Part shown: positions 1 through 64,000 of the stretch, one piece after another
How the letters are laid out: every line of letters starts with the position of its first letter
How positions within the stretch are numbered: the first letter of the stretch is position 1
Source: Chryseobacterium indologenes
GTDB lineage: Bacteria; Bacteroidota; Bacteroidia; Flavobacteriales; Weeksellaceae
Direction of reading: 5' to 3'
DNA: 64,000 nucleotides
NCBI GenBank assembly: GCA_016025055.1
Contig: CP065590.1
Coordinates: 3,782,001-3,846,000 of the forward strand
Translations under genes and position numbers: made by a program
The notes under the pieces: generated by a model
What the model was told of the DNA's origin: nothing
Database searches by the model: none
What the model saw: the letters and a program-made list of their open reading frames with translations, nothing else

Positions 1-1
1 A

Positions 2-1810
2 ACTTATTCCAATACCGCAGTAGTATTGTTGGATGAAAACCTGCTGCCTGCCAGTCTGGATGTGATGCATGGGGTGGAAAATTTAAATATCACAATGGGA
101 TTCCCATTGAAAAACCTCTCTTTTTCCAATGCCGTAAAGCGATTGTTTTACTTACAGAAACAACTGGAAAAAAACAAGTCATCGTACTACTACAGAGATG
201 TTTTTCCTATTCTGGAAGAGCTTCCGAAATCTGCTGAAGATGAGCTCATCATTAATAATTTTAAAACCAAAGTAGAGGAGAGGAATATTGTGTATATCTC
301 TAAAAAACTTCTGCAAGAACTGCTGGGTGATCTGTCGTATTTCAGACTTCTGCAGAAAGCAGAGAATACCGGTATCTATCTGGATGTACTCATCACATTT
401 TGCCAGGACGTAAAATGGCTTGAAATAGACGATATCCAATACGAGAATATATCTCACTTTGAGAATGCTTTCAGGATTATTAAAAATCAGCTTACACCAT
501 ACAATATTGACATCAGAATGGAGACCTTGGAAATTCTGATCAATCAGCATATTAATTCCGAAAGTATAGATTTTCAGGGTGAACCCTTGCGGGGCTTACA
601 GATTATGGGATTGCTTGAAACACGTCTGCTGAATTTTGAAAATGTGATTCTGCTTTCCGTGAATGAAGGAAAGCTGCCGTTAGGAAACTCACAAAACACA
701 TATATACCTTTTGATATCCGGAGATTTTTTGATCTGCATACCTTTCTTGAAAATGACAGCATTTACGCCTATCACTTTTACAGGCTCATCCAGGATGCGA
801 AGAATGTCCATTTGTTGTATAATGCTTTAAGCTCAGGAGTGAATACCGGAGAAAAAAGCAGGTTTGTTACCCAGATTGAAATGGAGAGTTCTCATGAAAT
901 CGAACATCTGATTATTGAAAATTCATCTGAGCCGATTGTAAGTAAACCTATCGAAATTTCCAAAACAAAAATTGTACAGGAGAGGCTTCTGAAATGGAAA
1001 GAGAAAGTGTCTGCTTCCCACCTTACCAGTTACCTCTATAATCCTATCGATTTTTACCTGTCAAAGATTCTGAACACTTCCGAGACGGATGAAATAGAAG
1101 AGGAACTTTCAGTAAAGAACTATGGAAATCTTGTTCATTATACCCTTCAAGAAGTGTATGAGGTGATTAAAGGTAAAGTTTTAAAAGAAAGTGATTTAAG
1201 AGATCTGATTAAAGCGATAGATCAATATGTAGATATTGCTATTGAAAAGCTTAAGCATCAACCGGAGTTTTATGAAAAAGGGATGAACTACATCCATAAA
1301 GCGATTGCTAAAAAAGTGATTGAAAATGTCCTTAATCACGATCTGGAATTGGTGAAACAGGGAAATAAACTCGAGATTATCGATATAGAAAGAAGGTTCG
1401 AAAATATTGATTTTTATCTTGGAGAAAATGATAAAGTATCTTTTCTGGGATTTATCGACCGGATAGATAAGCTCAACGGAACCTTAAGGATTATTGATTA
1501 TAAAACGGCCAGGATCAAAAACCTCAATGTAAAAATTGATGATGATAATGTAGAAGAATACTTTCATAACGGTGAAAGAAAACAGGCTCTTCAGCTTTGT
1601 ATTTATCATTATGTAGTACAACATCTACCGGAATTCTGGGGCTTTCCGATTGAAACGGGAATATGGAGTTTCGCGGATGCCAGAAAGGGAATGGTTCCCC
1701 TGCAGTTTGATAAAGGAGACATCAATGATGCAATGAGGTCTGTAAAAAGCCTTATTCTTGAGATTCTAAATCCTGAGATCAATTTTGTGGAAACAATCAA
1801 ATCATATTAA
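2..1810 (+). CDS. PD-(D/E)XK nuclease family protein, AddB/RecB-like (5' end outside window)
   Basis: The frame is open from base 2 to the stop at 1810, so the true start lies upstream; the TTG at 26 is not a credible start. The C-terminal part shows a RecB-type nuclease: a GNLVH motif near 1129-1143, then FIDRID and IDYKT (the D...DYK catalytic core) near 1450-1506, and a QALQLCIYHY helix near 1582-1611. The N-terminal half resembles the inactive helicase-like region of AddB-type proteins. By family knowledge these proteins process DNA ends in recombinational repair. No partner helicase is visible because the upstream sequence is missing. The nuclease assignment is firm; the AddB role is inferred. 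Confidence 0.85.
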   Translation, partial: TYSNTAVVLLDENLLPASLDVMHGVENLNITMGFPLKNLSFSNAVKRLFYLQKQLEKNKSSYYYRDVFPILEELPKSAEDELIINNFKTKVEERNIVYISKKLLQELLGDLSYFRLLQKAENTGIYLDVLITFCQDVKWLEIDDIQYENISHFENAFRIIKNQLTPYNIDIRMETLEILINQHINSESIDFQGEPLRGLQIMGLLETRLLNFENVILLSVNEGKLPLGNSQNTYIPFDIRRFFDLHTFLENDSIYAYHFYRLIQDAKNVHLLYNALSSGVNTGEKSRFVTQIEMESSHEIEHLIIENSSEPIVSKPIEISKTKIVQERLLKWKEKVSASHLTSYLYNPIDFYLSKILNTSETDEIEEELSVKNYGNLVHYTLQEVYEVIKGKVLKESDLRDLIKAIDQYVDIAIEKLKHQPEFYEKGMNYIHKAIAKKVIENVLNHDLELVKQGNKLEIIDIERRFENIDFYLGENDKVSFLGFIDRIDKLNGTLRIIDYKTARIKNLNVKIDDDNVEEYFHNGERKQALQLCIYHYVVQHLPEFWGFPIETGIWSFADARKGMVPLQFDKGDINDAMRSVKSLILEILNPEINFVETIKSY

Positions 1811-1986
1811 AATTATTCATACCCTATCCGTATTCATACTTTTTGTCAATATTCCAAGTGGGTAACCAGGTGTGGCTTTTATTAACTTCTTCCGGCAGCA
1901 GGAAAATAAAATGCGTTTTTTCTTGATTATTAAGGCATAATCGTATATTTACTGTAAAATTTTTACTTTATAAACTGGCTTGCCTC

Positions 1987-4349
1987 ATGAAAAAGCTTCT
2001 GATCTTCTTAGCTATAGTTTTCTCTTTTACCATCCAATCTCAGCAAAGAAACGATTCCCTGACTATCGCACTCCAAAATGTGACCAAAGACACCAAGTTT
2101 GGCCTTGCGTTGAGTGGAGGGGGTGCCAAAGGCTTTGCGCATATCGGTATTTTAAAAATGATTGATTCCCTGGGAATTAAGGTAGATTATATCACCGGAA
2201 CAAGTATGGGGGGAATATTAGGGGGATTGTATGCTATGGGATATAATGCCGATCAGCTTAAACAAACAGTTTATAAAGTTGACTGGAACAGGATTCTCAG
2301 TAATAAAGTTCCTTACAGCAAAGTCAATATCAGTGAAAAAGACGAGTATGACAAATATATTCTGGAATTTCCCGTCGTAAAGGGAATACCAACGCTTCCC
2401 AGTTCTTACATCGAGGGACAATATATGGGAGAGGTGTTGAACACGCTTACCTTTAATGCAAAACATATCAATGATTTCAGTAAGCTACGTATTCCTGTTG
2501 AGCTCACCTCTTCCGATATTGAAAACGGTGGATTGATTATGCAGAAAAAGGCTCTTTACCGCTGGCGATCCGTGCTACATTAGCAATACCGGCAGCCTTT
2601 GCTCCTGTTTATATCGATGGAAAACTCCTGGTAGACGGAGGGTTAGATCGGAACTTTCCGGCCCATGAAGTGCAGCAGATGGGTGCCGATTTTGTGATCG
2701 GAGGCTACACCGGTTTCAGACTTTTTACCAAGAAGGAGATGGAAAATCCAATGAAAATGATTTACCAGACCCATGCCATCCGCTCTGTGGAGGATTTTAA
2801 ACATCAAAAAGCTTTATCAGACATTATGGTGGATTTTGTAGACCCTCTGGGGGATATTACAACGAAAGATTTTGCCAAATACAGAAGAATCATCAAGATC
2901 GGAGAACAAGAGGCAAAGAAACACCTTCCTGAGTTCATAGCGTTGGCTGAAGCCCAGCGTAAATTGGGAATTACCTACGATCATACAATGATTGAAGAAG
3001 TAAAGCTACCCACTACAAAATTTACCTTTAATGAAGAAGATGGAAGCCCTATCAAAGATGCTGCTGAAGTTGAGGTGATCAAAGGGCAACTGGAACTTGT
3101 GGAAGGGAAGTATTATGATGTGAAAACTGTAAATGCAGCCATTGACAGAGTATTCGGGATGCGCCAGTATGAAAAAGTATATTATACGTACACCAACGTC
3201 AATGATGAGCTTACCATGAATATTTTTGTGAAAAGAGCAAAAAAAGGAGCCTTTAAACTTGCCCTTCACTATGATACGGAACAATCTGTCGGGATTATTG
3301 TCAACTATACCTACAGGAATATTTTGCTGAACAGATCCAGATTTTTGGCAACGGTGGATATTTCGGAGCGTTTTAAAGCAAGAGTTGCATACCAGCAGTT
3401 CTTAGGCACCGGAGACCGTTGGTGGTTTGATATTGAAGCAAAAATGATTCACCTGAAGAGTAATGACTTAACATTTAGATTTCTCGATGTCAACGGAGAA
3501 GACGGCAGTGCCAGATTTCCCAACCACATCTACCGAAATATAACAGGGAAAATTGCATTGAATTATAACATTAATCCTAATGCTTTCCTTTCTCTCGGAA
3601 CAGAATTCAGTGTTGAGAGGATGTATAGTTTACTGGATAAGGTAGATCAGGCAAAATCAGATACTTACAACAAAAAGCTTTATAATCACAGTAATTTCAA
3701 TACGTTTTTAAAATTTGAACAGAATAATCTGAACAAAAGATATTTTTCGTCCAGAGGAAATCATCTTCAGGTAAGTACAAGGTTTTATTACGGAGATCAG
3801 TATCAATTGTATGATCTGGAAAAAGTACAGCCTCAGTTATATCCGATCCTGAATCCTAAAGATCCGGATTATTATCAACCTAAACACCTGGTTTCATTTA
3901 CGCTTAATGAAAATTATGCTCATCCGATAACCAGAAGGCTGGCTGCAAAAATCAACCTGTTTCTGGGGGCCAATTTCGGTTCCGGGAAAGACGAAACACC
4001 TTACCTGTTTTTGAATCAGAAATATAATCTTGGCGGAAGCGAATATAACTATGATTTACTAAATCCGGAGTTTAACGGGCTTCGTCAAAAAGAGCTTCCT
4101 GTAACCTCTGTCGCTAAAGCAGGAGTGTCTTTCCAATACAGAATTATGAAAAGGCTTTATCTTACCCCTTCTTTGCAGTATAGTGTAGTAAGTGATGACC
4201 TTTCCCCGTTTAAAAATAACTTTAATATCTTGGGGTATGGTGCTAATCTGGGGTATGAATCTTTATTAGGACCTATCAGCATGAATATATCCCGGAATGA
4301 TTTCCTTAACTTCTGGAGGATATATTTTAGTGTCGGATTTAAATTTTAA
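1987..4349 (+). pseudogene. Patatin-like phospholipase with C-terminal outer-membrane barrel, frameshifted
   Basis: The first segment (1987-2583) has a signal peptide (residues 1-19), the patatin glycine-rich oxyanion loop GGGAKG (44-49) and the nucleophile motif GTSMG with Ser73. It stops early. The second frame continues from about 2550 with GSLPLAIRATLAIPAAF and then VDGG, which holds the catalytic Asp of the Ser-Asp dyad. It goes on through a POTRA-like stretch and a beta-rich BamA-like domain ending in aromatic YFSVGFKF. The break lies in the A5 run at 2545-2549; one extra A restores a continuous protein of about 787 residues. This is the architecture of surface-routed patatins (PlpD-like). 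It is probably intact in the organism; real inactivation cannot be excluded. Confidence 0.85.
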
Positions 4350-4571
4350 CCAAGAAGGGAAGTTTAAAGCAGGAAGTTTTAAAAGATAAGCAAAGGATGG
4401 ATGATAGTGTCAGTTACAGGAAGATTAATTCGGAAACAGGTCTGGAGTAGGAAAGCCGGAAAAAGGGAAGTCTTTCAAAGTAGGAGAATATCTTAATTGA
4501 AATAATGAGTAAAAATGACTTCCCGATGTTTTTTTTCTGATAGCGACTGCCGGCCTCCAGCCCATGTTCAT

Positions 4572-5708
4572 TTATTTCCTGGGAATTTCCGGTCGTGGCA
4601 TTTTATAATAGCTTCCGGACATACTTTTTAAAAATGCGACAATGGCATCCGTTTCCTGCTCATTCAGGTGTAAAGGTTTCATCAGCGGATCGGTTACCGG
4701 AAAGTTGGGATCCGCCTTTTTTTCTTCAGGAGCAGGATTGATCATCTGCATGCCGCTGTTGTACAAATTGACAATACCATGCATATCATCCATCAACCCG
4801 TTGTGCATCCATGGTGCGGTATACATAAGGTCTCTGAGAGAAGGGGTTTTGAATTTCCCGACATCCTTAGAGTTTTTTGTTATATGATACAATCCAAGGT
4901 CTTCATATTCACGCTTATAATAGGTAAGTCCGATATTGTGGAAGGATTCATCGCTAAGATACTTCCCGTAATGGCAATTCATACATCTTGCTTTGGTACG
5001 GAATAAGTGCATCCCATAAATTTCTTTGTCACTCATTGCTTTATAATCTCCTCCGATAAATTTATCCAGCTTGCTGGGCTGGCTTCGAATAGTTCTTTGA
5101 AAGGTAGCTAATGCACTGGCGATTTTGTCGAATGTAATCTTATTGGTGTGGTACACGTCTTTAAAAAGCTGTCTGTATTCCTTAATTTTTGACAGTTTTC
5201 CGCCTAGCTTTTCCGGTTTCATATTCATTTCATTGTGGGCAGAGATCGGGCCTATTAGCTGTTCTTCAAGGGTTTTGGATCTGCCGTCCCAGAAGAATGA
5301 TTTTCTTTCTGCGATATTGTAAAGAGACTGTGTATTTCTTTTCCCCTGCAGATGGTCATTTCCCAAAGCAACTTCCTGTCCGTCACTCCAGCCCAGTTCA
5401 GGATTATGGCAACTGCTACAGGAAATCTGACTTGATGAGGATAATTTAGGGTCAAAAAACAGCTTTTTTCCCAGCATTACTTCAGGAAGCTCCTGGGTAT
5501 CATAGTAATTGGAGTCCCAATCTATAGCTTCAAATTCTTTCCAGCTGATACCGGAGTCTATTGAAGGTTCAGGCCAGTATTTTATTGGCTTTTTATACTG
5601 TTCCACTACTTCTCCATAATCAACACTGTATTTTTGTATGGTGTGTTGCATGAAAAAAAGACTGATGACTCCGAGTAGTAATAGTAATTTAAGATCTGAA
5701 AATTTCAT
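4572..5708 (-). CDS. Di-haem cytochrome c peroxidase (MauG/CcpA family)
   Basis: A 378-residue protein with an N-terminal hydrophobic export segment (residues 7-20) and two c-type haem sites, CSSCH (97-101) and CMNCH (242-246), in the usual spacing of bacterial di-haem peroxidases. Such enzymes reduce hydrogen peroxide, or in MauG-like members oxidise a protein substrate, in the periplasm. It is the last gene of a minus-strand series; its ATG is 10 bases past the stop of the DUF6850 barrel gene, so co-transcription with that gene, the DUF4876 lipoprotein and the TonB receptor is likely. That context suggests redox handling of an imported metal or haem compound, which is inference. Confidence 0.9.
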   Translation of the reverse strand: MKFSDLKLLLLLGVISLFFMQHTIQKYSVDYGEVVEQYKKPIKYWPEPSIDSGISWKEFEAIDWDSNYYDTQELPEVMLGKKLFFDPKLSSSSQISCSSCHNPELGWSDGQEVALGNDHLQGKRNTQSLYNIAERKSFFWDGRSKTLEEQLIGPISAHNEMNMKPEKLGGKLSKIKEYRQLFKDVYHTNKITFDKIASALATFQRTIRSQPSKLDKFIGGDYKAMSDKEIYGMHLFRTKARCMNCHYGKYLSDESFHNIGLTYYKREYEDLGLYHITKNSKDVGKFKTPSLRDLMYTAPWMHNGLMDDMHGIVNLYNSGMQMINPAPEEKKADPNFPVTDPLMKPLHLNEQETDAIVAFLKSMSGSYYKMPRPEIPRK

Positions 5709-5718
5709 GTTTTTTAAT

Positions 5719-7230
5719 TTAAAAAATGCCTCCTATGGTGGCTGAAAACAGCATATTACTGCTATTGTTAAAGTTGCTGTACATCATTTTTCCTCCTACA
5801 TACGCATTCTTTATAACCGGAAAGTTGAAATGAAAATTAATGTCAAGCTTAGCCTGCCAAAAGTCTGATGACTGATAGTGATAATTTTCCTGCAGCATCT
5901 GATTAATGGATGCTTTACCGGAATTATTAAAAACCGCATTTTTCTTATATACATCCGTTACAGAAACACCAAGAGAAACCGAAAGAGCAAGATTGCTGTC
6001 AAAGGTCTTCAGCCATTGGTAGTCTGCGCCATACATAAGTTTATTGAGGGCAATACTTGAATACGGATTGTTGTACTTTTCATTTTCCCGTATAAAGCCT
6101 ACAAAAGGCAATAAAGATGATTTTACATGAGCGTTTTCCATCTGGAGAAGTCCTTTAAAAATCCCGTTCGTTATCTGGTGGTTGTATCTTTCTACAGAGC
6201 CTATCCGGATATAATTCCTTGAATTTTCATTTAAAAAAGATTCTCGGTTCCCTTTCTTTCAGTATGGCTTCCATCCAGAAAAAGGCCCCAGGATATCTTA
6301 TTTTGCTTAAAAAATTTTCCTGCTGAAAAAGTAAGCTGCTGTTCATTAATTTTTGACGCATTCAGATCCGCATACTCGGTAAGAAGTTTGTCGAGACTGA
6401 ATTTTCTGATTCCGGCTGAAAGATACCAGTTTCTGTTTTCGGCTTCAAATAACTGGAGCTCAGCTCCGTATGACCAGCCTTCATAATAGGCCTGCCGAAG
6501 CTTTCCGGAAAGCAATTCATTATAATTGCCCAATCCGCTCATATTGTATATCATCGGGAAGCCTTGATTGCTGACAAAGCTCAGGTAGTGCTTCTGCGTA
6601 TATTTTTCTGCATTCAGGGAAGCTCCGACCTTAAATTTTTGAAACACCAAAGCATTGGCTCCCAAAGCTAGGGAGAAACTGGCCGTTGTATTTTTAGGCC
6701 TTGGATCCACATCACGATAGCTTAGACTCGCCTTGTAGTTCCCGGTAATCCCAACGGTGAAAGAGTGTAATGCCTTTGAATATCCTCCTGAAAATATATA
6801 ATTCTCAAACCTAAGATCACCTCCCACACTGTCTGCGGCTACGTAAGGGTAGATGAGGTCATAATCGGCATTCTCATTCCATATTACCCTTTTATTTTTA
6901 CCTTGAGAATAGGATGCATGACCCCAAACTACTGTTTCAGGATTTAGAATTTGCAGGGTACGGGCCTCCGCACCCCACAAATTACTTCCTTTTCCTTTTT
7001 GCTGAATCTCGTTAGGCGTATCATTATTTTTTTGAAAACAGGCTGAATGTGGTGATACTGTATTTTCTGGCTCCCAGAGTGTTGGAGGGATTTACCGTAA
7101 CCTTATCTTTAAACAGCCGTTCGCAGCTATATTCCTCATGTACTTTCTCAATGATGCCGTCATTGATCTGTGCATGAAGGGATGAGGTTATGAATGACAA
7201 AAGAGCAGAGACGGGTAGGAAATATTTCAT
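5719..7230 (-). pseudogene. DUF6850-type outer-membrane beta-barrel protein, two frameshifts
   Basis: Three consecutive frames together give one secreted barrel protein of about 500 residues. The first (7024-7230) has a signal peptide ending near SLHAQ. The middle (about 6234-7020) carries alternating beta-strand sequence. The last (5719 to about 6230) ends in aromatic GGIF, as outer-membrane barrels do. The first break is a T7 run at 7027-7033 (one base too many); the second is an A6 run at 6233-6238 (one base too few). With both corrected the joins read FSKNNDTPNEIQ and NLFLNENSRNYIRIG. The start codon directly follows the stop of the DUF4876 gene. I assign the family from memory of such loci, not from a search. 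Confidence 0.7.
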
Positions 7231-8451
7231 TTAATTGAATAATGAAGGTTTTACACCATGCTCAAAATCTACTGTAGAATTATGGGTGTCTTTTAAGATG
7301 TTTTTGCCTTCTGCTGTTTTTCCGATCACTTTTCTGCGGACAGCTTTTCCAAAACGGTTTTTATCGCCGTCAAAAGAAGCCACGGAAGTCCAGCCCATAT
7401 CCAGGGAAGGAGAGGTTACCAGCCATTGAAAAGAATCCTGTACGCTTAGGTTGACAGCGTCAGTGATCCATTCATTGGGAATTTTAACCGCAGTTCCGTC
7501 CATAGGATAGACATCACCTCCAAATGTAAGATTGTAAGTATAAGTGTATGTATTCTGGCTGATCAACGCCTCATTGGTCATTCCCTGAGGCATGCGGGCC
7601 AAAGCGTAGGCGTAATATCCCTGCGTATGAATGACCATTTTTTCAAAGACATTCATCATTTTTGGAACTAAAGGATTGTCGATATCATCAGAATCTTCCT
7701 TGAATATCTGGAAATCAGCCTGTGAAAGGTTGATGGACGACGGATTGAATTCTTTATGGTTGATCGCATCTTCAGCAATGATAATAGATTCTCCCGGTTT
7801 TACCGGATATGTCTGTCCCGTTCCCGGAATTTTGATGATTGCCCCGGCAGAAAAGGTAGTCGTCATAATATTGGGGCTGTAATCCTGTTTCTCATTCGTC
7901 ATAAAACTTGATTGAATCAACAACATTCCGTCAGCGTATAAAATCTGATCTGTATTATTGGTAATTTTAAAGTATTGATCACCGAAGTACATAGCTCCCT
8001 GCGGTGTTTTTGTTCCTGTAAAAAATACTTCTTCCAGGATCAGATCCCCACTTCCCGCTTTCAATGAAATAGCCACGGTCTTAGTTTGTTCATTACCATT
8101 GACAACGACACCGGTCTGCAGACCTCCCACTTTACCTTCAATGGTTCCCGAATCATCAGAATATACAATGCTTCCTTCCACTGAAATGGTATAAGTTCCC
8201 GTAGGAAGAACAGTTTTCAATACATTGGTATTGGTAAGTTCCCGGCTGGTACTAAACCCGCTGTTCAGTTCTTTAAAGCTGATCTTAAGGTGCTTATATT
8301 CTTTAACCTGAATATTGTCGGGAGTCAGTTTAAATTCCAGTTGCAGGGTGGTTTGTGCCTGAGATTCCGGTGCGTCGGAATCAGATGAACATGCTGCAAG
8401 ACTGACGACAGCACACAATACTAATAGTGTTCTTAATAAATGTTTTAACAT
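7231..8451 (-). CDS. DUF4876 family lipoprotein
   Basis: A 406-residue protein with a lipoprotein signal: a hydrophobic stretch then LAAC, with the lipidated Cys at 21. The mature part is beta-rich and begins with an Ig-like section (about residues 35-130), followed by a longer domain resembling DUF4876. No catalytic motif is seen. It lies between the TonB receptor and the DUF6850 barrel, 20 bases downstream of the receptor stop, and the barrel start abuts its stop. This arrangement suggests a surface or periplasmic lipoprotein partner of the receptor, analogous in position to SusD-like or HmuY-like binding proteins. The function is not known to me. Confidence 0.75.
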   Translation of the reverse strand: MLKHLLRTLLVLCAVVSLAACSSDSDAPESQAQTTLQLEFKLTPDNIQVKEYKHLKISFKELNSGFSTSRELTNTNVLKTVLPTGTYTISVEGSIVYSDDSGTIEGKVGGLQTGVVVNGNEQTKTVAISLKAGSGDLILEEVFFTGTKTPQGAMYFGDQYFKITNNTDQILYADGMLLIQSSFMTNEKQDYSPNIMTTTFSAGAIIKIPGTGQTYPVKPGESIIIAEDAINHKEFNPSSINLSQADFQIFKEDSDDIDNPLVPKMMNVFEKMVIHTQGYYAYALARMPQGMTNEALISQNTYTYTYNLTFGGDVYPMDGTAVKIPNEWITDAVNLSVQDSFQWLVTSPSLDMGWTSVASFDGDKNRFGKAVRRKVIGKTAEGKNILKDTHNSTVDFEHGVKPSLFN

Positions 8452-8471
8452 AACGTATAAAATTTAAATTG

Positions 8472-11266
8472 TTATAAATTGAAATTGATTTCCATCCCGA
8501 AATAAGGATCATGAGCGCCCTTCCTGTTGATGGTAAACCCATTGATATTGTAAGGCGCATAGTAACTGAACAGCCTGTTTGCGAACATTGAAATTACAAC
8601 TGCTTTATTCCGGAAGCTTTTTGTTACCTTGAGGTTAAGATTCATTTCCATAGGTCTTCTCGAGGCATTGTACAGATCATTATTCTGAGCGATGATCAAT
8701 CTTTCAAGAAGAGTTCCCTTCGCGGTCTCAGGATGGAAAGGATAAATATTACCGTTGGGATCCACATAATGACTCGGTACACCGCTCATGGGATCGAGTT
8801 TTCTCATAGAATACCACGAAAACTGAAAAGAGGAAGAAAAAATCAGGTCCAGCTTTGGGATGTAAGTGTCCAGCATCAGATTGGTATTCAGAACTTCGTT
8901 TACAGAGTTGGGTTCCATTCCATCATACAGCCCGAGATAAGGATAAGGTTTTCCGTTGATAGATATATCATGACCTCTGTATACGGGAAGGCTATTTCCG
9001 TACCGGGTTTTGAACCATGCTCCGTTCAGGGTAAAACGGGTATTGATTTTCGGAATTCTGTTTGAAGAATACTGAAATTCTATTCCTTCCTTATCAATGG
9101 TACTGCCGTTTCGTTGAGCAGAATAGATGAAGTTTTCGTTAATATTCTGATAGGGAAGTGCATCGACATCCGGCGGAGAAGTTATGCTGCCATGATCAAG
9201 CCCTGATGTATCGTATTTTTTGTACTGATACACCGCATATTCGTTCATGGAACGGAATGCATTGTTCATATTTTCCTTAAAAACAGTGACTGACAACTGA
9301 TGTAATCCCAGGTTGAAATCTAATCTTGCTTCAAATTTTTCATTCACGGCAGGTTCTATTTCAGGATTCTGTGGGTTGTAGATCATCGTTTTATAATTGA
9401 CTCTTCTGTAATTGGGATTGTCATGAAAATAATTAAGTTGCTGAACATCTTTGTAAATAAGTTCAGGATATAAAAGATTGAGGTCAGGGAATAAACTTTG
9501 TTTACCATAACCAAGGGTCAGTGCAAGTTGTGACTTTTGATTCAGAAGGGTAAATGAAGGAAGGTTCCATTGAAGATTGACCCGCGGATCTGCATACACT
9601 TTTCCATGCATTTTGAAATAGGAAGGGATATTCATCATAGAATTACCCCGTAGTCCGAGAGCTAATGTAAGCGTATGCTTTCCTATATCTGCAGCGCTTA
9701 TGGTCTCGAGGAAGGCCGCTCCAGTACTGTAAGCGGGAATATCACGATATGCTCTTGGCCTGAACGTAGATTTGGGGTCAATAGGTTTGTAGATGTCAAA
9801 TAATTGCCCTTGTCCCCAGTTTTTACTCAGTTGCCAGTCAAACCCTGTATTGATCTCTGTTTTTACTGATGTAACGGTAAACCGGAAGGTATTGATCATT
9901 TTAACGAACAGATCCAAAGGTTTTCCATCCACGATATAATCAGAAATATAGCGTGCTTCCGGATAATAGCCGTCATATTCTCCTTCCGTTCTTGATAAAG
10001 GGAAAGCAGTGGCATTTTCCAGCTGGATGAATTTCGTCTGTTTTATTTTATCCAACCTTTGATTGATGGTAGCCTGAACTTCCGTTGATCTGTAAAATGA
10101 AGGCTCATTTTTGGTGTAGGTGAAAAGGTTGGAAAGACTGAAGAGGTGATTATTGACTTCATATGAATTGAGCTCTGACAAATCTATATCGGGATCAGAT
10201 TTTGATCCGTCCAGAGAACCTGTGTAGCTAAGATTGGCTTGCCATCTGGAATTTCCATGATCATGTTTCTTTTCTTTAACCAAAGCAAAATTTGTTGTGA
10301 TTCTCTTGTAATTTTCCAATCGGTCCCTTGGATCAGATTTAGCATTTAAATAATCAATGCCGAGGTTGATTTTCAGGTCTTTATCTTTATTTTCAAAACC
10401 CTTGTTTACTGCAAAAAGTTTACTGTAACCATCTGCTTTAAATCTTGCATTCCATCTGGTTTGTCCTGATTTATTGGTGATCTTCACAATTCCCGAAGTA
10501 AGATTTCCGTACCTTACAGAAGGAATTCCTCGAAGAATTTCTACTTTTTCGATCTGATCCGTTGAAATACTGCGCATATCTACACCGCTTGTGATGTTCA
10601 ATCTCCTTTTTAAACCGGTATTGGTCTTATCTGTAAAATCATAGGTATATTGAAGGTTGGCTCCCGAATTTAAAGGCGCACCGTCAACCAGAAAGGTCGT
10701 TCCCATGGCAGACGTATTGTAATCGCTGCCGGGATTTCCTGTTTCCCGAAGGCTTATTTTATTGACCTGATTCATGACTGGGTCTGTGGATCTTCCACCC
10801 GGTAACAATTCCAGAAGGTCAGTGAAACTGGAAGGCTGTAAATGCTGCATCGCACGTTGACTGATAACAGATGATGAGGTCAATCCTTTGCTTTCTTTTG
10901 CCGTAATAATCACTTCTTCAATATTATTCACATTCTCCTTAAGGGAAAACTTAAAAGTATCAGGTTGGGTAACCTGTATCTTTCCGGAATATTGAACATT
11001 ACCTTTTTACGTATTTCTATGGCATATTCTCCCGGACTAAGATGTACTGCTGCAAACCCTTTTTCATTGGAAAGGATCGAATACTTCTTCTTGCCGGACG
11101 AAAGAAAGATTTCATAATCTTTAAGGGGGCCGGAGTGGGAATCCTGTACTTCAATGAAAACAGATACGGATCTTTCCTGAGAATTAACGGTCGTCAGTGC
11201 AATAAAGAAAAATAAAAAAGTAAAAAATTGAGATCTGGAGGGAAGGTATTGAGCATGGTCTGCCAT
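8472..11266 (-). pseudogene. TonB-dependent outer-membrane receptor, one frameshift
   Basis: The 5' frame (from 11266) encodes a signal peptide ending near VNSQ and a carboxypeptidase-regulatory-like beta domain. The remainder (8472 to about 11000) holds the plug domain, with EEVIITAKESKG near its start and VDGAPLNSG, and a long barrel ending in MEINFNL. The break is in the T5 run at 11004-11008; one more base joins the parts as RKKGNVQYSGKIQVTQPDTF, giving about 930 residues. Receptors of this class import metal complexes, haem, vitamins or oligosaccharides using TonB-ExbB-ExbD energy. There is no SusD-like partner, but a DUF4876 lipoprotein, a barrel protein and a di-haem peroxidase follow. 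The substrate is unknown; iron or another metal is my guess. Confidence 0.85.
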
Positions 11267-11284
11267 CGTGCATTATTCTTTCGG

Positions 11285-11292
11285 CAAAATTA
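11285..11292 (-). promoter_or_regulatory. -7 promoter element for the TonB receptor locus
   Basis: The minus strand reads TAATTTTG, matching the Bacteroidota -7 consensus TAnnTTTG, with its last base 18 bases before the receptor ATG. No clear -33 TTG was found at the usual distance. Confidence 0.5.
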
Positions 11293-11523
11293 GGAGCCCT
11301 GGGAATAGATATCTAATTTTATTTAGAATAATTTAAAATAGTTGATAAAAATCAGTTTAAATCTGTGTATCAAGATTGAAATATTAAATGGTGTGAAGCA
11401 GTTTTAATGTTTGTAAAATGTTCGTTATCAATGGTTTTTTTTGCCTTTCTTTGTTTTGGTTGTCGATTTATTTCCAATTTAATTTTTTAGAGTTATTTTG
11501 TGGAGCAAACCCGTAACAAAAAA

Positions 11524-11544
11524 GCACTCCCAGTAACGGAGTGC
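11524..11544 (-). terminator. Rho-independent terminator of the secreted hydrolase gene
   Basis: GCACTCC and GGAGTGC form a 7-bp stem with a 7-base loop. Read on the minus strand it is followed by a T6 run. It lies 43 bases past the stop of the hydrolase gene. The rest of the 11267-11587 gap holds only the receptor promoter and AT-rich sequence. Confidence 0.85.
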
Positions 11545-11587
11545 CCAAAATTAACTTGAAATGATTTATATGAAGATGGATTAAGGT

Positions 11588-13543
11588 CTAAAGTTTTACC
11601 TTTTTATTAATTGTTTTACCATTGTTTAAAATCATTTGAACTACATAAATTCCTGAGTCTAAGTTTCCTGATTCAAACTGGTCCTTATTCACTTCATGTT
11701 GGCGTACCAACACTCCTGAAATGCTGTAGATGCTAATGTTTTTAATACCGTTGGCTGCCTTTGCCTTGATCTGATGATTTTGTGCAAAAATATCTGCATT
11801 GTTTTCCGGAGACAGAGTACCCACAGCTTTATTAAACTGAAGATTATAAAACGGAGTCACCACTTCGAATGTATATGTTTGATGATCAATCGATTTCAGA
11901 TCAATTCCTCCTGTTTCCAGATATTTTTCCTTTGAAATACTAGCCCGTAAATTTTTGTTCTGATCAAAAATGTTGATGGCTGAAAGCTCCTCCTGATCAA
12001 TTTTTAATTTTAAAAGATCATTATTTTCGGATTGTACGATTTCTTTCTCCTCAATGACTGTCGGAGTACTTTTGATGTACGGAATCATTTTATTTTCATT
12101 GTTCTCCGTAACTTTAAGCAGATAAACTCCATCTTTCAAAGCAGATAAATTTCGGTCAACAGCAGATCTTCCGGCTGCCTTTTCTTTATTGAAATCTGTA
12201 ATTTCCACTAACTGCATATTTCCAAGGTCGGGCTTAATCTGGGAAGAAGATAAAGGATTGATCTCTGAAGATACATCAGATGCTTTCTTTCCAAAAATAG
12301 ATCCCGCAATCGCCCATTGATTGAGAAGGCCGCCACTCCTTAAGCTATTGAATTTTGCATTGGAAGCCAGCACAAACGGTACAATGCCTCCCACATGACC
12401 TAAAGGTCCCCAATAAAAAGCCTCGAGTTTATATTTGTTCAGATCCCACCACGGATAATATCCTCGTTGCACATCAATTGTTTTAGAAGTATTTTCCGGG
12501 GGAATAGCCAGATCAACTGTCGAATGCCCGAGAGTCATCGGGGTTTTATTGTACCAGTTGTATACATCCTTGGGTTGCAGGCATTGTCTGAACACATGAT
12601 TTTGATTGTTGGTCACTTCATTGATAAAGATATTGGTAAAAAGCTTTCTCCATATGACTGGGCCCCACAACAGCCCCCCGTTATCCTGAACAACATGATA
12701 GGTATAGCGGTCCAAATATTCTGCGGAAATAACTTCTGAAATATTATTGTTGTATGTTCTGAATCCTGTATTATTACAACTATGAAGAACATTGGCCAGG
12801 AAAGCGGTAAACGGATAAATATCTTTCTCTAAGACCCCTTTTTTTAAGGTGGTTTCTGACATGTCATACGGTCCGTCGCCCATATAAGCATATTTGAATT
12901 TGAGATGGGTAGGATTCGCAGTATTCAGCATTTTGATCGTCGACATAGCAGCATGAGCCCCTTGGGAATAGCCGGTCAGGAAATATTCATCATACCTTTT
13001 TACTCCCTGCTGGGCTAAAACTTTATTGGCAGCAGTTACAAAATCAATGGTAGCACCGGCTTCAGTAGCATAATCTACATAAGGGTGAACGCCTTCTCCT
13101 GTTCCCATTCCAACATAGTCAGGAGCCATGAGAATATAACCATTGAGGACATAAGAAAGCTCAACAACGAAACCGGCAGTTAGAGCTCCCTTAAAATTGG
13201 AAGGAACGTTATTTCTGCTATCGGTTGTTCCGTGATCAGATACTACGGTCGACAGTTTATAACCTACATTGGGAAACATAAGTAAGCCGGTTGCTTTTAC
13301 AAGGATATTGTTCTCATTTTTGGTGTAATAAGTTATTTTATATCCTTTTAAACCGATATTAAAACTATTCAGGTAGCTTACAAAATCCGGAGCATTTTGT
13401 TCACCCAGATTATTGGCAATAAAATTAGCTACTCCCTGTGGCGTCAGATCTAGTTTTTGTTCTGCACTTACAAGGTCTCCTGCCTGCTGTGCAAGGTAAA
13501 ATGGAGCTGTAATACTTAGTAAAAAAAATGTAATTTTTCTCAT
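11588..13543 (-). CDS. T9SS-secreted alpha/beta hydrolase (secretory lipase/esterase-like)
   Basis: 651 residues. A signal peptide (1-18) is followed by an alpha/beta hydrolase core with SDHGTTD (102-108) and the nucleophile elbow GYSQGAH, placing the catalytic Ser at 193. A linker region (about 440-570) precedes a C-terminal type A T9SS sorting domain (about 575-651) with the pattern ISGVLV...GIYVVQM ending KKVKL. The protein is therefore expected to be exported across both membranes and released or held at the surface, where it could cleave lipid or ester substrates. The core resembles secretory lipases and prolyl-oligopeptidase-like folds; the substrate cannot be read from sequence. It is monocistronic, with its own terminator. 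Confidence 0.85.
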   Translation of the reverse strand: MRKITFFLLSITAPFYLAQQAGDLVSAEQKLDLTPQGVANFIANNLGEQNAPDFVSYLNSFNIGLKGYKITYYTKNENNILVKATGLLMFPNVGYKLSTVVSDHGTTDSRNNVPSNFKGALTAGFVVELSYVLNGYILMAPDYVGMGTGEGVHPYVDYATEAGATIDFVTAANKVLAQQGVKRYDEYFLTGYSQGAHAAMSTIKMLNTANPTHLKFKYAYMGDGPYDMSETTLKKGVLEKDIYPFTAFLANVLHSCNNTGFRTYNNNISEVISAEYLDRYTYHVVQDNGGLLWGPVIWRKLFTNIFINEVTNNQNHVFRQCLQPKDVYNWYNKTPMTLGHSTVDLAIPPENTSKTIDVQRGYYPWWDLNKYKLEAFYWGPLGHVGGIVPFVLASNAKFNSLRSGGLLNQWAIAGSIFGKKASDVSSEINPLSSSQIKPDLGNMQLVEITDFNKEKAAGRSAVDRNLSALKDGVYLLKVTENNENKMIPYIKSTPTVIEEKEIVQSENNDLLKLKIDQEELSAINIFDQNKNLRASISKEKYLETGGIDLKSIDHQTYTFEVVTPFYNLQFNKAVGTLSPENNADIFAQNHQIKAKAANGIKNISIYSISGVLVRQHEVNKDQFESGNLDSGIYVVQMILNNGKTINKKVKL

Positions 13544-13653
13544 ATTGTCATCCTTTTGATGACTTCAAGATAATATTTTTAATGAAAGTTGAAGAATATT
13601 ATCATATTAATAATTATTCACTGAATATAATTTCTCAGGAAAGTGAATAAAAT

Positions 13654-13685
13654 AAAAGAGTCCGATCACATGACCAGACTCTTTT
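13654..13685 (-). terminator. Terminator of the acyl-CoA dehydrogenase gene
   Basis: AAAAGAGTC and GACTCTTTT form a 9-bp stem with a 14-base loop, T-rich on the minus strand, 19 bases beyond the stop of the dehydrogenase gene. Confidence 0.75.
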
Positions 13686-13703
13686 TATCTATATTAGTTT
13701 GAG

Positions 13704-14882
13704 TTAAAAGGCGTTAATTCCTGTAATATCTAAACCGGTGATTAACAAATGAACGTCATGAGTACCCTCATAAGTAATTACTGACTCCAGATTGGCAGCA
13801 TGTCTCATCATTGGGAATTCACCCATGATTCCCATACCTCCGAGAATTTGTCTCGACTCGCGTGCAATGTCAATAGCCATTTTCACGTTGTTACGCTTGG
13901 CCATAGAAATTTGAGCCGGACTAGCTTTGTGATCATTCTTAAGGTTTCCGAGTTGAAGGCATAGTAACTGAGCTTTGGTAATTTCCGTTAAGAATTCAGC
14001 AAGCTTTTTCTGCTGAAGCTGGAAGGATCCGATTGGTTTTCCAAACTGTTTTCTCTCTTTGGAATACTGAACGGCAGTACAATAACAATCGATCGCTGCA
14101 CCGATCACTCCCCATGAAATTCCATATCTTGCAGAATTCAAACAGGATAAAGGCCCTTTCATTCCTGTAACTCCCGGAAGAAGGTTCTCTTTCGGAACTT
14201 TTACATCATTGAATACCAGCTCTCCTGTTTTGGAAGCTCGTAAGCTCCATTTATTGTGAGTCTCCGGAGTGGTAAACCCTTCCATACCTCTTTCAACAAT
14301 TAATCCCTGCACTTTTCCTTCTTCATTTTTTGCCCATACTACAGCAATATCGCAAAGAGGAGAGTTGGTGATCCACATTTTAGCACCATTCAGAAGATAA
14401 TGATCTCCCATATCTTTAAAATATGTCTCCATAGAACCAGGATCAGAACCATGGTTGGGCTCAGTTAATCCAAAAGATCCGATCATTTCTCCTGCAGCAA
14501 GCTTTGGAAGATATTTCTTTTTCTGTTCTTCAGAACCGAATTCGTTGATCGGGAACATCACCAAAGAGCTCTGTACTGAAGCCGCAGAACGTACTGCAGA
14601 ATCTCCTCTTTCCAACTCCTGCATAATCAGACCGTAAGAAATCTGGTCTAATCCTGAACCACCATACTCAACAGGGATATAAGGACCTAGTGCCCCGATT
14701 TTACCCAATTCTCTCATAAGACCTGGAAGATCCGTATGATTTTGGGCTGCCTGGTCAATCTGCGGCATTACAAAACTTTCAACCCAGTCTCTTACAGATT
14801 GGCGGATCAGTTTGTGTTCTTCAGTAAGTAAAGCATCAATTCCGTAATAATCAGGGATGCTTGTAAGAGGATAATATGACAT
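13704..14882 (-). CDS. Acyl-CoA dehydrogenase, glutaryl-CoA dehydrogenase-like
   Basis: 392 residues, full length for the family. The three-part fold is visible: an N-terminal helical domain, a middle beta domain with the flavin motif GLTEPNHGSDPGSM, and a C-terminal helical domain with QILGGMGIMGEF. YEGTHDVH places the catalytic base Glu at 372, the position and context seen in glutaryl-CoA dehydrogenases. Those enzymes use FAD to dehydrogenate and decarboxylate glutaryl-CoA to crotonyl-CoA in lysine and tryptophan breakdown. Specificity for glutaryl-CoA rests on overall resemblance, so a different short-chain substrate is possible. It stands alone, with its own terminator. Confidence 0.9.
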   Translation of the reverse strand: MSYYPLTSIPDYYGIDALLTEEHKLIRQSVRDWVESFVMPQIDQAAQNHTDLPGLMRELGKIGALGPYIPVEYGGSGLDQISYGLIMQELERGDSAVRSAASVQSSLVMFPINEFGSEEQKKKYLPKLAAGEMIGSFGLTEPNHGSDPGSMETYFKDMGDHYLLNGAKMWITNSPLCDIAVVWAKNEEGKVQGLIVERGMEGFTTPETHNKWSLRASKTGELVFNDVKVPKENLLPGVTGMKGPLSCLNSARYGISWGVIGAAIDCYCTAVQYSKERKQFGKPIGSFQLQQKKLAEFLTEITKAQLLCLQLGNLKNDHKASPAQISMAKRNNVKMAIDIARESRQILGGMGIMGEFPMMRHAANLESVITYEGTHDVHLLITGLDITGINAF

Positions 14883-15010
14883 GATTTTTTGATTTTGTTA
14901 AAAATAACATTTTTCGTGGTGTTCTGAAAGTTTTTTTGAAAACTTATCTTGCGGTTGGTTTTCAGTGATATAAGGGGTTTTTATTCCTTTTTAGTGTGAA
15001 ATGCTCACTT

Positions 15011-15799
15011 TTAAGCCTCCTCATCATTTGATATAGGATACTGATGGGTAGCATTATGAACCTTGCTTTTGAATTTATACAGATAAGGAGCTTTGTTGGC
15101 TGAGCCATCATAAAGTTTTTCCAGCCTGTCCAGAATGTTAAGGCTTAAAATCTTCCTCTGAAAGTTGTTTCTTCTGAATTTCTGGCCTAAGATCGTCTCA
15201 TACAACAACTGAAGATCTTTCATGGTAAATTTTTCTGGCAGTAAATTACTGGCTGCCACTTCAGTATTGATATTCATTCTCAGGTATTCCAGACCTGTTT
15301 CTATAATTCTGTCATGATCAAAAGCCATCTTTGGAAGTTTGCTGACTTCAAACCATTCACAGCTTTCATTAAAAGCGTCAGGAAAAGTATTCGCCATCGA
15401 AAAATCGATAAGACTGCAATATCCCACCGTTACGAATCTCTGAAAAATCCAGTGATCTTCAGGAACTTCTATTCCTTTGTTTTTCAAAAGGATCTGATGT
15501 ACATTGTTTTCGGTACGGTCTATTCTTCCAAATGTATGAAATTGCTTTAAAAACAAATCTTTCAGGTGAGTTCTTTCGTATAAAACTCTTTCTGCGGCCT
15601 CCCGAAGATCTTCATCGTTGAAAACAAACCCGCCAGGAAGCGACCATAAGTCCAGGTCATGATACTTTAAAAGGAGTACTTTCAAAATATTGTTATGAAA
15701 CCCGAATATGGTACAGTCTACTGATATGTGGGCAACAAAATCTTTGGTGTCTATCAGTTCCTGAAGTGTTTCTTTACTTTTTGTGTCTTTGATTTTCAT
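15011..15799 (-). CDS. Nudix-domain transcriptional regulator (NrtR/AraR-like)
   Basis: 262 residues: an N-terminal Nudix fold (about 20-150) and a C-terminal winged-helix region (about 165-240, with FTMKDLQLLYETILGQ and RRNNFQRK). The Nudix box begins GGFVFNDE but ends RVLYERTHL where active enzymes have REUxEExGU; two of the three metal-binding Glu positions and the Gly are replaced, so hydrolysis is unlikely. This is the NrtR-type layout, in which the Nudix domain senses a ligand; in Bacteroides a relative, AraR, controls arabinose genes. It lies 16 bases after an MFS sugar transporter gene and divergent from the SusC operon, so it most likely regulates that operon. The regulatory target is inferred. 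Confidence 0.85.
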   Translation of the reverse strand: MKIKDTKSKETLQELIDTKDFVAHISVDCTIFGFHNNILKVLLLKYHDLDLWSLPGGFVFNDEDLREAAERVLYERTHLKDLFLKQFHTFGRIDRTENNVHQILLKNKGIEVPEDHWIFQRFVTVGYCSLIDFSMANTFPDAFNESCEWFEVSKLPKMAFDHDRIIETGLEYLRMNINTEVAASNLLPEKFTMKDLQLLYETILGQKFRRNNFQRKILSLNILDRLEKLYDGSANKAPYLYKFKSKVHNATHQYPISNDEEA

Positions 15800-15815
15800 G
15801 GTTGTAAAAATAAAA

Positions 15816-17009
15816 CTATTTTCTAAATTTTCTTTTTGTGATGCTAAAATATATCAAACTAATCACAAAAAGAAGAATTACAGATGTTAAAATATATAAC
15901 GGATAAAAATTCAAAAGTTGCTTCCCAAATAATACAGACATGATAATAGAACTTACTGAGCTGCCTAATGATGAAAAAATCACGATAAGCGAAGTAAAAA
16001 GGTTAACCTTATCCTTACCAACCTGTGCAATCATTTTTGAATTGATGACAGGGTAGAGCGGAGATAAAAACAGGCCAACTACCGGAAACAAAAAAAGGAT
16101 TAATCCTGAATCTTCAGCCCCGAAATACTGTATCCCCAAAATAACACCCAATACAAAGATGATGAAAACCATACACGAAATATAATAACCTTGTAAAGGA
16201 AATCTACGGATAATATTAGCAGTGAAGGTTCTTCCTGCATAAGAAAATATAGCAAGAAACGATGTGGCCTGAAGAGCAAAGAATGAATTGACTTTCAAAT
16301 GGTTTTTATAAAAAGACGGCAGCCAGGAATTAAATCCCTGTTCCACAAAAACAATACAAAAGATGACAGCCAGAAACAGTACAACTCCGGGAGTCATAAA
16401 GCCTGATAATTCAGAAAATATAGTTTTATTTTCCAGAGGTTGCGACTCAGAAATTTCAGATTTTGACAAAAGAAATATGGTAACCGCAGACACAACAGCA
16501 ATCATCAAAAAACCAAATTTCCAGCATTCAGAATACCGACTGGAAATCAGCCAGCCAAATCCTGTGTTCACCACAAAAATTCCGATCATAAATGAAGCCT
16601 CCACACTGCTCATCGTTTTGGCCAGCGCTTTTTCATCCGAAATATTATTCCTGATAATCCCGAAGACACAAATTTTACCAATGGCAAAACAGGCTCCTAT
16701 AATGGCAAACCAAACCTTATAAAACCAAAAATGAGCAATAAAAGGCAGTAGACAGCAACAAAATCCAACGATCGTCAAGGCCAGAATCAATGCTTTCTTA
16801 GTTCCGGTCTTATTGATGAAACTTACTGCAAAAAGAGAGATAAAGGCAATGGGCAAATCTTTAAATGATTCCAGCAATCCCAGTTCGGTATAGGTTATTT
16901 TAGCTTCTGAAAGCTGCAGAATAATAAGTCCCATACAATTTAAAACCATTGAAAAAATCAGAAAAGTGAGTTTAAGGGGAAGTGAAATACGGGAAAGCTT
17001 GGCGGTCAT
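15816..17009 (-). CDS. MFS transporter, probably sugar uptake
   Basis: 397 residues with about 12 predicted membrane helices in two sets of six, typical of the major facilitator superfamily. After a short cytoplasmic start the first helix begins near residue 11, and charged loops such as NKTGTKKA follow helix 2, as in MFS proteins. It is the first gene of a leftward unit with the Nudix regulator and divergent from the SusC/SusD/glycoside hydrolase operon. The likely job is inner-membrane import of the mono- or disaccharide released by that locus; glucose or gentiobiose would fit the hydrolases. The substrate is inferred from context only. Confidence 0.8.
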   Translation of the reverse strand: MTAKLSRISLPLKLTFLIFSMVLNCMGLIILQLSEAKITYTELGLLESFKDLPIAFISLFAVSFINKTGTKKALILALTIVGFCCCLLPFIAHFWFYKVWFAIIGACFAIGKICVFGIIRNNISDEKALAKTMSSVEASFMIGIFVVNTGFGWLISSRYSECWKFGFLMIAVVSAVTIFLLSKSEISESQPLENKTIFSELSGFMTPGVVLFLAVIFCIVFVEQGFNSWLPSFYKNHLKVNSFFALQATSFLAIFSYAGRTFTANIIRRFPLQGYYISCMVFIIFVLGVILGIQYFGAEDSGLILFLFPVVGLFLSPLYPVINSKMIAQVGKDKVNLFTSLIVIFSSLGSSVSSIIMSVLFGKQLLNFYPLYILTSVILLFVISLIYFSITKRKFRK

Positions 17010-17149
17010 TTTGGGGATGTATTTTTTTAGTTTTTTCTGATTTTTTATGAAATATTAATGCGAAGATAGGGCTTCTAACCCTTAAAAATAAAAGAAAAAT
17101 TAAAATATTTGTGAATGTAATGTTAATTATATGAAAAAAATATATTTTT

Positions 17150-17176
17150 ATTGTCTCATTTTGAGAATTAAACAAT
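17150..17176. promoter_or_regulatory. Candidate operator between the divergent sugar operons
   Basis: TCTCA-TTT-TGAGA (17154-17166) is a perfect short inverted repeat, and ATTGT/ACAAT (17150-17154 and 17172-17176) adds outer half-sites. It lies 18 bases before the SusC start, in the 175-base divergent region. An operator for the Nudix regulator is a plausible but untested reading; short AT-rich palindromes arise by chance. Confidence 0.35.
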
Positions 17177-17184
17177 AACTGTAT

Positions 17185-20103
17185 ATGAATGTAAGAATAT
17201 CAAGAAGCTTAGGATTGGTGGCTGTCCTCTATTTTACGGCCAACTTCAGTGCCCAGACCAAGGTGAAGGACACGCTTTCTAAAGAGAATAAAATAGACGA
17301 GATTGTAGTGATCGGGTATGGTACTCAGAAGAAGAGTAACGTCACCGGAGCTATAGCAAGTATTAAGGCCAGTGACATCGAAAACATTCCGGCCGGTAAA
17401 CCGGAGCAGGTATTGCAGGGTAGAGCTGCAGGGGTTTCTGTAGTGACGAATTCCGGGCAGCCGGGAGCGCCGGCAACAGTGCGTGTGAGAGGTATTACCA
17501 GTTTCGGGGCAGGAAGTAACAGCCCTCTGTGGGTGGTCGATGGTATTGTGGTAGACAATATCGGCTGGCTTAATCAGTCGGATATTGAAAGTATCGAAGT
17601 CCTGAAGGACGGAGCTTCATCAGCAATTTATGGAGTTTCTGCGGCAAAAGGAGTAATTCTTGTGACAACCAAAAAAGGGAAAAAAGGTAAGCTGAGTCTT
17701 TCTTATAATGGTTTTTTCGGAGTTTCAAATACGGCTAAAAAACTGGATCTTCTGAATGCTTCCCAATATGCACAGATCATCAATGAGGGTTTGGTAAATG
17801 ACGGAGGTGCACCGAGATTTTCAAACCCGCAATCATTGGGACAAGGGACCAACTGGCAGGATACCATTTTCGGAACAGGGGAAAAATCTTCCCATGAAGT
17901 AAGTATTACAGGTGGGAATGATAAGTCAAGTTACTACACATCCTTCGGATATTTTGATCAGAAAGGTATTGTAATGAGCGACATTTCCTATTACAAAAGG
18001 ATCAATGCCAGATTCAATTCCAGCCATAAAGTAACAGATTATTTGACCATAGGACAGACATTTGCCTATACGCATACCAAGTCTCAGGGAATCAGTGCTA
18101 ACGAAGAGTTTGGAGGCCCTTTAGCTTCTGCAGTGAATCTGGATCCCACAACTCCGGTGGTGGTAACAGACTGGTCTGCAGTAGATCCAAGCGGTTATAC
18201 CAATCCTTATATCATTCGTGACCCCAATGGTAATCCTTATGGAATTTCCCGTTATGTGAATAACGAAATGACGAATCCAAAGGCTTTCCGCCACATCCAG
18301 CAGGGAAATTACAGCTGGTCTGATGATTTTGTAGGGAATGTTTTTGCGGAACTTAAGTTTCTTAAAAACTTTACCTTTAAATCAAGCCTGAATGGTAAAA
18401 AATCATATTGGGGAAGCCGGGCTTTTACTCCGAAATATTATTTAAGTCCCAATTACAACAATACAAGCTTCAACAGCCTGAATAAAGTGGATGAAAATAA
18501 ATTCGAGTGGAGTATGGAAAATACGTTGACCTATCAGAATAAAATCGGAGACCACAACTTCAGTATATTGGTAGGACAGGGAGTTTATCGGTACAATATT
18601 GCAGGAGGTACAAGCCTGACATATACCAATTTACCTGTTGACCGTTGGCAGGATGCCTCTTTCAATTTTACGATTCCCCAGGATGATATTACGGCAACAG
18701 GGTGGGACGGAATTCAGACCCGTAAAGCATCTTATTTTGGGAGGATTATTTATGATTATGCCGATAAATATTTATTTACAGGTACCATTCGTAGAGACGG
18801 ATCATCAAAATTTGCTACCAATAAGCACTGGGGAACATTCCCTTCTTTATCGTTAGGGTGGAATGTCCATAAAGAGAACTTCTGGCCGGAAAATAAAGTC
18901 ATTAATAATTTGAAACTGAGAGGTGGTTACGGAGTATTAGGAAATGACGAAATGTCCAACTTTCAATATGCCAGTTTCATGGTTTCAGGAAGCAATTATA
19001 CCAATTCCGGAAATAATATTATTATCGGATATGCGCCGAGTACAATGGAAAATCCTAACCTTAAATGGGAACAGACCAGCCAGCTGAATATTGCAGCAGA
19101 TTTAAAGTTATTCAACAATTTTACGTTAACGGCAGACTGGTATAAAAAGAAAACGGTTGATATTCTCAGAAGAGTAAATATCCCGGGTTATGTAGGAGTA
19201 CCTGAATTACCTTGGGCAAATGTCGGTGATATGGAAAATACAGGGTTAGAGCTTGAACTGGGCTTTAAGAAGAACTGGAATGATTTCGGAATATCAGTGA
19301 ACGGAAATTTTGCAACAATTAAAAACAAAGTTTTACGATTAGAAGATGATATCGACTACTTTAATCTTGCTTCCTTTCAAACGATGGGAGCTGTATCCAG
19401 AGTAGCTGTAGGGCAACCTTACGGATCATTCTACGGACAAACCTATAGCGGTGTTTTCCAGAACCAGGCGCAAATCGATGCTTATGTTAACTCAAACGGG
19501 ACCAAATTATTACCGAATGCAAAGCCGGGAGATTTTATCTGGCAGGACAACAACGGAGACGGTAAAATTGATGAAGAGGATAAAGTAAATCTGGGAAGCT
19601 CTATTCCGAAATATACTTTCGGTCTTACCATCAATTTGAATTATAAAAACTTTGATTTCATGATGTTTGCCCAGGGGCAGGCCGGAAACAAAATTTTCCA
19701 GGGCTTAAGACGATTGGATTTACCGGATGCCAATTACCAGACAAAAATTTTGGATCGCTGGACGGGAGAAGGTTCCACCAACGATAATCCGAGAATTACC
19801 CGTAATGATCCCAACCATAATTACTCATGGATGTCGAGCTACTACCTTCAAAAAGGGGATTATGTTCGTCTGAAGATTATTCAGCTGGGATATACGCTTC
19901 CACATGATGTGACGAGCCGCTTTGGAATGAATAAAGTAAGACTTTTTGTAACCGGAGAAAATATATTGACCTTCACAAAATATACAGGTTATGATCCTGA
20001 AATTGCGGGAAGAAATAATTCTGAGCAGGATATCATTGGTGTAGACAGAGCTTACTATCCGCAAGCCAGAACATTTATGATAGGGGCAAATATTCAATTT
20101 TAA
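17185..20103 (+). CDS. SusC/RagA-family TonB-linked outer-membrane transporter
   Basis: 972 residues. A signal peptide (about 1-23) leads to a short region, then the TonB-box-like sequence DEIVVIGYGTQKKSNVTG that is a hallmark of SusC proteins, the plug (VRVRGI, LWVVDGI, IEVLKDGASSAIYG) and a large barrel ending GANIQF. It lacks the N-terminal carboxypeptidase-like domain found in many SusC members. It forms the pore through which glycans bound by the SusD partner cross the outer membrane. SusD begins 11 bases downstream, and three glycoside hydrolases follow on the same strand. Confidence 0.95.
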   Translation: MNVRISRSLGLVAVLYFTANFSAQTKVKDTLSKENKIDEIVVIGYGTQKKSNVTGAIASIKASDIENIPAGKPEQVLQGRAAGVSVVTNSGQPGAPATVRVRGITSFGAGSNSPLWVVDGIVVDNIGWLNQSDIESIEVLKDGASSAIYGVSAAKGVILVTTKKGKKGKLSLSYNGFFGVSNTAKKLDLLNASQYAQIINEGLVNDGGAPRFSNPQSLGQGTNWQDTIFGTGEKSSHEVSITGGNDKSSYYTSFGYFDQKGIVMSDISYYKRINARFNSSHKVTDYLTIGQTFAYTHTKSQGISANEEFGGPLASAVNLDPTTPVVVTDWSAVDPSGYTNPYIIRDPNGNPYGISRYVNNEMTNPKAFRHIQQGNYSWSDDFVGNVFAELKFLKNFTFKSSLNGKKSYWGSRAFTPKYYLSPNYNNTSFNSLNKVDENKFEWSMENTLTYQNKIGDHNFSILVGQGVYRYNIAGGTSLTYTNLPVDRWQDASFNFTIPQDDITATGWDGIQTRKASYFGRIIYDYADKYLFTGTIRRDGSSKFATNKHWGTFPSLSLGWNVHKENFWPENKVINNLKLRGGYGVLGNDEMSNFQYASFMVSGSNYTNSGNNIIIGYAPSTMENPNLKWEQTSQLNIAADLKLFNNFTLTADWYKKKTVDILRRVNIPGYVGVPELPWANVGDMENTGLELELGFKKNWNDFGISVNGNFATIKNKVLRLEDDIDYFNLASFQTMGAVSRVAVGQPYGSFYGQTYSGVFQNQAQIDAYVNSNGTKLLPNAKPGDFIWQDNNGDGKIDEEDKVNLGSSIPKYTFGLTINLNYKNFDFMMFAQGQAGNKIFQGLRRLDLPDANYQTKILDRWTGEGSTNDNPRITRNDPNHNYSWMSSYYLQKGDYVRLKIIQLGYTLPHDVTSRFGMNKVRLFVTGENILTFTKYTGYDPEIAGRNNSEQDIIGVDRAYYPQARTFMIGANIQF

Positions 20104-20114
20104 TACCTAATTAC

Positions 20115-21665
20115 ATGAAAAATAAGAATTTTATATATAAAGGACTGGCTATTACTTTTTTAACAGGTTTAAGCTTTAGTAATATCGCCTGCAGTGATTC
20201 ATACCTGGATGATGTACAGAATTCAGGAGCTTTTAATACTGATTTGTACTTTCAGAATGAGCAGCAATCTTTTAGTGCACTGGTTTCCGTGTATGATATT
20301 TTGAGAAAATATTCAGGAGGATTTGAGAACACCGTTACTTTTTTTAATGCAGGGTCCGATGATTTTTATTCCGGTGGGGGAAGTTCCAGTGATGGAGCCG
20401 GTATTCAGGGAATAAATAATTATATGATCAACCCCAATACCATGCCTGCGAGTTACTGGAAAGATTTTTATCAGGGAGTAGCACGTGCTAATCTTTTAAT
20501 AGAAAGAGTCCCGGGCGCTTCTATGAGCGATGATCTTAAAAAGAGATATATTGCCGAGGCGAAAGTTCTCCGGTCTTTATACTATTTCGAATTGGTAAGA
20601 ATGTTTGGTAATATCCCGATAATTCTAAAGACATTGAAGTTCAACGATGATTACTGGCATATTCCGCAGGCCAAACCAAGTGACGTGTATGCACAGATAG
20701 AAAACGATATCAACGCAGCTATTCCGGACCTGATGATGACGGCCAGTGGTAATGATAAAGGTAGAATCACCCAAGGAACAGCAAGAGCCATATTAGGGAA
20801 AATATATCTTTATGATAAAAAGATGCCTGAAGCCGCAGCCCAGTTCGCAGAAGTGAATGGCACACCCGGCGGAACCAGCCAGTACGGATATAAACTGGTG
20901 GCCAACTATGCAGACCTGTTTAAAGTAGGGCCGGAAACCTCCGATCCTTATAAATTTTCAACAGAATCTATTCTTGAAGTAATGCATACCAACAAAGGAA
21001 ACTCAGATTGGGGGTTCTGGGGACAGGGTAAAGATGAAGGTAATTCTATCAATGTAATGGTATGCCCGCGTTCTTATTCTTTAAAAAATATTCCAAATAA
21101 TGATGCTCCGGATATCTTTTCAGGATGGGCCTTCAACACGGTGACGGATGATTACGTTACCTTTATGCAGGGAGATCCAAGGTTAAATGTAACAGTTTTC
21201 AATGCTAAACAATTGGTTGCTGACGGGAAAGCTTCTTACAGCCCGGCCTTTGCAGATACCGGTTATTTTCTGAATAAATATTTACCTACCAATGCATTAA
21301 AAAGCTCACTTCCCGGACCGGCAGAACTTAACTTCAGACAAAACTACATTGCGATACGTTTAGCCGATACTTATCTGATGGAAGCAGAAGCATTGGGAGC
21401 CGCCGGAGGAAGAGCTCAGGCTTTGCTGGATGCAGTAAGAGCCAGAGTAGGTCTTGCCTCAGTACCTGTTTCACTACAGGCTATTAAAGATGAAAGGCGA
21501 AGAGAACTTGCAGGGGAAGGACACCGCTGGTTCGACCTTGTACGATGGGGAGATGCACCTTCCAAACTGGCCTTTAAAGGATTTAAAAGTGGCAAAAACG
21601 AAATTTTACCGATTCCGTTTAATGAATTGCCGAATACCTCTTTAAAACAAAATCCTGGCTACTAA
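20115..21665 (+). CDS. SusD/RagB-family glycan-binding lipoprotein
   Basis: 516 residues with a lipoprotein signal (SNIAC, Cys26), and the SusD fold: an N-terminal segment with SDSYLDD, tetratricopeptide-like helices containing RAILGKIYLY, and the C-terminal family block LMEAEALG...VRARVGL...ERRRELAGEGHRWFDLVRWG. It caps the SusC channel and binds the glycan at the cell surface. The start lies 11 bases after the SusC stop, and the following GH30 gene starts 2 bases after its stop, so the three are co-transcribed. Confidence 0.95.
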   Translation: MKNKNFIYKGLAITFLTGLSFSNIACSDSYLDDVQNSGAFNTDLYFQNEQQSFSALVSVYDILRKYSGGFENTVTFFNAGSDDFYSGGGSSSDGAGIQGINNYMINPNTMPASYWKDFYQGVARANLLIERVPGASMSDDLKKRYIAEAKVLRSLYYFELVRMFGNIPIILKTLKFNDDYWHIPQAKPSDVYAQIENDINAAIPDLMMTASGNDKGRITQGTARAILGKIYLYDKKMPEAAAQFAEVNGTPGGTSQYGYKLVANYADLFKVGPETSDPYKFSTESILEVMHTNKGNSDWGFWGQGKDEGNSINVMVCPRSYSLKNIPNNDAPDIFSGWAFNTVTDDYVTFMQGDPRLNVTVFNAKQLVADGKASYSPAFADTGYFLNKYLPTNALKSSLPGPAELNFRQNYIAIRLADTYLMEAEALGAAGGRAQALLDAVRARVGLASVPVSLQAIKDERRRELAGEGHRWFDLVRWGDAPSKLAFKGFKSGKNEILPIPFNELPNTSLKQNPGY

Positions 21666-21667
21666 CC

Positions 21668-23092
21668 ATGAAGTTTCACAACTTATATAGTTTCTTTAAA
21701 GGTACTGCACTGCTTTGCGGTGTGGTACTTTTTCCTTTATCGTGTACTTCCTTGGCTCATAACAAAGGAAATGAAATTCAGTATTGGCTTACAAAAGGAG
21801 ATGAAAGCGTAAAATTGCAGCGACAGACTCCCATCAGATTTGGAAATACATCCGATACCTTTCAGAATATTGAAATTGATGCAGATCAGAAGTTTCAATA
21901 TATTGATGGCTTCGGATATACATTGACAGGTGGAAGTGTGGACGTGATCAATCGCCTGTCTCCTGCTAAAAGGAAAGCTTTGCTTAACGAACTTTTCGGG
22001 AAAGATGAAAATTCAATTTCAGTCAGCTATTTGCGGTTGAGCATAGGCGCTTCAGATCTTGACAGTGAAGTATTTTCATATGATGACCTGCCTTCAGGGC
22101 AGATTGATGTGGAGCTTTCAAAATTCAGCCTTACCAGGGATAAAAATCTGATGGCGATGCTGAAAGAAATTTTAACCATTAACCCCGATATTAAAATCAT
22201 TGCTGCACCGTGGTCGCCACCGGTCTGGATGAAAGATAACGGAAAAACAAAAGGAGGAAGTCTGAAACCCGAATTTTACAGAGCATATGCCAATTACTTT
22301 GTGAAATATATTCAGGAAATGAAAAAAGGAGGGATAAAGATTGATGCCATCACTCCTCAGAACGAACCTTTGCATCCCGGAAATAATCCGAGCTTATATA
22401 TGCCGTCTGCCCAACAGGGAGATTTTATTAAAAATCATTTAGGACCGGTTTTTAAAACAAACGGGATCACTACAAAAATTGTAATCTACGATCACAATTG
22501 TAACAAACCGGAATATACTATTGATATGTTAAAAGATCCGGAGGCGTACCAATATATCGATGGATCAGCTTTTCATCTTTACGAAGGGGAAATTTCTGCA
22601 TTAACAACAGTTCACAATGCTTTTCCTGATAAAAATCTGTACTTTACCGAACAATGGACAGGTTCCAAAGGAAATTTTAACGATGACCTCAACTGGCATA
22701 CTAAAAACGTCATCATCGGTTCTATGAGAAACTGGAGCAAAACCGCCCTGGAATGGAACCTTGCCAATGATCCTCAATATGGCCCCCACACCGAGGGTGG
22801 CTGTACAGAATGTAAGGGCGCAATCACGGTCTCCGATAGTGAAAATTTTACAAGAAATGTTGCCTATTATATTATTGCTCATGCCTCTAAATTTGTTCCT
22901 CCCGGCTCCAGGAGAATTGCTTCTTCACAGACAAAAAATCTTTCAACGGCTGCTTTTATGACTCAATCTGGGAAAATAGTGGTCATTGTTCAGAATGAGG
23001 CCGAGGATGATGAGCATTTTAATATTAAATTTGCCGGGAAATACGCAGCTGTAACAATTTCAGGAAAATCGACGGCAACTTATATTTTTTAA
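21668..23092 (+). CDS. Glycoside hydrolase family 30 lipoprotein (likely beta-1,6-glucanase)
   Basis: 474 residues with a lipobox (PLSC, Cys26). The GH30 (beta/alpha)8 core shows FQYIDGFGYTLTGG (76-89), PWSPPVWMK (181-189), the acid/base in TPQNEP (Glu233) and the nucleophile in YFTEQW (Glu328), followed by the side beta domain at the C-terminus. GH30 includes glucosylceramidases and beta-1,6-glucanases. With GH16 alongside, an endo-beta-1,6-glucanase acting on pustulan-like or branched fungal glucan is most likely. Being a lipoprotein it may sit at the cell surface next to SusD. Linkage specificity is inferred. Confidence 0.9.
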   Translation: MKFHNLYSFFKGTALLCGVVLFPLSCTSLAHNKGNEIQYWLTKGDESVKLQRQTPIRFGNTSDTFQNIEIDADQKFQYIDGFGYTLTGGSVDVINRLSPAKRKALLNELFGKDENSISVSYLRLSIGASDLDSEVFSYDDLPSGQIDVELSKFSLTRDKNLMAMLKEILTINPDIKIIAAPWSPPVWMKDNGKTKGGSLKPEFYRAYANYFVKYIQEMKKGGIKIDAITPQNEPLHPGNNPSLYMPSAQQGDFIKNHLGPVFKTNGITTKIVIYDHNCNKPEYTIDMLKDPEAYQYIDGSAFHLYEGEISALTTVHNAFPDKNLYFTEQWTGSKGNFNDDLNWHTKNVIIGSMRNWSKTALEWNLANDPQYGPHTEGGCTECKGAITVSDSENFTRNVAYYIIAHASKFVPPGSRRIASSQTKNLSTAAFMTQSGKIVVIVQNEAEDDEHFNIKFAGKYAAVTISGKSTATYIF

Positions 23093-23113
23093 TCAAACAG
23101 AAATTAACATCGC

Positions 23114-23923
23114 ATGAAATTCAGACCCGACACTATCATTCAGCTTTTTGCAGCCTCAATAGTACTGTTATCGTTTACCGATTGTACATCAGCTAAAGTT
23201 GATTCCGGCAGAAAACTGATCTGGAGTGATGAGTTTAACGGAAAAGGACTGCCTGATTCGTCAAAATGGAATTATGATGTCGGAGGAGGAGGTTTTGGAA
23301 ATGAAGAAGCCCAGTTTTATACCAAAAACAGACCCGAAAATGCCAGAATGGAGAAAGGGAATCTGGTGATTGAAGCCAGAAAAGAAAATTGGGAGCATAA
23401 TAAATACACTTCTGCAAGGCTTTTAACCAAAGGAAAATTCTCTTTTCAGTACGGAACTGTTGAGGTCCGGGCAAAGTTGCCAAAAGGTCGCGGAACCTGG
23501 CCGGCGATATGGATGATGAGTGAAAATATGAAGAAATGGCCGGATGACGGTGAGCTTGATATTATGGAACATGTGGGTTATCATCCGGGGTATATCCATG
23601 CATCGGTTCATACCAAAAAATATAACCATATTCAGGGAACCCAGAAAACAGACACCCTTTTTGTAAAAGATGCCAGCGAAAAGTTCCATGTATACAAAGC
23701 TTCATGGACACCTGAGAAAATTGATGTCTATATTGATGATAAAAAATTTTTCACTTATGAAAATAAAGAAAAAACCGGCGAATCATGGCCGTTTGACCGG
23801 CCGTATTTTATCATCTTAAACCTTGCTGTCGGCGGCTTCTGGGGCGGAAAAGAAGGGATAGACGAAACTATCTTTCCACAAAAGTATTATATAGACTACG
23901 TAAGGGTCTATCAAAATAAATAA
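23114..23923 (+). CDS. Glycoside hydrolase family 16 lipoprotein (beta-1,3-glucanase/laminarinase-like)
   Basis: 269 residues with a lipoprotein signal (TDC, Cys24) and a GH16 jelly-roll. The catalytic motif GELDIME gives nucleophile Glu147, helper Asp149 and acid/base Glu152. WSDEFNG near the start, RGTWPAIWMM before the active site, and ILNLAVGGFWGG with YIDYVRVYQ at the end are family signatures. The enzyme should cut beta-1,3 (or mixed 1,3/1,4) glucan. It lies 21 bases after the first GH30 gene and overlaps the start of the next frame by one base, so it belongs to the operon. Confidence 0.93.
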   Translation: MKFRPDTIIQLFAASIVLLSFTDCTSAKVDSGRKLIWSDEFNGKGLPDSSKWNYDVGGGGFGNEEAQFYTKNRPENARMEKGNLVIEARKENWEHNKYTSARLLTKGKFSFQYGTVEVRAKLPKGRGTWPAIWMMSENMKKWPDDGELDIMEHVGYHPGYIHASVHTKKYNHIQGTQKTDTLFVKDASEKFHVYKASWTPEKIDVYIDDKKFFTYENKEKTGESWPFDRPYFIILNLAVGGFWGGKEGIDETIFPQKYYIDYVRVYQNK

Positions 23924-25401
23924 TGAAAAAGGAGACAAGCTTGTCCAAAAATAAAAAAATCATGAGAAAACTAATTGTAAGTTGTTTTGTAGTAGGTATT
24001 GTTTTCAATGCCAATGCTCAGAATTATTGGAAGAAAAATGCAGGAAAAACAGCTAAAGTAATCCTTACCAATTCCAAGGCAAATGAGAAAATGGCGGATA
24101 AGGGTATAGTGAAATTTGAACCATTCGGGCAGCCTAAAGAAACAGAGGCCTGCATTTTTGTAGCACCCAAATTTAAATATCAAAAGTTAATCGGAGTCGG
24201 GGGAGCTATTACAGATGCTTCAGCCGAAACTTTTTACAAAATGCCCAAGAATAAACAAAAAGAAATTCTGGATGCTTATTATGGGAAAAACGGTCTGGGC
24301 TACACTGTTGTTCGTACCAATATGAATTCCTGCGACTTTTCCAGTGACTCTTATACCTATGTAGAAGACAATGATACTTCTCTGAAGTCTTTTAACCTTG
24401 CGCACGATGAAAAGTATAAAATACCGATGATCAAGGAAGCTCAGAAAGCCATCGGTAATAATTTTACCTTTTATTTTTCGCCCTGGAGCCCTCCGGCCTG
24501 GATGAAGTCGAATAAAAGTCTCTATAAAGGAGGAAGACTGGAAAACCAATATTACCAGACCTGGGCGGATTATTATATTAAATTCATTAAAGAATATGAA
24601 AAAAGAGGGATTAATATCTGGGGATTAACGGTTCAAAATGAACCCATGGCCACCCAAAGCTGGGAGTCCTGTATCTATACAGCAGAAGAAGAGGGTGATT
24701 TCCTGAAAAACAATCTCGGACCAACGCTTTGGAAAAATGGATATAAAGATAAAAAAGTGATGATCTGGGATCACAACAGAGATTTAATCTATCAAAGAGC
24801 AACAACAACCTTAAGCGATCCTGAAACATCAAAATATGCCCATGGAATAGGATACCACTGGTACGAAACCTGGAACAACAAAACTCAGCTTTTTGATAAT
24901 CTGGCGGAAACGCACAGAGCTTTCCCGGACAAGTTTCTGGCTTTTACAGAAGGCTGCAAGGAACAGTTTACTATGGATAAAATTGAGGATGTAAGCCTTG
25001 GTGAGCTGTACGGAAAAAATATGCTGAACGATTTCAACAAAGGAAATGCCATGTGGACCGACTGGAATATCCTGTTAGATGAAACAGGAGGCCCTAATCA
25101 TAAAGGAAACTTTTGTTTTGCCCCGATCATTGCCAATACCAAAACAGGAGAAGTATTGTATACCTACGAGTACTATTATATCGGGCATGTCTCAAAATAC
25201 ATCAGGCCGAATGCTCAGAGGGTAGGAAGCTCTTCCAACAGAGCAGCACTTACCTCAAGTGCATTTATGAATGAAAACGGACAACTGGTCACCGTGATCA
25301 TGAATGATTCAGACAACGATATAGAAACCAATCTCTGGATCGAAGGAATGGCTGCCAGATTAAAGGCACCTGCCCATTCTATTCAGACTGTAGTTTTATA
25401 A
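23923..25401 (+). CDS. Second glycoside hydrolase family 30 enzyme
   Basis: Up to 492 residues. The first ATG overlaps the GH16 stop, but an internal ATG at 23962 begins a cleaner signal peptide (MRKLIVSC to NANAQ) and may be the real start. The GH30 core has LIGVGGAITDASAE, FSPWSPPAWMK, the acid/base in VQNEP (Glu240) and the nucleophile in FTEGC (Glu343), numbered from the first ATG. It has no lipobox, so it is probably periplasmic and would finish oligosaccharides imported through SusC. It differs clearly from the upstream GH30, so the two probably have different linkage or chain-length preferences. It is the last gene before a strong terminator. Confidence 0.92.
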   Translation: MKKETSLSKNKKIMRKLIVSCFVVGIVFNANAQNYWKKNAGKTAKVILTNSKANEKMADKGIVKFEPFGQPKETEACIFVAPKFKYQKLIGVGGAITDASAETFYKMPKNKQKEILDAYYGKNGLGYTVVRTNMNSCDFSSDSYTYVEDNDTSLKSFNLAHDEKYKIPMIKEAQKAIGNNFTFYFSPWSPPAWMKSNKSLYKGGRLENQYYQTWADYYIKFIKEYEKRGINIWGLTVQNEPMATQSWESCIYTAEEEGDFLKNNLGPTLWKNGYKDKKVMIWDHNRDLIYQRATTTLSDPETSKYAHGIGYHWYETWNNKTQLFDNLAETHRAFPDKFLAFTEGCKEQFTMDKIEDVSLGELYGKNMLNDFNKGNAMWTDWNILLDETGGPNHKGNFCFAPIIANTKTGEVLYTYEYYYIGHVSKYIRPNAQRVGSSSNRAALTSSAFMNENGQLVTVIMNDSDNDIETNLWIEGMAARLKAPAHSIQTVVL

Positions 25402-25428
25402 TCTCATATTAATATTATTTTGTAGAAG

Positions 25429-25457
25429 AATCGGCGGCCTCTTCGAGGCCGCCGATT
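25429..25457 (+). terminator. Strong rho-independent terminator of the glucan operon
   Basis: A 13-bp perfect stem (AATCGGCGGCCTC with its complement) closes on a 3-base loop and is followed by TGATTATTTTATT. It lies 28 bases after the last GH30 stop and is unusually GC-rich for this window. Confidence 0.9.
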
Positions 25458-25521
25458 TGATTATTTTATTGTTGATTTTCATATGAATCATAGTCATACT
25501 GATTACCCAACCCCAAAAAAG

Positions 25522-25551
25522 AAACCCATGAAATTATAATCTCATGGGTTT
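25522..25551 (-). terminator. Terminator of fabI
   Basis: AAACCCATGA pairs with TCATGGGTTT. Read on the minus strand the stem is followed by C then T6. It lies about 50 bases beyond the fabI stop. Confidence 0.75.
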
Positions 25552-25599
25552 TTATATATTCTAAAAACGAATTATCGTATCGTCAGATTTGAGAACAGA

Positions 25600-26412
25600 T
25601 TAGTTTTCAGCATCATATTTACTGATTACTTTCTGAGTAACTCCTGAGCTGCTGAAACCTCCGTCATGGAAAAGGTTCTGCATGGTTACTTTTTTCGTAA
25701 GATCAGAGAATAAAGTGACACAGTAATCTGCACATTCAAGGGCAGTAGCATTTCCTAGTGGAGACATATCTTCCGCATATCCTAAGAATCCTCCGAAACC
25801 TTTCACACCGCTACCTGCAGTAGTCATTGTAGGTGACTGAGAAACTGTATTTACACGTACCTTTCTTTCTCCCCAATAATTTCCGAAAGTTCTCGCAATA
25901 CTTTCCAGATAAGCTTTGTTGTCAGACATATCATTATAATCAGGGAATGTTCTCTGAGCTGCAATATACGTAAGAGCCAAGATGCTTCCCCACTCATTCA
26001 TACAGTCTTTTTCCCAGGCAACACGCATTACTTTATGGAAAGAAACTGCTGAGATATCCCAACCTTTTTCCAACCAGTCGTAGTTCATTTCCGTATAGTG
26101 TTTTCCTTTTCTTACATTGATAGACATTCCGATAGAATGAAGGATAAAGTCAATTTTACCGAATTTTGCAACAGCAGCATCAAAAAGTTTTTCAAGATCT
26201 TCGATAGAAGTAGCATCAGCACCTATCACTTCAGAGCCTGTTTTTTCAGCTAAACCATTAAGTTCTCCCATTCTCAAAGCAATAGGAGCATTGGATAAGA
26301 TGAATTCTGCACCTTCCTCATGGCATCTTTCAGCAACTTTCCATGCGATAGATTGTTCATTAAGGGCTCCAAAAATAATTCCCTTTTTGCCTTTAAGTAA
26401 ACCGTATGACAT
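25600..26412 (-). CDS. fabI: Enoyl-[acyl-carrier-protein] reductase (NADH)
   Basis: 270 residues, full length for FabI. The N-terminal nucleotide-binding motif is of the FabI type (GIIFGALNEQSIAW), with ADATS and LHSIGM typical of the enzyme, and the catalytic Tyr and Lys sit in TFPDYNDMSDNKAYL. It catalyses the last reduction of each fatty-acid elongation cycle in the cytoplasm. It stands alone; a TACATTTG -7 element (26437-26444) lies 24 bases upstream of the ATG and a terminator follows. Confidence 0.96.
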   Translation of the reverse strand: MSYGLLKGKKGIIFGALNEQSIAWKVAERCHEEGAEFILSNAPIALRMGELNGLAEKTGSEVIGADATSIEDLEKLFDAAVAKFGKIDFILHSIGMSINVRKGKHYTEMNYDWLEKGWDISAVSFHKVMRVAWEKDCMNEWGSILALTYIAAQRTFPDYNDMSDNKAYLESIARTFGNYWGERKVRVNTVSQSPTMTTAGSGVKGFGGFLGYAEDMSPLGNATALECADYCVTLFSDLTKKVTMQNLFHDGGFSSSGVTQKVISKYDAEN

Positions 26413-26436
26413 AATTTTTTAATGTTTATTATAGTA

Positions 26437-26444
26437 CAAATGTA
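26437..26444 (-). promoter_or_regulatory. -7 promoter element of fabI
   Basis: The minus strand reads TACATTTG, a perfect TAnnTTTG, ending 24 bases before the fabI ATG. Confidence 0.6.
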
Positions 26445-26470
26445 GCAATAATTGTGGTTATGACATAATA

Positions 26471-26505
26471 AAAATGGAGCCTTATCAATTATAAGACTCC
26501 ATTTT
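26471..26505 (-). terminator. Terminator of the small amphipathic protein gene
   Basis: AAAATGGAG and CTCCATTTT pair, with a second short stem CTTAT/ATAAG inside. It lies 27 bases past the stop of the 26533 gene and separates it from the fabI promoter. Confidence 0.75.
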
Positions 26506-26532
26506 CTTGAAAATATTTATATGACTGAATTT

Positions 26533-26832
26533 TTAATTGGTTTTCTTGTTCCATTCTGCTTTCACATCCTCTGCTGCGTCTTTAGTTTTTTCCCAGGCTT
26601 CATCCGCTTTATCTTTGATGTCTTCCCAGGCGTCGGATACATTAGCTTTTACCCTGTCTAGCCAGTCTTCTTGATTAGCTTCCTGATCATTATCCCTCTT
26701 TTCATTAATATAATCTTTGGCTCTGTCTGCCAATTCATTGATTTTCCATTTTGCTTTATCTGCAGCATTTTGTAAAGAATTTTCTGCGTTTTTTACTGCA
26801 TTTTCGGCTTTATTATAATCTGAATTGTTCAT
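26533..26832 (-). CDS. Small charged amphipathic helical protein (LEA/YtxH-like), unknown function
   Basis: 99 residues, almost entirely predicted helix, rich in Ala, Lys, Glu and Asp, with no signal peptide or membrane segment. A roughly 11-residue periodicity places Trp or hydrophobic residues at regular steps (DAWEDIKDKADEAWEKTKDA and later EVKAEW-like positions), as in late-embryogenesis-abundant-like and stress-associated bacterial proteins. A role in desiccation or envelope stress would fit, but this rests on composition only. It has its own terminator and lies between fabI and tag without operon links. Confidence 0.7.
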   Translation of the reverse strand: MNNSDYNKAENAVKNAENSLQNAADKAKWKINELADRAKDYINEKRDNDQEANQEDWLDRVKANVSDAWEDIKDKADEAWEKTKDAAEDVKAEWNKKTN

Positions 26833-26968
26833 AATACTATAAATTTGGTTTGGTGCTAATGATTAAACAATAACCATTCCTAAAATTCAATCATTTTGTT
26901 AAACTTTTCACAATATTTTGTTATAACTTTCTAAATCAATGCTTCATTTATTATAACAATTAATATTT

Positions 26969-27526
26969 ATGGAAAAAAAACGTTGTGGATGGTGCGAAAA
27001 AGATGATCTGTACAGAAAATATCATGATGAAGAGTGGGGTACGCCTGTATATAATGACCGTATTTTGTTCGAATTTCTGATTCTTGAAAGCTTTCAGGCG
27101 GGACTAAGCTGGTATACAATTCTGTCTAAAAGAGATAATTTCAGGAAAGCATTTGACCATTTTGATTATAAAAAAATTGCTGTCTACGATAGTCAAAAAA
27201 TAGAAGAACTGATGAATGATGCCGGAATCATCAGAAACCGGCTGAAAATATTGTCCGCCGTTACCAACGCCCAGAAGTTTATGGAAGTGCAGAAAGAATT
27301 CGGAAGCTTTTCAGAATACATCTGGGGTTTCGTGAACGGAAAACCTTTAGACCAAAAGCCAAAAACTCTGTCTGATATTCCTGCTACCACTGATTTATCT
27401 GATTTTATTGCCAAGGATCTGAAAAAGAGAGGATTCAAATTTATGGGATCAACCGTTGTATATGCTCATATGCAGGCTACGGGTATGATCAACGATCATA
27501 TTGAAAGTTGTTTCAAGAGATTGTGA
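26969..27526 (+). CDS. tag: DNA-3-methyladenine glycosylase I
   Basis: 185 residues. The N-terminal RCGWC, the HDEEWG block and the C-terminal NDHIESC supply the Cys/His residues that bind the structural zinc in TAG enzymes, and LILESFQAGLSWYTILSKR is the core helix with the base-contacting Glu. The enzyme removes 3-methyladenine from alkylated DNA as the first step of base-excision repair. It is a single gene; about 250 AT-rich bases without a recognisable gene follow before the adhesin promoter. Confidence 0.95.
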   Translation: MEKKRCGWCEKDDLYRKYHDEEWGTPVYNDRILFEFLILESFQAGLSWYTILSKRDNFRKAFDHFDYKKIAVYDSQKIEELMNDAGIIRNRLKILSAVTNAQKFMEVQKEFGSFSEYIWGFVNGKPLDQKPKTLSDIPATTDLSDFIAKDLKKRGFKFMGSTVVYAHMQATGMINDHIESCFKRL

Positions 27527-27750
27527 TAAATTTTATTTTGTTTAAATTTATGTGTGGTTTTTTATTAATGATATAATTGTGTTTTTTTAACTGATAACAA
27601 CGTGTCTATGGTGTGTATGATGTGGATGTATTGTAAGTGGTTGATATTTAATTATTTTTCAATATTTAGTGAATAGAAATTTCATTAATCACAAGTGAGT
27701 GGATTAATTATGATATTTGTAATTTAATTAGGTATTTATTAAATATTTTG

Positions 27751-27758
27751 TATATTTG
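27751..27758 (+). promoter_or_regulatory. -7 promoter element of the YadA-head protein gene
   Basis: TATATTTG matches TAnnTTTG and ends 18 bases before the GTG start at 27777. It supports a start at or just after that GTG. Confidence 0.6.
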
Positions 27759-27776
27759 CATCCGCAAAAAACATAA

Positions 27777-29057
27777 GTGGTGCAAAAAAATTATAAACTT
27801 CAGCTTGGCCTTCTCTTTTTACTGATACATATTTTTGTCTGTGCTCAGGTGGGGATTGGTTTACCTGATCCGGATCCATCTGCAATGCTTCAGATTGCTT
27901 CAAAAAGTAAGGGAGTTCTTTTGCCAAGTGTTGCTTTAGCATCATCTACAGATAATACTACGGTTCCTGCTCCTGCAGACGGATTGATTGTATGGAACAA
28001 TGGAAACGGAAATTTAAAGGAAGCCGGATACTATTTTTGGTACAGTTCCAAATGGAACAAATTCTCAACCAGTACATCTGAGACAAATAAAGGTGATGGT
28101 GGAACAGGCTGGAATACAACCGGAACAAATACAGGTAATTATTCAGGATCTGATACGAACCTTTCATTAGGAACGAAAACCCGGGATGATCTTATTTTTA
28201 AAGTCAATGCTTCCACAGCAGGAAGACTTGGAGTTGATAATTCTGTGAGTTTAGGGCTGGGAGCCAATGCAGGGCAAAACGGAATTGCAATAGGAAGCTC
28301 AAGTTCTGCATTTCAGGGTGTATCTATCGGGAGTGCTGCGTCAGTTTCAGCTAACGATGCCCTGGCAATCGGAAATAAATCAGCTGCCGGTGCATTTAAA
28401 TCCATTGCTATCGGATATAACGCACAAACCAGTAAAAACGAATCCACGGCCATTGGAAATCAGGCTTCTGCCGGAGGCTTTCAGTCGATCGCAGCAGGGT
28501 ATGGCGCGAAAACAAATACAAACAGCGAGACCGCTTTAGGATATAATGCTGTTACCAACAGTGAAAATTCAACAGCTGTAGGTTCTGGAGCTAATGCTTT
28601 AGGACAATATTCAACAGCGATAGGATATGGAGCAACTACCTCACAGGCCAATACCATTGTGCTGGGGAATAATAATGCAAATGTAGGTATTGGTACGGGG
28701 GCTCCGAATATTTCTGCAAAACTTGATGTGAACGGACAGTTCAAGTTAGGAGAAAAAGGAAGCGTACAGAAGAACCAGATTAGCTTTGAAGTGTGGCCGG
28801 ATGTGTCTCTTAACAACATACCTCCGGGAAAATCTGCCACTTTGGAGATTCCTATTCCGGCAGCATCGAAACCGGGTTCCACGAGAGCCGTTGTCGTTGT
28901 TTCTCCGGCAGGAGATTTTGCAGGCAATTCAACGTTTTCAATTTCCAACCCAAGAATGACCTCTACTTCCGGTATTACGGTTAATCTGACCAATATTTCA
29001 GGAAGTGCAGGAAGCTTATACTCTGGCCATTTTTATATAATGATCAATGAGTTTTAA
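27777..29057 (+). CDS. Secreted protein with YadA-like head repeats
   Basis: 426 residues from a GTG start (a second GTG follows directly). Residues 1-24 are a signal peptide ending CAQ. After a Gly/Thr/Asn-rich section, about residues 155-300 carry repeated left-handed beta-roll motifs of the AIG-x-xA type (GIAIG, ALAIG, SIAIGYNA, STAIGNQA, TALGYNA, STAIGYGA), as in the head of trimeric autotransporter adhesins. VGIGTGAP...KLDVNGQF follows, a form common in flavobacterial surface proteins, then a C-terminal beta region. There is no YadA membrane anchor or T9SS sorting domain, so surface attachment is unexplained. Adhesion is inferred. Confidence 0.8.
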   Translation: MVQKNYKLQLGLLFLLIHIFVCAQVGIGLPDPDPSAMLQIASKSKGVLLPSVALASSTDNTTVPAPADGLIVWNNGNGNLKEAGYYFWYSSKWNKFSTSTSETNKGDGGTGWNTTGTNTGNYSGSDTNLSLGTKTRDDLIFKVNASTAGRLGVDNSVSLGLGANAGQNGIAIGSSSSAFQGVSIGSAASVSANDALAIGNKSAAGAFKSIAIGYNAQTSKNESTAIGNQASAGGFQSIAAGYGAKTNTNSETALGYNAVTNSENSTAVGSGANALGQYSTAIGYGATTSQANTIVLGNNNANVGIGTGAPNISAKLDVNGQFKLGEKGSVQKNQISFEVWPDVSLNNIPPGKSATLEIPIPAASKPGSTRAVVVVSPAGDFAGNSTFSISNPRMTSTSGITVNLTNISGSAGSLYSGHFYIMINEF

Positions 29058-29094
29058 TTTGAATAATAAGTTTTATTATAGTTGATATGGTGTG

Positions 29095-29120
29095 AAGGAC
29101 TTCCGGTTTTGGAAGTCCTT
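29095..29120 (+). terminator. Terminator of the YadA-head protein gene
   Basis: AAGGACTTCC and GGAAGTCCTT form a 10-bp stem with a 6-base loop, followed by a T run, 38 bases after the stop. Confidence 0.9.
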
Positions 29121-29139
29121 TTTTATTAAAGCAGGTGTT

Positions 29140-29388
29140 TTAGTTTGATTTACGGGATTGAATTTCCTTTGTAACATCCTTTTTACTCTTCCATATAGCC
29201 CAGTTCATGGGAATAAAAAACAAAGGCAAGACACTCACAAAAGTGAATCCATGTTTTACCGTAGCATATACGGAGGTTCCGATCATACATCCGATCAAAA
29301 CACAATAGGAAATATGTATACTTGATCGTTTTTTTTCTTCTTTAACTAATTCCTCAAGAGATAAATCAGAAAGCTTGGTCGTTTTCAT
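29140..29388 (-). CDS. Small two-helix membrane protein, unknown function
   Basis: 82 residues from the ATG at 29388 (MKTTKLSDLSLEELVKEEKK). A charged N-terminal helix precedes two predicted membrane segments (about residues 27-45 and 48-66) and a charged tail ending SRKSN. A longer frame from 29439 is possible, but its extra residues are low-complexity and lack support. The layout resembles a widespread group of short flavobacterial membrane proteins of unknown role. The neighbours give no hint. Confidence 0.65.
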   Translation of the reverse strand: MKTTKLSDLSLEELVKEEKKRSSIHISYCVLIGCMIGTSVYATVKHGFTFVSVLPLFFIPMNWAIWKSKKDVTKEIQSRKSN

Positions 29389-29539
29389 ATTAATGTTGGT
29401 TTTTAGGTTTTTAGTTTTTGCTAATTTAAAAAAAAGCACAAAGTACGGATTGAAAATTCATAAGAAAATGAACCGTGGCACACAAATATATCCTAAAGTG
29501 TGGTGAATATTTGAAGGGTTTTAGTTCAATACAATAAAA

Positions 29540-29564
29540 AAGCTATCCTCAGTGAGAATAGCTT
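29540..29564 (-). terminator. Terminator of the nucleoside phosphorylase gene
   Basis: AAGCTATCCTC and GAGAATAGCTT pair with one mismatch around a 3-base loop; on the minus strand a T6 run follows. It lies 26 bases past the stop. Confidence 0.75.
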
Positions 29565-29590
29565 GCATTTATAAAAAACGGAGTAATTTC

Positions 29591-30444
29591 TTACTTAATA
29601 ATTCTGTCAAGTACCCAGGTAATCAGGTTTTTTTCAGACGCATGGTGATCTGCGGAGAATTCTCCACGTCTTCTGTTGGCAATAACATTGTTTACCGTGA
29701 TTGCTTTATGCCCTAATAATTTTGAAAGAGCATAGATTGCAGAAGTTTCCATTTCAAAATTGGTAATTCCAAGATCATTTAATGTTTCTAAGAATTGATC
29801 ATCCACTGCTTTCAGACGAAGCTGTCTCCCCTGTGGTGCGTAGAATCCGGGGAATGTCGCTGTATTCCCGTGGTATTTGGCATCCTTATAATATTCACCC
29901 ATTTCCTCTGCCCAGTCAGAGAAGTAAAGCATAGGCTTGATTCTTTCGTACGGGAATCTCTCTAAAAAGCTTTTGGAGAACTCATTCTCAAAGTTATAAT
30001 CCTGATAGAAATGCATCAAACCGTCTAAACCTACTACATTTTGTGTAACCAGCATATTGTCTACCTGCACATCAGGGTTTACACTTCCGCAAGTTCCCAT
30101 ACGGAATAGCTCAAGCGCTTTATGTTCTGTTTTGAATTCTTTGTTCTTAAGGTCGATATTCACCAAAGCATCCAGTTCGTTCATTACGATATCGATGTTT
30201 TCGGTACCAATACCTGTCGACATTACCGTAATTCTTTCTCCACGAAGGGTTCCTGTATGGGTATAGAATTCTCTTTTATTTTTTTGATCTCTACTGTATC
30301 AAAATAAGTTGAAACTTTTGCTACTCTGTCCGGATCCCCTACAAGAATAATTTTGTCGGCGATATCTTCAGGTAAAAGGTTCAGGTGGTATACACTTCCG
30401 TCTTCATTCAGAACGAGTTCTGAGGCAGCAAGTTTATTAAGCAT
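29591..30444 (-). pseudogene. Nucleoside phosphorylase (uridine phosphorylase-like), one frameshift
   Basis: The start chosen is ATG 30444 (MLNKLAASELVLNEDG). The 5' frame carries the phosphate-binding GDPDRV motif; the 3' frame (from about 30278) has TGTLRGERITVMSTGIGTEN, FRMGTCG, and NFEMETSAIYAL, the signatures of the PNP/UDP phosphorylase superfamily. The break is in a T7 run at 30279-30285; one more base gives KKNKREFYTHTGTLRGE, which fits the family, for about 284 residues. The enzyme splits nucleosides with phosphate into base and ribose-1-phosphate for salvage. The damage is probably a sequence error, since both halves are otherwise perfect. Confidence 0.88.
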
Positions 30445-30466
30445 AATATGTATATTTTTTGTTCTT

Positions 30467-30952
30467 TTAATTAATAACAATAGCTTCTTTATAAGGCGAG
30501 GCCATTACCTGGATGATAGAATCATAGTCCTCAACAATTCTTCTCTGTCCGCCCATTATTTCATATACTGTAATGGTTGTTTTTTCAAAATTTTTAGGAT
30601 CCTTTCTCTGGGAAGTGATTTCGTAGAAATGATTATCTTTTTTTAAAATAGAGATCAGCTCTTCTTTTGTAGAATTGTTAGCCTGCAACATTCCCGGAAA
30701 CTCCATGACAACATCTTTAAGATCGGTATAATTTTTATAACGTTTGGTTTCTCCATTGGAGTATACATACACATTAGGAACATTCTTATCCTTTTCAAGG
30801 CGCACCAGATAATAATCGTTGCCTTTTTTCTCCGCATAAACGGCCATTTCCTCAGGCTTCGTCTGTGTTTTTTCCTGAGTTTTTTTCTTTTGTGAAAATG
30901 CAGTCAGAGAAAGGAAGCTTGCTGCTAATGCAAACAATAGTTTTGTTTTCAT
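30467..30952 (-). CDS. Exported hypothetical protein
   Basis: 161 residues with a clear signal peptide (1-20, ending TAFSQ), then a Lys/Gln/Thr-rich linker and a compact alpha/beta domain with no motif I recognise. It ends 22 bases before the start of the nucleoside phosphorylase gene on the same strand, so it may be co-transcribed with it, but there is no functional link to read from this. It is probably periplasmic or surface-exposed. Confidence 0.7.
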   Translation of the reverse strand: MKTKLLFALAASFLSLTAFSQKKKTQEKTQTKPEEMAVYAEKKGNDYYLVRLEKDKNVPNVYVYSNGETKRYKNYTDLKDVVMEFPGMLQANNSTKEELISILKKDNHFYEITSQRKDPKNFEKTTITVYEIMGGQRRIVEDYDSIIQVMASPYKEAIVIN

Positions 30953-31161
30953 AATTTTATTTTAGTTTTTTTGATGTTTTGAATTTAATGTTAAATATCC
31001 TCTCCCAATAACTTTCCTCATTATTTTAACGGTAGGTGGAATAAACCGATCTTTTAAGAATAATGAATTTGATTTCGGGGCTTAAAATTAGTGAAAAATA
31101 TTTTACCTGAATCATAAACATTTTTTAATCTGCTATTAAAGTTCACATAATATGTGATTAA

Positions 31162-31169
31162 TACTTTTG
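31162..31169 (+). promoter_or_regulatory. -7 promoter element of the large peroxidase gene
   Basis: TACTTTTG matches TAnnTTTG and ends 13 bases before the ATG at 31183. Confidence 0.6.
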
Positions 31170-31182
31170 CCGCTAAAAATTC

Positions 31183-33012
31183 ATGAGAACATATCCACTG
31201 CTTGTTGTTATCCTTTTGACAGGATTTGCAGTAATGTCTTTCAATCCTGTTGACCACGGAAAAGAAACGGAGACTACATTTATAAACAAGGGTTTAACTG
31301 ATTTTAAAGGACAGCTTGAACAACTGAAAGCAGATGTGTATCAATTTTCTGAAGACCGGATCTCTCTCGAAGAACTACAAAAATCATTTCGTCGTACCAG
31401 AAATTCATTCAAGGAAATAGAATTTTATATTGCCTACCATTATCCTGAATTTACCAAGACGCATCTTAATGCAGCCCCTTTATTCCACATCGAAGCTGCA
31501 GGAACATCAGCTTATACACTTCCTCCAGAAGGTTTACAGGTTTTGGATGAACTTATTTTTTCAGAGGAAGCGGATGATGAAAAAGAAAAGATGAAAACCA
31601 TTACTGATTTTTTATACAACAGCTATTCCGGTTTCTATCTAAGTGCTATGAAAAATGGCTTAAGTAAGGGTAACAATAAAACCTTGCCGTTGCGTATTGA
31701 ACTTATCAGAATATATTCACTGGGAGTGACAGGTTTTGATACTCCGGGATCACTGAACATTTCAGAAGAAACCGCTCATGCGCTCTCAGGAATGCAAAAA
31801 TACCTCAATGATGATGCTTATTTTAAAAACTATAACACCGGGAAAGTAAACCAAACCTTGTCGGATGCAATTATGTATCTCGCAGAAAATAAAGATTTTG
31901 AAACTTTTGACAGAATTCAATTTTATAAACAATACATACAACCTCTCTATCAGGAATTAGGTAGCTGGGATGGCCGGCCGGACGACCTGAAAGAATTCTC
32001 CGGCTGGAATGTAGGAAATAAGGACTTTTTCAGCAGTGATTTTCTGGATCCGTATTTTTATACGATATTAAAATCATCGGAAGATAATGCTCACCTTCGG
32101 CAGCTTGGTAAGTCTCTGTTTTATGATCAGAATATAAGCGGTAATGGTAAAATGAGTTGTGCAACCTGTCATCTTCCCGAAAACGCCTTTACAGATCTTA
32201 AAGCAAAATCTCCAAGCAATGTAGAAGGAAAAAATGTTCTGCGCAACTCGCCAAGCCTTTATAATGCGGTTTTTGCCAAAAGATTTTTTTATGATCTTCG
32301 CGCTTTTTATCTGGAACAGCAGGCTGAACATGTCATTTACAATGAAGAAGAATTCAATACCAGCTACGGGAGTATTATTCAAAAATTAAAAACCAAACCT
32401 GAATATAAAAAAGCATTCCGAAAGGCATTCAAAGACGGAGAAATTAATAAAGAAAATTTTTCAAAAGCCTTAAGTTCGTATGTTGCTTCATTATATTCCT
32501 TCAACAGTGATTTTGACCGTTTTATGAGAAATGAAAAAGAGGTATCCGATGATGTAAAAAAGGGGTTCAACCTATTTATGGGAAAAGCAGCATGTGCCAC
32601 TTGTCATTTTGCACCTCATTTTTCAGGATTGGTACCACCGTTCTTTAATGAAAATGAATCAGAAGTGTTGGGCGTTACAACAAAACCTGTCAAACAGCTT
32701 CCTGTTGAACTTGACGGAGATATGGGAAGAGGAAACAGTCCTGTAAAAAAGGAAAAATCCTGGATCTATGATTATTCTTTCAAAACTGTAACGGTGAGAA
32801 ATATTGCCCTTACAAAACCCTATTTTCATAACGGTGCTTTTAATACCCTGGATGAGGTCCTTGATTTTTATAATGAAGGCGGAGGTGAAGGATTGGGTCT
32901 GAAAATGAAGAACCAGACTCTGGCACCGGATAAACTTAACCTTACCCAAACAGAGATTCAGCAGATTATAGCTTTTCTGAATGCGCTTACGGATGTGAGT
33001 AAAGCAAAGTAA
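31183..33012 (+). CDS. Cytochrome c peroxidase with helical N-terminal domain
   Basis: 609 residues. A signal segment (1-20) precedes a helical domain (about 30-290) that is not part of ordinary di-haem peroxidases; its HIEAAG...PPEGLQVLDE region vaguely recalls imelysin-type domains, but this is weak. The C-terminal half is a di-haem peroxidase with CATCH twice, near residues 326-330 and 472-476, and the closing NGAFNTLDEVLDFYNEGG block. It should act on peroxide in the periplasm. A PhoX-like gene follows after 149 bases with its own promoter. It is distinct in sequence and length from the 378-residue peroxidase at 4572. Confidence 0.88.
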   Translation: MRTYPLLVVILLTGFAVMSFNPVDHGKETETTFINKGLTDFKGQLEQLKADVYQFSEDRISLEELQKSFRRTRNSFKEIEFYIAYHYPEFTKTHLNAAPLFHIEAAGTSAYTLPPEGLQVLDELIFSEEADDEKEKMKTITDFLYNSYSGFYLSAMKNGLSKGNNKTLPLRIELIRIYSLGVTGFDTPGSLNISEETAHALSGMQKYLNDDAYFKNYNTGKVNQTLSDAIMYLAENKDFETFDRIQFYKQYIQPLYQELGSWDGRPDDLKEFSGWNVGNKDFFSSDFLDPYFYTILKSSEDNAHLRQLGKSLFYDQNISGNGKMSCATCHLPENAFTDLKAKSPSNVEGKNVLRNSPSLYNAVFAKRFFYDLRAFYLEQQAEHVIYNEEEFNTSYGSIIQKLKTKPEYKKAFRKAFKDGEINKENFSKALSSYVASLYSFNSDFDRFMRNEKEVSDDVKKGFNLFMGKAACATCHFAPHFSGLVPPFFNENESEVLGVTTKPVKQLPVELDGDMGRGNSPVKKEKSWIYDYSFKTVTVRNIALTKPYFHNGAFNTLDEVLDFYNEGGGEGLGLKMKNQTLAPDKLNLTQTEIQQIIAFLNALTDVSKAK

Positions 33013-33129
33013 ATTCATATTTGTGCTATTTAACAAAAAATTAATCCCATTAACATTAGGTTTTAAATTAATTAATATTCTTCCAGCCATATTTAAACTC
33101 CAATTAACAGACTAAGGGCGCTAAAAAAA

Positions 33130-33137
33130 TAGTTTTG
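33130..33137 (+). promoter_or_regulatory. -7 promoter element of the PhoX-like gene
   Basis: TAGTTTTG matches TAnnTTTG and ends 24 bases before ATG 33162. It overlaps the TTG at 33135, which therefore cannot be the start. Confidence 0.6.
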
Positions 33138-33161
33138 CAACGAATTATAAATCGAAGTATA

Positions 33162-35316
33162 ATGAAGAAAAAACTACTAACAGTTGGTGCTCTGGCTTTA
33201 TTTGCAGGGACTACCATTCAGGCCCAGACCCTAATCTTTGACAAAGGGGCCGCCTGGAGCTACAAAGACAACAATCAGGCACAACCGGATGCCTGGAAAG
33301 ATAAGACCTATGATGTGTCTTCATGGGCAACTGGCAACGGGCCATTAGGGTACGGAGATCCTGTTACTACAGCCATCAATACAGGGCTTACTACAGCTTA
33401 TTTTGCAAAAGACTTTAGTGTAGATCTGTCTACACTTTCAGACAACATGGAGCTTGGGGTAATGAGAGATGACGGCATTGTCGTGTATCTTAACGGGGAA
33501 GAAGTAGTACGTGACAATATGCCTGCAGGCACTATTACATTCAACACTTTCTCCAGTACAATAATCGATGGTGCAGCAGAGAATGTATACAATATCTTTT
33601 CTATTCCTAAATCAAAATTTGTAAACGGAGTGAACAGAATTTCTGTGGAACTGCATAACAGAAGTGCAACGAGTTCAGACCTTAGAATCGATGCTTATCT
33701 GAAAACAACGCCCAATACCACAACACCGGTAGCTTGTAACAGTACGCATATCAGCTGCTTCACTTCAATTGTTCCTACAGCACAAACCAACAAACTGATT
33801 ATTCCTGCTGAGCATAAATATCAGCTTATCTTAAAAGAAGGTGATAATTACACAGAAGGTGGAGGTTTAGTAGGAGGGCAGAATGACTTCACCGGTTATG
33901 TGGCCAAAACAGGAAGCAGTACAAACGGATACCTTTCCGTGAACCATGAAACAAATCCGGGAGGAGTTACCATGGCAGAAATCAACTATAATGCTTCAAC
34001 AAAACTTTGGCAACTGACGCGTTCAAGAGCAGTAAGTTTTTCTGATCCAAGTTTAGTACAAACAATCAGGAACTGTTCGGGTGGAGTGACGCCTTGGGGA
34101 ACCATCGTGACAGCAGAGGAATCTGTGACCTCCAATGATGTGAATGGTGACGGTTATAAAGATTACGGATGGCTGGTAGAAATAGACCCTGCAACGGCTC
34201 AGGTTATTTCTAAAAATGCTAACGGAACAAAAGGTAAGCTTTGGCAGATGGGGATCATGAATCATGAAAATGTCGTGATCAATCCTGCAGGAACTGTTGC
34301 TTATTACGGGGAAGATGGAGGCACCCATATGGTATATAAATATGTAATGGATACTCCAAATGATCTTTCCTCGGGTAATCTTTATGTTTTGAAATTAGAT
34401 CAGGGATTAACCACTGCTGGAGATCCGGTAGGAACTACTGCTACATGGGTTCAGGTCCCTAATAAGGATAAGGCAGATCAAAACAATACAGCAGCACAGG
34501 CGTTATCAGTAGGAGGTACAAAATTTAACGGAGTAGAAGATGTGGATATAAGTCCTCTGGATGGAAAAATTTACTTTACAGCTAAAGGTTTAGACAGAGT
34601 ATACCGTTTACAGGATAACGGCACTACTGCTTCCCAGGTTGAAACATTTGTTGGGGGAGCTTCTTCCGTATATTCTTTCAATACTGCTCAGGGAATGAAG
34701 TCTGAGGCCTGGGGAGACGGAAACGATAATCTTACTTTCGACGAACTTGGAAATCTTTGGGTCCTTCAGGATGGTGGTAAAAACTATATCTGGGTAATCG
34801 CTCCCGATCATACACAGGCAAATCCTAAAGTAAGACTATTTGCTTCCATGCCGGCCGGTGCAGAACCTACCGGACTTACATTTACGCCTGACCATAAATT
34901 TGGTTTCTTCTCTATTCAGCATCCAAGCTCTACGATTGCTACAGATGTTGATGCAACAGGAAATACCATAGATTATAGGGGAAAATCAGCAACAATCGTT
35001 ATTGCACTTAAAAACAACTTGGGAATAGAAGGTTCTTTAGGAACAATTGAAAATAAAACGACTGAAAATACTGTAACAGTAGCTCCCAACCCAACGTCAG
35101 GGATAGTGAAAATCAATTCTCCGAAAGGGTTAAAGGATATTTCCGTTACCGCGTATACGATGGACGGAAAAATCATCTACACGAAAAAAGTTTGCCGGAT
35201 CAAATAAAGCATTGGATCTTGACTTTACCAGTGAGCTGGAAGTTTCCAGAGTTTTGATTTTAAATATCGAAGCAGAAGGAGGTTTCCAAAAAACAGTTAA
35301 ACTTTTAAAAAAGTAA
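33162..35316 (+). CDS. PhoX-like (DUF839) secreted phosphatase with T9SS sorting domain, frameshift near 3' end
   Basis: Starting at ATG 33162 there is a signal peptide (MKKKLLTV to IQAQ), a beta-sandwich domain (to about residue 185), then a PhoX-type beta-propeller with the signature NCSGGVTPWGTIVTAEES and HENVVINPAGTVAYYGEDGG. PhoX enzymes are calcium- and iron-dependent phosphomonoesterases. The uncorrected frame stops at 35207, but an A6 run at 35184-35189 minus one base gives KKFAGSNKALDLDFTSELE and continues to the stop at 35316, completing a type A T9SS sorting domain ending KTVKLLKK. The product is about 718 residues and is predicted to be exported to the surface. Catalytic activity is inferred from the family. 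Confidence 0.87.
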
Positions 35317-35326
35317 TCCATAAAGC

Positions 35327-35359
35327 ATGATTTCCGGCAACGAAGTTGCCGGAAATCAT
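35327..35359 (+). terminator. Terminator of the PhoX-like gene
   Basis: A 15-bp perfect stem (ATGATTTCCGGCAAC and its complement) closes on GAA and is followed by TTTATAT. It lies 10 bases after the corrected stop at 35316, which supports the frameshift reading. Confidence 0.9.
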
Positions 35360-35368
35360 TTTATATCT

Positions 35369-36268
35369 ATGAAAAAAATTGTAGTATTCATTGCCTGCTT
35401 ATTTCTTTCTCAGGTAAAAGCTCAGATTGATCCTGTGAAATATCCCACCTATACCAATATCGAAGATGCTTTAAAAAGTGATCAAACGGTTTACAGCATA
35501 AGTTTCAGGGAAAAAGGATTATTCAACCTGCCTCCCGGAATTTCAAAACTGAAATCCTTATTCTTTTTGAATATTATGGGAAACAAGCTTGAAAAAATGG
35601 ACCAGCAGATATTTGCTTTAAAAGAACTGGAAATTTTAAACGTCAATGAAAACAGCATTAAATACATCCCTGATGAAATAAGTCAGCTACAGAAACTGAC
35701 GACATTCTCCATGAATCTCAATGGCCTTACCAGCATTAATCCTAATCTTGCAACATTGCAGCATTTGAAAGTCATTCATCTGGATGCCAATAATCTCAAT
35801 GTTTTTCCTGAGGCCTTGATGGAGATTCCAACGTTAGAAGAAATAAATCTTCAGGGCAATCAAATCAGTTTTATTAAAGATAAAGTACATAAGATCACGA
35901 ATCTTAAATTTTTAAATCTTTCTGAAAATCAGATCAATGATTTAGGGAATTTATCTTTTCCACAACATTTAAAATACCTTGAGCTGCAGCAAAATGCTAT
36001 TGTAAAACTTCCTGAAAATTTGTTCAAAGCTCAGAATCTTGAATTTCTGAACGTCAGCGGAAATAATATCTCCATTATTTCTCCCGGAATAAAAGGACTG
36101 AAAAATATAGTCAGCATGAACCTGGCTAACAATCATTTAAAAGATATTCCTGTAGAAATCAAAGAATTGAAAAATCTTAAAACATTGATTCTTACAGGAA
36201 ATCCTTTAGAAAAAACTAAAATTGAAAAATTAAAAAACTTATTGCCGGAAACCCGGATTTATTTCTAA
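35369..36268 (+). CDS. Secreted leucine-rich repeat protein
   Basis: 299 residues from ATG 35369; an earlier in-frame ATG at 35327 is inside the preceding terminator hairpin and is rejected. A signal peptide (1-18, ending VKAQ) is followed by about ten leucine-rich repeats of 22-23 residues with the pattern LxxLxLxxNxIxxLP (for example LEILNVNENSIKYIPDEIS). Such repeats bind proteins. There is no T9SS tail or lipobox, so it is probably periplasmic or released. The partner is unknown. Confidence 0.82.
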   Translation: MKKIVVFIACLFLSQVKAQIDPVKYPTYTNIEDALKSDQTVYSISFREKGLFNLPPGISKLKSLFFLNIMGNKLEKMDQQIFALKELEILNVNENSIKYIPDEISQLQKLTTFSMNLNGLTSINPNLATLQHLKVIHLDANNLNVFPEALMEIPTLEEINLQGNQISFIKDKVHKITNLKFLNLSENQINDLGNLSFPQHLKYLELQQNAIVKLPENLFKAQNLEFLNVSGNNISIISPGIKGLKNIVSMNLANNHLKDIPVEIKELKNLKTLILTGNPLEKTKIEKLKNLLPETRIYF

Positions 36269-36270
36269 AT

Positions 36271-36594
36271 CTATCCGCCAACCCGTTTGGTTTTATACCC
36301 CAGATCATTAAGGATAGCCATTATTTTATCACGGTTATCTCCTTGGATGATAATCGTTCCGTCCTTTTCAGAACCGCCTATTCCCAAGGTGGTTTTTATC
36401 TTCTTTGATATTTTTTTTAAGTCCTCTTCACTGCCTTCCCAGCCCTCAACAATCGTTACTGGCTTGCCATTTCTGCCTTTTTTCTCAAATTTGCATACCA
36501 AAGGCTCTTTCTGCTTGAATTCTTCCTCAGGCATTTCAAAATCCTGCTCCTCATGATCAGGAAAAAGATTCTTTAATTGATCTCGTAAGTCCAT
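36271..36594 (-). CDS. yciH: SUI1/eIF1-family translation factor (YciH-like)
   Basis: 107 residues. The SUI1 core occupies the C-terminal two thirds: GRNGKPVTIVEGW, IKTTLGIGGSEKDGTIIIQGDNRDKIMAIL and the closing GYKTKRVGG. Bacterial members are thought to influence start-codon selection or stress translation. It converges with the leucine-rich repeat gene, with 2 bases between stops. The -7 element at 36599-36606 lies only 4 bases before the ATG, so the mRNA may be almost leaderless. Confidence 0.9.
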   Translation of the reverse strand: MDLRDQLKNLFPDHEEQDFEMPEEEFKQKEPLVCKFEKKGRNGKPVTIVEGWEGSEEDLKKISKKIKTTLGIGGSEKDGTIIIQGDNRDKIMAILNDLGYKTKRVGG

Positions 36595-36598
36595 ACAG

Positions 36599-36606
36599 CA
36601 AAATTA
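36599..36606 (-). promoter_or_regulatory. -7 promoter element of yciH
   Basis: The minus strand reads TAATTTTG, matching TAnnTTTG. Only 4 bases separate it from the ATG, much less than at other genes here. Confidence 0.45.
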
Positions 36607-36759
36607 AAAAGATTTGCTGAGTAATAAACAGAATCCTGATAAAAATTATGGAATAATTGTGTAATTGCTATAATAGGGAATACCAATTTTTGTTGTACTG
36701 TGAAAATACGGGCAGAAGAAATTTCAGGGATTCAATTCTTCTATTCATCGGAAATTCGA

Positions 36760-36767
36760 TAAATTTG
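36760..36767 (+). promoter_or_regulatory. -7 promoter element of gpmI
   Basis: TAAATTTG matches TAnnTTTG and ends 21 bases before ATG 36789, which fixes the gpmI start there and not at upstream in-frame codons. Confidence 0.6.
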
Positions 36768-36788
36768 TATAACAAAAAGTTTTACAAA

Positions 36789-38330
36789 ATGTCGAAAAAA
36801 GCAATATTAGCAATCCTTGACGGATGGGGATTAGGAACAAACCCGGACGTTTCTGCCATAGACAAAGCAAATACACCATTTATAGATAGCTGTTTCAAAC
36901 AATTTCCACACACTACGCTTGAAGCAAGCGGCCTGGCTGTCGGGCTTCCGGAAGGCCAGATGGGGAATTCTGAAGTAGGACATATGAACCTTGGAGCAGG
37001 AAGAGTCGTTTACCAAAACCTGGTTAAACTGAACATGGCCGTTGAAAATGGAACTTTAGGTCAGGAAAAAGTAATTCAGGATGCTTTTGAATATGCTAAA
37101 AAAGAAAATAAAAAAGTACACTTCATCGGATTGGTTTCCAATGGAGGAGTACACTCACATATCAATCACTTAAAAGGTCTATTGACTGCCGCCAAAGAAT
37201 TCGGGTTGAATGAAAACGTATTCGTACACGCATTTACAGACGGCAGAGATTGCGATCCGCATTCCGGATTAGGTTTCATTGAAGAACTTCAGAACCACAT
37301 GGAAGCCACTACCGGAAAATTGGCTACGATCGTAGGTAGATACTACGCAATGGACAGGGACAAAAGATGGGAACGTGTCAAATTGGCTTATGATGCCCTA
37401 GTAGAAGGAGTAGGCCTCCAAACAACAGATGCCCTGGGTGCCATCAAAGCTTCCTATGAAGACAATATTACAGACGAATTCCTTAAACCTGTTATCCTGG
37501 TGAATACCACTGCCACAGGAAATATTGTACCTGTGGCTAAAATCATCGATAATGATGTTGTTATCTGTTTCAACTTCCGTACAGACAGAGGTAGGGAGAT
37601 TACAGAAGTACTTTCGCAGAAGGATTTTCCTGATTATGCGATGCGTAAACTCAACCTGTATTATATTACGCTTACCAATTATGATAAAACATTCCAGAAC
37701 GTTCAGGTTGTTTTTGATGAAAATGTGCTCACGGAAACCATGGGGGAAGTTCTCGAAAATAATGGTAAAACTCAGATCAGGATTGCTGAGACCGAAAAAT
37801 ATCCTCACGTTACCTTTTTCTTTTCAGGAGGAAGAGAAGAAGAATTTATCGGAGAAAAGAGATTGCTCTGCCCAAGCCCGAAAGATGTTCCTACCTATGA
37901 TCTAAAACCTGAAATGTCAGCGTACGATATTACCAGTGCTATTGTTCCCGAATTGGAACAGGGAACTGCAGATTTTGTGTGCTTAAATTTTGCCAACACC
38001 GATATGGTAGGTCATACCGGAGTTTTTGAAGCCGCCGTGAAAGCCGCCGAAGTCGTAGACCAGTGCATCGAAAAAGTGGCAACAGCAGCGTATGAAAACG
38101 GATATGCTGTCTTCATTCTTGCAGACCACGGAAATTCTGACGTCATGATTAATCCGGACGGATCACCGAATACTCAGCACTCTACTAACCTGGTACCTTT
38201 CATCGTCATGGATAAAGATCATACCTGGAACCTGAAGCCTGGAAAACTGGGTGATGTAGCACCAACCATCCTTAAAGTAATGGGTGTACAAATACCGGAT
38301 GCAATGACAGGAAACGTTTTGGTTGACTAA
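36789..38330 (+). CDS. gpmI: 2,3-bisphosphoglycerate-independent phosphoglycerate mutase
   Basis: 513 residues from ATG 36789. The alkaline-phosphatase-like fold shows DGWGLG (metal-binding Asp11), the phosphoserine nucleophile in GQMGNSEVGH (Ser61), the DGRDCDPHSG region, and the C-terminal metal site in NFANTDMVGHTG and LADHGNSD. It interconverts 3- and 2-phosphoglycerate in glycolysis and gluconeogenesis, using manganese in related enzymes. It is a single gene between its own promoter and terminator. Confidence 0.97.
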   Translation: MSKKAILAILDGWGLGTNPDVSAIDKANTPFIDSCFKQFPHTTLEASGLAVGLPEGQMGNSEVGHMNLGAGRVVYQNLVKLNMAVENGTLGQEKVIQDAFEYAKKENKKVHFIGLVSNGGVHSHINHLKGLLTAAKEFGLNENVFVHAFTDGRDCDPHSGLGFIEELQNHMEATTGKLATIVGRYYAMDRDKRWERVKLAYDALVEGVGLQTTDALGAIKASYEDNITDEFLKPVILVNTTATGNIVPVAKIIDNDVVICFNFRTDRGREITEVLSQKDFPDYAMRKLNLYYITLTNYDKTFQNVQVVFDENVLTETMGEVLENNGKTQIRIAETEKYPHVTFFFSGGREEEFIGEKRLLCPSPKDVPTYDLKPEMSAYDITSAIVPELEQGTADFVCLNFANTDMVGHTGVFEAAVKAAEVVDQCIEKVATAAYENGYAVFILADHGNSDVMINPDGSPNTQHSTNLVPFIVMDKDHTWNLKPGKLGDVAPTILKVMGVQIPDAMTGNVLVD

Positions 38331-38347
38331 TATTCAATAATAATCAT

Positions 38348-38385
38348 AAAAAAATGCCGTTATACTTATGTAACGGCATTTTTTT
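38348..38385 (+). terminator. Terminator of gpmI
   Basis: AAAAAAATGCCGTTA pairs with TAACGGCATTTTTTT around an 8-base loop, 17 bases after the stop. Confidence 0.92.
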
Positions 38386-38449
38386 ATGATTTATGTCAGA
38401 TAAGGTATGAGTTGCATACTTTATTATGCGTTAAATAATAAATAAATCA

Positions 38450-38457
38450 TATCTTTG
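38450..38457 (+). promoter_or_regulatory. -7 promoter element of the acyl-ACP desaturase gene
   Basis: TATCTTTG matches TAnnTTTG and ends 22 bases before ATG 38480. Confidence 0.6.
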
Positions 38458-38479
38458 CTAATTAAAACTGAATAGTAAA

Positions 38480-39457
38480 ATGTATCAAAAGCTTGTTAGG
38501 AAAGAAGTAATGGGATTATTGGAAAAGGAAGTAGGTTCTTTTCTTGAAAAATTTTTAACGCCAATCGAAAAGATCTGGCAGCCGTCCGATTATTTACCAG
38601 ATCCTTCAAGCGATGAATTTAAACACGACTTAGAAGAAATTCAGACTTTTGCCCGTGAAATGCCCTACGATCTTTTCGTAACTCTGATCGGAGACTGTAT
38701 TACAGAAGAAGCACTTCCTTCGTATGAGTCTTGGCTGATGGGAGTTGACGGAATCAATCAGGAAGAAAAACTGGGCTGGGCCAACTGGGTAAGAGCATGG
38801 ACTGCTGAAGAAAACAGACACGGGGATTTATTAAACAAATACCTTTATCTGTGCGGAAGAGTCAACATGAGAGAAGTTGAAATTACCACTCAGTACCTGA
38901 TCAACGATGGTTTCGATCTTGGAACCAGTATGGACCCGTACAGAAACTTTATTTATACCAGCTTCCAGGAAACAGCTACCAATATTTCTCACAGAAGAGT
39001 AGGAACTCTGGCCAAGCAATCCGGAAATGGGAAATTAGCCAAAATGTGTGGGGTAATTGCCGCTGATGAAGCAAGACACGCGAAAGCTTATAAGCATTTT
39101 GTGGCTAAAATTCTAGAAATTGATCCTTCAGAAATGATTCTTGCATTTGAAGACATGATGCGTAAGAAAATCGTTATGCCTGCTCACCTGATGAGACAGT
39201 CCGGACAGAAAGCAGGAGAACTTTGGGGGCATTTTTCAGACGCAGCCCAAAGATGTATGGTGTATACCGGTCAGGATTATATCAATATCATGAAAGATCT
39301 GTTGGATGAGTGGAAAATTGAGCATGTAAAAGGTCTTACTGAAAAAGCTGAAAAAGCTCAGGAATATTTAATGAAACTTCCTGCAAGACTTCAGAAGATT
39401 ACCGACAGAGTTTCTACCCCGGATCTTCAGTTCCAGTTCAGCTGGGTTAAGAGCTAG
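38480..39457 (+). CDS. Acyl-[acyl-carrier-protein] desaturase
   Basis: 325 residues, matching soluble stearoyl-ACP-type desaturases. The di-iron ligands are visible as EENRH (110-114) and DEARH (196-200), with an outer Glu in the ITEEALPSYESW helix and another in SFQETATN. The enzyme puts a cis double bond into acyl-ACP using oxygen and reduced ferredoxin. It suits an aerobic flavobacterium and complements FabI encoded 12 kb away. A terminator 33 bases downstream makes it monocistronic. Confidence 0.95.
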   Translation: MYQKLVRKEVMGLLEKEVGSFLEKFLTPIEKIWQPSDYLPDPSSDEFKHDLEEIQTFAREMPYDLFVTLIGDCITEEALPSYESWLMGVDGINQEEKLGWANWVRAWTAEENRHGDLLNKYLYLCGRVNMREVEITTQYLINDGFDLGTSMDPYRNFIYTSFQETATNISHRRVGTLAKQSGNGKLAKMCGVIAADEARHAKAYKHFVAKILEIDPSEMILAFEDMMRKKIVMPAHLMRQSGQKAGELWGHFSDAAQRCMVYTGQDYINIMKDLLDEWKIEHVKGLTEKAEKAQEYLMKLPARLQKITDRVSTPDLQFQFSWVKS

Positions 39458-39490
39458 TAATTACGACTTTTTTTAAAATATAAAAGTATT

Positions 39491-39513
39491 GAGTGCCTTT
39501 CTTTTTGGCACTC
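39491..39513 (+). terminator. Terminator of the acyl-ACP desaturase gene
   Basis: GAGTGCC and GGCACTC form a 7-bp stem followed by T6. The TTG at 39505-39507 inside it is 18 bases from the next -7 element, so terminator and promoter may overlap. Confidence 0.85.
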
Positions 39514-39525
39514 TTTTTTATTTCT

Positions 39526-39533
39526 TATCTTTG
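39526..39533 (+). promoter_or_regulatory. -7 promoter element of the small HAD gene
   Basis: TATCTTTG matches TAnnTTTG, with a TTG (-33 type) 18 bases upstream, and ends 21 bases before ATG 39555. This is the most complete promoter match in the window. Confidence 0.65.
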
Positions 39534-39554
39534 CAAAGCTAAAAAAAGAACAAA

Positions 39555-39995
39555 ATGTTAAATAATAAAAAGATTGCTGTTGACTTTGACGGAACTATTG
39601 TAGATGATGCTTATCCGGCAATCGGGAAACCAAAAACTTTCGCTTTTGAAACCTTAAGAAGACTCCAGGCAGAGGGATATAGATTAATTCTTTGGACTTA
39701 CAGACACGGAAAAACTTTGGATGAAGCAGTAGAATTCTGCAAGCAGAACGGAATAGAATTTTATGCTGTCAATTCAAGTTTCGAAGGAGAAGTTTTTGAT
39801 GCTGAAAATCAATCCAGAAAACTGGATGCGGATCTTTTCATTGACGACAGAAACTTAGGCGGGTTTCCGGGGTGGGGCGAAATCTATAATATCATCCAGG
39901 AAAGAATAGAATTCCGTGTTGAAGGAAAAGAAGTTCTGGCCTATTCAAAAATAAAAAAGAAAAGAAAAAAGGACTTTTCTGGTAGAATAAAATAA
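39555..39995 (+). CDS. BT0820-like HAD-family hydrolase
   Basis: 146 residues with the HAD motif I DFDGTI (9-14), motif II in LILWTYRHG and an acidic motif IV in DLFIDDRN. There is no cap domain, as in the short BT0820-type phosphatases of Bacteroidota. A basic tail (KKKRKKDFSGR) ends the protein. The substrate is unknown. The next gene, map, starts 73 bases downstream and could be read through from this promoter because no terminator lies between. Confidence 0.85.
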   Translation: MLNNKKIAVDFDGTIVDDAYPAIGKPKTFAFETLRRLQAEGYRLILWTYRHGKTLDEAVEFCKQNGIEFYAVNSSFEGEVFDAENQSRKLDADLFIDDRNLGGFPGWGEIYNIIQERIEFRVEGKEVLAYSKIKKKRKKDFSGRIK

Positions 39996-40068
39996 CAATT
40001 CAGAAGTGTACAATCGATCAATTACCTATTGCTGCACTGATACATTAATACATTGGTAAATTAATACA

Positions 40069-40878
40069 ATGATTCAACTAAAAACGATAGACGAGCTGCG
40101 TCTGATGAAGGAGAGCGCCCGATTGGTATCCAAGACCTTGGGAATGTTGGCAAAAGAAATTAAACCCGGAATTACTACTTTATATTTAGATAAACTGGCT
40201 CATGATTTTATCAAAGATCATGGAGCTGAACCTGCATTTTTAGGATATGGAGGGTTTCCCAACTCTTTGTGTATTTCCCCGAATGAGCAGGTTGTTCACG
40301 GGTTTCCCAATAATGAAGTGGTAAAAGAAGGTGATGTTCTTTCCGTAGACTGTGGAGTTATTTTGAACGGATTCGTGGGTGATCATGCCTATACTTTTGA
40401 AATCGGCGAGGTAAAGCCGGAGGTTAAAAAATTACTCCAGGTTACCAAAGAATCTCTTTACAAAGGGATTGAACAATGTATCAGAGGTAAAAGAATAGGA
40501 GATATTTCTCACGCTATTCAGGCGCATTGTGAAAAAGAAGGATACGGAGTCGTAAAAGAGCTTGTAGGGCATGGCTTGGGAAGAAAGATGCATGAGGACC
40601 CGCAAGTACCGAACTACGGAAGACAGGGAAGCGGAAAAGTGATCAAAGACGGTTTGGCAATTGCTATTGAACCGATGATTAACCTCGGAACGGAAAAAGT
40701 AAAATTCCATAATGACGGCTGGACGGTAACAACTTTGGATAATATGCCTTCTGCACACTTTGAACATGATGTAGCGGTGATCAATGGTAAACCTGTACTG
40801 CTTTCAACATTTGAATATGTTTACGAAGCTCTGGGTATTGTAAGTGACGAAGAAAAGCCGTTCCAACTGGATTTTTAA
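40069..40878 (+). CDS. map: Type I methionine aminopeptidase
   Basis: 269 residues with the five metal ligands of the pita-bread fold in their usual surroundings: VDCGV and GDHAYTFE (two Asp), GHGLGRKMHEDP (His), AIEPM (Glu) and FEHDVAV (Glu). It removes the initiator methionine from new proteins. Its TAA overlaps the ATG of the methyltransferase gene (TAATG), so the two are translationally coupled. Confidence 0.96.
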   Translation: MIQLKTIDELRLMKESARLVSKTLGMLAKEIKPGITTLYLDKLAHDFIKDHGAEPAFLGYGGFPNSLCISPNEQVVHGFPNNEVVKEGDVLSVDCGVILNGFVGDHAYTFEIGEVKPEVKKLLQVTKESLYKGIEQCIRGKRIGDISHAIQAHCEKEGYGVVKELVGHGLGRKMHEDPQVPNYGRQGSGKVIKDGLAIAIEPMINLGTEKVKFHNDGWTVTTLDNMPSAHFEHDVAVINGKPVLLSTFEYVYEALGIVSDEEKPFQLDF

Positions 40879-41645
40879 TGAAAAAGGTTACCAAGCTTTT
40901 ACTGAATAAAATTCCACGTCCGATGCTTATTAAAATGAGTATCTGGGCTCGCCCGTTGATCTATCAGTTTTTCAAAGGTGAAGAATTCTATGACCCTATT
41001 GATGGAAGATCTTACCGTAAATTCCTTCCTTACGGATATGGAAAACAAAGGGAAAACGCATTGTCTCCGGGAACACTGAGCCTGGAAAGACACCGTCAGA
41101 TGTGGTTGTATCTTCAGAATGAGACTGATTTTTTTATTAAAAGTTATAAAGTTCTGCATATCGCTCCCGAGCAGGAATTTCTGAGAAAGTTTAAGAGAAT
41201 GAGTAACCTGAATTATATTTCAGCAGATCTCTATTCTCCGATTGTAGATGTGAAAGCAGATATTCTTGACTTACCCTTTCCGGACGAAAGCTTTGATATT
41301 ATTTTCTGTAACCACGTGTTGGAACATATCGAAGACGATGCAAAAGCGATGAGCGAGCTGTACAGAGTGATGAAGCCCGGTGGATGGGGAATTTTTCAGG
41401 TTCCGATGAAAAACTCATTGGAAAAAACTTATGAAGATTTTACCATTACAGATCCGAAAGAACGTCAGAAACACTTTGGACAATATGATCATGTTCGCTG
41501 GTACGGGATGGATTATTTTGATCGTTTGAGAAATGCAGGTTTTGAAACTGATGCTAATTTCTATTCGCAGAAATTCTCTGAGGCAGAAATAAAAAAATAC
41601 GGGTTGAGGAGCAATGAAATCTTGCCTGTAGTCTATAAAAAATAA
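40878..41645 (+). CDS. Class I SAM-dependent methyltransferase
   Basis: 255 residues. The Rossmann-type domain begins near residue 90 with VLHIAPEQEF (motif I variant), then SADLYSP, DILDLPFPDESFDIIFCNHVLEHIEDD (motifs II-IV) and LYRVMKPGGWGIFQVP. It transfers a methyl group from S-adenosylmethionine to an unknown acceptor. The N-terminal 80 residues are specific to this group and resemble those of flavobacterial methyltransferases encoded next to map. Translational coupling with map suggests co-regulation with protein maturation but not a shared substrate. Confidence 0.9.
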   Translation: MKKVTKLLLNKIPRPMLIKMSIWARPLIYQFFKGEEFYDPIDGRSYRKFLPYGYGKQRENALSPGTLSLERHRQMWLYLQNETDFFIKSYKVLHIAPEQEFLRKFKRMSNLNYISADLYSPIVDVKADILDLPFPDESFDIIFCNHVLEHIEDDAKAMSELYRVMKPGGWGIFQVPMKNSLEKTYEDFTITDPKERQKHFGQYDHVRWYGMDYFDRLRNAGFETDANFYSQKFSEAEIKKYGLRSNEILPVVYKK

Positions 41646-41647
41646 GT

Positions 41648-41678
41648 AAACCCGTTCTCAAATGCTGAGAACGGGTTT
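41648..41678. terminator. Bidirectional terminator between convergent genes
   Basis: A 13-bp perfect stem (AAACCCGTTCTCA and its complement) with a 5-base loop, T-rich on both strands, serving the methyltransferase and the T9SS protein at 41686. Confidence 0.9.
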
Positions 41679-41685
41679 TATTTTT

Positions 41686-42393
41686 TTATTCTTTAGTAAA
41701 GGGAAAAGATTGGTAGTTTTCTACGATTAAAATATATTGTCCTTTTTGTAAACTGCTGGTATCAATGGATATTTTACGGTCACCGGTTTTGGTTTCAAAC
41801 ACCAGTTTTCCGGACAGGTCATATATTTTTAAAGGAAGATTTCTTTCAAGATTTTCTATCGTCACAACTTCTTTTACAGGATTTGGATATGCTTTAAATG
41901 TTTTCTTGACTGCTTTAACCTCCTGGGTACTCAGGTTAGCACTGTTATTATAGTAAATCTTATTCCCTGAAGGATCTGTAATAACCAGCGTTTTCGTATT
42001 ACCATTTGTTGTAATTTGGTAATTATACATGGATGCATAAGCGCCGTTGACATAAGTATCAATGTTTTTCTGGTCATAATTTCTTACAGGACCTGCATTC
42101 CCTCCGTTATAAAATAAAGCAGTAAATGACTGAGCCGTTTTCATGAGATTATTGCTGCCGGGTACGATAGAAAACAGCATGGTTGCTGTATTGTAGTACT
42201 TAGAGTTGATAACATAACTCAGGCCGCCTGCTGATGTAATTGTTGTTGCAGGAACTCCATTGTCAATTAAAGGAGTATTGGTAGTTTGTCCGCTGCTTGT
42301 TACCATCTTTGAAATATACCAGTTGTTACCAGTCAGCTCAGAAATTTGGGCAGATAATAGTCCACCTGCCAAAAGAAGTAGAAGTTTTTTCAC
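41686..42393 (-). CDS. T9SS-secreted hypothetical protein
   Basis: 235 residues from the GTG at 42393; upstream in-frame codons lie in or before the promoter element and are rejected. The signal peptide (to about residue 16, ending LLSAQ) is followed by a lipocalin-like small beta domain (LTGNNWYISKMV) of about 140 residues, then a T9SS type A sorting domain from AYPNPVKEVV to the end. It is expected to be released or surface-bound. LTGNNWYISKMV-type domains with this tail recur in Chryseobacterium; the function is unknown to me. Confidence 0.78.
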   Translation of the reverse strand: MKKLLLLLAGGLLSAQISELTGNNWYISKMVTSSGQTTNTPLIDNGVPATTITSAGGLSYVINSKYYNTATMLFSIVPGSNNLMKTAQSFTALFYNGGNAGPVRNYDQKNIDTYVNGAYASMYNYQITTNGNTKTLVITDPSGNKIYYNNSANLSTQEVKAVKKTFKAYPNPVKEVVTIENLERNLPLKIYDLSGKLVFETKTGDRKISIDTSSLQKGQYILIVENYQSFPFTKE

Positions 42394-42409
42394 GGTTAAA
42401 AATTTACGG

Positions 42410-42417
42410 CAAAGATA
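42410..42417 (-). promoter_or_regulatory. -7 promoter element of the 41686 gene
   Basis: The minus strand reads TATCTTTG (TAnnTTTG), ending 16 bases before the GTG start at 42393. It decides the start codon. Confidence 0.6.
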
Positions 42418-42437
42418 TAAAAAGGATTTATAAAGCA

Positions 42438-42464
42438 AAACCGTCTCCACACTGAAGACGGTTT
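42438..42464 (-). terminator. Terminator of the SMR exporter gene
   Basis: AAACCGTCT and AGACGGTTT form a 9-bp stem with a 9-base loop, followed on the minus strand by TGCTTTAT. Confidence 0.75.
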
Positions 42465-42516
42465 CAATTTAATATAGATAGATGTTTATGCCTTTTTGAA
42501 GGGTAAATGCACCGTT

Positions 42517-42849
42517 TTAATGGGATGAGGAAACAGCCTTTAATCCAACCACAGAACCGATTAAGGTCACAATAAAAAATATTCTCCAGAAACTTACAGG
42601 ATCCTTAAAGAAGAAAATACCCATTAAAGCAGTTCCTACGGCTCCGATTCCTGTCCATACCGCATATGCAGTACCGATAGGCAATGTCTGAGTAGCTTTG
42701 ATCAGCAAAAGCATACTGATAGTCATCGTTATCAGGAATCCTGTGTACCAAAGGTACATTTCCGTTCCTGATGTTTCTTTAGCCTTTCCTAAACATGAGG
42801 CAAAGGCCACTTCAAATAATCCTGCGATAACTAATATAATCCAATTCAT
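42517..42849 (-). CDS. Small multidrug resistance family exporter (SugE/Gdx-like)
   Basis: 110 residues with four membrane helices. The first has the membrane-embedded Glu (Glu13 in GLFEVAFAS), needed for proton coupling. The GTAYAVWTGIGAVGTALMGI helix is nearly invariant in SugE/Gdx guanidinium exporters and also close to QacE. These work as dual-topology dimers. No guanidine riboswitch was recognised upstream. The Crp-type gene 332 bases upstream on the same strand may or may not regulate it. Confidence 0.9.
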   Translation of the reverse strand: MNWIILVIAGLFEVAFASCLGKAKETSGTEMYLWYTGFLITMTISMLLLIKATQTLPIGTAYAVWTGIGAVGTALMGIFFFKDPVSFWRIFFIVTLIGSVVGLKAVSSSH

Positions 42850-43047
42850 TTTTTAAATTTTTCTTCTGCAAATTTCAGAATTTGAAGGGATAAAAAATTT
42901 TACAATTGTTAAAAAATGATTTTTTGAAACGGAAGAAGGATGCTGGAGGCTGAAGTAGTGGTAGTTTGTATGAATGATTATCTGTTTGCAATACTCTTAG
43001 AAACAATGATCAATATTGATATCATGAAGCTATTACATCAATAGAAA

Positions 43048-43102
43048 CGGACTTCAGTCCGCTTTCCATATCAAAAATATCAAATCAATTGGCTTCAGCC
43101 AA
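43048..43102. repeat. Pair of short REP-like hairpins in an intergenic gap
   Basis: CGGACT-TC-AGTCCG (43048-43061) and TTGGCT-TC-AGCCAA (43089-43102) are two palindromic hairpins sharing a CTTCAG core, 27 bases apart. They lie in the 332-base gap 42850-43181, which holds no other recognisable feature. Similar intergenic palindromes occur in Chryseobacterium genomes, as far as I recall. No other copy was noticed in this window. Confidence 0.5.
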
Positions 43103-43181
43103 AACTTAAAATATCCTGAATATAATAAAAGCCCCGATACGTTCACGGATTATAGGGAATTTCATCCTTACAACGTTCCTT

Positions 43182-43745
43182 TTATTTAATTTCCGCCCGG
43201 ATCCTGCTCAGGCTTACCTGTGTAATTCCTAGATAAGAGGCGATATGCCCAAGCTGAACCCTTTTCAACAGATCAGGCTGGTACTGGATAATATCTTTGT
43301 AGCGTTCCAGCGAAGTTTTGAATTGTCTTGAGATGATCAGTTCCTCAGATTTTATCATTTCAGCTTCCGCAAGCTTTCTGCCCCAGTTCGCAATATGTAT
43401 ATCTTCATTGAACAGTTTTTTCAGGTTTACGGTTTCCATTCTGTAGAGATCACAGTCTTCTAGAAGTTCAATGCTTTCATAGCCCGGCTTTTCTTCCACA
43501 TAGCTTTTCATGGAAAGCACAGATTGACCTTCACTTCCAAACCAGAAAGTAATGTCATTGTCTGATGTCGGAGAATAAGCCCGGGCAATACCTTTCCGGA
43601 TAAAATAGAGGTAGGGGATCACTTTATCGGCTTCCATCAGGCAAAAACCTTTAGGATACGAAACTTCTGTAATGTGTTCTTTTAAACTCGCTTTAGATGC
43701 TTCAGGCAGAATGTAAATCTGGTCGAGAATCTGGTCTATATTCAT
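43182..43745 (-). CDS. Crp/Fnr-family transcriptional regulator
   Basis: 187 residues: a cyclic-nucleotide-binding-type beta-roll (about 20-115, with YPKGFCLMEADKVIPYLYFIRKG) and a C-terminal helix-turn-helix (LGHIASYLGITQVSLSRIRAEI). The phosphate-binding cassette of true cAMP receptors is not conserved, so the ligand is unknown. Members of this size are numerous in Bacteroidota and usually local regulators. It lies upstream of the SMR exporter on the same strand but separated by 332 bases. Confidence 0.88.
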   Translation of the reverse strand: MNIDQILDQIYILPEASKASLKEHITEVSYPKGFCLMEADKVIPYLYFIRKGIARAYSPTSDNDITFWFGSEGQSVLSMKSYVEEKPGYESIELLEDCDLYRMETVNLKKLFNEDIHIANWGRKLAEAEMIKSEELIISRQFKTSLERYKDIIQYQPDLLKRVQLGHIASYLGITQVSLSRIRAEIK

Positions 43746-44024
43746 AAAGATGAATTCTAATAGTCAAAAATATCAGTTTTAAGTAATGCAATACAATTAT
43801 TTTATGGTTTTTGTGATAAAAATGAGTCTTTGCTACGATCTAACAGGGAATCTACTGCCAGCGATGATATCTTTAAAACGGGCACGTGTTTTTTTATATT
43901 TCGTACCTTTTATTTTCAAAATCTTAATTGCCCTAATTTCCTTCTATACCAGCATATACGACCCTATAAGTCTCTTTTTTCTTTTAAATGTTGAGATTAA
44001 CCGTAAAGACCGATTTTGTTTTAC

Positions 44025-44032
44025 TAACTTTG
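44025..44032 (+). promoter_or_regulatory. -7 promoter element of era
   Basis: TAACTTTG matches TAnnTTTG and ends 20 bases before ATG 44053. It lies inside the longer open frame that begins at 43786, so that upstream extension is not translated. The rest of the gap 43746-44052 shows no gene. Confidence 0.65.
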
Positions 44033-44052
44033 CAGTTCGTAATATTATTTTT

Positions 44053-44856
44053 ATGCACAAAGCTGGATTTGTAAATATAGTTGGAAAGCCCAATGCCGGA
44101 AAATCAACACTGCTTAACCAATTAATGGGAGAGAAGCTGGCGATTGTAACGCAGAAGGCTCAGACAACACGTCACAGAATTTTTGGTATTTATAACGAAG
44201 AAGATCTTCAGATCGTATTTTCAGATACTCCCGGAGTACTGGATCCTAAATACGGACTTCAGGAGAAAATGATGGATTTTGTTAAAGACTCATTACAGGA
44301 TGCCGATGTTTTCCTGTTTATTGTAGATGTTACCGATAAAGCGGAACCTTCAGAATTTCTGATTGATAAATTAAACAAAATTCCTGTACCTGTACTTCTT
44401 TTATTAAACAAAGTAGATCAGACCGATCAGGCAGGCCTTGAAAAACTGGTTGAGGACTGGCACAACAGAATTCCAAAAGCTGAAATTCTTCCCATTTCCG
44501 CATTGAATGCCTTTAATACGGAAATTATTTTACCTAAAATTAAATCCTTACTTCCCGAAAGTCCTCCATATTATGATAAAGACCAATTTACAGATAAGCC
44601 TGAAAGGTTTTTTGTGAATGAGGCGATCCGTGAAAAAATTCTTTTAAATTATGATAAAGAAATTCCTTATTCTGTAGAAGTCGTTACTGAACAGTTTAAA
44701 GAAAAAGAAGGAATTATCTTTATAGATTCTATCATCTATGTTGAAAGAGATACCCAGAAAGGGATTATCATCGGGCATAAGGGAGAGGCGATCAAGAAAG
44801 TAGGAACTGATGCAAGACTGGATCTTGAAAAATTCTTTTCAAAAAAATTCACTTAA
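44053..44856 (+). CDS. era: GTPase Era
   Basis: 267 residues from ATG 44053, the family start (MHKAGFVNIVGKPNAGKS). The G-domain motifs are G1 GKPNAGKST, G2 with TTRHR, G3 DTPG and G4 NKVD, and the C-terminal KH domain contains GIIIGHKGEAIKKVGTDAR. Era binds 16S rRNA and acts in 30S ribosome assembly. The open frame continues 89 codons upstream, but its sequence is unlike Era and contains the promoter. Confidence 0.97.
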   Translation: MHKAGFVNIVGKPNAGKSTLLNQLMGEKLAIVTQKAQTTRHRIFGIYNEEDLQIVFSDTPGVLDPKYGLQEKMMDFVKDSLQDADVFLFIVDVTDKAEPSEFLIDKLNKIPVPVLLLLNKVDQTDQAGLEKLVEDWHNRIPKAEILPISALNAFNTEIILPKIKSLLPESPPYYDKDQFTDKPERFFVNEAIREKILLNYDKEIPYSVEVVTEQFKEKEGIIFIDSIIYVERDTQKGIIIGHKGEAIKKVGTDARLDLEKFFSKKFT

Positions 44857-44994
44857 ATTTATTTGTAAAAGTGAAAAAGGATTGGAGAAAGAACGACCGC
44901 GATTTAAAAAATTTCGGGTACCGATAAACTAAAAAGCTCCCAAACCCCTTTGTATTAAAAGATTTTCATTACCTTAGTCTAAATTTTTTAGTAA

Positions 44995-45423
44995 ATGAAC
45001 TATAATAATTCAAATTCGAGCTCAATACTTAAAGATATTATTTTATTGGCAGTAAGGGTGTTCATTGGTTTTGCAATGCTGTCTCATGGGTTTCCCAAGC
45101 TTCAGACCCTGTTGGCAGGTGGTAAAATCGAATTCTTTGATTTTATGGGGATGGGACCGCAGATCTCACTGATTCTGACAGTTTTTGCTGAATTTGTATG
45201 TTCTATTTTACTGATATTGGGACTTTTTACAAGAGTTTCTTTAGGATTTCTGATTTTTACAATGGCAATAGCAGCTTTTGTGGTTCACGGATCAGACCCT
45301 TTTGAAAAAAGAGAAATGGCTCTTGTTTACCTCTCCGTATACTTGTTGTTAATAACATGCGGAGCCGGAAAGTTTTCTGTGGATTATATGATAGAAAAAA
45401 GGAAAAGAGCCTCAGACTGGTAA
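44995..45423 (+). CDS. DoxX-family membrane protein
   Basis: 142 residues with four membrane helices; ILLAVRVFIGFAMLSHGFPKLQ and FFDFMGMG are the DoxX-family signature. DoxX-like proteins occur in respiratory and redox-stress settings, but the reaction is not defined for this subgroup. It lies 138 bases after era with a terminator downstream, and is probably its own unit. Confidence 0.88.
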   Translation: MNYNNSNSSSILKDIILLAVRVFIGFAMLSHGFPKLQTLLAGGKIEFFDFMGMGPQISLILTVFAEFVCSILLILGLFTRVSLGFLIFTMAIAAFVVHGSDPFEKREMALVYLSVYLLLITCGAGKFSVDYMIEKRKRASDW

Positions 45424-45442
45424 ACATTTAAGTTTAAAATAT

Positions 45443-45471
45443 AAATTGCACTTCAATTTGAAGTGCAATTT
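45443..45471 (+). terminator. Terminator of the DoxX gene
   Basis: AAATTGCACTTCAA pairs with TTGAAGTGCAATTT and a T run follows, 20 bases after the stop. Confidence 0.85.
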
Positions 45472-45585
45472 TTTATAATCCCTGACAAGGATATGAAGAA
45501 AGTAATTATGACACTATGTGGTGTGTTATTTTGTTGTTTTTATAAATCTCTTAAAATTCACTACATTCGTAGAAAATGAATTTTA

Positions 45586-47988
45586 ATGAAGATAAAACTG
45601 ACTATTTGCCTTCTGGCATTTCTCAATTTCTACGATGCACAGGAGAATATTACTTATCAAAAACCTTCCTCAGAAATCCTGAAACTGGCTGACTACCAAA
45701 GACCGCCAAGTGTCATGATGAACAATAAAAAGGACTGGGTGGTTTTTACCTACCGACCGACTTATAAAACACTGCAGGATCTTAGTCAGCAGGAAATGAA
45801 ACTGGGTGGACTAAGAATTAATCCTGTTACCAATATTGCAAGTACTGCAACATATTTCAATGATTTGAAGATCAGAAAGATCAACGATAAAAATGAAATA
45901 CAGGTAAAAAATATGCCTGCAGATGCGAAGATCACCTACATTTCATTTTCACCGGATGAAAAAAAACTGGCTTTTACCAATACAACCACTAAAGGAGTGG
46001 AGCTTTGGGTGATCGACTTGGAAAATGCATCTGCAAAAAAAATATCTGAAGACAACCTGAATGCTAACCTGGGAGTGCCGTATTTATGGGCTAATGATTC
46101 ACAAAGTTTATTGATTAAAAAACTTCCTCAAAACAGACCTGCACTAATTGATGCGAGCAAAGATTTGCCGACAGGACCAATTGTTTCTACTGCTGATGGA
46201 AAAGTGTCTCAGAACAGAACTTACCAGGATCTTCTGAAGAATCCTCAGGATGAAAAAAACTTCGAAGTTCTTACCGCTTCAGAAATCAATAGCGTAGATT
46301 TTAACGGTAATCAGAAAAAACTAAAAGATCAGGATATGTATGCCAACCTGAGTTTTTCTCCAGACGGGAACTACCTGCTCGCTACAGTTTTTAAAAAACC
46401 GTTTTCCTATATCGTTCCACTGGATCGATTTCCTATGACGACCACGGTATACGATAAAAATGGGAATACGGTAAAAGTCGTAAACGAAGTTCCCCTGAAT
46501 GAAATTATGCCAAAGGGTTTTTCTTCGGTAAGAACAGGAAAAAGGGATATGACATGGAGAAACGATGCACCGGCAACATTAGTTTTTGCTGAAGCGCGTG
46601 ATGGCGGTGATCAGCATAAAAAAGCAGAATACAGAGATGAGATCTTTACCTGGGAAGCACCGTTTACAGCTGCTCCAAAATCTTTTTTTAAGACCAAGCA
46701 AAGATACGAAGATGTAGAATGGACAAACGATCATTATGCCATCATTTCAGAAAGCTGGTATGATACCAGAAATACTAAATCTTTCCTGGTCGACCTTAAT
46801 AACGGAGAATCAAAGGTAATCGATGATAGAAATTCTCAGGATGTTTACAGTGATCCGGGACATTTTAATACCGTCAAAAACCACTATGGAAGAACTGTTA
46901 TAGATATGAAAGGCGGAAAAGCGTATCTGATTGGGGCAGGGTTTACTAAAGACGGTCAGCATCCTTTTATTGATGAAATGGATGTGAAGTCATTGAAGAA
47001 GAAAAGATGGTATACTTCAAATCTTAAAAATGCTAAAGAAGCTATTGTTGATATTTTAAATCCTTCAAAAGGAGAAATTTTAACAACTCAGCAGTCGCCG
47101 AGCGAATATCCGAATTATTTTAAAAAGAGCATCAAATCCAATAAAGTACAGGCTGTAACCCATTTTGTCAATCCTTTCGAAAGTATGAAGGATGTGTATA
47201 AAGAAGTGATTACTTATAAAAGAAATGACGGGGTAACGCTGACGGGCACACTTTATCTTCCTGCTCACTATGACAGAAAGGCGAAAACAGAAAAACTTCC
47301 TTTACTGATCTGGGCTTATCCGAGAGAGTATAAGGATGCAAATACTGCCGGGCAGAGTACGCAGAATCCCAATGATTTTACATTTCCTTACTATGGATCT
47401 TTTGTTTATTGGGTAACAAAAGGCTATGCTGTTTTGGATAATGCTGCTTTCCCAATTATCGGAGAAGGAAAAACAGAGCCTAATGATACTTTTCTTACAC
47501 AATTGGTGGCGAATGCTGATGCCGCAATCAAAGCAGTAGATCAATTAGGATATATCGACAAAAAGAAGGTGGCTGTAGGAGGACATTCATACGGAGCCTT
47601 TATGACGGCTAATCTGCTGACGCATTCTGATCTTTTTGCCTGTGGTATTGCCAGAAGTGGTGCGTATAACAGAACATTGACACCATTCGGTTTCCAAAGT
47701 GAGCAAAGAAATTATTGGGATGTTCCTGAAATTTATAACACGATGTCGCCGTTTATGCATGCAGATAAGATGAAAACACCGCTTCTTCTGATCCATGGTG
47801 ATGCAGACAACAATCCGGGTACATTTACATTGCAGACAGAAAGATATTTCCAGGCTCTGAAAAACCTCGGAGCTCCGGTGAAGATGGTGCTTCTTCCAAA
47901 AGAATCCCACAGCTACCAGGCTAAAGAAAATATCATGCATGTTTTGTGGGAGCAGGACCAGTTCCTTGAAAAATGTCTGAAAAAATAA
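45586..47988 (+). CDS. S9-family prolyl oligopeptidase-like exopeptidase
   Basis: 800 residues. A signal peptide (1-18, ending FYDAQ) precedes a beta-propeller-type region (about 30-530; SFSPDEKKLAFT, LSFSPDGNYLLATV) and the C-terminal alpha/beta hydrolase. The catalytic Ser668 lies in GGHSYGAF, the Asp in LLIHGDADNNPGT and the His in ESHSYQ. Such enzymes cleave dipeptides or acyl-peptides from short peptides in the periplasm of Bacteroidota. It is a single gene with a terminator directly after it. No good promoter match was found. Confidence 0.93.
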   Translation: MKIKLTICLLAFLNFYDAQENITYQKPSSEILKLADYQRPPSVMMNNKKDWVVFTYRPTYKTLQDLSQQEMKLGGLRINPVTNIASTATYFNDLKIRKINDKNEIQVKNMPADAKITYISFSPDEKKLAFTNTTTKGVELWVIDLENASAKKISEDNLNANLGVPYLWANDSQSLLIKKLPQNRPALIDASKDLPTGPIVSTADGKVSQNRTYQDLLKNPQDEKNFEVLTASEINSVDFNGNQKKLKDQDMYANLSFSPDGNYLLATVFKKPFSYIVPLDRFPMTTTVYDKNGNTVKVVNEVPLNEIMPKGFSSVRTGKRDMTWRNDAPATLVFAEARDGGDQHKKAEYRDEIFTWEAPFTAAPKSFFKTKQRYEDVEWTNDHYAIISESWYDTRNTKSFLVDLNNGESKVIDDRNSQDVYSDPGHFNTVKNHYGRTVIDMKGGKAYLIGAGFTKDGQHPFIDEMDVKSLKKKRWYTSNLKNAKEAIVDILNPSKGEILTTQQSPSEYPNYFKKSIKSNKVQAVTHFVNPFESMKDVYKEVITYKRNDGVTLTGTLYLPAHYDRKAKTEKLPLLIWAYPREYKDANTAGQSTQNPNDFTFPYYGSFVYWVTKGYAVLDNAAFPIIGEGKTEPNDTFLTQLVANADAAIKAVDQLGYIDKKKVAVGGHSYGAFMTANLLTHSDLFACGIARSGAYNRTLTPFGFQSEQRNYWDVPEIYNTMSPFMHADKMKTPLLLIHGDADNNPGTFTLQTERYFQALKNLGAPVKMVLLPKESHSYQAKENIMHVLWEQDQFLEKCLKK

Positions 47989-47993
47989 TAATT

Positions 47994-48026
47994 AAATAGG
48001 CTGTTTTATCATAAAACAGCCTATTT
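47994..48026. terminator. Terminator between convergent S9 peptidase and HAD genes
   Basis: AAATAGGCTGTTTTAT and its complement form a near-perfect palindrome around C48010, T-rich downstream on both strands. Confidence 0.85.
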
Positions 48027-48077
48027 TCATTGAAAAATATAATAAGGAGTTTTAGGTATTGCTACCTGAGACTGAAT

Positions 48078-48767
48078 TTAAAGATACTGCATAATTTCAT
48101 CAATACTTTTAAGTTCTACAAAATGCTCATGTTCCAGATTGCTCGCATGTTGCTCATGCGTCCATGTCACATGATACGGAATGTGTGCTGCAGATCCGCC
48201 GATTTCCAATACCGGTAAAATATCTGATTTTATTGAATTTCCAAGCATCAGAAAATTTTCCGGCTGGCAGTCGAGATGCTTTAAAAGTTTTTTATAATCG
48301 CTGTTTTTTTTATCACTCATAATCTCGATGTGATGAAAGAAGCCTTCCAGCCCTGAATTTTTAAGTTTGCGTTCCTGATCCAGAAGATCGCCTTTTGTGG
48401 CGACTACGAGTCTGTATTTTCCTTTTAGGCTTTCAAGCGTCTGTGTAACTCCGTCCAGAAGTTCTATGGGTTTTTGAAGCAATTCCTGCCCCAGTTCAAT
48501 AGCTTTGCTTACTAACTGCAATGAGGCTGTGCCATTGGAGACCCTGTTGATGGTTTCCACCATGCAAAGCATAAAGCCTTTTACTCCGTAGCCATACAAA
48601 TGCAGGTTTTGCATTTCCGTTGTAAAAAGTTCCTGTGATACAGAATGTTGTGGCAGATAATCTTCAAGTAATATACAGAATTCTCTTTCCGCTTCCTGAA
48701 AATAAGGTTCATTGATCCAAAGCGTATCATCGGCATCAAAAGCAATCGTCGTGATATGATTATTCAT
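48078..48767 (-). CDS. HAD-family hydrolase
   Basis: 229 residues from ATG 48767 (MNNHITTIAFDADDTLW). Motif I is DADDTLW, motif II VVATKG, motif III the Lys in SDKKNSDYKK and motif IV the acidic end of NSIKSDILP. A helical cap lies between motifs I and II, so it is a small-molecule phosphatase of the HAD-IA type. The substrate is unknown. An upstream ATG (48794) would add nine non-conserved residues. Confidence 0.85.
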   Translation of the reverse strand: MNNHITTIAFDADDTLWINEPYFQEAEREFCILLEDYLPQHSVSQELFTTEMQNLHLYGYGVKGFMLCMVETINRVSNGTASLQLVSKAIELGQELLQKPIELLDGVTQTLESLKGKYRLVVATKGDLLDQERKLKNSGLEGFFHHIEIMSDKKNSDYKKLLKHLDCQPENFLMLGNSIKSDILPVLEIGGSAAHIPYHVTWTHEQHASNLEHEHFVELKSIDEIMQYL

Positions 48768-48843
48768 TTTTGTTTTGTAATTTTCCGTTTTCAAAATTCA
48801 ACATAAAAAATAAATCAGACAAGGACATTTGTCCCGGATCACT

Positions 48844-49407
48844 ATGTTACGCACCAATCACAGTTTTTTAAAGTATTTCGAACAGCTTTATCATCAGCAG
48901 GATCAGAAAAAAGATATTGTTCTGCAGTCTTTTTCTAAAGGCGAAAAAATATTAATACAGGACCAAAAGCCTTCCGGAGTTATGTTAATTAAAGAAGGAA
49001 TTGTCAAATGCTTTTTTGCCGAAGAAAACGGGAAGGAATATATCGTAGAATTTCTGAGTACCGGTGAAATTATCGGAGAAGTGGAGATGATCAAAAATAT
49101 CAACTGCCTGTGCAGTATTCAGGCAATGACGGAGATTGTTGTCTATTCAGTAGATATTCCTTACTGTAAATCTTTGATTCAAAAGGATATTACACTAAAC
49201 AATCTACTACTGGATAGTTTTGCGGAAAGGATCATCAATACCTCAAGCAAAGCATCTTACCAGCAGCTTTATACAACAGAATATACTTTGGTGCAATTAC
49301 TTGCGATGCAGGAAAAACAGCAGATTCAGCTTTCAAAAGAAGATATGGCTGCCTATCTGGGGATCACGGTGAGAAGCTTAAATAGGATCTTAAAGAATTT
49401 AAAATAA
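48844..49407 (+). CDS. Crp/Fnr-family transcriptional regulator
   Basis: 187 residues from ATG 48844. A cyclic-nucleotide-binding-like domain (FSKGEKILIQDQKPSGVMLIKEGIVKCFF...IGEVEMI) and a C-terminal helix-turn-helix (LSKEDMAAYLGITVRSLNRILKNL) are clear. It is divergent from the HAD gene with 76 bases between starts, so it may regulate itself and that gene. It has weak similarity to the Crp at 43182, so the two are separate paralogues. The ligand is unknown. Confidence 0.88.
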   Translation: MLRTNHSFLKYFEQLYHQQDQKKDIVLQSFSKGEKILIQDQKPSGVMLIKEGIVKCFFAEENGKEYIVEFLSTGEIIGEVEMIKNINCLCSIQAMTEIVVYSVDIPYCKSLIQKDITLNNLLLDSFAERIINTSSKASYQQLYTTEYTLVQLLAMQEKQQIQLSKEDMAAYLGITVRSLNRILKNLK

Positions 49408-49514
49408 AATTTATATTTTCTACAAGTTGAGTTGATTTTTAAGAGGGGTTTGGTTTTAATTACTAATTCTCAATTGATTTTGTGTTATTTTTTAAGGGGT
49501 GTTTTAAAATTTAT

Positions 49515-49522
49515 TACTTTTG
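49515..49522 (+). promoter_or_regulatory. -7 promoter element of the GNAT gene
   Basis: TACTTTTG matches TAnnTTTG and ends 21 bases before ATG 49544. The TTG at 49520 lies inside it and cannot be the start. Confidence 0.6.
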
Positions 49523-49543
49523 TCCGGAAAATTAAACTATAAA

Positions 49544-50047
49544 ATGGTGACTCTAAAGTTTAGAAACGCAGGTGCAGACGATTTACCGAAAATCGTAGAA
49601 ATATACAATTCAACAGTGGCTTCAAGAATGGTCACTGCGGATATGGAAGAAGTTTCAGTTGAAAGTAAGCAAAAATGGTTTGCAGAACATAATCCTGAAA
49701 CAAGGCCGTTGTGGGTAGTAGAAGACGCTGATAATGAAACGGTAGGATGGGTGAGTTTCAGTTCATTCCACGAAAGGGCTGCATATAGCGGAACGGTAGA
49801 AGTAAGTATTTATCTGGATGAAAAGTGCAGAGGAAAAGGATATGGGAAAACAATCCTTCAGTATTGTATTGATAACGCATCGAAATTCGGGATTCATCAT
49901 CTGGTTGCTCTTATTTTTCTACATAATGAACCTAGCTTAAAGTTGTTCAGGTATTTTGGTTTTGAAGATTGGGGAACACTTCCTGATGTGGCTGTTTTGG
50001 ATGGAGTGGAAAGGAGTCTGAAGATTTTGGGAAAAAGAATATATTAA
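49544..50047 (+). CDS. GNAT acetyltransferase (phosphinothricin-acetyltransferase-like)
   Basis: 167 residues from ATG 49544 (MVTLKFRNAGADDLPKIVEIYNSTV). The GNAT motif A is EVSIYLDEKCRGKGYGKTIL, with the acetyl-CoA pyrophosphate loop RGKGYG. The ETRPLWVVED and HHLVALIFLHNEPSLKLFRYFGFEDWG blocks are typical of the Pat/MddA group that acetylates amino-acid analogues such as methionine sulfoximine. The exact substrate cannot be assigned. Confidence 0.9.
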   Translation: MVTLKFRNAGADDLPKIVEIYNSTVASRMVTADMEEVSVESKQKWFAEHNPETRPLWVVEDADNETVGWVSFSSFHERAAYSGTVEVSIYLDEKCRGKGYGKTILQYCIDNASKFGIHHLVALIFLHNEPSLKLFRYFGFEDWGTLPDVAVLDGVERSLKILGKRIY

Positions 50048-50053
50048 AATACG

Positions 50054-50078
50054 AAAGCAGTCTGATAGAGACTGCTTT
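50054..50078 (+). terminator. Terminator of the GNAT gene
   Basis: AAAGCAGTCT and AGACTGCTTT form a 10-bp stem with a 5-base loop, 6 bases after the stop. It may also serve the convergent gene at 50094. Confidence 0.85.
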
Positions 50079-50093
50079 TGCGTATAAATTCCC

Positions 50094-50915
50094 TTAGTTG
50101 AAGACAGGTTCTTTATCCTTTTCAATATAAATATACCTTCCTTTGATGCCATTCTGAAGCATTTCTTTTTTCTTATTAAGTTCCTCTGCAGATTCTATAC
50201 TTTCGTTTTTAAAGGATACATTTCCGCCGTTTTTTACCTTTTCAGAAAACATTCTTGTGGGATTCTGGTAAATATCCTCCACATATTTATTAAACTTTTC
50301 ATTCGAGATAGGAATGGCAGGTTTACCGTAATGGGTTTCCAGAAATTCTTTGGTATCATAATCTGCAGCAAGTTTTTCGTTATGAATTACTTTGTATATA
50401 AAATTCTGATCCGAATCTTCCAGAATAAAGATCAAGCCGGGTAGTCCCCTGAATTTGTAAGGACCTTCCTTGATGTTAATGTCATTCGAAAACCAGGCAT
50501 TCCAGCTTCTTCCTCCAAAATCCGTAGTTGCTTTCTGAAGCTTATAACCATTGTATTCTTTCATTTCCTGATGCAGCTGCCAGGTCATTTCATCATTTGT
50601 TTTTACTACAAAATAATCAAAGAAATCCCTGTACCAATTGTTTTTGAATGAATCAGGCTTCCTTTCGACAATTTGATCTGTTCTTGTACTGTAATGGGAA
50701 ACCGATTGGTTGGCTTCTTTGTTTTTAGCGTCATAATCAGCAAATTTTTTATCATAAAATTTTACCGATTTCGGACTGATATCTAGGTTCATCAGATTGG
50801 TCATGTATTCTGCTGACGCATCTTTGCGGTATTGAAGTTCGTAGGTGAAACGGTTGGTTTGAGATTGATATAAAGAACCTGCATATAAAGCGAGCAGGAA
50901 AAATGTCTTTTTCAT
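50094..50915 (-). CDS. GLPGLI family secreted protein
   Basis: 273 residues with a signal peptide (to about residue 19, ending LYQSQ) and the name-giving motif in FRGLPGLIFILEDSD. GLPGLI proteins are common, often multi-copy, exported proteins of Bacteroidota whose role is not established; links with TonB receptors have been noted. There is no lipobox or T9SS tail. It has its own -7 element (50935-50942). Confidence 0.88.
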   Translation of the reverse strand: MKKTFFLLALYAGSLYQSQTNRFTYELQYRKDASAEYMTNLMNLDISPKSVKFYDKKFADYDAKNKEANQSVSHYSTRTDQIVERKPDSFKNNWYRDFFDYFVVKTNDEMTWQLHQEMKEYNGYKLQKATTDFGGRSWNAWFSNDINIKEGPYKFRGLPGLIFILEDSDQNFIYKVIHNEKLAADYDTKEFLETHYGKPAIPISNEKFNKYVEDIYQNPTRMFSEKVKNGGNVSFKNESIESAEELNKKKEMLQNGIKGRYIYIEKDKEPVFN

Positions 50916-50934
50916 ATGTATTAGTTAGCGGAGC

Positions 50935-50942
50935 CAAAAATA
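50935..50942 (-). promoter_or_regulatory. -7 promoter element of the GLPGLI gene
   Basis: The minus strand reads TATTTTTG, matching TAnnTTTG, ending 19 bases before ATG 50915. It is immediately followed by the MATE terminator hairpin on the same strand. Confidence 0.5.
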
Positions 50943-50949
50943 ATAAAAA

Positions 50950-50974
50950 AACGCAGAGTTTATAGCTCTGCGTT
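50950..50974 (-). terminator. Terminator of the MATE pump gene
   Basis: AACGCAGAG and CTCTGCGTT form a 9-bp stem with a 7-base loop; a T-rich tract follows on the minus strand. Confidence 0.88.
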
Positions 50975-50980
50975 GATATA

Positions 50981-52358
50981 TTAATTGGTTTTTATCTGTG
51001 GGTTCTGTTTAATCCTTTTAGCGGACATATTCAGGAACCGCTTTACGAGGAATACGGCAGATATCGTCAGTCCTAATCCAAGGGCTATCCACATTCCGAA
51101 AGCTCCCATTTTCAATGTTACGCAGAAGAAATACCCTAAAGGAATGGTGATCACCCAGTAGGCGATAAAGGTATAAATTGACGGTATCTTAACGTCCTGC
51201 AATCCTCTCAGCATTCCCAATGCTGTAACCTGAATTCCGTCCGAAAGCTGGAATAAAGCAGCAATAATCATCAGTTTTGAGGCCAGGGTAATTACTTCCA
51301 CCTCTTCCTTTTTGGTAAAGAAAGTTGGCAGTATATTTCTGCCCAGGATGAATACCAATCCACAGATACACATGAAAATAAATGCAATCTTCAGGTTGTT
51401 GATTCCCACTTTTCTCAATTCGACGAAATTCTGTTCACCCAATTTTCTTCCGATCATTACCGTAGATGCAACACTGAATCCAACACAAAGGTTGAATGTG
51501 AATGAAGCCATGCTTAAGGCGATCTGGTGAGAGGCAATGTCGTGAGCAGAAATCAGTCCGCAGATAAATGCAGCTCCTGCAAATGCCGTTACCTCAAAGA
51601 ACATTTGTAAAGCAGTAGGTAATCCCAGTTTTACCATCTTATCAAACATTTTTTTAGAGAAATCCTGTATTTTTAAAGAAAAATCTTTGATATATCTTCT
51701 GGTTCTTTCTTCTTTAACCATTACAAAATAAAGGAAGACAACCATGAAAATTCTGGAAATCAGTGTAGCCAACGCAGATCCTTTGACTCCCATCGGCGGA
51801 ATTCCCCAAAGCCCCTTGATAAATACGTAGTTCAGGGCGATGTTGATAATATTGGCAATAATGGTAGCCTTTGTAACGCCAATCGTATAAGACAAACCTT
51901 CAGATACCTCACGAAGCGTCTGGAAAGCCATGAACGGAATCATGCTTACCACCATAATACTTAAGAAGCTTACCGTATCCGGAATAATCTTGGCAGGCTG
52001 CCCTGAATGGTAGAGCAGAGGCATTCCCAGCAGCAGGATGGCCATCAGGATAACCCCCACCGACATATTGATTACAAAACCATGACTGAACACGGAGTTT
52101 ATGGTAGCGTGGTCCTGTCTTGAATGGGCTTCCGAAACCAATGGTGGTATCGCAAATGAAAAGCCAAGGGCTAATACAAATATTGAGAAAAATACAGCAT
52201 TCCCCAATGACACAGAGGCCAGGGCATCGGCACCCAAAAGTTGTCCGACAATAATATTATCAAATAAATTCACTGAAACCTGCCCCACCTGGGTAAGCAT
52301 CACAGGCAGAGCCAAAGTCAGGCATTCTTTAGTGTAGTTTTTGTTTAAAAAAGCTCAT
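50981..52358 (-). CDS. MATE-family multidrug efflux transporter, frameshift at the 5' end
   Basis: About 458 residues with twelve predicted helices in two homologous halves, and the MATE signatures ALPVMLTQVGQVSVNLFDNIIVG and GWNLGxxx-like GLQDVKIPS. The main frame is intact from 52315 but has no ATG at the family position. The ATG at 52358 gives the expected MSFLNKNYTKECLTLALP only if the A6 run at 52347-52352 (T6 on the coding strand) is one base shorter. These pumps expel cationic drugs or metabolites using sodium or proton gradients. Substrate unknown. The frameshift is probably a sequence error. Confidence 0.88.
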
Positions 52359-52405
52359 AATATTTTAAGATTCATATAGTTTATAATTCAGATAGGGTCA
52401 AAAAA

Positions 52406-52433
52406 AAATTTGCAGCGAGTACTGCAAATTTTT
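52406..52433 (-). terminator. Terminator of the sigma-54 regulator gene
   Basis: AAAATTTGCAG pairs with CTGCAAATTTT around 6 bases; on the minus strand it ends in a T9 run. It lies 25 bases past the regulator stop. Confidence 0.9.
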
Positions 52434-52457
52434 ATAAATATTGTAAATAATAGTGTA

Positions 52458-53642
52458 TTATTTCCTTACAAAACTTGCAACGTCACTTTCAGAAACAGTG
52501 TTTCCACCAAGAATGATCAATCTCTCAACAACATTCCTTAATTCTCTGATATTTCCCGTCCACGAAAGAGCTTTTAAAGCATCAATAGCTTTATCATCAA
52601 ACTTTTTCACTGCAGTACCATGCTCATCAGCAATCATACCGGAGAAATGTTCAACCAACAATTTAATGTCTTCTTTTCTTTCATCCAATGGCGGAACGTA
52701 AATTTCAATTACAGAAAGTCTGTGGTAAAGGTCTTCTCTGAACTTTCCTTCTTCAATTTCTTTCTGCATATTTTTATTGGTTGCTGCAATTACCCTTACA
52801 TCAACTTTTATTTCTTTATCACTTCCTACAGGGGAAACTTTACTTTCCTGAAGTGCTCTTAATACTTTAGCCTGAGCAATAAGGCTCATATCACCGATCT
52901 CATCAAGGAAGATGGTACCTCCGTTGGCCTGCTCAAATTTCCCTTGCTTATCTTTGATGGCACCCGTAAAAGATCCTTTTACGTGACCAAAAAGTTCAGA
53001 TTCAATAAGTTCAGACGGAATCGCAGCACAGTTTACCTCTACCATCGGGCCTCTTGCGCGCTCACTTTGATTGTGAATAGCATGAGCTACCAATTCTTTT
53101 CCCGCACCGTTAGGCCCGGTAATCAAAACTCTGGCATCAGAAACAGCTACCTTTTCGATCATATCCTGAATTTTTTGTAATGCAGGAGAATTACCGATCA
53201 TCTGGTATTTTTTATTTACTTTTTTCTTCAGCGTTTTGTTTTCAGTCTGAAGGTTTTTGTTTTCTTTCTTCAACGTTTCTTTAACCAGGGCATTTTTTAC
53301 GCTGGTGATCAGTCTGTTGATGTCAATCGGCTTAGAGATAAAGTCATATGCACCCTCTTTCAAGCACGAAACAGCGGAATCGATGTCTGCGTGACCCGAG
53401 ATCATGATAAAAGTTGTTTCAGGCTTCAATACAAGACTTTGCTTTAAAAGCTCAGTTCCTGAAAGTTTAGGCATTTTGATGTCGGAAATCACCAGAGCGA
53501 AATCTTCTTTTTCTACCTGTTTGTAGCCTTCTAGGCCGTCTTCGGCGATAACAAATTCATAATCTGTAAGTTCATCAGAAAGAATACTGTGAAGTACTCC
53601 CGATATTGCTTTTTCGTCTTCTACGATAAGGATTTTTTGCAT
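52458..53642 (-). CDS. Sigma-54-dependent response regulator (NtrC type) lacking a Fis-type domain
   Basis: 394 residues. The receiver domain (1-120) has phosphoacceptor Asp54 in VISDIKMP and Lys104 in FISKP. A coiled linker (120-147) leads to an AAA+ domain with a Walker A variant GPNGAGKE (176-183), the sigma-54 contact loop GSFTGA (223-228), Walker B GGTIFLDEIGD and the sensor II region ending SWTGNIRELRNVVERL. The protein ends shortly after, at SFVRK, without the DNA-binding helix-turn-helix of classical NtrC proteins. It may act without specific DNA binding or through a partner. No cognate histidine kinase is adjacent. Confidence 0.92.
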   Translation of the reverse strand: MQKILIVEDEKAISGVLHSILSDELTDYEFVIAEDGLEGYKQVEKEDFALVISDIKMPKLSGTELLKQSLVLKPETTFIMISGHADIDSAVSCLKEGAYDFISKPIDINRLITSVKNALVKETLKKENKNLQTENKTLKKKVNKKYQMIGNSPALQKIQDMIEKVAVSDARVLITGPNGAGKELVAHAIHNQSERARGPMVEVNCAAIPSELIESELFGHVKGSFTGAIKDKQGKFEQANGGTIFLDEIGDMSLIAQAKVLRALQESKVSPVGSDKEIKVDVRVIAATNKNMQKEIEEGKFREDLYHRLSVIEIYVPPLDERKEDIKLLVEHFSGMIADEHGTAVKKFDDKAIDALKALSWTGNIRELRNVVERLIILGGNTVSESDVASFVRK

Positions 53643-53647
53643 AGTCG

Positions 53648-53655
53648 CAAATTTA
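53648..53655 (-). promoter_or_regulatory. -7 promoter element of the sigma-54 regulator gene
   Basis: The minus strand reads TAAATTTG, matching TAnnTTTG, with only 5 bases before the ATG, so the mRNA may begin at or near the start codon. Confidence 0.45.
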
Positions 53656-53698
53656 AATTTTTTGTTTCAATTATTAGCAAAAATCATACCTAAAAATT

Positions 53699-54358
53699 CT
53701 ATTTTGAGTAATCTCTTCTGCCAAAAATTGCAGATCCAACCCTTACAGAGTTGGCTCCACATTCGATCGCGATAGGGAAATCATCACTCATTCCCATTGA
53801 TAATGTTTTTAAAGGTTTTAGTTGATTTAATTCATCAAAAATATGCTTTAAGGTTGAAAATTCTTTTGTCACCTGTTGTTTGTCTTCTGTAAAACTTGCC
53901 ATTCCCATCAGGCCTGTGATGTCAACATTAGGAAATTTTCCTTCGGTATAGGCCTGAAAAAGATTTTTTGCTTCAGTAATTTCAAGCCCGAACTTCGTGT
54001 CTTCAGCCGCTATTTTTACCTGAAGAAGAACTTTGATTATCCGGTTGTTTTTACCGGCTTCCTTGTTGATTTCTCCTAATAATTTCTCAGAATCTACACT
54101 TTGTATCGTATCGATAAACGGGGCAATATATTTGACTTTGTTGGTCTGCAAATGACCAATCAGATGCCATTGAATATCATCAGGAAGAAGAGGAGACTTT
54201 TCCATCAGCTCCTGTACTTTATTTTCTCCAAATACCCTCTGTCCAAAACCATATACCTCTTCAATAGCTGAAGCGGGATGCGTTTTTGAAACAGCAACCA
54301 ATTGAACATGGCCGGGAAGCTGGTTTTTTATACTCTGATAGTTTTCTTTAATACTCAT
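53699..54358 (-). CDS. YggS-family pyridoxal-phosphate-binding protein
   Basis: 219 residues. The N-terminal VQLVAVSKTHP contains the Lys that binds pyridoxal phosphate; FGENKVQEL, WHLIGHLQTNK, MGMASF, and SMGMSDDFPIAIECGANSVRVGSAIFG are conserved blocks of the YggS/PROSC family. These single-domain proteins buffer cofactor supply and amino-acid homeostasis and have no clear enzymatic reaction. The gene lies 56 bases upstream of the sigma-54 regulator start on the same strand. Confidence 0.95.
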   Translation of the reverse strand: MSIKENYQSIKNQLPGHVQLVAVSKTHPASAIEEVYGFGQRVFGENKVQELMEKSPLLPDDIQWHLIGHLQTNKVKYIAPFIDTIQSVDSEKLLGEINKEAGKNNRIIKVLLQVKIAAEDTKFGLEITEAKNLFQAYTEGKFPNVDITGLMGMASFTEDKQQVTKEFSTLKHIFDELNQLKPLKTLSMGMSDDFPIAIECGANSVRVGSAIFGRRDYSK

Positions 54359-54421
54359 AGATGCAAATTTCCGAAAATTAGTTGACAGTACCAGCTATGA
54401 ATACATTTCTTTGGCATTAAA

Positions 54422-55281
54422 TCAATTCAGGACCTCATTGATTTTAGGATATTGTGAAATCTTTCTGAAGACAAACTTGTTGCTTTTCTGGAGCTTTTCT
54501 ATAAACATATCAAGCTCGTTGATAGAATCTGTATCTCTCAGGTATTGATCGTGAGTCAGGAAAACCAAATGTCTGGACGTTTTTTCCAGGTCATTAAGGA
54601 AGATACTGTCAATTTTCTTCAACATCGCTTCATGGCTGCCTTTTAAAGTCATTTTCTTTGACGGCCTCCATTCAAGGTCCCAGCCGATTACCTTATAACC
54701 GGCATTTTTCAGTCGATTAGCGGCTGCGGTGGAACTTTTAATATCGGTTACATTAATATTATTAAGTCTCCAGATATTTCTTCCCGGCGTTCTGGCAATT
54801 TTATCAGAAAGTTTCAGGCTGTCTTTAGCAATATCAAAATCATGAACAACTGCCTCGGGATTTTTATAGAAATCCGAATACTTGTTGTGCGCATGCGTAA
54901 AGCTGTGATTGGCAAGTTCAACCAGGGGATTTTGTTTTAAAAGCTCAAAATCATTCTTCTGCTTTGTACTTCCATAGGTATGTTTGCCTACCAGAAAGGC
55001 GGTAGCGCATACATTTCTTTTGTTTAATATTTTTAAAAGGTTTTCTGTACCCTGATTTGGGCCGTCATCAAAAGTAAGATATATTACTCTTTTATCCGAA
55101 TCTGTGTTTTCATCATCTATCTTGGGGACTGCTTCTGCGGTAGGATGTTCTTGTGAATATAAGTTTTCTTTCACATCATTCTTGAAGTTACAGCTGTTCA
55201 ATAAAAATGAAGTTGCACTCACCAATGCAAACATCCCGAGAAAAGTCTGATTTTTTGACTTTTCCGCAAAATTTTTTTCAT
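54422..55281 (-). CDS. Polysaccharide deacetylase lipoprotein (NodB domain), possible 5' frameshift
   Basis: The NodB catalytic motifs are present: TFDDGP (metal-binding Asp), HSFTH and RTPGRNIWR, with a late catalytic His in FLTHDQ. The enzyme probably removes acetyl groups from a GlcNAc polymer in the envelope. The frame is open back to a TTG at 55327, but the ATG at 55281 would give a normal lipoprotein start (MKKNFAEKSKNQTFLGMF to LLNSC) if the T7 run at 55272-55278 were one base longer. Without that change the start is unclear; an ATG just before the signal sequence is another choice. Substrate inferred from family. Confidence 0.85.
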
Positions 55282-55570
55282 AAAGATAATGGCGTTTTGT
55301 TTTGTTAAAAATCGTTAAAAATAACAATTGAATGTTAACAAATTATATGCCATGTCTCCTTATTATTTTCCTTTTTAAGCTTATTTTAAGAACTCTGTAG
55401 TAAGGAAATCTTTTATTAATCTGTAGATTGTGATTTTATATTTTTGAATCTTTAATTCTTAACATTTATAAATGTCAAAACCATAGTTATTCTCTATATA
55501 TGTTGCTGTTTTGTTATTTTCTTTGTTTTAGAGAATTATTTTATTTTAACATATTGGTAATATAAATACC

Positions 55571-56299
55571 TTATTCCAGAATGCTCTTTAAAAACATGGC
55601 ATTGTGTATCGCGGACGTTCCCCAGGTATTATTAAAGAAAATAAACGCTTTTTGAGGGTGGTTTTTGATTTGCTCTGCCAAATGGCTGAGGAAGTCATCG
55701 CTGTAGGAGGATTTATATAGTACAGGCTTACCGTGAAGCCTGTAGTAAAGCACTTCAGGGTGGTTGATAATCACTTCTTCGGACAGTTTCCCAGGGAAAC
55801 TTACTCCTGAGAAAATGATTTTCATTCTTTTTAAAAGACTGAAAATCTCTTTTTGCCACCAGGATTCATCCCGGAATTCTATGACATTAAGAAAATTACT
55901 ATCGATATTTCTTATGATCCGGTCTGTATTTTCCTGAGTATTTTTAAATGACGGAGGAAGCTGATAAAGAAATCCCGACAACTTGTCTTTAAGATGGTCG
56001 TGAATATGTGTACAGAATGCTGTAATTTCTTCTTTTGATTCTGAAAGGCGATTTTGATGGGTGACCGATTTTGGGATTTTAATAAAAAACCTGAAATGAT
56101 CCGGTGTCTCATCATGCCATTTTAAAAGTGTTTTCGCAGTGGGTTTTCTATAAAATGTAGAATTGATTTCTACGCAATTAAAGTGCTCGGCATATAAAGA
56201 AAGAAAATCTTTACTTGGGGTATTCTCAGGATATAAAGACCCTTTCCAGTCGTTATTATAAAACCCCGAGCATCCTATGTAAAGATTTTCTTTTTTCAT
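55571..56299 (-). CDS. DUF72 domain-containing protein
   Basis: 242 residues with the full DUF72 pattern: IGCSGFYNNDWKGSLYP near the start, FNCVEINSTFYRKP, FIKIPKSVTH, LSGFLYQLPPSFK and FFNNTWGTSAIHNA. The TIM-barrel-like family has no proven reaction. The start is 4 bases from the P-type ATPase stop on the same strand, so it is co-transcribed with it; whether it contributes to metal handling is unknown. Confidence 0.9.
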   Translation of the reverse strand: MKKENLYIGCSGFYNNDWKGSLYPENTPSKDFLSLYAEHFNCVEINSTFYRKPTAKTLLKWHDETPDHFRFFIKIPKSVTHQNRLSESKEEITAFCTHIHDHLKDKLSGFLYQLPPSFKNTQENTDRIIRNIDSNFLNVIEFRDESWWQKEIFSLLKRMKIIFSGVSFPGKLSEEVIINHPEVLYYRLHGKPVLYKSSYSDDFLSHLAEQIKNHPQKAFIFFNNTWGTSAIHNAMFLKSILE

Positions 56300-56303
56300 A
56301 CTG

Positions 56304-59152
56304 TTATTTTATATCCAGATCCACCGAATTTAATCTCAATGAATTAAGGATCACTGAAAGAGAACTGAAACTCATAGCAGCTGCAGCAATCATTGGTGAG
56401 AGAAGTATTCCAAAAAATGGATACAATAATCCTGCCGCAATCGGAACTCCCAATACATTATAAATGAAAGCAAAGAATAAGTTTTCCTTAATGTTTTTAA
56501 GAAGTTTTTCACTTAGTAGCTTTGCTTTTGCAACTCCCAGGATATCGCCTTTCAATAAAGTGATTTCTGCACTTTCAATGGCAACATCAGTTCCTGTTCC
56601 CATAGCAATTCCTACGTTGGATTGTGCAAGAGCAGGAGAGTCATTGATTCCGTCTCCGGTCATTGCCACAATTTTCCCTTGTTGCTGAAGTCTTTTTACT
56701 TCATTCAGCTTGTCTTCGGGAAGGCAATTGGCTTTAAAATGCTTAATTCCCAGCTCGTCTGCAACTGCTTTTGCGGTGTGTTCATTATCTCCTGTCATCA
56801 TGATGACGTCAATTCCTTCACTGATCAGCTGTTTCACCGCTTTTTTTGAGCTTTCCTTGATTTTATCGGTAAAGCTGATAAATCCTAATACATTCTGATC
56901 CTGTGCGATATAAGAGATGGTGTGGGCTTTGGATTGTACTTCTACCGCTTTTTGTTGTAACCTTTCCGGGATCATAATCTGATGTGAAGTGAGCAGGCTC
57001 TCATTTCCCAGATATGTCATTTTACCGTTGATATTTCCTTTGACTCCTTTTCCTGATATATTTTCAAATTGTTCTACCTTTTCAGAAGAGATATTTTCGT
57101 CCTTAGCTCTTTTAATGACAGCATTTGAAAGCGGATGTTCAGAATTTTGGTTCAGAGAGTAGGCTAGCTTTATGATCTGATTTTGTGCTCCCGAATCCGT
57201 CACTTCAATATATTCTACAGACGGTTTTCCCTCGGTTAAAGTTCCTGTTTTATCGGTGATCAGAACGTTTACTTTATTCATTTGTTCCAGGGCTTCGGCA
57301 TTTTTAATGAGAATACCGTTTTTGGCTCCTTTTCCGATTCCGACCATTAAAGACATGGGCGTTGCCAGTCCGAGTGCACATGGGCATGCGACAATTAAAA
57401 CGGCAACCGCATTTACAAAAGCAAATAAAGTTCTTTTTCCTTCCGGTCCGAAAAATTGCCATAAAACGAAGGTAAGTGCAGCGATGAGGATCACAGTAGG
57501 CACAAATACTTTTGAAACCTTATCCGTGAGTTTCTGGATTGGGGCTTTGCTTCGGCTGGCTTCATTCACCATTTTAATAATTTGTGAAAGAAGAGTTTCT
57601 TCACCTACTTTTTCAGCCTTCATGATGAATACCTGATTACCATTGATGGTACCTGAAGAAACTTTGTCATCCACATTTTTTTCAACGGGAACGGGTTCTC
57701 CGGTAATCATACTTTCGTCTACAATAGAATTACCCTCCGTAATCTTTCCGTCCACAGGAATTTTTTCTCCGGGTTTTACTTTTAAAAGATCCCCGATTTT
57801 TACCTGAGAAAGCAAAACTCTTTTTCTTCGCCATTCACAATAAGATTGGCTTCGTCCGGAGAAAGATTCATCAATTCTTTGATCGCATTTCCTGTTTTTT
57901 TATGGGCTGCAGCTTCCATCAACTGCCCTAAAATAACTAAGGTAAGAATCACACATACCGCCTCAAAATACAAAGGGATTTCATGATTGTGTCCGCGGAT
58001 TTCATGAGGAATAATATCCGGGAAAAACAGTGCTGCTATGCTGAAAATAAATGCAGCAGCCACCCCAAGGGCAATAAGACTGAACATGTTGAGATTCCAG
58101 GTTTTAAAAGAAACCCAGCCCCTTTTCAACAGGAACCATCCGGAATAAAACATGACCGGAAGTGTTAAGGCTAGCTCGATAAAGCCCTGAATCTGATGAG
58201 AAAACGGAAAGTCAATAAACATTCTACCCATCGAAAGAAAAAAGACCGGAATCGTGAATGCTAATGAAATAGTGAATTTTCTTTTTAATATATTGTAGGT
58301 TTCATCTTCTTCGTCGTCACCGCTGTCGGGCATTCTTACAAGATCCATCCCGCAGATAGGGCAGCTTCCCGGCTCGTCGCGGATAATCTCCGGATGCATC
58401 GGGCAACTGTACTTAGCGGTTTTCTTTTCCGGGTATTTTACAAGGTCCATCCCGCAAACAGGACAGCCTACGTTTGAATCATATGTTTTATCACCTTCAC
58501 AATACATCGGGCAGTAATATCTTCCGGCCATTTCGTCGGTAACTTTAGGCGCTTCATGGTGGTGGCTGTGAGTATGTGAGTGTGAGTGTGAGTGACTTGT
58601 GTCTGCATTTTTGATAAGATCTTCAGTGATCTCTTCCAAATGCATGTGACATACAGGACAATCTCCTTTTTCGTCATATACTTTATCTCCTTCACAGAAC
58701 ATAGGACAATAGTAATTTCCTATATGGTCTTTAAAGTTTGCGGGAAGATGGGTTGCGGAGTACGTAGGTTTATGATTCGGGTCTTTTTCAAGTTTTTCTT
58801 CAATCGGAACGAGATACATTTTACATACCGGGCATCTTTCTCCCTGTTTGAAGTATACTTTTTCACCTTCACATTCCATTGGGCAATAATAGACGGAGGA
58901 AGGGGATACCCGATCCTGAGGTTTTATGAAAGCTTTTTCCGGTGCACCGGGATCTTCGAGTCTGTATTTTCCTGCTTCTGACAGAGCATTATTGAGTGCA
59001 GATAGTTCTATTTCATGATCAGAAGTGATGGTTGCGGTATTGTTTTCAAGATTCACGTCGGCTTTAATGCCCGGCACGCTATTCAGCTGATTGGAGATTT
59101 TTTTCTGACAACCTGAGCAGGTCATCCCGAGAATTTTATACTGTCGTTCCAT
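56304..59152 (-). pseudogene. Copper-type P1B ATPase with HMA domain and four metal-binding modules, one frameshift
   Basis: The 5' frame (57800-59152) begins with an HMA domain (GMTCSGC, Cys12/Cys15), then four repeated YYCPMxxE...CPxCxMxL modules near residues 88-115, 147-173, 211-237 and 247-272, with a His-rich linker at 186-199, and the first membrane helices. The 3' frame (56304-57815) supplies TGEP, the metal-transport motif CPC, DKTGT phosphorylation site and [10 protein letters not shown]. The break is a T5 run at 57821-57825; one more base gives [16 protein letters not shown] and a product of about 949 residues. It should export Cu(I) (or a related ion) from the cytoplasm. An HMA-AraC regulator lies just upstream. 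Confidence 0.88.
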
Positions 59153-59320
59153 GATTCTAAATTTATACTACAAAGGTCCAAAATGGAAATCTAAGGTTGT
59201 TATAAATTTAAGGATAATAGTTATAAAATTTAGATCGCTGAATGTTGGGGTGGGAGAATGTTAGAGTGGGAGAGTTAAGTATTAGATACAACTCTCCGAA
59301 TCTCGTACTCTTCAACTCAG

Positions 59321-59881
59321 CTACAGGCTGTCCAGCGGTTTTCTGTGATGATCTTTAAGTTTTTTGAATTCTGTAGGTGTAAACCCTGTTACATTACGGA
59401 ATTGAGTGGATAAATGCTGAACGCTTTTATAACCCAGTTTTCCGGCAATTTCAGTAAGGTTGAACTCATTATACAGAAGGAGTTCCTTTACTTTTTCAAT
59501 CTTTTGTAATATAAAGAATTGTTCTAAGGTAACATTTTCATTTTGCGAAAAGGTTTTGGAAAGGGAACTGTAGTCCTTATGAAGCTTCGAACTTAAAAAT
59601 TCTGAAAGCAGGAAATCCTCATCAATGTCCAGTTCACCAACTTTTACGATAATGAGGTTCTTAATTTTTTCAATAAGCTGGTGGGAAGAATCCATAATTC
59701 GCTCGAAACCACTTTCAAGAAGGCGCTTTTCAATATCCCGCATTTTTTCAGCGGGAATATCAGAGGCCATTTCAGCCTCACCCAATATCACAGAATGAGT
59801 ACTGATACCGGCAGTATTAAAAATGTTTTCAACGGCAGCAATACATCTGTTACAGACCATATTCTTTATGAAGATCTTCAT
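59321..59881 (-). CDS. AraC-family regulator with N-terminal HMA-like metal-binding domain
   Basis: 186 residues. Residues 1-70 form an HMA-like fold with VCNRC (Cys10/Cys13), the MxCxxC-type site; residues about 85-180 carry an AraC-type double helix-turn-helix (NEFNLTEIAGKLGYKSVQHLSTQFRNVTGFTPTEFKKL). The fused metal-binding and DNA-binding parts suggest direct sensing of copper and control of the ATPase gene 168 bases downstream. Its ATG overlaps the thioesterase stop in ATGA, so it is translated from a shared message with that gene. Metal identity is inferred. Confidence 0.88.
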   Translation of the reverse strand: MKIFIKNMVCNRCIAAVENIFNTAGISTHSVILGEAEMASDIPAEKMRDIEKRLLESGFERIMDSSHQLIEKIKNLIIVKVGELDIDEDFLLSEFLSSKLHKDYSSLSKTFSQNENVTLEQFFILQKIEKVKELLLYNEFNLTEIAGKLGYKSVQHLSTQFRNVTGFTPTEFKKLKDHHRKPLDSL

Positions 59882-60273
59882 GCTCCGGTATTTAATCTGT
59901 CTTTTACAAATTCTATTTGTGTCTTACCGTGAGGAGCCGGATTGCCATCTGCATCGAGATTGACCATGACAATTTTCTCAACGGTAATAATTGTTTGGTG
60001 GGTCATCTTGTTTCGGACGTCGCATCTTAACGTCACTGATGAGGAACCAAAATGAGTGGCTTCAATTCCTATTTCTATAATATCTCCCTGTTTTGCTGAA
60101 CTTACGAAGTTAATTTCAGAGATGAATTTGGTGACTACTTTGGTATTTTCCAACTGGATGATGGCATATAACGCTGCTTCTTCGTCAATCCATTGTAAAA
60201 GTCTTCCTCCGAAAAGTGAATGGTTTGGATTTAAATCTTCTGGTTTTACCCATTTTCTGGTATGGTAGTTCAT
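59878..60273 (-). CDS. Acyl-CoA thioesterase (YciA-like hotdog fold)
   Basis: 131 residues from ATG 60273; a TTG at 60297 lies within the promoter element and is rejected. The hotdog fold shows LNPNHSLFGGRLLQWIDEEAALYA, FISEINFVSSAKQGDIIEI and FGSSSVTLRCDV, matching YciA-type enzymes (Asp/Glu in the central helix). It hydrolyses acyl-CoA in the cytoplasm. It heads a two-gene unit with the AraC-HMA regulator, an unexpected pairing. Confidence 0.88.
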   Translation of the reverse strand: MNYHTRKWVKPEDLNPNHSLFGGRLLQWIDEEAALYAIIQLENTKVVTKFISEINFVSSAKQGDIIEIGIEATHFGSSSVTLRCDVRNKMTHQTIITVEKIVMVNLDADGNPAPHGKTQIEFVKDRLNTGA

Positions 60274-60294
60274 ATATATTACTAATTTGTTGTG

Positions 60295-60302
60295 CAAATT
60301 TA
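60295..60302 (-). promoter_or_regulatory. -7 promoter element of the thioesterase/AraC operon
   Basis: The minus strand reads TAAATTTG, matching TAnnTTTG, ending 21 bases before ATG 60273. Confidence 0.6.
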
Positions 60303-60370
60303 AGCTTAAAAGCTGATGTTTTCAATAGAATACTATGTATTGATCTGAAGAGAATTATTTATTTTCTCAA

Positions 60371-60784
60371 TCATTTTCTTTTGGAGCGCATTGCTTTTGT
60401 TTTTACCACAGAAGAATCTGTTAACAGTTTCCGGTATTCTGTACTTTCTATTGGGATTAAAGCTACTTTTCCTTCTGAATTATGATGAAATCCAAATCCA
60501 TATCGTTTGGCCAAAGGAGAGGACCGGAGGCAAGCCTGACCTTTGGAAAAGAACTTTTGTCTCTCTTCGTCTTTTTCATTTTCAGAAATATCATTTTTTA
60601 TAGCATAGCATTCAAAAATAATATCATCGGAAGAATATCGGTAGGGATTTTTGATGATTTTTTCATATTGTAGGCCTGCTACTGTTTTTTCTTTCTTTTC
60701 AGGAGGTATTTGTGCATGATTAACAGGGCAGTCTTCTGATACCTCAATGAATGTGTTGATGTAATTGGTGGTATGTTTTTTCAT
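60371..60784 (-). CDS. DUF6157 family protein
   Basis: 137 residues with the family blocks TTNYINTFIEVSEDCPV, IKNPYRYSSDDIIFE, FFSKGQACLRSSPLAKRYGFG and the ending KTKAMRSKRK. No signal peptide or membrane segment; no catalytic site is known to me. It is encoded alone, 61 bases beyond the stop of the XRE regulator. Confidence 0.82.
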   Translation of the reverse strand: MKKHTTNYINTFIEVSEDCPVNHAQIPPEKKEKTVAGLQYEKIIKNPYRYSSDDIIFECYAIKNDISENEKDEERQKFFSKGQACLRSSPLAKRYGFGFHHNSEGKVALIPIESTEYRKLLTDSSVVKTKAMRSKRK

Positions 60785-60845
60785 GGTAATAGATCAGATA
60801 ATAAAAAATCCGAATCACAAAGATCCAGATTTTTATATATAATTT

Positions 60846-61048
60846 TTATTCTTTATACTCTAAAATTTCACCCGGCTGGCAGTCCAGTGCTTTGCAAATG
60901 GCTTCAAGGGTACTGAAACGCACGGCTTTTGCTTTTCCGGTTTTTAAAATAGACAGGTTAGAGAGTGTAAGGTCTACTTTTTCAGACAGCTCATTTAATG
61001 ACATTTTTCTTTTGCCATAATCACATCTAGATTTACTATTATCGGCAT
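60846..61048 (-). pseudogene. XRE-family transcriptional regulator (YozG-like), one frameshift
   Basis: The region is 203 bases, one short of a whole number of codons. From ATG 61048 it reads MPIIVNLDVIMAK, then the frame breaks; the next frame continues with RKMSLNELSEKVDLTL, SNLSILKTGKAKAVRFSTLE and AICKALDCQPGEILEYKE to the stop at 60846. The join is a T4 run at 61010-61013 that should be T5. The protein is a 67-residue helix-turn-helix of the type regularly encoded after DUF2975 membrane proteins, and its ATG is 4 bases past that gene's stop. It is probably intact in the organism; the damaged frame hides it from simple gene finding. Confidence 0.82.
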
Positions 61049-61051
61049 GAT

Positions 61052-61582
61052 CTATATTGTTAGGTCGTTTTCAGTTTGTATTTCTATTCCTCTTTTAAAT
61101 ACCTGTGCAATAATAAAAATGATTCCGCCAAAAAACAAATATTCAGCTCCGGATCCTATAAAATCATAGATATTGGATAACGGAATATCCTTTTTAAAAA
61201 TATTTTCACTATAAGAAATAGCTAGTAAAGAAAGAATTCCGATGGCAAATGCAGAGTAGCTTATTTGGGTAATAAGCTGTATGATCGCTTCGCTGAAAGG
61301 GGCTTTAAGATTGAGCTTCCGGAAAATCCGGATCACCAGAAATGCAAGGTAAGCTTTATATCCTGCCAAGAAAATAATAAAAGACATCATCAATTTGTAT
61401 GCATTGACATTGGTCTGGTAAAGTTCAAATAGATTTAATCCTTCGTACAGGTTTTTAGCGCCATCAGGATTATAAAGTGTCATAATAAATGTAAAAGTCA
61501 ATGCACCTGCTTTGATGCATGATCCAATAAATAATATCCAAACTACAACACTTAAAACAGATAAATTTTTTTTTGTTTTCAT
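61052..61582 (-). CDS. DUF2975 family membrane protein
   Basis: 176 residues with four membrane helices (about 8-30, 60-82, 100-125, 142-165) and short loops, matching DUF2975. Proteins of this family are usually paired with a small XRE regulator, and here the XRE gene starts 4 bases after the stop. The pair may act as a membrane sensor and DNA-binding partner, but the signal is unknown. The 248-base gap upstream (61583-61830) contains only the promoter region of the RRM gene. Confidence 0.85.
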   Translation of the reverse strand: MKTKKNLSVLSVVVWILFIGSCIKAGALTFTFIMTLYNPDGAKNLYEGLNLFELYQTNVNAYKLMMSFIIFLAGYKAYLAFLVIRIFRKLNLKAPFSEAIIQLITQISYSAFAIGILSLLAISYSENIFKKDIPLSNIYDFIGSGAEYLFFGGIIFIIAQVFKRGIEIQTENDLTI

Positions 61583-61744
61583 GTTAATTATATTTTAATG
61601 TGAATCAAATATCAGTAAAAATTTATTGAAAAACAATAAATTTTTACTTTTTTCCAATTAATTTGATTTTTTGATTCAACATAATGTGAGAAATACTCAA
61701 AAAAAGCTTTGATTTGAAATATTTAATTGTATCTTGCATACGTT

Positions 61745-61752
61745 TATATTTG
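61745..61752 (+). promoter_or_regulatory. -7 promoter element of the RRM gene, long leader
   Basis: TATATTTG matches TAnnTTTG but ends 78 bases before ATG 61831, giving a leader of about 70 bases, much longer than at other genes here. The leader is very AT-rich. Confidence 0.45.
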
Positions 61753-61830
61753 GAATCAATATTTGTTCATTAATTTATGTTGCTTTTCTTTTATATACCA
61801 AATTTTTATTAATTTTTTAATTTATTTAAA

Positions 61831-62184
61831 ATGAACATTTTTGTTTCAAACATCAATTACGCAACTAAAGAGTATGAGTTGCACGATCTATTCGCAGAAT
61901 TTGGAGATGTATCATCTGCCAAAATCGTTACAGACAGAGAAACTGGTCGTTCCAGAGGTTTCGGTTTCATAGAAATGGGTGATGAAGAAGGAAAGCAGGC
62001 TATTGAAGCTCTTAACCAAAAAGAATTCAACGGAAAAACACTGAATGTATCTGAAGCTAAACCAAGAGAAGAGAAGCCAAGAAGAAGCTTCGATAACAAC
62101 AGAGGTGGAGGTTATGGTAACAACAACAATAGAGGCGGAGGCTATGGTAACAACAACCGTGGCGGAGGCGGAAATCGTTGGTAA
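61831..62184 (+). CDS. RRM-type RNA-binding protein with glycine-rich tail
   Basis: 117 residues. One RNA-recognition motif spans residues 1-80, with RNP2 IFVSNI (3-8) and RNP1 RGFGFIEM (42-49). A charged bridge leads to a Gly/Asn/Arg-rich tail (88-117) with repeats of RGGGYGNNN. Such single-RRM proteins in cyanobacteria and Bacteroidota bind RNA and are often cold-induced. The long leader fits post-transcriptional control but does not prove it. A terminator follows at once. Confidence 0.93.
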   Translation: MNIFVSNINYATKEYELHDLFAEFGDVSSAKIVTDRETGRSRGFGFIEMGDEEGKQAIEALNQKEFNGKTLNVSEAKPREEKPRRSFDNNRGGGYGNNNNRGGGYGNNNRGGGGNRW

Positions 62185-62192
62185 AAATATAG

Positions 62193-62218
62193 AGCGGCTT
62201 TTTAGCCGCTTTTTTTTT
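62193..62218 (+). terminator. Terminator of the RRM gene
   Basis: AGCGGCT and AGCCGCT form a 7-bp stem with T4 loop, followed by a T8 run, 8 bases after the stop. Confidence 0.9.
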
Positions 62219-62310
62219 ATATAGTTTTCTGATATGGATACTTTATTTCCCGGAAATATATATTGAAAAAACTCAGTTTTTTCATTTGTAAAGTTCAGAA
62301 TTCTAATCAT

Positions 62311-62345
62311 AAAAAAGGCTGTTTCTACATGAAACAGCCTTTTTT
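62311..62345 (-). terminator. Terminator of the DUF4153 gene
   Basis: AAAAAAGGCTGTTTC pairs with GAAACAGCCTTTTTT around TACAT, overlapping the stop region of the DUF4153 gene on the minus strand. Confidence 0.85.
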
Positions 62346-64000
62346 ATTTTGGTTTGATCAAGATATATACATCACCGCAATAGATGTTATCCCTCTTGTT
62401 GTAAAAGTCTTTTTCTTTCGTGACTTGCTTTAGAATAAGCTTGATATGGTATTTTCCCAGATCATCTTCCACCTTAATATCCGGTACATAGACCGTTCCG
62501 GTTTTGCCTTTGTTTTCCTGAAAAAGCTTCATGATCTCAGGGCCTGCTTCTATTTCTTCTTTGTTGTTGAGTATAAGTTTAAAGGAGGACCTTTCAGTGA
62601 GTTTATCAATGATTTTAAATTGATCCTCATTCAGTTTTTGCGGATCCTGATTATAACCGGTTACGTTCAGCAGATACTGATAATCATCAATTTTAATGGC
62701 TTGTTGTTCAGAAACCATGACAAGTCGTTCCGTGTCATACGAGTCTTTTCTTGTGGTCGTATTTACATGGGTAAATTTTCCCTCAACAGTAAATCGTATC
62801 GAATAAAAGTTTCCAGCTTCAATGCTTTTAGTCAAATCTGCATGGTCTTTTTTGTCCAGCAATCCCAGTATAAATTCACTTTGCTTTCTTTCGGCTAAAA
62901 ATTGAAATTTATCAGCAATTTCATTTCTGATGGTATCGGTAATTTTTTGCTCAAAATTTATTTTGCCGTTATCCAGTAATTTTTGTTGGTTCAAAACCTT
63001 TAGCAGTTCCGTTCTCTGACTTCTCCGTGCAACACTGAAGGCATTGATATAGGGGAAAATCATGGCAAAAGCTCCAAAAAGAAATAAACTGACCGGGATA
63101 AACTTGATCGTCGCTTTTTTGTTTGAAATAAAATAGATGACCACGCTTAATAACCACAAGGCCAGAAATAAAACGAAATACCTTGGTTCTGTATAACCGT
63201 ATTCCAGAATTCTGGTGAAAATAGCAATAAACAGAAGAGCAACCAACGGGATAATTGTATAATAGAATGCCTTGGAAAAAATCTTAACCCAGGACTTTGC
63301 ATTGGCTTCCTTCAATGGATGAACGAGAAGCAATGCCAGTATTCCTACCATACTATATGCTAAAATAAGATAGGAAACCCAACCTCTCGGCAGCTGCCAG
63401 TGAATCAGAATTTTGAAAGAGTAGAAGTAAAGGATAACTGCATAAATAAGCAGTAACGGAATTAAAATAAACTGCGTGAAAAACTTTAGAACAACAGGAT
63501 AACTTGCATCTTTTTCAAGGGTAGGTAATCCTTTTTCATTGAATAAAAGAAAGATGAAACAACTTCCGGTGATAGCCATTACAAAAAATGTATTGGCATA
63601 CAGTTTATCATTGAAATGGAAATCAAAAAGTTTGTCAATCGCCAGTATTGCCAGTTCAACACCACCTGTTAAAACACCTGTAAATACAGCTGTAAGGAAT
63701 ATATTGACGAATAAATTTTTATTGTATTGCCAGAATCCCAATTCTTTGTTTTTTTCCAGAAACGGAATAAAAGAAACCAGTAAGTGCATTAAAATACCTG
63801 TGACAACAATAAGGTAGGAATAATCGTCGGTGAAATAACTTTTCTTGTTGGGTAATATATTGTAAAAACCAATAAGAAAAGCAATTCCGGCTAATTGCAG
63901 CAAAAGTTCTTTTCCAATTCTTTGCGAAAGCATTGTCATCGCAAACATCAAAGAAATTCCCAGGCATGCACAGATGGTAAATTTTAAACAGGAAGCATAT
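62344..64000 (-). CDS. DUF4153 family membrane protein (5' end outside window)
   Basis: The frame stays open to the right edge of the window, so the start is missing; the first Met codons seen near 63951 may be internal. At least 552 residues are present. About ten membrane helices fill the N-terminal two thirds (to about residue 330), followed by a soluble domain with beta-rich sequence and the ending YCGDVYILIKPK. This matches the DUF4153 layout. No enzymatic motif is seen. The function is unknown. Confidence 0.78.
   Translation of the reverse strand, partial: YASCLKFTICACLGISLMFAMTMLSQRIGKELLLQLAGIAFLIGFYNILPNKKSYFTDDYSYLIVVTGILMHLLVSFIPFLEKNKELGFWQYNKNLFVNIFLTAVFTGVLTGGVELAILAIDKLFDFHFNDKLYANTFFVMAITGSCFIFLLFNEKGLPTLEKDASYPVVLKFFTQFILIPLLLIYAVILYFYSFKILIHWQLPRGWVSYLILAYSMVGILALLLVHPLKEANAKSWVKIFSKAFYYTIIPLVALLFIAIFTRILEYGYTEPRYFVLFLALWLLSVVIYFISNKKATIKFIPVSLFLFGAFAMIFPYINAFSVARRSQRTELLKVLNQQKLLDNGKINFEQKITDTIRNEIADKFQFLAERKQSEFILGLLDKKDHADLTKSIEAGNFYSIRFTVEGKFTHVNTTTRKDSYDTERLVMVSEQQAIKIDDYQYLLNVTGYNQDPQKLNEDQFKIIDKLTERSSFKLILNNKEEIEAGPEIMKLFQENKGKTGTVYVPDIKVEDDLGKYHIKLILKQVTKEKDFYNKRDNIYCGDVYILIKPK

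Follow-up and report, generated by a model that had tools for sequence, protein, structure and literature searches.

Do the single-base frame breaks scattered over this locus record genes that the strain is losing, or are they mistakes in the sequence as it was written? The window, i.e. the whole stretch of 64,000 bases analysed here, comprises bases 3,782,001-3,846,000 of one contig of 4,920,726 bases (completeness 97.24%). An initial annotation had listed ten such breaks, in unrelated genes and all at runs of A or T. In this study, we conclude that the breaks are almost certainly mistakes, an ordinary artefact and not a real feature, because breaks of the same kind also split genes that the cell cannot live without.

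Our evidence comes from comparison with related genomes, in which every sequence was left as written. A 3.2-kb stretch found matches in 60 of 60 Chryseobacterium genomes, with a nearest full-length match of 88%, and the top named match of an 800-aa ORF (45586-47988) among the best 80 of 578 relatives was Chryseobacterium phosphatilyticum, at 91%. The whole window (1-64000) was searched for tRNA, for tmRNA and for Rfam families above the gathering score, and none were found.

Every one of the ten runs has the position, base and length that had been reported, and at each of them the window is one base off all or most of the aligning relatives. The DNA alignments agree with the proposed split into seven runs that need one more base and three that need one fewer. 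Alignment with proteins of relatives, which had been suggested as a check, reveals a junction of two frames at eight of these runs (2545, 6233, 7027, 11004, 30279, 35184, 57821 and 61010), and the proteins of the relatives continue beyond the junctions on the far side. Seven of these eight junctions are seen among close relatives alone; the one at 11004 comes from a single relative. The breaks at 52347 and 55272 concern no more than a short N-terminal part; there the proteins gave no junction, and the DNA alignment is the sole basis. The ten breaks fall in nine genes and are listed here with the numbers of relatives that differ from the window, which are not numbers of independent strains, since named relatives and genome handles may overlap.

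2545..2549, plus strand: gene assigned by Pfam matches of its two pieces to patatin-like phospholipase / Omp85, about 788 aa long in relatives; one base off at 5 of 5 loci.
6233..6238, minus strand: second break in a DUF6850 gene (504-514 aa in relatives); 3 of 3 loci differ.
7027..7033, minus strand: first break in the same DUF6850 gene as 6233; narrow test mixed, 7 of 7 in the wider test.
11004..11008, minus strand: large gene broken near its N-terminus (932-945 aa stop-to-stop in the closest relatives), presumably a TonB-dependent receptor; one protein junction, narrow test mixed, 9 of 9 when the test spans 15 bases and 10 of 10 with 14 bases either side.
30279..30285, minus strand: nucleoside phosphorylase-family gene (284 aa in relatives); 6 of 6 differ.
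35184..35189, plus strand: PhoX-family gene (717 aa in relatives) broken near its C-terminus; narrow test mixed, 18 of 21 in the wider test, the remaining three relatives being two with no difference and one with a difference of four.
52347..52352, minus strand: MatE-family transporter gene broken at its very start; 82 of 85, and 80 of 82 when the test spans 15 bases.
55272..55278, minus strand: polysaccharide deacetylase gene, with the run in its start region and its body still open; of 77 loci, 65 are one base off, nine two bases and one three bases, the last two showing no difference, and 75 of 75 relatives differ when the test spans 15 bases and a genome counts once.
57821..57825, minus strand: heavy-metal P-type ATPase gene (951-959 aa in relatives); 40 of 41 differ.
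61010..61013, minus strand: short ORF, stop-to-stop length 76 aa in a relative, next to a DUF2975 gene; 10 of 10, with a protein junction at four loci.

Although every one of the ten was seen, their number had been understated, at least twelve breaks being present. Two further genic runs and one run between ORFs were absent from the earlier list.

44841..44847, plus strand: Era-type GTPase gene (domains MMR_HSR1 and KH_2); 72 of 72, with a protein junction.
39953..39958, plus strand: 146-aa ORF without a Pfam family, broken near its end; 66 of 67, and 67 of 67 in the wider test.
17134..17140, unstranded: run between ORFs, also one base off; 5 of 5 relatives in the wider test.

The run at 44841-44847 is the best-supported break in the window and deprives its gene of the last part. 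With its MMR_HSR1 and KH_2 domains we take this gene to be Era; it has one match in the whole genome. The length of the stop-to-stop frame gives no sign of a break (357 aa as compared to 313-393 aa in relatives), and the evidence therefore consists of the protein junction and the DNA alignment.

Whether a dozen such sites are many was judged against other genomes. As a control set we used 80-kb stretches of five relatives, treated with the same pipeline as the window. Stop-to-stop ORFs were rejected as queries for this purpose: they gave 2-3 apparent junctions per relative (n = 5) and seven in the window, with false junctions arising out of antisense and upstream frames. They were replaced by DNA-level private indels within ATG-trimmed genes of the relatives. 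An early list of in-frame stops, mainly antisense and upstream noise, was also left unused. For the window count, at least two in-gene relatives and half of the support were required, and other rows were excluded. On this strict count the window contains 10 private frame-changing in-gene indels in 56,540 coding bases, all of them one-base; the total becomes 12 with 7027 and 35184, which failed these thresholds and come from the wider test (14 bases either side), a test not applied to the relatives. The five relatives together have 6 one-base indels in 282,690 coding bases, plus 10 rows of 2-8 bases (window against relatives: odds ratio 8.3, p 5e-5). With non-coding sites included, there are 16 private frame-changing indels in the window as compared to 3, 3, 8, 4 and 4 in the relatives.

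The same excess is found elsewhere in the genome. Matches to RNA polymerase beta, to ribosomal S11 and to class I tRNA synthetases served as anchors for six 20-kb stretches, whose counterparts were taken from five relatives; here the filter was three in-gene relatives and 60% of the support, other rows again being excluded. The six stretches contain 18 private frame-changing in-gene indels in 82,640 coding bases. Sixteen of these are one-base, including four from L162, a stretch chosen after a shortened valyl-tRNA synthetase had been noticed; all loci of the four single-copy synthetases in that search were included. In the counterparts of the relatives we counted 1, 3, 2, 3 and 1 one-base indels, a total of 10 in 412,380 coding bases (odds ratio 8.0, p 3.5e-7). 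Hence the assembly breaks genes at about eight times the rate of related genomes in the same pipeline, and the window does so at the same rate as the stretches elsewhere (12 per 56.5 kb and 16 per 82.6 kb, p 0.85). The claim that unrelated genes are hit is borne out: the breaks are indifferent to function and affect housekeeping stretches at an equal rate. The window is representative of the 4.92-Mb contig as a whole.

The breaks are bound to homopolymers. Each of the 16 one-base events found elsewhere has a run of at least 4 no more than 5 bases away (0.39 expected at random, p 2.6e-7), and 11 of the 16 are at runs of at least 5 (0.16 expected, p 4e-6). Among the A/T runs in window ORFs, 1 of 836, 3 of 345, 4 of 112 and 4 of 30 are broken for lengths 4, 5, 6 and 7, respectively, so that the broken share rises from 0.12 over 0.87 and 3.6 to 13.3%; none of the seven A/T runs of 8-9 in window ORFs is broken. 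The written run is short rather than long by 9 to 3 in the window and by 13 to 3 elsewhere. An overall shortening of long runs was considered and is not supported, the A/T run-length spectrum being like that of four relatives. All ten reported runs indeed consist of A or T, but this is no evidence of cause. It is explained by base composition, since A or T accounts for 612 of the 629 runs that are at least five bases long. Of the events elsewhere, two of 16 are at G runs; one is at a run of 9.

The genes affected outside the window decide how the breaks are to be read. When the proteins of one relative were compared with the six stretches, 14 of 85 were spread over more than one frame; with a 100-aa cut-off the figures are 14 of 81 for that relative and, in the other four, 14 of 82, 14 of 73, 12 of 76 and 11 of 78. 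The 14 include ribosomal L14, SecY, valyl-tRNA synthetase, sigma-54 and another sigma-70-family factor, as well as an M23 peptidase and glycoside hydrolases of families 35 and 97. Ribosomal L14 is present as a sole copy, which the family search recovers as two pieces in different frames (residues 1-57 and 50-122), both 100% identical to a relative. The frame of valyl-tRNA synthetase measures 740 aa as compared to 877-889 aa in seven relatives. L14, SecY, valyl-tRNA synthetase and Era are needed for bacterial life. As L14, SecY and valyl-tRNA synthetase are broken and the strain is alive, such breaks cannot be real, and nothing observed sets the breaks of the window apart from them. Three further genes of this genome, outside the window, have frames that are short in comparison with relatives.

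G000:C1:526316-527158: 415 aa, 907-948 aa in relatives.
G000:C1:2977640-2977843: 787 aa, 1133-1151 aa in relatives.
G000:C1:4138119-4138967: 342 aa, 473-474 aa among the matches listed.

Judged from the assembled sequences, the breaks would, with very high probability, be one-base homopolymer-length errors in the assembly consensus and not gene loss. A homopolymer-prone sequencing or assembly method had been put forward as the most likely cause, and the observations strongly support it, in that the breaks are private, bound to runs, rise with run length and split essential genes. One-base length errors of this kind would be left behind by sequencing or consensus building in which runs are miscounted, and the reads would be expected to contradict the written run lengths.

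The relatives show that an occasional break may be genuine. Their background of private one-base indels is low (0-2 per relative in the 80-kb stretches, 1-3 in the counterparts of the six stretches), and one or two sites of the window could therefore be real. We attach a small chance to one or two breaks, e.g. those of the DUF6850 gene, being real switching or young inactivation inside an error-rich assembly.

The initial annotation had considered true decay and programmed slippage less likely, and neither is supported. In favour of true pseudogene decay, in which the strain would be losing genes with slippage at runs as the first step, many genes do carry a private break, and runs are natural indel hot spots. 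Decay is nevertheless very improbable as an account of the breaks, given that housekeeping stretches are hit at an equal rate and that essential genes such as L14, SecY and valyl-tRNA synthetase are not spared; for L14, the split of the sole copy speaks against decay of that very gene. Moreover, in-frame stops, which decay should produce alongside frameshifts, are nearly absent. The window shows none against four of the five relatives and one doubtful stop against the fifth, and in the stretches elsewhere one in-frame stop site (L165) is indicated by five relatives and one site (L161) by one relative.

It is a shade less probable again that a few breaks represent switching states of phase-variable genes. 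The obvious candidate is the DUF6850 gene, which is broken twice, at runs of 6 and 7, but its relatives have no broken state at these runs, and the share of broken runs matches that of same-length runs in other genes. Runs of 6-7 are also short for known switching tracts.

Least credible of all is an explanation proposed for genes of Blochmannia and Buchnera, namely real frameshifts that slippage in transcription or translation makes good: there is a precedent in Blochmannia vafer, where, according to an excerpt of the report, eight genes, some of them replication genes, carry frameshifts in homopolymeric tracts and may be slippage-corrected (PMC3017870), but the breaks of the window are at runs of 4-7 while 1,311 A/T runs of 4-7 in its ORFs are unbroken, the relatives are without the breaks, and the two events at G runs do not fit transcription insertions, which, as given in an excerpt on E. 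coli and Buchnera, were measured in runs only at A or T (PMC5574713). As far as the excerpt allows comparison, our assembly shares with Blochmannia and Buchnera the one-base frameshifts in A or T runs, with information-processing genes included, but its runs are shorter (4-7 in the window, about 9 or more there) and its breaks are unshared with relatives, whereas those of some genes there are shared between species (PMC3017870). Nor are the breaks here restricted to A/T, and the genus studied here has genomes of 3.5-6.2 Mb.

Errors of the consensus, on the other hand, have close parallels. Long-read-only bacterial assemblies usually retain homopolymer errors that frameshift genes, as stated in an excerpt of PMC8812927, and in the Kastor example pseudogenes decreased from 23.3 to 5.6% after correction (excerpt of PMC12007338). 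Within the scope of these excerpts, our case, for which the assembled sequence alone was used, resembles such assemblies (PMC8812927, PMC12007338) both in its one-base homopolymer indels, with the run mostly too short, and in the frameshifting of all kinds of genes, including essential ones, with a large apparent pseudogene share. It differs from long-read-only assemblies in that its long runs are not shortened overall, and the broken fraction of 14 of 85 here compares with 23.3% pseudogenes before correction in the excerpted Kastor example (PMC12007338). A literature search on sequencing errors in Chryseobacterium, at the level of listings, found no paper.

For users of this assembly the consequence is practical. 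Gene-content work on it would score roughly one gene in six (14 of 85) as broken, indispensable ones included, and at a uniform rate of about 0.2 per coding kb the errors would reach some 800-900 genes genome-wide. The biological interest of the breaks is low, but they are a useful warning on this assembly. They also offer a cheap check: a split in a sole ribosomal protein gene together with an equal break rate in housekeeping stretches tells that breaks are not biology.

The in-frame stop in L165 that the proteins of all five relatives indicate (L165:2386-3975) counts against the artefact reading, in that a run-length error is no explanation for it.
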